Shown: in pieces, positions 1-20,509 of the stretch | How positions within the stretch are numbered: the stretch's first letter is position 1 | Layout of the letters: every line of letters begins with the position of its first letter | Virus record (IMG/VR): IMGVR_UViG_3300047564_004399 | Coordinates: 1-20,509 of that record | DNA from: a virus | Length of the DNA: 20,509 nucleotides | Reading direction: 5' to 3' (one strand) | Translations under genes and position numbers: made by a program | The notes under the pieces: model-generated | What the model was told of the DNA's origin: nothing | What the model saw: the letters and a program-made list of their open reading frames with translations, nothing else | Databases searched by the model: none

Positions 1-205
1 AAGGGGGCGGGGGAAAGTACTCTACTTTCTTCTTCGCCTTAGGGGGTTCGGCTACCGATAAGAGTATTTTCCTATCCTTGTAGGAGGGGAGTATCTTGCA
101 CTTCGAGATGTCAGAAATGAGGGGAACCCCATCGGCGTACCAAAACCCGTCTTTCCAGTAGATGAGTGTGACCTCGGGTCCTATGACACACTCACTATCT
201 GACAT
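1..205 (-). CDS. Unknown small protein, 3' end cut by the window edge
   Basis: The reverse strand is open from an ATG at 205-203 to the left edge, giving at least 68 residues that begin MSDSECVIGPEV. It is rich in aromatic residues early (IYWKDGFWYADG) and ends in a lysine/proline stretch (PPKAKKKVEYFPPP). No catalytic motif, signal peptide or membrane segment is visible and I do not recognise a family. The start lies 3 bases past the stop of the SpeD-like gene, so the two are probably co-transcribed and perhaps translationally coupled. The sequence before the start reads GATAAGAAATG, with only a weak ribosome site. Codon use resembles the neighbours. It could be a small phage accessory protein; function cannot be assigned. 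Confidence 0.6.
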   Translation of the reverse strand, partial: MSDSECVIGPEVTLIYWKDGFWYADGVPLISDISKCKILPSYKDRKILLSVAEPPKAKKKVEYFPPPP

Positions 206-208
206 TTC

Positions 209-592
209 TTATCTCGCTTGAATATCGTCAGTCAGAGATAACTTGTCGGTGCGGTCGAGCATAAACCACTCGGTCGAGACAGGCTCAAAGCACTCAAAGT
301 GCTTGAACACCACCTCTTTGTCGAAGTCCTTGCACGAGTACACATCAAGCTGAATAAGACCCGGAGACTCCTCATCCCACACATGGATTGCAATGTGAGA
401 AGTCTCGATAATGCACACGCCCGTCACCCCTCTGTTCCCCTCTTTATCTAAATAAGTGGCATGAGGGCCATTTAGGATATTCATGTCGATTTTAGAAATA
501 AGCTCTTTGAGCCAGTTCTTGACCTCTTCTGCGCTCATGGGGGGCTTCATAACATGAGAGCGGACAACAATGTGCTGATGGACTAGAGCCAT
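209..592 (-). CDS. speD: S-adenosylmethionine decarboxylase-like pyruvoyl enzyme
   Basis: The 127-residue protein matches the short prokaryotic AdoMet decarboxylase family in length and core motifs. The segment TSHIAIHVWDE (64-74) followed by LDVYSC (82-87) corresponds to the family's ESHxxxHTWPE...DVFTC. S65 is the predicted self-cleavage serine that becomes the pyruvoyl group; H70 and C87 match the processing histidine and catalytic cysteine of the Thermotoga enzyme. In the family the enzyme decarboxylates S-adenosylmethionine to supply aminopropyl groups for spermidine. The residue before the cleavage serine is Thr64 rather than the usual Glu, and WPE is WDE. Phage SpeD homologues are known, and some relatives have switched to decarboxylating arginine or ornithine, so the substrate is uncertain. 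No spermidine synthase gene is visible nearby. GAGGAA upstream is a plausible ribosome site. It lies between a nuclease gene and an unknown small gene, all leftward. Confidence 0.88.
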   Translation of the reverse strand: MALVHQHIVVRSHVMKPPMSAEEVKNWLKELISKIDMNILNGPHATYLDKEGNRGVTGVCIIETSHIAIHVWDEESPGLIQLDVYSCKDFDKEVVFKHFECFEPVSTEWFMLDRTDKLSLTDDIQAR

Positions 593-660
593 ATTCTGAT
601 TTCCTCAAAGGGAAGGGGTAGGGGGGAGTTGCCTAGTGTGGTGATAAAAATACTATGAGA

Positions 661-1038
661 CTACTCTTTCGTTCCGCCAAAATATGCCTTAGCGTGACCC
701 AAAGAAATCATCTTAGAGTTGATACTCTCTCCTAAGTCCGCGCCCTCTGCGGGTACTTCCCAAATCTCTCCAAGCCATCTCCCATATTTCTCCATACCTG
801 CGGTTCTAAGTATAATCTTTTTCCCTAAGATGACTGACCGAAGGTAGTCGCGCGCTTGCACCGCTTTAGCTTTAAGCTCAGGGTCTTTGGACTTCATTTC
901 GCAAGTGTCTATTCCAAGGACTCGAACTTTTATCTTAACAGAGGTAGAGAAGCCCATGTCCACAATACAATCAAAGGTGTCGCCGTCATACACGGAGGTG
1001 ACTTCTGCGAGGTAGTGATAGAGGGTAGGTATCGCCAT
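661..1038 (-). CDS. Staphylococcal nuclease-like (thermonuclease) protein
   Basis: The 125-residue protein is a single SNase domain with every catalytic position recognisable. VYDGDTF (17-23) supplies the calcium-binding aspartates D18 and D20 and T21; RVLGIDTCE (39-47) gives R39, D44 and E47, equivalent to R35, D40 and E43 of the staphylococcal enzyme; EKYGRWLG (83-90) gives R87. The family cuts single- and double-stranded DNA and RNA in a calcium-dependent reaction. There is no signal peptide, so it should act inside the infected cell, for example in host DNA breakdown or nucleotide salvage; that role is inferred. The start is supported by AGGAG seven bases upstream. It is the first gene of the leftward group, 68 bases ahead of the SpeD-like gene, and faces away from the structural operon. 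Confidence 0.9.
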   Translation of the reverse strand: MAIPTLYHYLAEVTSVYDGDTFDCIVDMGFSTSVKIKVRVLGIDTCEMKSKDPELKAKAVQARDYLRSVILGKKIILRTAGMEKYGRWLGEIWEVPAEGADLGESINSKMISLGHAKAYFGGTKE

Positions 1039-1160
1039 TTCTAATCTCCTAGTGTTGGGGGGGGTTAGGTGACGCGATGTGTGTGATAGAGGTATTATTT
1101 CAGAGTTTATTTATCCCTATCTCCTGCGAGACTTGGACTCGAACTGGGGGGAGAACCTAG
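1039..1160. promoter_or_regulatory. Divergent intergenic region, probable promoters both ways
   Basis: This 122-bp gap separates the leftward auxiliary genes from the rightward structural genes, so transcription must diverge here or readthrough must enter from outside. It holds a run of eight G (1057-1064), which becomes C8 in the leader of the nuclease gene, and an AT-rich patch, TATTATTTCAGAGTTTATTT, near 1092-1111. A TATTAT at 1092 could be a -10 element, but I see no convincing -35 at the right distance. The small inverted repeat TCTC-CTGC-GAGA lies near 1120-1131. GGGGGGAG just before 1161 is the ribosome site of the first structural gene. The promoter assignment rests on gene orientation, not on a strong motif. 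Confidence 0.4.
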
Positions 1161-2204
1161 ATGAGTTTTGACGCGCAACTAGCACACGCTTGTCCTCACT
1201 TCATAAGATATGAGCGCACAAGCATAAGCGGTGGGAGAGAAATCTTGCCTCTCTCCCCTATTTCTGGGAGCGGTATGCTCAAACTCAGAGTAGATGAAGT
1301 GGAGATACCCCCAGAGGGGCTTTTCTCTCTAGTGAGCGCGCCCTTCCCTAGTTCCGCCCCCTATAAGATAACCGCCACCTCGAACACCCTGCTGATAGCC
1401 TCCGAGTCCACAGAGGTAGAAATAACCTTGCCTGCGAAGATATACTCACAGGCAGAAATGATTTCTCAGATTAGCAAGTCTTTACCCCCCCCTTTTAGCG
1501 TGTCAGCGTATGGGCAATCAGTAGCGGTAGAGAACGGGGGGCAGACGAACAAGTTAACTCTGAGTGGGAGTGCTTTAGCGAGGTTAGGGTTCAAAGGAGC
1601 GCGCCTCACCAAGAGAGCCAAGACCCTTGCGCCCTCATGGAAGCTCGTTAAAGATAGGACAAGACCTGGGTCTAAGATTATTTTCTCCGACACATATGAA
1701 CCTCAGGGTCTAGTGGATATTTCCTACCTTGCGGAGAAGTCTTATTGTCGTAGGTGTGGGGGGACAGGGGTAGAGAACGACTTTAGGTTTGATGTGTCAG
1801 GGGACATACAAGTGATAGAGGGGTATGACCTACTTTATCAGGCGGTAGCTAAGATACTCTTAACACAATATCGCAGTAACCCCTACCACACTTGGTATGG
1901 GTCAACCGCCATTTCTCTTATAGGGAAGAAATCTAACTCAGGGACAGCTCTTGCGCTTAAAGACTCGGTGCGCGCTGCTCTCGATAACTTGGTTAACATC
2001 CAAGGACAACAGGTTAAAGTACAAGCGATGTCCTTAGAAGAAAGACTTAAAAGAGTGGTTAGCATAGATGTCACCTCTCTTGGAGATGACCAGACGGCAT
2101 ATCTAGTGAAAGTGGTAGTTGAGAGTATGTCCTCTCAACCCGTTTCTATCAACATCGTGTTTGCGGTGCCAGGTAGCATTCCCTTAGATGGAGGACTCGT
2201 ATGA
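1161..2204 (+). CDS. gp25-like baseplate wedge protein with N-terminal extension
   Basis: The last ~130 residues of this 347-residue protein look like the gp25/GPW baseplate wedge domain: a helix with LLYQAVAKILLTQYRSN (224-240), then YHTWYGS, a helical stretch with SVRAALDNL, a Q-rich segment QGQQVKVQ and SLEERLK, then beta strands ending near VFAVPG. In contractile tails this protein joins wedge to sheath. About 170 N-terminal residues form a separate, mostly beta region I cannot name. A YCRRCGGTGVEND segment (195-207) with C196 and C199 links the two parts and could bind a metal. T4 gp25 is far shorter (about 130 residues), so this is an extended form. GGGGGGAG seven bases upstream supports the start. 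The stop overlaps the start of the J-like gene by four bases (ATGA), consistent with translational coupling. Confidence 0.75.
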   Translation: MSFDAQLAHACPHFIRYERTSISGGREILPLSPISGSGMLKLRVDEVEIPPEGLFSLVSAPFPSSAPYKITATSNTLLIASESTEVEITLPAKIYSQAEMISQISKSLPPPFSVSAYGQSVAVENGGQTNKLTLSGSALARLGFKGARLTKRAKTLAPSWKLVKDRTRPGSKIIFSDTYEPQGLVDISYLAEKSYCRRCGGTGVENDFRFDVSGDIQVIEGYDLLYQAVAKILLTQYRSNPYHTWYGSTAISLIGKKSNSGTALALKDSVRAALDNLVNIQGQQVKVQAMSLEERLKRVVSIDVTSLGDDQTAYLVKVVVESMSSQPVSINIVFAVPGSIPLDGGLV

Positions 2205-5200
2205 TTACTATCACAACACCTGACGGGAATAGCGCGCACAACCCCGCCACTTACTCGACCTCTCAACACAACACTCGCATTTATGGTGCGAGTTCCTCTA
2301 CTTCACTAGAAATAAGATATGGGGGTACTCTCTTTACCTCTAGTGAAGGGGATATAGACATAGATGGAGATGGGTACTTTGTCTTTCCGAGCCCGATTAC
2401 TTATACAGAGGGCATAGACTTAATCGTTGGGGTTAACACCTTTGTAATCACAGGAAATAACGACCCTAGCTTTACGCTTAATGTCCTCTTAGAGCAGTCT
2501 TTGCCAGAAAGACCCGACCCTCCTTCTAATGTAAGAGTAGAGAGAGGGGCTAACTTCGTAGAAATAGTGTTCGCGCACACGGACAGCGCGGTGTCGTTCT
2601 ACACGATATATGCAGCCACGACCTCAGGGGGCGGAAGTATTGGCTACGCTCAGATTAACTACCAGCCCCTCGACCCCTCAACATATGGTGCGCGCTCTGA
2701 AGCAGAAAGCCTCATCGGAGAAATAGCTCTCGACTCGGCTACGGAAGAAGCAGACCCACTCATTTCTGAAGTACGACTAGCTCAGATGGGCGAGGGAGAA
2801 GACCTCTCCGTTTCTGTTGTGGGTTCTGTAGAAATACCTGAGGGTACTTCTCGAATAAGAACTAAGGCGACGCTCTACTCAGTCAGCCTCAATACGAATA
2901 TCAAGTTCCGCCACGATAGAAATGCAGACGCGCTCTCGTCACCCCCTACAATACAAGTGGGCGACTTCACCGCGCTCAGTTCTGAAGAGCCTCTCTATTA
3001 TGTCGTCACCGCCACTAAAGTTGTCTCAGGTGTCGAAATCGAGTCCCCCTTTTCCTCAGAGGTGTCGGGCAAACCTATCTCTGTTGGCTCTACTAATCTG
3101 AGCCTCCCTGCGGTCACAAGAAATATCCTAACACAAGACATGATTAGAGGGATATACTTAGCGCAACCAGGTGTCTCCGTACAAGCAGGCTCAGTTATCC
3201 GAGATGTGATTATTGACCCCTTTGTCTCAGAAATGGAGAGGTCTAGGTTTATCCTAGATTTCCTCTATCGCTCCTCTTCGTTCGCAGGGCTGATACAGGT
3301 TGATGACCCCCTAAATGAGGGTGCCTCTATCAATGTCGCGGACTCGCAGTATAAGACAGCCCTCAAGAGAGCATTATTTCTACAATCAGACTCTGATGTA
3401 CAGGCGTTGATAGACCAGTCGTTTGAGAAGCTAGCCTCTAACTTTGGGGTCACTAGAAAGATAGGGACTTTCGCGCGCGGTGAAGTGGACTTCTATACTC
3501 TGAAGGTCCCCTCCACAAGCTATTCAATCCCTTCAGGCACAATAGTGTCTGGTGGCGGTGTTCAGTTCGCGACCACCGCGTCAGTATCTATTCCGCTAGA
3601 CCAGCTCGCGAGATACTACAACCCCATCACTAAGAGATATATTGTCTCCGCTCCCGTCGTAGCGCGAACCATAGGCACCGCAGGCAACCTTGCCTCAGGA
3701 CAAATCCTCGCAGGCGCGCCCCTCGGTCTAAGTGTCACTAACAGCTCTCCCACTTTCGGTGGCTCAGATACTGAGAATAACAAAGAACTAAGCTCACGCA
3801 CCCTCGGAGTACTTAGCTCTGTAGACACAGGCACAAAAGCAGGATATGAGCGTATCTCGCGCGCTACCGCAGGGGTCATTTCTTCGTTCGTTGTTGGCGC
3901 GGAAAGCCCCTTTATGGAAAGGGATAACGGGCTTGGGGGCAAGGTAGATATATGGATAAGAGGAAGCGCCCCACGCACAGTCACAGATGTGTTTGCCCCT
4001 AGCTTCAACTCTCGTTTTGGCACTAAGTTTATCCCCGTCGGGGGCGTAGGCTCATACCGCTTCAGGTCAGTTGATGCCACCCCTGAAAACCCCATTTCTG
4101 AAATGATAAACAGAAATGATTTACTGAACAAGTTTGGGTTAAAGAACGCGACCACAGGGGCTTTCTTCGACCTGACAGGCTACACAATAGAAGACTATCG
4201 CACTATCGCCCTCAATACGGCTATCACACAACCCACATATACTCTTACTTCTATCATCTTAGGAGACTGGAGAGGCAACACATCGGAGAAGCTCTACCTC
4301 ACTCGGCAACCTGTCATTTCTGTGTCTTCTGTTAAAACTGAAGATGGGACTTCTCTTGAGGGGTACTCCCTAGTCAATGCAGAAGACCCCCTACAACTAG
4401 GAAGGTCGAGTAAAGCGAGCGCATATGTCGTACTCGATAACCCCACAGAAAGAAGTAAGATTATTCAAGTGTCCGATGAGTCCCATGTCATTATAGGGCA
4501 ATACCCTGAGCGACTCAATAAGCTAGGGGCAGATGAGATTACTATTTCTGTGACCAACCTAAATGGGACTATCACTTACGAGGGACCTTTTCAGTCGGGC
4601 ACACCAGATTACACTATCTTAAACGAGGGCGGTGGGGTCGTGTCTATCAAGAGAACCACCTCCTCGAATATCGCAGATGGAGAGCAGATACTCATTTCTT
4701 ATGAGTATCTTGAGAACATCACGATTACATACACCACGAACCTTGTAGTCCCCACCGCGCAAGCGAACCTAGACGCGAATAAGAACCTTGGCGCTGATGT
4801 AGTCGTCAAAGAGACAATCCCTGTCTCAGTAGATATAGTCGCAACGATAGTGTTGGAGCGCGGGGTCTCTATTTCTAGTGCAGACACCATACTCAGATAT
4901 AACCTCACAAACTTCATAGAGAAGGCTATCTTGGGGGGGAAGATATATCTCTCAGAAATAATCAGAGAGATGAACAACACGACGGGCGTGAGCCATGTGA
5001 GACTACCTCTCACAAGGCTAAGTGTGGGGGCGGGGAGCTATATACTGCGCGAGGAAATTAACCCTGCGTTGGGGGTATATACTCAACTGAGCCTCTCCAA
5101 CTCTAAAGTAGCGGTCTGGGCGATTGACACCCCCATACAAAACCTGCCCATAGATGGGGGTGGAGAAATGGGGCGTGTGTTTATTAATGGGGTTGAAGCC

Positions 5201-5470
5201 ACCCTTCTTAACACGCTTCAGAGGACCAACTCCGCTTATTGGGACATAGGGAGAGCCACGATAGTGGGCGCGCAAGGGCTTGGGGTGGGCTACCCCAACA
5301 CAGCGCGCAAAGTAATCGTAGCCCTGCCTCATGGAATAAGTCCTGTGTCTCAAACCCTTAAAGTGGATTATATTGTTGAAAGCTCCACCGAGGTAGTCTC
5401 AGAAATATCCCTAAACGAGTTCTCCTATTTCGTGATGGGGGATATGTCCTTCACTTATGAGGTGGTCTAA
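2201..5470 (+). CDS. Baseplate J-like (gp6-type) wedge protein
   Basis: The 1089-residue protein contains a baseplate-J core at about 425-590: FARGEVDFYTL, then IPSGTIVSGGGVQF, SAPVVARTIGTAGNLASG, SVTNSSPTFGGSDTE, and VLSSVDTGTKAGYERISR. This matches the family pattern of an IP-x-GT turn, a G-x-x-GN turn and a GG-x-D-x-E turn. J/gp6 proteins form the dimeric core of the baseplate wedge. The N-terminus differs from a minimal J: residues 1-95 look like a beta-sandwich with DIDGDGYF, and about 103-290 starts PPSNVRVERG like a fibronectin-III domain. A helical stretch at 310-420 precedes the core. The C-terminal half is beta-rich and not assigned. GGAGG at 2190-2194, inside the previous gene, is six bases ahead of the start. 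The stop TAA overlaps the next start by one base (TAATG). It is larger than typical J proteins (about 300-650 residues). Confidence 0.85.
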   Translation: MITITTPDGNSAHNPATYSTSQHNTRIYGASSSTSLEIRYGGTLFTSSEGDIDIDGDGYFVFPSPITYTEGIDLIVGVNTFVITGNNDPSFTLNVLLEQSLPERPDPPSNVRVERGANFVEIVFAHTDSAVSFYTIYAATTSGGGSIGYAQINYQPLDPSTYGARSEAESLIGEIALDSATEEADPLISEVRLAQMGEGEDLSVSVVGSVEIPEGTSRIRTKATLYSVSLNTNIKFRHDRNADALSSPPTIQVGDFTALSSEEPLYYVVTATKVVSGVEIESPFSSEVSGKPISVGSTNLSLPAVTRNILTQDMIRGIYLAQPGVSVQAGSVIRDVIIDPFVSEMERSRFILDFLYRSSSFAGLIQVDDPLNEGASINVADSQYKTALKRALFLQSDSDVQALIDQSFEKLASNFGVTRKIGTFARGEVDFYTLKVPSTSYSIPSGTIVSGGGVQFATTASVSIPLDQLARYYNPITKRYIVSAPVVARTIGTAGNLASGQILAGAPLGLSVTNSSPTFGGSDTENNKELSSRTLGVLSSVDTGTKAGYERISRATAGVISSFVVGAESPFMERDNGLGGKVDIWIRGSAPRTVTDVFAPSFNSRFGTKFIPVGGVGSYRFRSVDATPENPISEMINRNDLLNKFGLKNATTGAFFDLTGYTIEDYRTIALNTAITQPTYTLTSIILGDWRGNTSEKLYLTRQPVISVSSVKTEDGTSLEGYSLVNAEDPLQLGRSSKASAYVVLDNPTERSKIIQVSDESHVIIGQYPERLNKLGADEITISVTNLNGTITYEGPFQSGTPDYTILNEGGGVVSIKRTTSSNIADGEQILISYEYLENITITYTTNLVVPTAQANLDANKNLGADVVVKETIPVSVDIVATIVLERGVSISSADTILRYNLTNFIEKAILGGKIYLSEIIREMNNTTGVSHVRLPLTRLSVGAGSYILREEINPALGVYTQLSLSNSKVAVWAIDTPIQNLPIDGGGEMGRVFINGVEATLLNTLQRTNSAYWDIGRATIVGAQGLGVGYPNTARKVIVALPHGISPVSQTLKVDYIVESSTEVVSEISLNEFSYFVMGDMSFTYEVV

Positions 5471-8400
5471 TGAGTCTCCCTTTCGACACTAGGACTACAA
5501 GGGAAGTCATCGGTGGCGCTTCTACGCCCACTAGAGCCTTCAAAGACAGCCTCTCCGAACAAATAGTTAAGAACTTATCCCTCGCCACCCCCTCTAACTA
5601 TCTTTCTAATCAGTACGGTTCTAACCATAGAGTCATCTACGAGACTATCAGCGCGCTCCTCGCTGACTTTATCGTGGATAATCTCGACCTAGCCGACGAC
5701 TCCGATTTCTATGAGCTAAGACCTGAATTCTTAGCCTCAAAACTCACAGAAATTATCTTCAACTCAGACACAATCCCTGAGACAGACACCGACCTAGAAC
5801 TCCGCAAGGCGAGTATCGAGACTCTACTCGCCCTTCTACAAGGAAGCACAGAGAAGTCTATTTCTGAGTTATTACTGAGTCAAGCAGGGGGGTCAAAAGT
5901 AGACCTCTCCCAAGTGTCCACCCACGAGGTCAGCTTGCTCAGTAGTGTCCTCGCTTATACGGGGTTCTCAGATTACGAGGGTGTGCAGGCTCACCGCCAC
6001 TATGCAGTAGCCCCTGAGAAAGGGGTAGGGGCGACACTCCAGCCAATCGGGTACAAATGGGGAGATGACCTGCACACCCATGAAGTCATAGATGGCGTAG
6101 TACAGCCCCACACCGATGGACACACCCACACTATCGAGTACGGGCTCCCTACTAATGTAGTCCGACTTCAGAGTAATCTCGCTAAATACCTCAACACCAC
6201 TAAACCCGCTCACCTCAAAACAAGCGTGGTTTCTACCCTTCTCTCTGAGAGTATCTCACCCCCCTCCGAAGAGTTTGTCACATACCCCCAAGAAATTGGC
6301 GAAGTCACCTCACCATTTCTATTCTCAATAAGTCTGCCTTATCAAGACGACATGAGAAAAGCGCGCGGGGGGACTTGGGAAAATGTCATCTATGGCTACT
6401 CCTCCTCTAACACCTTCATCGTGTATAGAGGACTCATAGAAATAGGAGACAAGCTACTCACAGGCACACAAGTAAGAAATATACTCTCGTACACAAGCGT
6501 GACCCCCTCTGATGGAGAATACTCGTGGGAATTCCCACGGCTCGATACCTCAGGAACAGGTAGTGTCACAGGGGGATATCTCTACGATGACTCCGCAAGC
6601 CTATTTCCTTTCGTAGAAGAAGGCGAAATAGTCTTACTTAACGACACCCCTTATTTCTGTGAGCCAAGAGCCGAGGGGTACTTACACTTATCTGCGATTG
6701 AAATAACCCTCGATAGCGTAGCTGAGGACACAGGGCTTATTGAGGGGACCTTCCTAGACTACCCCTGGATAACCGCGCCCCTTCGGTATAGGTTCATTGA
6801 GCTTTTCGGAGATGGAACAGACGAGATAGAAATAAGAGTACCTCTCAAGAGAGTGCATAAGGGATTACCCCTCCTTGCGGAAGACCTTATTTTTGAGGTG
6901 GGCGCGCCAAGTGTCGAGAGGTTCGTAGCGAGCTTAAATAAGATTTATTTCTCCGATGTCGTGGCTTCAGGGGAGCGCGTGTTTGTTGGGGTTCCTATAA
7001 GTGATGAAGACTTCGTTAACATCACAGCACTCAATGACACTCGGTTCAGACTCAACCTCTCAAGGACATCTACTCAAGTAGAAACAACCGCGAGTAGGGG
7101 GTTCTACACAGGGACTAACACATCTCTCGCGTCACTAGGGCGCTTCACCCCCGCTAATGTACTCTGGAAATCCACCCCCATCAGACCATACTCTGAGGAA
7201 GTGTACTCGCGTAAAGTTGAACTCATGGGGTCTCGGACAACGAATACTCCGAGTATGACCCTCAATAACAATTTCCTCTTAAATAAGACCTATTCCCCCC
7301 AAGCCACCCCCACAGCTAACATCAGAGGGTACGCCACCAAGAGCGTGCTGAACAGAGATGGGAAAATCTCCTACTCCGACCTTGGCTTCAAGCCCAAGTT
7401 TCTTATTTCTATAGAGAGTGGAGTAGTACCAGGGGCAGAGTATGAGGGAACCCTTACGGACAGATATGTTCTAGTGCCGAGCGCGCCCCTTAATCACCCT
7501 CTCGTTGTCACAGCCATTTCTGTAGAAGCATATGAGTCTAGTAGCTGGGCAAAAGGGGAAATACTGAGCGAAGGTCAACCTAGTTTTGATAGCTCAGACT
7601 CACTCCTAGAAAACGCCTTATCTTCTTTGAGCGCGCCCTCCGTTGAAGACATCATGGATAACCCCAAAGGACTCATCATAAGAGATGGGGCAAGCGACCA
7701 AAATAGGGGGATTATTCATAGCAAGACCACTTCAGCTAGCGGAAAAGTGGGGGAGAGAGTTTTCTACTCGGACGAGTTCACCTCGCTTGCTATTTCAGGA
7801 CTCCCATTCATTTCAGAAATAGAGGGTACAACCGACCCTCTTGTTTCTAGGAGGCCTTCACTTACGCTCAACTCCACCGACACACACATAGGGTTCGACT
7901 CAGTTCTAGCGCGCTCTAGGGAAGTCTTACGGACAGATGTGTTCCTAGAACTCATACTGCCCCCAGCCGAAACAGAGGCTTTCGTTGAAGATAGCCTCCC
8001 TCTTATTTCTGATGAAGCCTTAGGGGTATTTGCGTGGGCGTTATCGGATAGTATATCCCCCCTAAGTGACGAGGTGGGGGTAAGTATCTCTCCCGTTCTT
8101 AACGAGGCACTCCCCTTAATCCTAGACGAAGTAGAGATAGCTACTGCGGTGACTATTTCTGTAGCGGATACCCTTCCTGCTCAAACCGATGACGCGAGCG
8201 GTGACTTGGTAGCTGTCTCTGCGTCTGTGGGAGACTCGGTTCCGACTCTGAGCGATGAGGCAGATGGGGTACTCAACATTACGAGTGCCTCTGTGACGGA
8301 CGCTATCCCCACGATGAGCGATGTTGCGACAGGAGATTATAACACACCCGCAGACTTCACTCTTTACGCCGCGCTGACAGCAAACCAGTACACCGTAACG

Positions 8401-9345
8401 GACACAGAGCGCGTTATTATCTATACCAGTGACGATTATTTCTCGCGTAGAGGGTCAGCCACGCCCACTTTATTCTCCTCCTTCCCCACTTCAACCGTAT
8501 ATGCCGACTCTAATGGAGCCACACTTCTTACTAACTCCGACACAAGGCGTGGCTTCATAAAGACTTTGGTACAACCTTACACAAACACGACCCCCCCTAG
8601 CGCGAATATTAGCTGGAAAGTAAAGGGTGGGAGCGTGATTGATGGGCAGTTTGAACCAGACATCACTTACAATATCTTAGCGAGAACCACATATGACGAC
8701 GGCGCTCTCTCAGATATTTCTGTGGCGTACCTCTCCGCACCTGACGGGTCAAACACCTTTAGCGTTATGGGAGCAAGCCCCACTTATGTTCAGCTTTACC
8801 CCAGTTCTAACGGGTCAAATACTTACTACAAGCACACCTTCAGCGTTGATAACGCAGGGGCGGTCACATTTACCCCAGATAACATACCTAAAGCTCCTGT
8901 GTTCTCAGGGTCTTGTCGCGTTTATTTCTACATACAGAATAATGATGGGGGGTTAGGAGCGGGTGCTTCGGTTGCGTCTTCAATCAGAGTATTGAACGGG
9001 GCAGGTACTAGCTTTCAAGTACCAAGCATCCATGTCCCTAGCGAAGTCTCTAATGTGTCAGGAACTGCGACATTTGTTAAGAGTACAATTTCTAACACCG
9101 ACAATGTCTCTCAAGTGAGCTGGATACTCACTCCTGCTACGAACTATAGAATCGTTGTGGATAGGGACTCTGCTGTGGACTTCAAGATATTTATGAGGGT
9201 GCGAAGCGGAACAGGAAGCTCAGAGTACAACACCCTCTATTCGTCTGCGGACACCCTTGATTATAGGGGGTTTGATAACTCCAAGAGAGGGGTCATGTTC
9301 TATCTGCAAATCCTCGAAGATGGTAATGTTCTTATCACTAACTAA
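5470..9345 (+). CDS. Large baseplate/tail-fibre protein with His-rich segment and tandem repeats
   Basis: This 1291-residue protein follows the J-like gene, where gpI-type proteins sit in P2-like phages. The first ~165 residues are helical (SLSEQIVKNL, LLADFIVDNLDLA, RPEFLASKLTEIIF) and may be the part that docks to the wedge; this is inferred from position. Residues about 175-226 are histidine-rich (HRHY, LHTHEV, HTDGHTHTI). A long beta-rich middle follows. Residues about 839-963 carry six degenerate repeats with the consensus V-x-D-S-[LIV]-P-x-x-SDE. Two fibre-type beta domains end the protein, about 1060-1140 and 1220-1291, and resemble the C-terminus of the 1709-residue protein. There is no signal peptide or membrane segment. 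GAGG at 5459-5462 serves the start, coupled by TAATG to the J-like stop. I do not recognise the whole protein; the virion role rests on context and architecture. Confidence 0.7.
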   Translation: MSLPFDTRTTREVIGGASTPTRAFKDSLSEQIVKNLSLATPSNYLSNQYGSNHRVIYETISALLADFIVDNLDLADDSDFYELRPEFLASKLTEIIFNSDTIPETDTDLELRKASIETLLALLQGSTEKSISELLLSQAGGSKVDLSQVSTHEVSLLSSVLAYTGFSDYEGVQAHRHYAVAPEKGVGATLQPIGYKWGDDLHTHEVIDGVVQPHTDGHTHTIEYGLPTNVVRLQSNLAKYLNTTKPAHLKTSVVSTLLSESISPPSEEFVTYPQEIGEVTSPFLFSISLPYQDDMRKARGGTWENVIYGYSSSNTFIVYRGLIEIGDKLLTGTQVRNILSYTSVTPSDGEYSWEFPRLDTSGTGSVTGGYLYDDSASLFPFVEEGEIVLLNDTPYFCEPRAEGYLHLSAIEITLDSVAEDTGLIEGTFLDYPWITAPLRYRFIELFGDGTDEIEIRVPLKRVHKGLPLLAEDLIFEVGAPSVERFVASLNKIYFSDVVASGERVFVGVPISDEDFVNITALNDTRFRLNLSRTSTQVETTASRGFYTGTNTSLASLGRFTPANVLWKSTPIRPYSEEVYSRKVELMGSRTTNTPSMTLNNNFLLNKTYSPQATPTANIRGYATKSVLNRDGKISYSDLGFKPKFLISIESGVVPGAEYEGTLTDRYVLVPSAPLNHPLVVTAISVEAYESSSWAKGEILSEGQPSFDSSDSLLENALSSLSAPSVEDIMDNPKGLIIRDGASDQNRGIIHSKTTSASGKVGERVFYSDEFTSLAISGLPFISEIEGTTDPLVSRRPSLTLNSTDTHIGFDSVLARSREVLRTDVFLELILPPAETEAFVEDSLPLISDEALGVFAWALSDSISPLSDEVGVSISPVLNEALPLILDEVEIATAVTISVADTLPAQTDDASGDLVAVSASVGDSVPTLSDEADGVLNITSASVTDAIPTMSDVATGDYNTPADFTLYAALTANQYTVTDTERVIIYTSDDYFSRRGSATPTLFSSFPTSTVYADSNGATLLTNSDTRRGFIKTLVQPYTNTTPPSANISWKVKGGSVIDGQFEPDITYNILARTTYDDGALSDISVAYLSAPDGSNTFSVMGASPTYVQLYPSSNGSNTYYKHTFSVDNAGAVTFTPDNIPKAPVFSGSCRVYFYIQNNDGGLGAGASVASSIRVLNGAGTSFQVPSIHVPSEVSNVSGTATFVKSTISNTDNVSQVSWILTPATNYRIVVDRDSAVDFKIFMRVRSGTGSSEYNTLYSSADTLDYRGFDNSKRGVMFYLQILEDGNVLITN
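5992..6147 (+). other. Histidine-rich H-x-H segment within the 1291-residue protein
   Basis: Residues about 175-226 contain HRHY, HTHEV, and HTDGHTHTI, nine histidines in about 50 residues, with three H-x-H pairs. Repeated H-x-H motifs coordinate iron in the tip of the T4 long tail fibre gp37, and metal ions are also bound at baseplate spike tips. Here the segment lies near the N-terminus rather than at a fibre tip, so metal binding is plausible but its structural place is unclear. Confidence 0.6.
7984..8358 (+). repeat. Six-unit degenerate tandem repeat in coding sequence
   Basis: The encoded protein has six consecutive units of 18-22 residues starting VEDSLPLISDE, LSDSISPLSDE, VLNEALPLILDE, VADTLPAQTDD, VGDSVPTLSDE and VTDAIPTMSDV. 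The shared pattern is V-x-D-S/T-aliphatic-P-x-L-S-D-E-A-x-G followed by a variable beta-like stretch rich in A, V and S. Units 3-6 are 22 residues; units 1 and 2 are shorter. The DNA is diverged between units, so the repeat is old or under protein-level selection. It lies between the central region and the C-terminal fibre domains and could be an extended acidic linker. Confidence 0.75.
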
Positions 9346-9360
9346 CCCCAAAATCCTTCA

Positions 9361-9366
9361 AAGGAG
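9361..9366 (+). promoter_or_regulatory. Ribosome binding site that decides the start of the 229-residue gene
   Basis: AAGGAG at 9361-9366 is followed by TTATGATG. It is two bases from the ATG at 9369 and five bases from the ATG at 9372. The longer spacing is normal, so translation probably begins at 9372 (MKIKGHVV) rather than at 9369 (MMKIKGHVV). Confidence 0.6.
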
Positions 9367-9368
9367 TT

Positions 9369-10058
9369 ATGATGAAAATCAAAGGTCATGTCGTCGCTAC
9401 TCTCAGAGATAAAAATGGAAATGTTGTTCAGCGCGTAGAGGGGCCGAACGCGGTAGTGGAAATGTCTAACAACATTCTTATGGATGTGATTTACCCCAAG
9501 CTCGGAACTAGCGGTTCTCCTGTTGCGTTCACTACCTCGCGCGCGCAAGGTGCGAATATGACCGCCGACACCACTTACCCTACAGGGTCGAACTATATTG
9601 GACACAACTTGGGGGGCTCTCCGAAAGCGGACTTCGCTAAGAATCATATCGCGTATTTGGCTCTTGGAAGCAACTTAGGACAAGACTCGGCAGGAAATGC
9701 ACACGCTTCTCAGAACGCAGATGTGGGTAGCCCCAACGAGCAGGTGTCTATGGTAGACCAGAGCTTCGACCTTACAAGCTCCGATTATGCCGTTCAGATT
9801 CAGACCGTAGAGTTTCCCGCTTACAACCAGATGAGGTTCTCTACCACCTTCGCAACTACAGAAGGAAATGTGCCTGATGGGGTCGCTGAGATAGCCTTAT
9901 GGACACTAGGCTCAAATGCGGATTTAGATGGGTTTGTGCAGGATTGTTCCAGCACGACTGGGTGTCGTATGTTTGCGCGCAAGGTTCTCGCCACGACTAT
10001 CAATAAGACGACCGATGGCACCTTAGATATTACTTATACTCTTACCTTCGGTGCCTAA
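9369..10058 (+). CDS. Small virion protein, paralogue of the next structural gene
   Basis: The protein has 229 residues, or 228 if the second ATG (9372) is used, as the AAGGAG spacing suggests. It has a beta-rich fibre-like profile: GHVVATLRDKNGNVV near the start, IAYLALGSN in the middle, MRFSTTFATTEG...AEIALWTLGSN, and FARKVL...LDITYTLTFGA at the end. The same series of motifs in the same order appears in the 210-residue protein at 10273-10905, so the two are related. No catalytic motif, signal peptide or membrane segment is visible. Its place between baseplate and fibre genes suggests a baseplate-peripheral or fibre-attachment component; this is inferred. It starts 23 bases after the previous stop, and a 23-codon ORF begins directly after its TAA. 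Confidence 0.75.
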   Translation: MMKIKGHVVATLRDKNGNVVQRVEGPNAVVEMSNNILMDVIYPKLGTSGSPVAFTTSRAQGANMTADTTYPTGSNYIGHNLGGSPKADFAKNHIAYLALGSNLGQDSAGNAHASQNADVGSPNEQVSMVDQSFDLTSSDYAVQIQTVEFPAYNQMRFSTTFATTEGNVPDGVAEIALWTLGSNADLDGFVQDCSSTTGCRMFARKVLATTINKTTDGTLDITYTLTFGA

Positions 10059-10130
10059 ATGGAAATGGCGATTTTGGTGTTGGCGGCGGTTTCTCTTGCG
10101 ACCCTTTTTGCCCTGACCGTAGGCGATTAG
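10059..10130 (+). CDS. Candidate 23-residue hydrophobic peptide
   Basis: An ATG placed directly against the TAA of the preceding gene opens 23 codons reading MEMAILVLAAVSLATLFALTVGD in two pieces: MEMAILVLAAVSL then ATLFALTVGD, ending in TAG. Residues 4-20 are an uninterrupted hydrophobic stretch long enough for one membrane helix, with charged residues only near the ends. There is no good Shine-Dalgarno sequence, so expression would need coupling to the upstream gene through the TAAATG junction. It could be a real phage membrane micropeptide or a chance ORF; the uniformly hydrophobic content and exact abutment are the only support. Confidence 0.3.
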   Translation: MEMAILVLAAVSLATLFALTVGD

Positions 10131-10272
10131 ACTCTAAAGCGATAGCGACCCGCGTCGCCCCTACCTCACCTACAAAGTTGGGGGTTGTGTAGTCGTTTCG
10201 AGTACTGCCACCTCACCATCTCGGTGTGGGTAAAGTGTTTATCAGGCACACAGCCACGACAAGGAGAACACT
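10131..10272 (+). ncRNA. Noncoding segment with several hairpins (structured leader candidate)
   Basis: In a run of genes otherwise 0-25 bases apart, this 142-bp stretch has no ORF. It contains a perfect 5-bp hairpin GCGAC-CCGC-GTCGC (10145-10158), an imperfect hairpin closed by CTAC/GTAG (10161-10192), and a CACC-ATCTC-GGTG stem (10214-10226) with two more pairs beyond a T-T mismatch. AAGGAG at 10261-10266 is the ribosome site of the next gene. There is no T-run after any stem, so these do not look like intrinsic terminators. It may be a 5' leader, an RNA processing site or an internal promoter region. Confidence 0.3.
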
Positions 10273-10905
10273 ATGAGCAGGATACGGGACTTTATATCAA
10301 ATCCTCAGACTAGCAAGATGGGGTTTGGTGTGGCGTTTAAAGACGACCTCGGTATTAAAGTATTCGGACAAGTGCGCGCAGAAATTACTTACCCTAATGG
10401 GGAGAGTAATCTAGTCTTAGCCAAAGACAATGTGTACACCCTAGATGGGGGTATCCTAGCCTCTATGTTATTCTCCGGCGAGGCAGGTGTCTCAGGACTC
10501 ACTATGCTCGCAGTAGGGAGTGGCGCTACAGGGTCTAGTTCCTCGCCCGATGTCGCTGACTCTCGGCAAAGAAAACTTAACTCAGAAATACAAAGGAAGC
10601 CCTTTTCCTCTGTGGTCTACCGCGCAGCCGATGGCACAGAGGCGAGTGTTCCCACAAATGTAGTGGACTTCACTACGGTATTTTCTGAAACAGAAGCAAG
10701 TTCAGCAGGACTCACAGAAATGGGGCTTCTAGCGAACACCGACTCAGACCCCTCGGTGACAGACCCCGTTAACGAGGCGTTCCCCACAAGAACTCTGAGC
10801 TTAGACCTCACTACCAAAGACATCTTGGTCAACTACCTCACATTTCCCGTGATACACAAACCTGCCGGGGCTGTACTCGCTATCACTTGGCGACTCACCT
10901 TCTAA
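10273..10905 (+). CDS. Small virion protein, paralogue of the 229-residue protein
   Basis: The 210-residue protein shares the motif order of the gene at 9369: GQVRAEITYPNGES, LTMLAVGSGA, VDFTTVFSETEASSAGLTEMGLL, then PTRTLSL and LAITWRLTF at the C-terminus. The family-like layout (N-terminal beta strands, an 'LAxGSG' turn, an 'ItEmGL' segment, a C-terminal 'TWxLTF' strand) is common in phage tail and fibre-associated proteins, but I cannot give a family name. The N-terminus differs, with MSRIRDFISNPQTSKMG before the shared part. The start is well supported by AAGGAG with six-base spacing. It is the first gene after the structured gap and 21 bases ahead of the 1062-residue gene. Confidence 0.75.
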   Translation: MSRIRDFISNPQTSKMGFGVAFKDDLGIKVFGQVRAEITYPNGESNLVLAKDNVYTLDGGILASMLFSGEAGVSGLTMLAVGSGATGSSSSPDVADSRQRKLNSEIQRKPFSSVVYRAADGTEASVPTNVVDFTTVFSETEASSAGLTEMGLLANTDSDPSVTDPVNEAFPTRTLSLDLTTKDILVNYLTFPVIHKPAGAVLAITWRLTF

Positions 10906-10926
10906 TAAGAAAGAGAGGTTGAGGAA

Positions 10927-13900
10927 ATGGCGAACTATATCCCCACTACATCAAGACAGCTAGACGCGAATAAGCGCGCATGGCTGAGTGTCGTCTATCA
11001 GTCTGGGAAATCTATCCTAGACTCTGAGCTTAACTTGGCTCAAGAACTCTCTAACGCGAAGAAATACTCCGCCCTCCCTAGTGGGGTCATCTCTCGTCAA
11101 AACGAGGGAGTGTTCTCAGAAATAAGCACGCCTAACACCCTCTCGATGAGCGCGTTCACCGCTAATGTAGCAGGCTATGAAGTCTATGTGGGGGGTACTA
11201 ACTCTAGTGACCCCTCGATTAATCTTATCGAGCTTCCAGAACCCGACTTACAATCAGGAAGCCCACCCGATGAAAAAAGAACCGACTTCGTATTTCTTGA
11301 GGTATGGAAAGCCCTTGTCTCCCCGCCCATGCCTTCTAAAGGGTATTTTAGAGTCGTCTATAATGACGACCTCGTCGCAGGAGACACCCTCACCCTAGAT
11401 GGAAGCGCGCTCGGTGGGGGTATCCTCTCCCTCGTGGCTGACACCGACTTCAATATCGGAGCCACAGGAGCAGAAACAGCTAGAAATATAAGAGATGCTA
11501 TCAACTCGGCAGATACCCTTGCCGAGATAGGCACCCTCGTCACCGCAGACGCTAAAGGAACAGAGTTTGTATTTCTCTACGCCCCCACTGGGACAGCAGG
11601 AAATAACATAGCGATAAGCGTCACTCTGAGTGTGACAGCAGCTATTACTATAAAAGAGTTCGCAGGCGGAACGGACGGCGCAGGACTCTCCGCAGGGGGA
11701 GATTTCTTCTTCGCAGGAAATACTCAGAGTGACCCATCTCTCAATTTCGCCAATGACTTAATAGACCCTGAGATGGGCGTGGAGACCACACAGAGGGTTC
11801 AGCTCCAATATCGCTTCAGAGTGTTCTCAGGCGTTAACCCCAAGACAGAGATATATGGCTTTGATAACACAGGGGTCTTCGCGCAAGGGGGCAACAACTC
11901 CGTAGTCGCAGACTACCTCTTTTCTAGGGCGACAGGCACTTCTGAAGTACGCCCAACAGATGGCGGAACCAACGACTACCCTTATGAGGATGTTGGGTTG
12001 TTTTACTCTGGCGAGGGAACCGAAGCGGATGCCACCGCGCTCTCAAGCGTAGATGGATATGTGTATGCGATACCCATCTGCTATGTCTTCAGAAAGAGCG
12101 TTGGGTTCTTCTCCCCAAGTCTCTACGCTAATAGCGCGCTCCTCTCTACACACGATGGCACAGTAGGAAATGCGAGCCTCGATATAGGCACTACTTTCGT
12201 ACCTGATGTAGGAGAGTCGGACAGACCCGATGGGAAGTTCTCAGACTTGATTTATCTCTCGGACATCCTTGATTTGAGGCGGAGTGTCTCCCCTAGTCGT
12301 AATACCCCTTCTGAACTCACTAAGCAGTTCCACGCGCTACTAGACAACCAACATAGAACATGGGCTATGGACGGCTCAGACTATTTACCGATAGGACAAG
12401 GTAGCGGAGACATTTCTACAACCCCCCTCATCTGTGATGAGATAGGGAGGAGCGTAGCTCTAGGCGGAGAGGGGGACACCACAGGGAGGGGGAACTTCAT
12501 ACGGAACTTTGACCATATCGCCTCTCGGTTCTCTAGCGCGCCTGTCGCTGAAAGACTAGTCTTAGAAATACTCCCTCAAACGGCAATCCCTGACCCCACG
12601 CTAGGGGTCATCATCAATCACGCTGTTCCTGGTTATTGGACAGAGGGTGATGAGATAGAAATAGATTTAGAGTATTTTGACGCTACAGGGTACTTCGACT
12701 GGACTATGCCTGGGGGTCCAATAAGACCCTCGCTACTCTGGCCTACAGGAACCACGGTTACAGATGTGATTGAGGCTTGGCATGACGATGGGAACTATAA
12801 CGCCACCGTGAGCCAAACCGCGCATTTCTCAAGTATTACTGGGTTAGGGACAACCACCATTACTCTTACGCTCGACAGAAATCAGACGGCTGTGACAGGG
12901 GGGATTAATCAACCTGAATATCCGATGGTGGGGTACACAGGAGTCACGGGGTCAGAGCGCGCGATTTACTTAGTCCTCCTCGTAGAATACCCCGCTGGAG
13001 AAGGACTCAGCGCGACTCCTATTCAGAGTTTAGAAAACCCTAGCCCGATTTATGCTTCGGGTGCCGTCATAGAGTACGACAGGAACCAACGCGCTACCGA
13101 CTCAGAGCCTGCGCCTCCTTTTGTGTCGTTCAGAGAAGGGGTGCGAGAAGTACTCGTAGAAAGAGTAGTCTCGACGAATAAGCAGTTAGTCTCAAAAGAC
13201 GCTTCAAGTGTTCGACTACCTTGGAAACTCGCTAAGGGGTCGTACACCACAGCAGGGGGCGGTGTGGCAGGGGGAACTGATGTGAACATAGACCCTCAGA
13301 TTACGGACACTACGACTTCTAGTAGCGTACCTATTAACGCAGGAGCGTCTGTGTATGGGAGTACGGAGTCCTCTCTTGTATTTCAGAGCGCGCTCCCTGC
13401 TCAACGACTCTTACAAGTTAATCACTACTCCCTCGCCCCTGTCTCCAACTTCGGAACGGGCTATCAAATCGCAGTCTATTATAGGGCAGTCGCACCCCAG
13501 ACCTGTGGCACTAAAGCAGACCCCATTTCTACCCTTGTGCCGACCACACTCACGCTCGAACCCCTAGTTATTTCTGAGAGCTTATGGTCAATACAGGCGG
13601 GAGCGGGGTCATCAGACGAGAGTTTCCCTTATGCGTCACCCTCGGTGCAGATAGGCGTGTCTCCTAGTATCTCTGAGTACAACGACGAGGGGAGCTTACA
13701 GGCGAGTAGCTTTGTGAGCCTACACGACTTTTCTATCAACTCAGGGCTTGTGTCTCTGCCGACACACTTGCCCATAGATAGTAACTCAGAAATAGTCTTG
13801 AAGTCGCCTCAGTTGGATCAAGAGGCGAGGGTGGTTTACACTCTAAGCGAGGCAGGGATATACGCCCCTAGTGCTTACTCGAAGAACTTACTTGAGAGCG

Positions 13901-14115
13901 CGCAACACAAGAACGCGGTTCCCTTACTCGCAAGAGTCAAAGAAGGCTCCACCCTTTATCGAAAGGGCGAAGTAGTCTTAGTAGTTATTTCTAGGCTCTC
14001 AGAACCCCTAACAAGCGCGGGGTCAGAGGGGAACTATGTCGCGCTCTCATCAAGCGCGAGCAGGACAATCGCGTGCGTCTATCGCACTAAGAACCTCCTA
14101 GTGAGTGGGGAATAA
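10927..14115 (+). CDS. Large virion protein with 'Q-x-G-x-x-x-LDSELNL' N-terminal domain
   Basis: The 1062-residue protein begins with VVYQSGKSILDSELNLAQEL (22-41), then RTDFVFLEVWKALVSP (118-133). Both motifs recur in the truncated gene at 19975, so this N-terminal region is a paralogous domain. Residues about 139-252 form an extra domain with AGDTLTLDG, GAETARNIRDAIN, GTAGNNIAI and FAGGTDG, a pattern seen in several phage tail proteins; the paralogue lacks it at the equivalent place. After LIDPEMGVETTQRVQLQYRFRVF the protein continues as long beta-rich regions. The opening motif recalls phage DUF4815-type virion proteins, but that is a resemblance only. There is no signal peptide or membrane helix. 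GAGAGG and GAGGA precede the start. Probable role: baseplate periphery or fibre attachment, from context. Confidence 0.75.
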   Translation: MANYIPTTSRQLDANKRAWLSVVYQSGKSILDSELNLAQELSNAKKYSALPSGVISRQNEGVFSEISTPNTLSMSAFTANVAGYEVYVGGTNSSDPSINLIELPEPDLQSGSPPDEKRTDFVFLEVWKALVSPPMPSKGYFRVVYNDDLVAGDTLTLDGSALGGGILSLVADTDFNIGATGAETARNIRDAINSADTLAEIGTLVTADAKGTEFVFLYAPTGTAGNNIAISVTLSVTAAITIKEFAGGTDGAGLSAGGDFFFAGNTQSDPSLNFANDLIDPEMGVETTQRVQLQYRFRVFSGVNPKTEIYGFDNTGVFAQGGNNSVVADYLFSRATGTSEVRPTDGGTNDYPYEDVGLFYSGEGTEADATALSSVDGYVYAIPICYVFRKSVGFFSPSLYANSALLSTHDGTVGNASLDIGTTFVPDVGESDRPDGKFSDLIYLSDILDLRRSVSPSRNTPSELTKQFHALLDNQHRTWAMDGSDYLPIGQGSGDISTTPLICDEIGRSVALGGEGDTTGRGNFIRNFDHIASRFSSAPVAERLVLEILPQTAIPDPTLGVIINHAVPGYWTEGDEIEIDLEYFDATGYFDWTMPGGPIRPSLLWPTGTTVTDVIEAWHDDGNYNATVSQTAHFSSITGLGTTTITLTLDRNQTAVTGGINQPEYPMVGYTGVTGSERAIYLVLLVEYPAGEGLSATPIQSLENPSPIYASGAVIEYDRNQRATDSEPAPPFVSFREGVREVLVERVVSTNKQLVSKDASSVRLPWKLAKGSYTTAGGGVAGGTDVNIDPQITDTTTSSSVPINAGASVYGSTESSLVFQSALPAQRLLQVNHYSLAPVSNFGTGYQIAVYYRAVAPQTCGTKADPISTLVPTTLTLEPLVISESLWSIQAGAGSSDESFPYASPSVQIGVSPSISEYNDEGSLQASSFVSLHDFSINSGLVSLPTHLPIDSNSEIVLKSPQLDQEARVVYTLSEAGIYAPSAYSKNLLESAQHKNAVPLLARVKEGSTLYRKGEVVLVVISRLSEPLTSAGSEGNYVALSSSASRTIACVYRTKNLLVSGE

Positions 14116-14118
14116 GAA

Positions 14119-17100
14119 ATGCCAAAGTCCTCTAACCCTATTGTTGTTGGTGATGGGGTTAAACCCGCACAAGATGGCTTAGGAAATAACCTCTCGACTC
14201 AAGTGACTATCGTTGAGGGCGCGTATGAGGCGAGTCAGATTTCCGCGCTCAATCCATTTAATACCTATCTAGGCGATGACGCTCAGAGTCACTTCGATGA
14301 CCTAGCAGGTGCAGTTCAAAAACGGCCCCCTTATGTTGGGGAAAGCTCGATTAGCTTTACCGCAGGCGCGCTCTCCTCCTCTATTTCTGGCATACCCGAC
14401 TGGGGCGTACTCAAGCAGGCAGACGCTCCTATTTGGGAGCGCGCCACGAGCATTACTTTTGAGGGGGTCACAACCAACTCTGAGGATTTCCTCCTCCCCT
14501 CAAGTGAGACTTTCTTTTACAATCGAGAAACCCCCCTCCCTCTCGGAATAGAGGGCTCTGACCCTCGCACCGACTCGGTGTTTAATATCATAGACCCTTT
14601 GCTCTTAGGGGGCGGTGAGGGCGCGTCTTTCTTGTGTGGTCGAGTGGGCGATGAGAGCATTAATGTAGGCGACCCTAATACTCAGAGAGACTTCCCTCTA
14701 ACGAGAGCGACTTATGCAGGAGCGAGCGATGGGACTGCCTCAGATGGGTTCACTATCTCAGGGTTCTTATTTCCTGCCGATAGAGGGACTCTCGCGCTCG
14801 TGCATTGGAATGGCGATACCGCCACGATGCTCACCCCAGCCTCAAGCATTGAGGACATACGAGAGCGCGTTATCGCTGCTATCAATCTTAATGGGGGGAA
14901 TAACCCTGATGACCCCTCTATCTTTACGATAGGGGCAGACCAAAGCGCATTTCCTAGCCGACTAAGCGGGCAATACGACCTATACGAGTTACAGACAGCC
15001 AAATATAGGTCAGACTTGAGTAATGGGGGCGACCCTATACCTAGTCTTTCTGCGGATAACTCCTTAGGGTCGGTTAGACTCTTAAGAGACTCTAACGCTG
15101 CCTACTTCGGTGAAGGCATAGATGTCGTGGACACAACAAGGGGTCACTTGCCCGTCCTCTTTGGCGCGTATGAGTGGGATACAGGCACTTCTGATTGGGT
15201 AGAAACAGAGGCTAATTTCTTAGCGTATCGTTTGCCCATGTTAGAGGACTACTCCGCGAGTGGGATACACACCCCAAGAGAAAACAGAGAGCGGTTCTTC
15301 AGAGTAGTCCAGCCCGCCTCGACTACCACGCCCTTTTCTACGGCAGGGAACTATGTGACGCTAGGGTCTGACCACTACCCCTCCCAAGTAGCGCGTTATC
15401 GCCATGTAGTGAAATACTCAGAAATGGCAGGGGTGTCGGGTTCGGAAGTGGGCAGTATCGCGCTCATTCACTTCAAAACAGAATCTGCCTTCGAGAAACT
15501 AGCCCGCGATGGCATAGCCCCCTCTCCAAATGACCTCTGGAGCGTGCGCCTCTTTAACTACAACCAAGGGACAGCAGAAGCTAACACTATTTCTGAGGGA
15601 GAGGCATACACCCCCACAGGCGCGCCCACTATCGGAACGCCTATAGACGCTCTCTCTAATCCTATCATCAGACCTTATGTCTATGTCTCAGATAGGAGCG
15701 CAGACTCGAAGTTGAGCGCAGACCCCGATGGGAAATATGTAGCCGTCTTTGAGCAATATAACACAGACCTAACGGGGGGGGTATTTCTGAGAGAAAACGG
15801 CTACTACACCACTATCTCAGGGGTCAAGTACCTACTGCCGAGGTTCTATAGCGCGTATAGAGAAGATAGCTCGCGTAGCTTAGGGTATCAGAATATAGAT
15901 GTGCCTATTAATTTCTCTGAGATGGGGGGTCTAAGCCCCTTCGCGAGTCCTTTCTATACTTCGACTTTGGGCGCGCTGTTTGAGCGCGAGTACAAGACAC
16001 CCCTCAACACGGTGTCTCTTAACTTTAGCGCGTTTACGGGTGAGGACAACCTCTCTGTAGATTGGAGCAATGGCTCAACTTACGCGACTATTTCTGAGAG
16101 CTTAATACAGAGAGTGGAAGTACCTATAGACTACATGACGGATGGACTCGATAGTGGGTCAACCCTCAATGCGGTTTCTATGCGTGTTCGACCTCTAGGA
16201 GATACAGGACTCTGCGCGTTCTCCGAGGGCTTGTGGTCGAGCGCGCTCATCAAAGACCCCCTCTACCACTACGATGGGCTAGGCATCTCTAAAGTTCTTA
16301 TTTCCACCCCTATCGAGGACTCTGCGTCTGCTCCTGCGACTAAGATACTCTATCACTCAGCGCGCTTGCTCTCTCTCATAGAGAACTGTGCCACAAGCGT
16401 AGTGAACCTCTATGTGAACTATCTCTCAGTATCTAGGACTAAAGACTGCGCGTTCTCTATCTTCAGATATGACGAGGAGGGGTTCAGGGTCTATCAAGAA
16501 CTCACCATCGAACAACCCCTCGTGCTTCAGAAATGCTCAGGGCTTAACAAAGAGGGAACATTTCCTGTGGTGCAGTTCCCTGACTACCCCACTTACCGAC
16601 CTGCTCAATATTCTAACTACACTTCAACGATAGACATCAACACCCCTATCGCCACTTTTGAGTCGGTAGATGGATGTTTTTACTACATAGAGGTTCACCC
16701 TACAAGTGACTCAAGCTCTAATGCTGATTACTTACAGGTCGTGAAGCTCCCCTCTATATTCACAAATGGCGATAGCGGTTTTGCTGACTATCAAGCAATC
16801 TATGACCTACGAGTAACTCAATCTAAACTCTACGAGAACCCCTCAAACTGGTATGAGTCGTATGGGACTTTAGGCTACCTTCTTGGTCGTTTCTTGACCT
16901 ATGAGAACGGCTATACGAACCATAATAACATAGCTTCTTTTGAACACCCCTATCTACCTGCGCTCGTTGCCTCGGATGACTATGGGAAATGGATAGTCGA
17001 AGCCCCTAAGAGTGATGGCACAGAGTTACCCTCTTATGGGAACTTCACCGAAGACGAGCTAGGTATTATTTCTGTGCAGGGTATGTCTGCCCCCTTAGGT

Positions 17101-19248
17101 TTAACCGTAGTTATCCCTGCTTGGGCGGATAGTGCTTCTACACTAGATAAAAGGGGGTTATCTACGCTGTTTACAGCGCGCAAGGACACACAAGAGAGAT
17201 TTCTTGATGAGTCTTATCGCATATACCCTAACTTCTTGGGGTTTGATGTTGCGTACTTATACAGGAGTCCTGTGCCTACAGGGTGGGACGCGAACACACA
17301 GGATCAACTCTCAGATGGGGGGCTCCCTCTTGGGGTGTCTCCCATAGATTTCTTCGTGAGAGATGACAGCGAAGTGTTGAGTGGCATAAACTCTTTTGGT
17401 TCTAATCATAGCGCATCAGGGTATCTCAGAAATGGGCTTCACCTTAATTTCATAGGGGCTAATGACCTTCCCCTCTCAGAGGTGCGCGCGCTACCCCCCA
17501 TGCCTGATGCTGTCCTCTCAGGGGCGAAATATGGTCAACCTAGAAGGGGTGTGTTAGTCTGTCCTGGACAGACCGACTACACAAGCTCAGACTATATCCC
17601 TAACTCAACCTATGACGCTTCGTGGACAAATGACGCGGGAGCGACACCTGCGTTATGGTTCGACCAGCCCGATAACACAGAGCCTGCCGTAGATAGGGTG
17701 TACTTCGTGCGCGCTTTTGATATGGCGTTTAGTCGAAGCGGAACGACCGAAGAAGTAGAGGGTATTTCTACGATTAAGTTTAGGGTGGTTGGGCTGTCCT
17801 TCGATGAGTTCTCAGGGGTAGATAGAGGCGTAGAAATTCAGTTCAAGATACCTGGCAAGACCGCGTGGTTAGATTGCGCGAAGTCTTATGGGTACGGAGA
17901 CATCACGAGCGCGGTTCGCGATGGCGCAGGGTGCCTCGTGTCTGCTAGTGATAAACTCCTAGTGGATGAGGGAGTCATTTGCTGCGACTTGAACCTGAAC
18001 CTGGGACAGAACTTATTTCTGAACTCAGAAGGGGAAGCTACTGTACTGGTGCGCGTCATACACCACATGACGAGCGCAGGGCGCGCCCTCGACTTTGGGG
18101 TGTCAGGAGACACTAAGACCCCTATCAGAAACAGAAGGGGTCTGATTGGACTAGAGGTGCTAAGAAATTCAAACGGGGAAAACTTTGATGGAGATGAGAC
18201 ACATCTCGTTAGAGAAATAAGTGTCAGTCTTGTGAACCTAGCAGACACCTGCGCGCTCTCTGACGATGGTGCAACAGGGGTCATTCCTACTCAATACTTA
18301 GGGTTCTCCATCGTAACGAGGACAACGACCCCTGTAGAAGGCGAGGGGTTCAGCGTCTATAGGGCAACAGGCATTTCTGATGTGTCATATCCTGTAGTAG
18401 TGGAAGACCCTGCGTTCGACTCGATGACGATATACAACTATTCTGAGCCTATGCGAAGGATGGTCTATCCTTGGGATATTACCGTTGAGCTACCCTTCCT
18501 TTACGGCTATTTCCAAAGTGTAGAGCCTGGGGTCTATACTATTTATGCGGTGACAACGGTAGACGAGAACTTAGACCCAGAGCTGAACATCGCATTCGAG
18601 GTGAACGACTCTCCCGTCCTATTGGCGAGCGGTAGTCTTACTTACACTAACTTGCTGAGTGGTGACTTAGGCACCTCAACTTATCGCATACATGAGCTTA
18701 CTATAGGGACAGACCTTTCTGTGAGTCTTAACCTAGATGTGGACACAGGAACGCGGTTAACCCCAGGGGACTTGAGGACAACTACCATCTACTTACAAGG
18801 TAGAAATGCGACGACTTATTCTGATGAAAGCACTCCTGAGGTCACATTTAGTCTATATGACCTCACAGCGGGGGCAGATGTTGTTTTAGGGTTAGGCACG
18901 GACACTAAGTGGACACTAGGGGTGGGAAATACCATAGCGTATTTCGAGGCAGACCAGGCTTTTGAGAATAGCGCGGACACTAAGTCCCTTGAGTGTTCTC
19001 TCAGGGTAGGTCGTAGCTACAAGATGACCTGCACAGGCTCACATATCGCGAGCCTAGAAATTAAGATGGCGGTGGACACCCCAACTACAAAGTGGTCTGT
19101 TGGGGCATATGCACTCCCAACAACTACGGTAGGGGGGGACTACACTCAGCTTATGCCGAGTGGGGGTAACGGGAACACCTACGAACACTATTTCTATTTA
19201 AGAGATGATGGGTATCTTGTGTTCGAGTATAGACCCGACCCCATTTAA
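14119..19248 (+). CDS. Very large fibre-like virion protein (1709 residues)
   Basis: This is the longest gene in the window. The N-terminus (NPIVVGDGVKPAQDG...NPFNTYLGDDAQSHFDDL) is followed by about 1400 residues of beta-rich sequence without enzymatic motifs I can name. Two related fibre-type domains close it. One lies at about 1468-1541 (PGVYTIYAVTT...GTSTYRIHELTIG) and one at about 1628-1708 (GRSYKMTCTGS...YTQLMPSGGNGNTYEHYFYL). The last matches a segment of the 1291-residue protein (YVQLYPSSNGSNTYYKHTF). No signal peptide or membrane segment is seen. The ribosome site is weak (GGGGA 14107-14111), and the start is three bases after the previous TAA, so translational coupling is likely. 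Size, composition and position suggest a tail fibre or baseplate appendage that contacts the host; the receptor cannot be inferred. Confidence 0.7.
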   Translation: MPKSSNPIVVGDGVKPAQDGLGNNLSTQVTIVEGAYEASQISALNPFNTYLGDDAQSHFDDLAGAVQKRPPYVGESSISFTAGALSSSISGIPDWGVLKQADAPIWERATSITFEGVTTNSEDFLLPSSETFFYNRETPLPLGIEGSDPRTDSVFNIIDPLLLGGGEGASFLCGRVGDESINVGDPNTQRDFPLTRATYAGASDGTASDGFTISGFLFPADRGTLALVHWNGDTATMLTPASSIEDIRERVIAAINLNGGNNPDDPSIFTIGADQSAFPSRLSGQYDLYELQTAKYRSDLSNGGDPIPSLSADNSLGSVRLLRDSNAAYFGEGIDVVDTTRGHLPVLFGAYEWDTGTSDWVETEANFLAYRLPMLEDYSASGIHTPRENRERFFRVVQPASTTTPFSTAGNYVTLGSDHYPSQVARYRHVVKYSEMAGVSGSEVGSIALIHFKTESAFEKLARDGIAPSPNDLWSVRLFNYNQGTAEANTISEGEAYTPTGAPTIGTPIDALSNPIIRPYVYVSDRSADSKLSADPDGKYVAVFEQYNTDLTGGVFLRENGYYTTISGVKYLLPRFYSAYREDSSRSLGYQNIDVPINFSEMGGLSPFASPFYTSTLGALFEREYKTPLNTVSLNFSAFTGEDNLSVDWSNGSTYATISESLIQRVEVPIDYMTDGLDSGSTLNAVSMRVRPLGDTGLCAFSEGLWSSALIKDPLYHYDGLGISKVLISTPIEDSASAPATKILYHSARLLSLIENCATSVVNLYVNYLSVSRTKDCAFSIFRYDEEGFRVYQELTIEQPLVLQKCSGLNKEGTFPVVQFPDYPTYRPAQYSNYTSTIDINTPIATFESVDGCFYYIEVHPTSDSSSNADYLQVVKLPSIFTNGDSGFADYQAIYDLRVTQSKLYENPSNWYESYGTLGYLLGRFLTYENGYTNHNNIASFEHPYLPALVASDDYGKWIVEAPKSDGTELPSYGNFTEDELGIISVQGMSAPLGLTVVIPAWADSASTLDKRGLSTLFTARKDTQERFLDESYRIYPNFLGFDVAYLYRSPVPTGWDANTQDQLSDGGLPLGVSPIDFFVRDDSEVLSGINSFGSNHSASGYLRNGLHLNFIGANDLPLSEVRALPPMPDAVLSGAKYGQPRRGVLVCPGQTDYTSSDYIPNSTYDASWTNDAGATPALWFDQPDNTEPAVDRVYFVRAFDMAFSRSGTTEEVEGISTIKFRVVGLSFDEFSGVDRGVEIQFKIPGKTAWLDCAKSYGYGDITSAVRDGAGCLVSASDKLLVDEGVICCDLNLNLGQNLFLNSEGEATVLVRVIHHMTSAGRALDFGVSGDTKTPIRNRRGLIGLEVLRNSNGENFDGDETHLVREISVSLVNLADTCALSDDGATGVIPTQYLGFSIVTRTTTPVEGEGFSVYRATGISDVSYPVVVEDPAFDSMTIYNYSEPMRRMVYPWDITVELPFLYGYFQSVEPGVYTIYAVTTVDENLDPELNIAFEVNDSPVLLASGSLTYTNLLSGDLGTSTYRIHELTIGTDLSVSLNLDVDTGTRLTPGDLRTTTIYLQGRNATTYSDESTPEVTFSLYDLTAGADVVLGLGTDTKWTLGVGNTIAYFEADQAFENSADTKSLECSLRVGRSYKMTCTGSHIASLEIKMAVDTPTTKWSVGAYALPTTTVGGDYTQLMPSGGNGNTYEHYFYLRDDGYLVFEYRPDPI

Positions 19249-19259
19249 TAGGAGAGCTT

Positions 19260-19961
19260 ATGATAATCTACTCTAGAAAAGACGACACGCCCATACAGAC
19301 TCTGAGGAGCTTCCCTACAGGGGTATCTATTTCTATGAACGGCAAGTATCTCTTGGATTTTCCGGACACCTTTGAGGTGGGAGATATGTCGGACACGCCA
19401 TCTAATATTGCGGAGAATATCATCAAGCCACAATTCTTAGTGGAGTACCCTTCCTATGATTATGTGGTGTATAACCCTTTGCTCAGTTCAGTTGGAGTGT
19501 TCGACACAACCGCGCGCTATCCTGCGCCTACTGGGAGTGTCCCCTCGCGCTGTAAAATAGGAGACACTCCCAACACTTGTTCTATCCTCAGAAATAATCT
19601 TGCAGCGGGCAGACCCGGAGTGGGGATTACGGAGGAAATAGATATAGCGGGGGAGACTGACGATGGTCTTGGTCGAGAGACTTATCTCTTGTATTGGCGC
19701 GCGGTCACTAAAGGGGTGAGCCATGATGTGAGTCCTGTAGGGGACTCTACTGAAAACACCCCTGCGCTTGTGACTTACTCAGAAATGGAAGACGGCGCAC
19801 AATACTCGGTTTATATCTCAAGCGATGGGGGTATCACTTATCAGAGGATAGAGAAACTCACCCCTTTCTCGTTTAGTACGAGGGCTAACTCTGTAAGATT
19901 AGCCTTCATAAACGAGGGTGATAGCGACCTCTACATACTCTCGTATGCCCTAATGTTCTGA
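19260..19961 (+). CDS. Unrecognised 233-residue structural protein
   Basis: I do not recognise a family. The protein begins MIIYSRKDDTPIQTL, has an early SISMNGKYLLDFPDTF, a pair of cysteines (CKIGDTPNTC, residues about 99-108), and a C-terminal part with DGAQYSVYISSDGG and DSDLYILSYALMF. The C-terminal segment has the look of the beta-rich fibre domains in the preceding gene, though the match is weak. AGGAG five bases ahead of ATG supports the start, 11 bases after the previous stop. Its position between the 1709-residue fibre-like gene and the paralogue of the 1062-residue gene suggests a fibre accessory or tip protein. No membrane segment or signal peptide is visible. Confidence 0.65.
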   Translation: MIIYSRKDDTPIQTLRSFPTGVSISMNGKYLLDFPDTFEVGDMSDTPSNIAENIIKPQFLVEYPSYDYVVYNPLLSSVGVFDTTARYPAPTGSVPSRCKIGDTPNTCSILRNNLAAGRPGVGITEEIDIAGETDDGLGRETYLLYWRAVTKGVSHDVSPVGDSTENTPALVTYSEMEDGAQYSVYISSDGGITYQRIEKLTPFSFSTRANSVRLAFINEGDSDLYILSYALMF

Positions 19962-19965
19962 GGAG
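19960..19965 (+). promoter_or_regulatory. Ribosome site overlapping the upstream stop codon
   Basis: GAGGAG at 19960-19965 overlaps the TGA (19959-19961) of the 233-residue gene and lies nine bases before the ATG at 19975. This fixes the start of the last gene and implies that translation of the two genes is linked. Confidence 0.6.
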
Positions 19966-19974
19966 AAAATAGAA

Positions 19975-20509
19975 ATGGCAGAGAACTTCGGTACGGGAGT
20001 GTCTAGGGTCTTAGAAGTACTAGGACACCAAATTTCTAATGTTGTCTGGCAAGCTGGAAAGCCCCCTCTCGACAGCGAACTGAACTTAATGACTCAGGTG
20101 CAATGGGAAGCCCTCGCATCTAGTCTGAGAGGTCAAGTGCATAGTGGGTTCTTGCTCGACCCCACGCGCGCGAAGGACGACTTCACTTTCTATGAGCGTT
20201 CCTCTAACTTCTTTGAAATGAACAGGAGCGCGGAGAGCCCTCTAATCGCGGTCGTAAATGGGTGGGTCATCCCTATCTTGGGGACAAACTCTGAGAACGG
20301 AGTCTCGAACGAGATACTCCTCCCTGCACCACCAGAAACCGATGCGCGCACCGATGTTGTTTTCCTAGAGGTGTGGCGCGCCCTTCTTTCACCTAGCCCT
20401 AGCACCACAGGTAAGCCATCGGCTACCACAACATTTAAGTATGGAAATGTGGACTTCCTAGAGAGTACGCACACAGACGAGATGATAGACCCTGCGCTAG
20501 GGTTCGAGA
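19975..20509 (+). CDS. Paralogue of the 1062-residue virion protein, cut by the right edge
   Basis: The frame is open from ATG 19975 to the window end (178 complete codons). It shares VVWQAGKPPLDSELNL (23-38) with VVYQSGKSILDSELNL of the gene at 10927. It also has RTDVVFLEVWRALLSP against RTDFVFLEVWKALVSP, and MIDPALGFE against LIDPEMGVE. The ~115-residue 'GDTLTLDG...GGTDG' domain of the earlier gene is missing: after the LLSP motif the sequence passes through a short FKYGNVDFLE stretch to the IDP motif. GAGGAG nine bases upstream overlaps the stop of the 233-residue gene and supports the start. Like its paralogue, it is probably a baseplate or fibre-attachment virion component. The rest lies outside the window. 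Confidence 0.8.
   Translation, partial: MAENFGTGVSRVLEVLGHQISNVVWQAGKPPLDSELNLMTQVQWEALASSLRGQVHSGFLLDPTRAKDDFTFYERSSNFFEMNRSAESPLIAVVNGWVIPILGTNSENGVSNEILLPAPPETDARTDVVFLEVWRALLSPSPSTTGKPSATTTFKYGNVDFLESTHTDEMIDPALGFE

Follow-up and report, generated by a model that had tools for sequence, protein, structure and literature searches.

A dispersed seven-base word, RGAAATR, and its lineage-specific spellings in relatives of a huge phage

The DUS and USS of Neisseriaceae and Pasteurellaceae are dispersed, strand-symmetric words that also occur inside coding DNA, and Chi, the word of the RecBCD/AddAB enzymes, is short, asymmetric and present in taxon-specific variants. Iterated words such as HIP1 have long been known in cellular genomes and, to our knowledge, their function has never been agreed upon. 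HIP words are over-represented genome-wide at about 0.5-2.5 per kb, are replaced by other words lineage by lineage and are found in genomes that carry methyltransferases (PMC4390886). Restriction-site avoidance has been described in phages (PMC6286503); we found no precedent for an iterated word in phages in open-access papers.

The word described here, RGAAATR (YATTTCY on the other strand), and its variants resemble HIP1 (GCGATCGC) and its cyanobacterial relatives in being short, replaced between lineages and accompanied by methyltransferases, and they show the extreme genome-wide excess of one short word that marks HIP. HIP words, however, are palindromic and cyanobacterial, whereas the phage word is a non-palindromic, asymmetric 7-mer at about 1-5 per kb; a second word over-represented in the same DNA, GCGCGC, is palindromic. 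Unlike HIP, the phage word is spaced too evenly in some genomes, and the specificity of the accompanying methyltransferases for it is putative. Dispersion and strand symmetry are shared with DUS and USS, but the phage word is much denser and belongs to a phage without competence biology. Chi is polar and far rarer, whereas orientation has no effect on the spacing of the phage word. Restriction-site avoidance co-occurs in the word-bearing genomes (GCGC is absent from 376 kb of the relative G011), but avoidance takes words away; it does not give rise to a word that saturates its positions and is conserved.

The DNA analysed (the window) is a stretch of 20,509 bp that represents the tail region of a huge myovirus-like phage (Table 1). 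Its G+C content is 0.50, compared with 0.38-0.43 in close relatives.

Table 1. Genes and word fields of the window
Feature	Position	Strand	Matches and remarks
S-adenosylmethionine decarboxylase gene	209..592	-	PF02675 (6e-14), phrog_3125
Staphylococcal-nuclease-like endonuclease gene	661..1038	-	PF00565, phrog_452
Baseplate wedge / sheath-initiator-like gene, query of the clade search	1161..2204	+	phrog_43/975/120; 33 viral relatives
Baseplate J-like gene, many sites inside	2201..5470	+	PF04865 (5.8e-21), phrog_6
1,291-aa tail-region protein with sites	5470..9345	+	no family match
1,062-aa tail-region protein with sites	10927..14115	+	no family match
1,709-aa tail-region protein with sites	14119..19248	+	sole phage-collection relative in LR745208.1
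RGAAATR field, 102 sites	1..20509	both	gaps of 201 bp on average (CV 0.66) and 701 bp at most
GCGCGC palindrome, 45 copies	850..20381	.	second over-represented and over-spaced word

A preliminary description of the window had put the hexamer AGAAAT/ATTTCT at about 29 copies in the first 5 kb and about 90 in total, with about 10 expected and both orientations equally common. Exact counting bore this out: there are 30 copies in the first 5 kb (16+14) and 96 on the two strands of the window (46+50), against 10.3 expected from mononucleotide and 10.8 from dinucleotide composition, and the hexamer pair ranks first by count. The same description had named a codon-preserving shuffle as the test that could refute the excess. 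We shuffled synonymous codons in the ten window genes with proteins and codon usage fixed, and 300 shuffles gave a mean of 18.6 coding copies (sd 4.2, maximum 31) compared with the 90 observed, so that the excess survived this test. Copies had also been said to fall in all reading frames; all six are indeed occupied, but unequally, with ATT TCT (30 of the 90 coding copies) and xxA GAA ATx (28 of 90) dominating. The heptamer AGAAATA exceeded the codon shuffle 3.0- to 12-fold across all six gene frames. A codon-pair or translation cause was rejected because antisense frames are enriched as well.

The suggested extended form, a pyrimidine before and a purine after AGAAAT, held on the 3' side (purine in 80%) and was weaker on the 5' side (pyrimidine in 71%). 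When all N-GAAAT-N heptamers were compared with the codon shuffle, the raised forms were AGAAATA (8.0-fold), AGAAATG (6.7-fold), GGAAATA (3.4-fold) and GGAAATG (3.3-fold); among the remaining 12, AGAAATT reached 2.2-fold and the other 11 stayed at or below 1.6-fold. Since all four purine-flanked forms are raised, we take RGAAATR as the unit. A consensus longer than the 7-mer was rejected, as the outer flanks carry little information. RGAAATR occurs 102 times in the window (53 forward, 49 reverse; 9.5±3.2 in the codon shuffle), from 113-119(+) to 20443-20449(+), a field that takes in most of the 96 AGAAAT copies, and it fills 95 of the 163 positions at which the encoded proteins permit it (58%). 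GCGCGC likewise exceeds expectation (45 copies versus 2.1 in a dinucleotide shuffle; 7.7-fold over the codon shuffle in coding DNA).

The virus record is identical with the window, and the proposed count over the rest of the genome was therefore made on relatives. When viral contigs were searched with the wedge protein of the window, 33 loci matched; ten of these are 49-56% identical to it. A search for N6/N4 methyltransferases added further clade members, including G010, G011 (375 kb), G012 and G013; a single-protein query had found two loci only, and an alignment query recovered the further members. The contigs of the relatives are fragments, and their open frames were called mechanically. 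Over whole records, AGAAAT stands at 4.5-5.2 per kb in six relatives (G003, G004, G005, G006, G007 and G009) and at 3.2 per kb in G002, while G001 and G008 carry AGAAAG, not AGAAAT, at 4.6-4.7 per kb. Within the phage collection, the uncultured phage LR745208.1 (485 kb) comes closest to the window, its baseplate J being 39% identical; neither this phage nor the 23 more remote loci of the wedge search, which are 29-36% identical, show the AGAAAT excess. The word is thus a property of a clade of huge-phage relatives and not a local feature.

Codon-shuffle tables gave the spelling of each lineage: RGAAATR in the window, G002 and G010; AGAAATA in G003, G004, G006 and G009 (with GGAAATA at about 2.3-fold in G003 and G009); AGAAATC in G011 (4.4-fold, versus 0.9-fold for AGAAATA and 0.7-fold for AGAAATG) and G013 (2.5-fold); and AGAAAGA in G001, whose table is the least sharp. 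Most neighbours that are not the word lie near 1 in these tables. No comparable AGAAANN pattern appeared in the tables of T4, lambda, phiKZ, phage G, P-SSM2, Tunturi_5, LR745208.1 or G014; in the tables of word-less phages the noise is greater, and isolated values based on small counts reach about 2.4-fold.

The word also approaches saturation. AGAAATA fills 309 of 526 permissible positions in G003 (59%, counted over six frames) and 264 of 420 in G009 (63%), ranking first among 5,798 and 4,368 heptamers, respectively, where the median heptamer fills about 3%; in G003 it exceeds the codon shuffle 3.0- to 7.3-fold in all six frames. In G011, AGAAATC fills 33% (rank 1 of 7,541 heptamers) and AGAAATA 5%.

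Individual positions are conserved. Measured against an expectation from independent codons in codon alignments, AGAAATA was kept at 103 of 176 positions between G003 and G009 (26 expected; no tested heptamer had a higher z) and at 42 of 106 between G003 and G006 (9.3 expected). Between the window and G002, at 53% nucleotide identity, RGAAATR was kept at 16 of 71 positions (2.5 expected), first among 102 cores. In the pair G003-G004, which is 98% identical, 129 of 136 positions kept the word, whereas other heptamers of comparable composition (one G or C) were kept at 82.5% (P about 2e-5).

In G003 and G009 the word is about as dense between genes as within coding DNA, and in G001 it is denser between genes. 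Its orientation is random along G003, G009 and G011; in G001, neighbouring copies share orientation at a frequency of 0.61 (0.50 expected). The null for spacing came from a synonymous Gibbs sampler in which every copy of the word earns an equal reward and the total matches the observed count; this null replaced a random choice among permissible positions because such positions can overlap. Gaps between RGAAATR copies in the window were too even (CV 0.70 versus 0.91±0.07 in the Gibbs null, reached in 0 of 150 samples), and gaps under 100 bp made up 20% instead of 34%. The corresponding values were 25% versus 32% in G002 and, in G011 up to base 325,000, 2.2% versus 9.5%; in G011, pairs closer than 200 bp were depleted about two-fold or more in either relative orientation. 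The effect was weak in G010. Short-range avoidance was therefore seen in four of the seven genomes tested, clearly in three and weakly in one, and over-even spacing was absent from G003 and G009, the most saturated genomes, and, overall, from G001. For nine control enriched words in G011, the window and G002 the spacing effect was not significant; among the ten control words only GCGCGC in the window was significantly affected (CV 0.79 versus 1.06 in the null).

Taken together, these observations strongly support a word-level process acting on double-stranded DNA that maintains RGAAATR and its variants. A double-stranded signal had been proposed from strand symmetry, and six-frame enrichment, intergenic density, mostly random orientation, position conservation and the over-even spacing in the window agree with it. 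Five functions had been offered at the time: protein binding, methylation, recombination, uptake and packaging. The word is too dense for packaging at a single pac site, and the depletion of close pairs in either relative orientation speaks against a polar recombination word.

We tentatively favour, with somewhat less than even confidence, the reading that RGAAATR is a selected, dispersed double-stranded site with a probably phage-encoded reader, possibly a methyltransferase. Selection would retain the word such that stretches of the phage genome rarely lie far from a copy. A sequence-specific protein, probably encoded by the phage, would read the site, and its specificity would drift between lineages, giving RGAAATR, AGAAATA, AGAAATC and AGAAAGA. 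If this reader is one of the tandem N6/N4-type methyltransferases, the sites would bear a putative methyl mark, which may tell phage from host DNA, or new from old strand, for a further factor. The spacing in the window, G002 and G011 is our reason for preferring selection for coverage to a mutational drive that acts on each site independently; the lack of over-even spacing in G003, G009 and G001 weakens this reading.

A methyltransferase suggests itself as the reader because genomes with HIP words carry cognate methyltransferases (PMC4390886). Tandem N6/N4-type DNA methyltransferase paralogues, at least three full-length in each genome, are present in G001, G003, G008, G010, G011, G012 and G013; G009 has two full-length family members with further methyltransferases alongside, and G002 one partial member at the contig end. 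The window stops short of the region of the array, and the family search gave no match in the word-bearing fragments G004-G007. Among word-less phages, LR745208.1 and G031 show only a weak partial match within a larger open frame, and G014 has one full-length member. Two full-length members score 29.6 and 30.4 bits against PF01555 (cut-off 26.7), and the family has an invariant SPPYF catalytic motif and a SAM-binding motif I (SxGWGDRLVGF); a structure model (pLDDT 86) places a Rossmann-type methyltransferase domain behind a largely helical N-terminal part, and this model matches Rossmann-type methyltransferases. One orthologous group is common to G001, G002, G003, G009 and G010 and absent from the AGAAATC lineage, and no single group spans all word-bearing genomes. 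As the most economical guess, which draws on this association only, the tandem methyltransferases would be the best candidate readers. In G003 the array adjoins a DnaB-like helicase gene.

The reader might instead be an abundant DNA-binding protein other than a methyltransferase, serving to condense the genome or fill the head, to form a nucleus-like compartment, or to act in partition or silencing, with a need for a site every few hundred bases. We regard this as rather unlikely, though worth serious consideration. Binding energy would account for the graded tolerance of the flanks (GGAAATR and AGAAATC are intermediate in some genomes), and a footprint or redundancy effect for the orientation-independent repulsion over 100-200 bp. 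Such a protein is putative, however, and the very sharp specificity in G011, where AGAAATC is raised 4.4-fold and AGAAATA stands at 0.9-fold, is more enzyme-like.

A functionless drive of mutation and repair, in which biased mismatch repair would spare or restore methylated sites and copies would build up independently of one another, is unlikely in our judgement. It has a model in Elhai's account of HIP words, which links over-represented words to cognate methyltransferases (PMC4390886); it explains position conservation equally well, and the most saturated genomes, G003 and G009, lack the spacing effect. The window, G002 and G011, however, show short-range repulsion, which is not expected of a site-independent drive. 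MutS is absent from ten phage records, although host MutS could serve, and a C5 methyltransferase is absent from eight. Conversion from a donor word (Vsr-like) was rejected, since no specific one-base neighbour is clearly depleted as donor, a finding that also speaks against the drive in general.

More improbable still is a Chi-like or other exonuclease-stop word that shields the ends of phage DNA against a helicase-nuclease, whether of the host or of the phage, with variants that track host Chi specificity. In bacteria, Chi is typically a short asymmetric word that is spelled differently from taxon to taxon. Chi is polar, yet the orientation of the phage word is random in three of four genomes, and the repulsion in G011 is alike for both relative orientations. 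A search for AddAB/RecBCD-like enzymes found only a RecB-like PDDEXK protein of roughly 330 aa, which is also present in the word-less LR745208.1. Distant relatives of the methyltransferases led to eleven bacterial genomes; in these AGAAATA showed no clear excess, at most 1.7-fold over the reversed word.

It is hardly credible that the word simply follows from codon choice, base composition or the avoidance of restriction palindromes. In favour of this view, palindrome avoidance is extreme (the window has ACGT 0, GATC 2, CCGG 5, GGCC 5 and AATT 17 times), purine-rich words that are not palindromes are raised in general, and an order-4 Markov model built from 5-mers predicts 88 of the 96 copies. 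But the word itself raises those 5-mers, the codon shuffle falls far short of the coding count, and the switch between AGAAATA and AGAAATC, the first-ranked position conservation and the repulsion are left unaccounted for, so codon usage, composition and the avoidance of restriction sites are not enough to explain the word.

It is conceivable, though we consider it doubtful, that the word serves as a lineage-specific self-address: a 7-bp word, methylated or bound by protein, would recur about every 200-1,000 bp, occupy as much as 60% of the permissible positions and change its spelling between lineages with the specificity of a phage-encoded reader. Such a word would let phage DNA be distinguished from that of the host or of rival phages. 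A phage word with lineage switching, strong saturation and measurable spacing offers a small system in which word, reader and purpose could be matched through comparison and put to direct test. It would also bear on how huge phages mark or organize their DNA in hosts with apparently extreme restriction pressure.

As for the host, no relative of the window's baseplate protein was found in the genome collection, and no clear excess of the word in Legionella, Limnohabitans, Porticoccaceae and others that carry distant relatives of the methyltransferases. AGGAG-like sites upstream of the predicted starts argue against a host among the Bacteroidota.

A second word, GCGCGC, is over-represented in the window beside RGAAATR, with 45 sites between positions 850 and 20381 and a 7.7-fold enrichment over a synonymous shuffle that keeps proteins and codon usage. 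Its sites are also over-evenly spaced. Within 50 bp of each other, GCGCGC and RGAAATR form 10 pairs against 22 expected under a null that is not codon-aware, and GCGCGC may thus avoid RGAAATR at distances below 50 bp. In contrast to the excess of GCGCGC in the window, most of the related huge-phage contigs lack GCGC.

Palindromes are lost to an extreme degree in the window and in relatives G001-G014, in a lineage-specific pattern. In the window, ACGT occurs 0 times, GATC 2, CCGG 5, GGCC 5 and AATT 17 times. G011 has no GCGC and 0.0 ACGT per kb in 376 kb, G003 neither GCGC nor CGCG across 97 kb, and G014 0.0 CTAG per kb (66 kb). Strong avoidance extends to non-palindromic words in G001, G002 and the window: CCAG/CTGG is at 0.07 of expectation in both G001 and G002, and CACTG/CAGTG has 2 copies in the window versus 40 expected.

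Methyltransferase paralogues of G001, G003 and G009 share a C-terminal tail (NFFGV, TYFGV); NFFGV also terminates an unrelated ABC/GNAT-like protein in G009. In the D12-type neighbours of these paralogues, the C-terminus is QLDLFGL or QVDLFGI and resembles a sliding-clamp-binding motif. Among the genes of the G001 array are a thymidylate-synthase-like and a PP-loop/asparagine-synthase-like one, both possible base-modification genes.

Features and their coordinates
Feature	Contig	Position
Region with methyltransferase paralogues and neighbours	G001	101161-109364
Region with methyltransferase paralogues and neighbours	G003	39224-44007
Region with methyltransferase paralogues and neighbours	G009	61983-66993
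ABC/GNAT-like protein	G009	61983-63134
Thymidylate-synthase-like and PP-loop/asparagine-synthase-like genes, inside methyltransferase array	G001	104537-106130
AGAAAGA-poor region	G001	227057-232471
AGAAATC-poor region	G011	about 330-375 kb
Adjacent genes, both matching phrog_5417 (unknown function)	window	9369-10058 and 10273-10905

The local word is scarce in one region each of G001 (1 AGAAAGA in 5.4 kb) and G011 (2-6 AGAAATC per 10 kb). Both regions are possibly recent acquisitions whose adaptation to the local word is still pending. In the window, the first phrog_5417 gene and its 3' end carry GGAAATG, instead of the AGAAATR found in most of the stretch.
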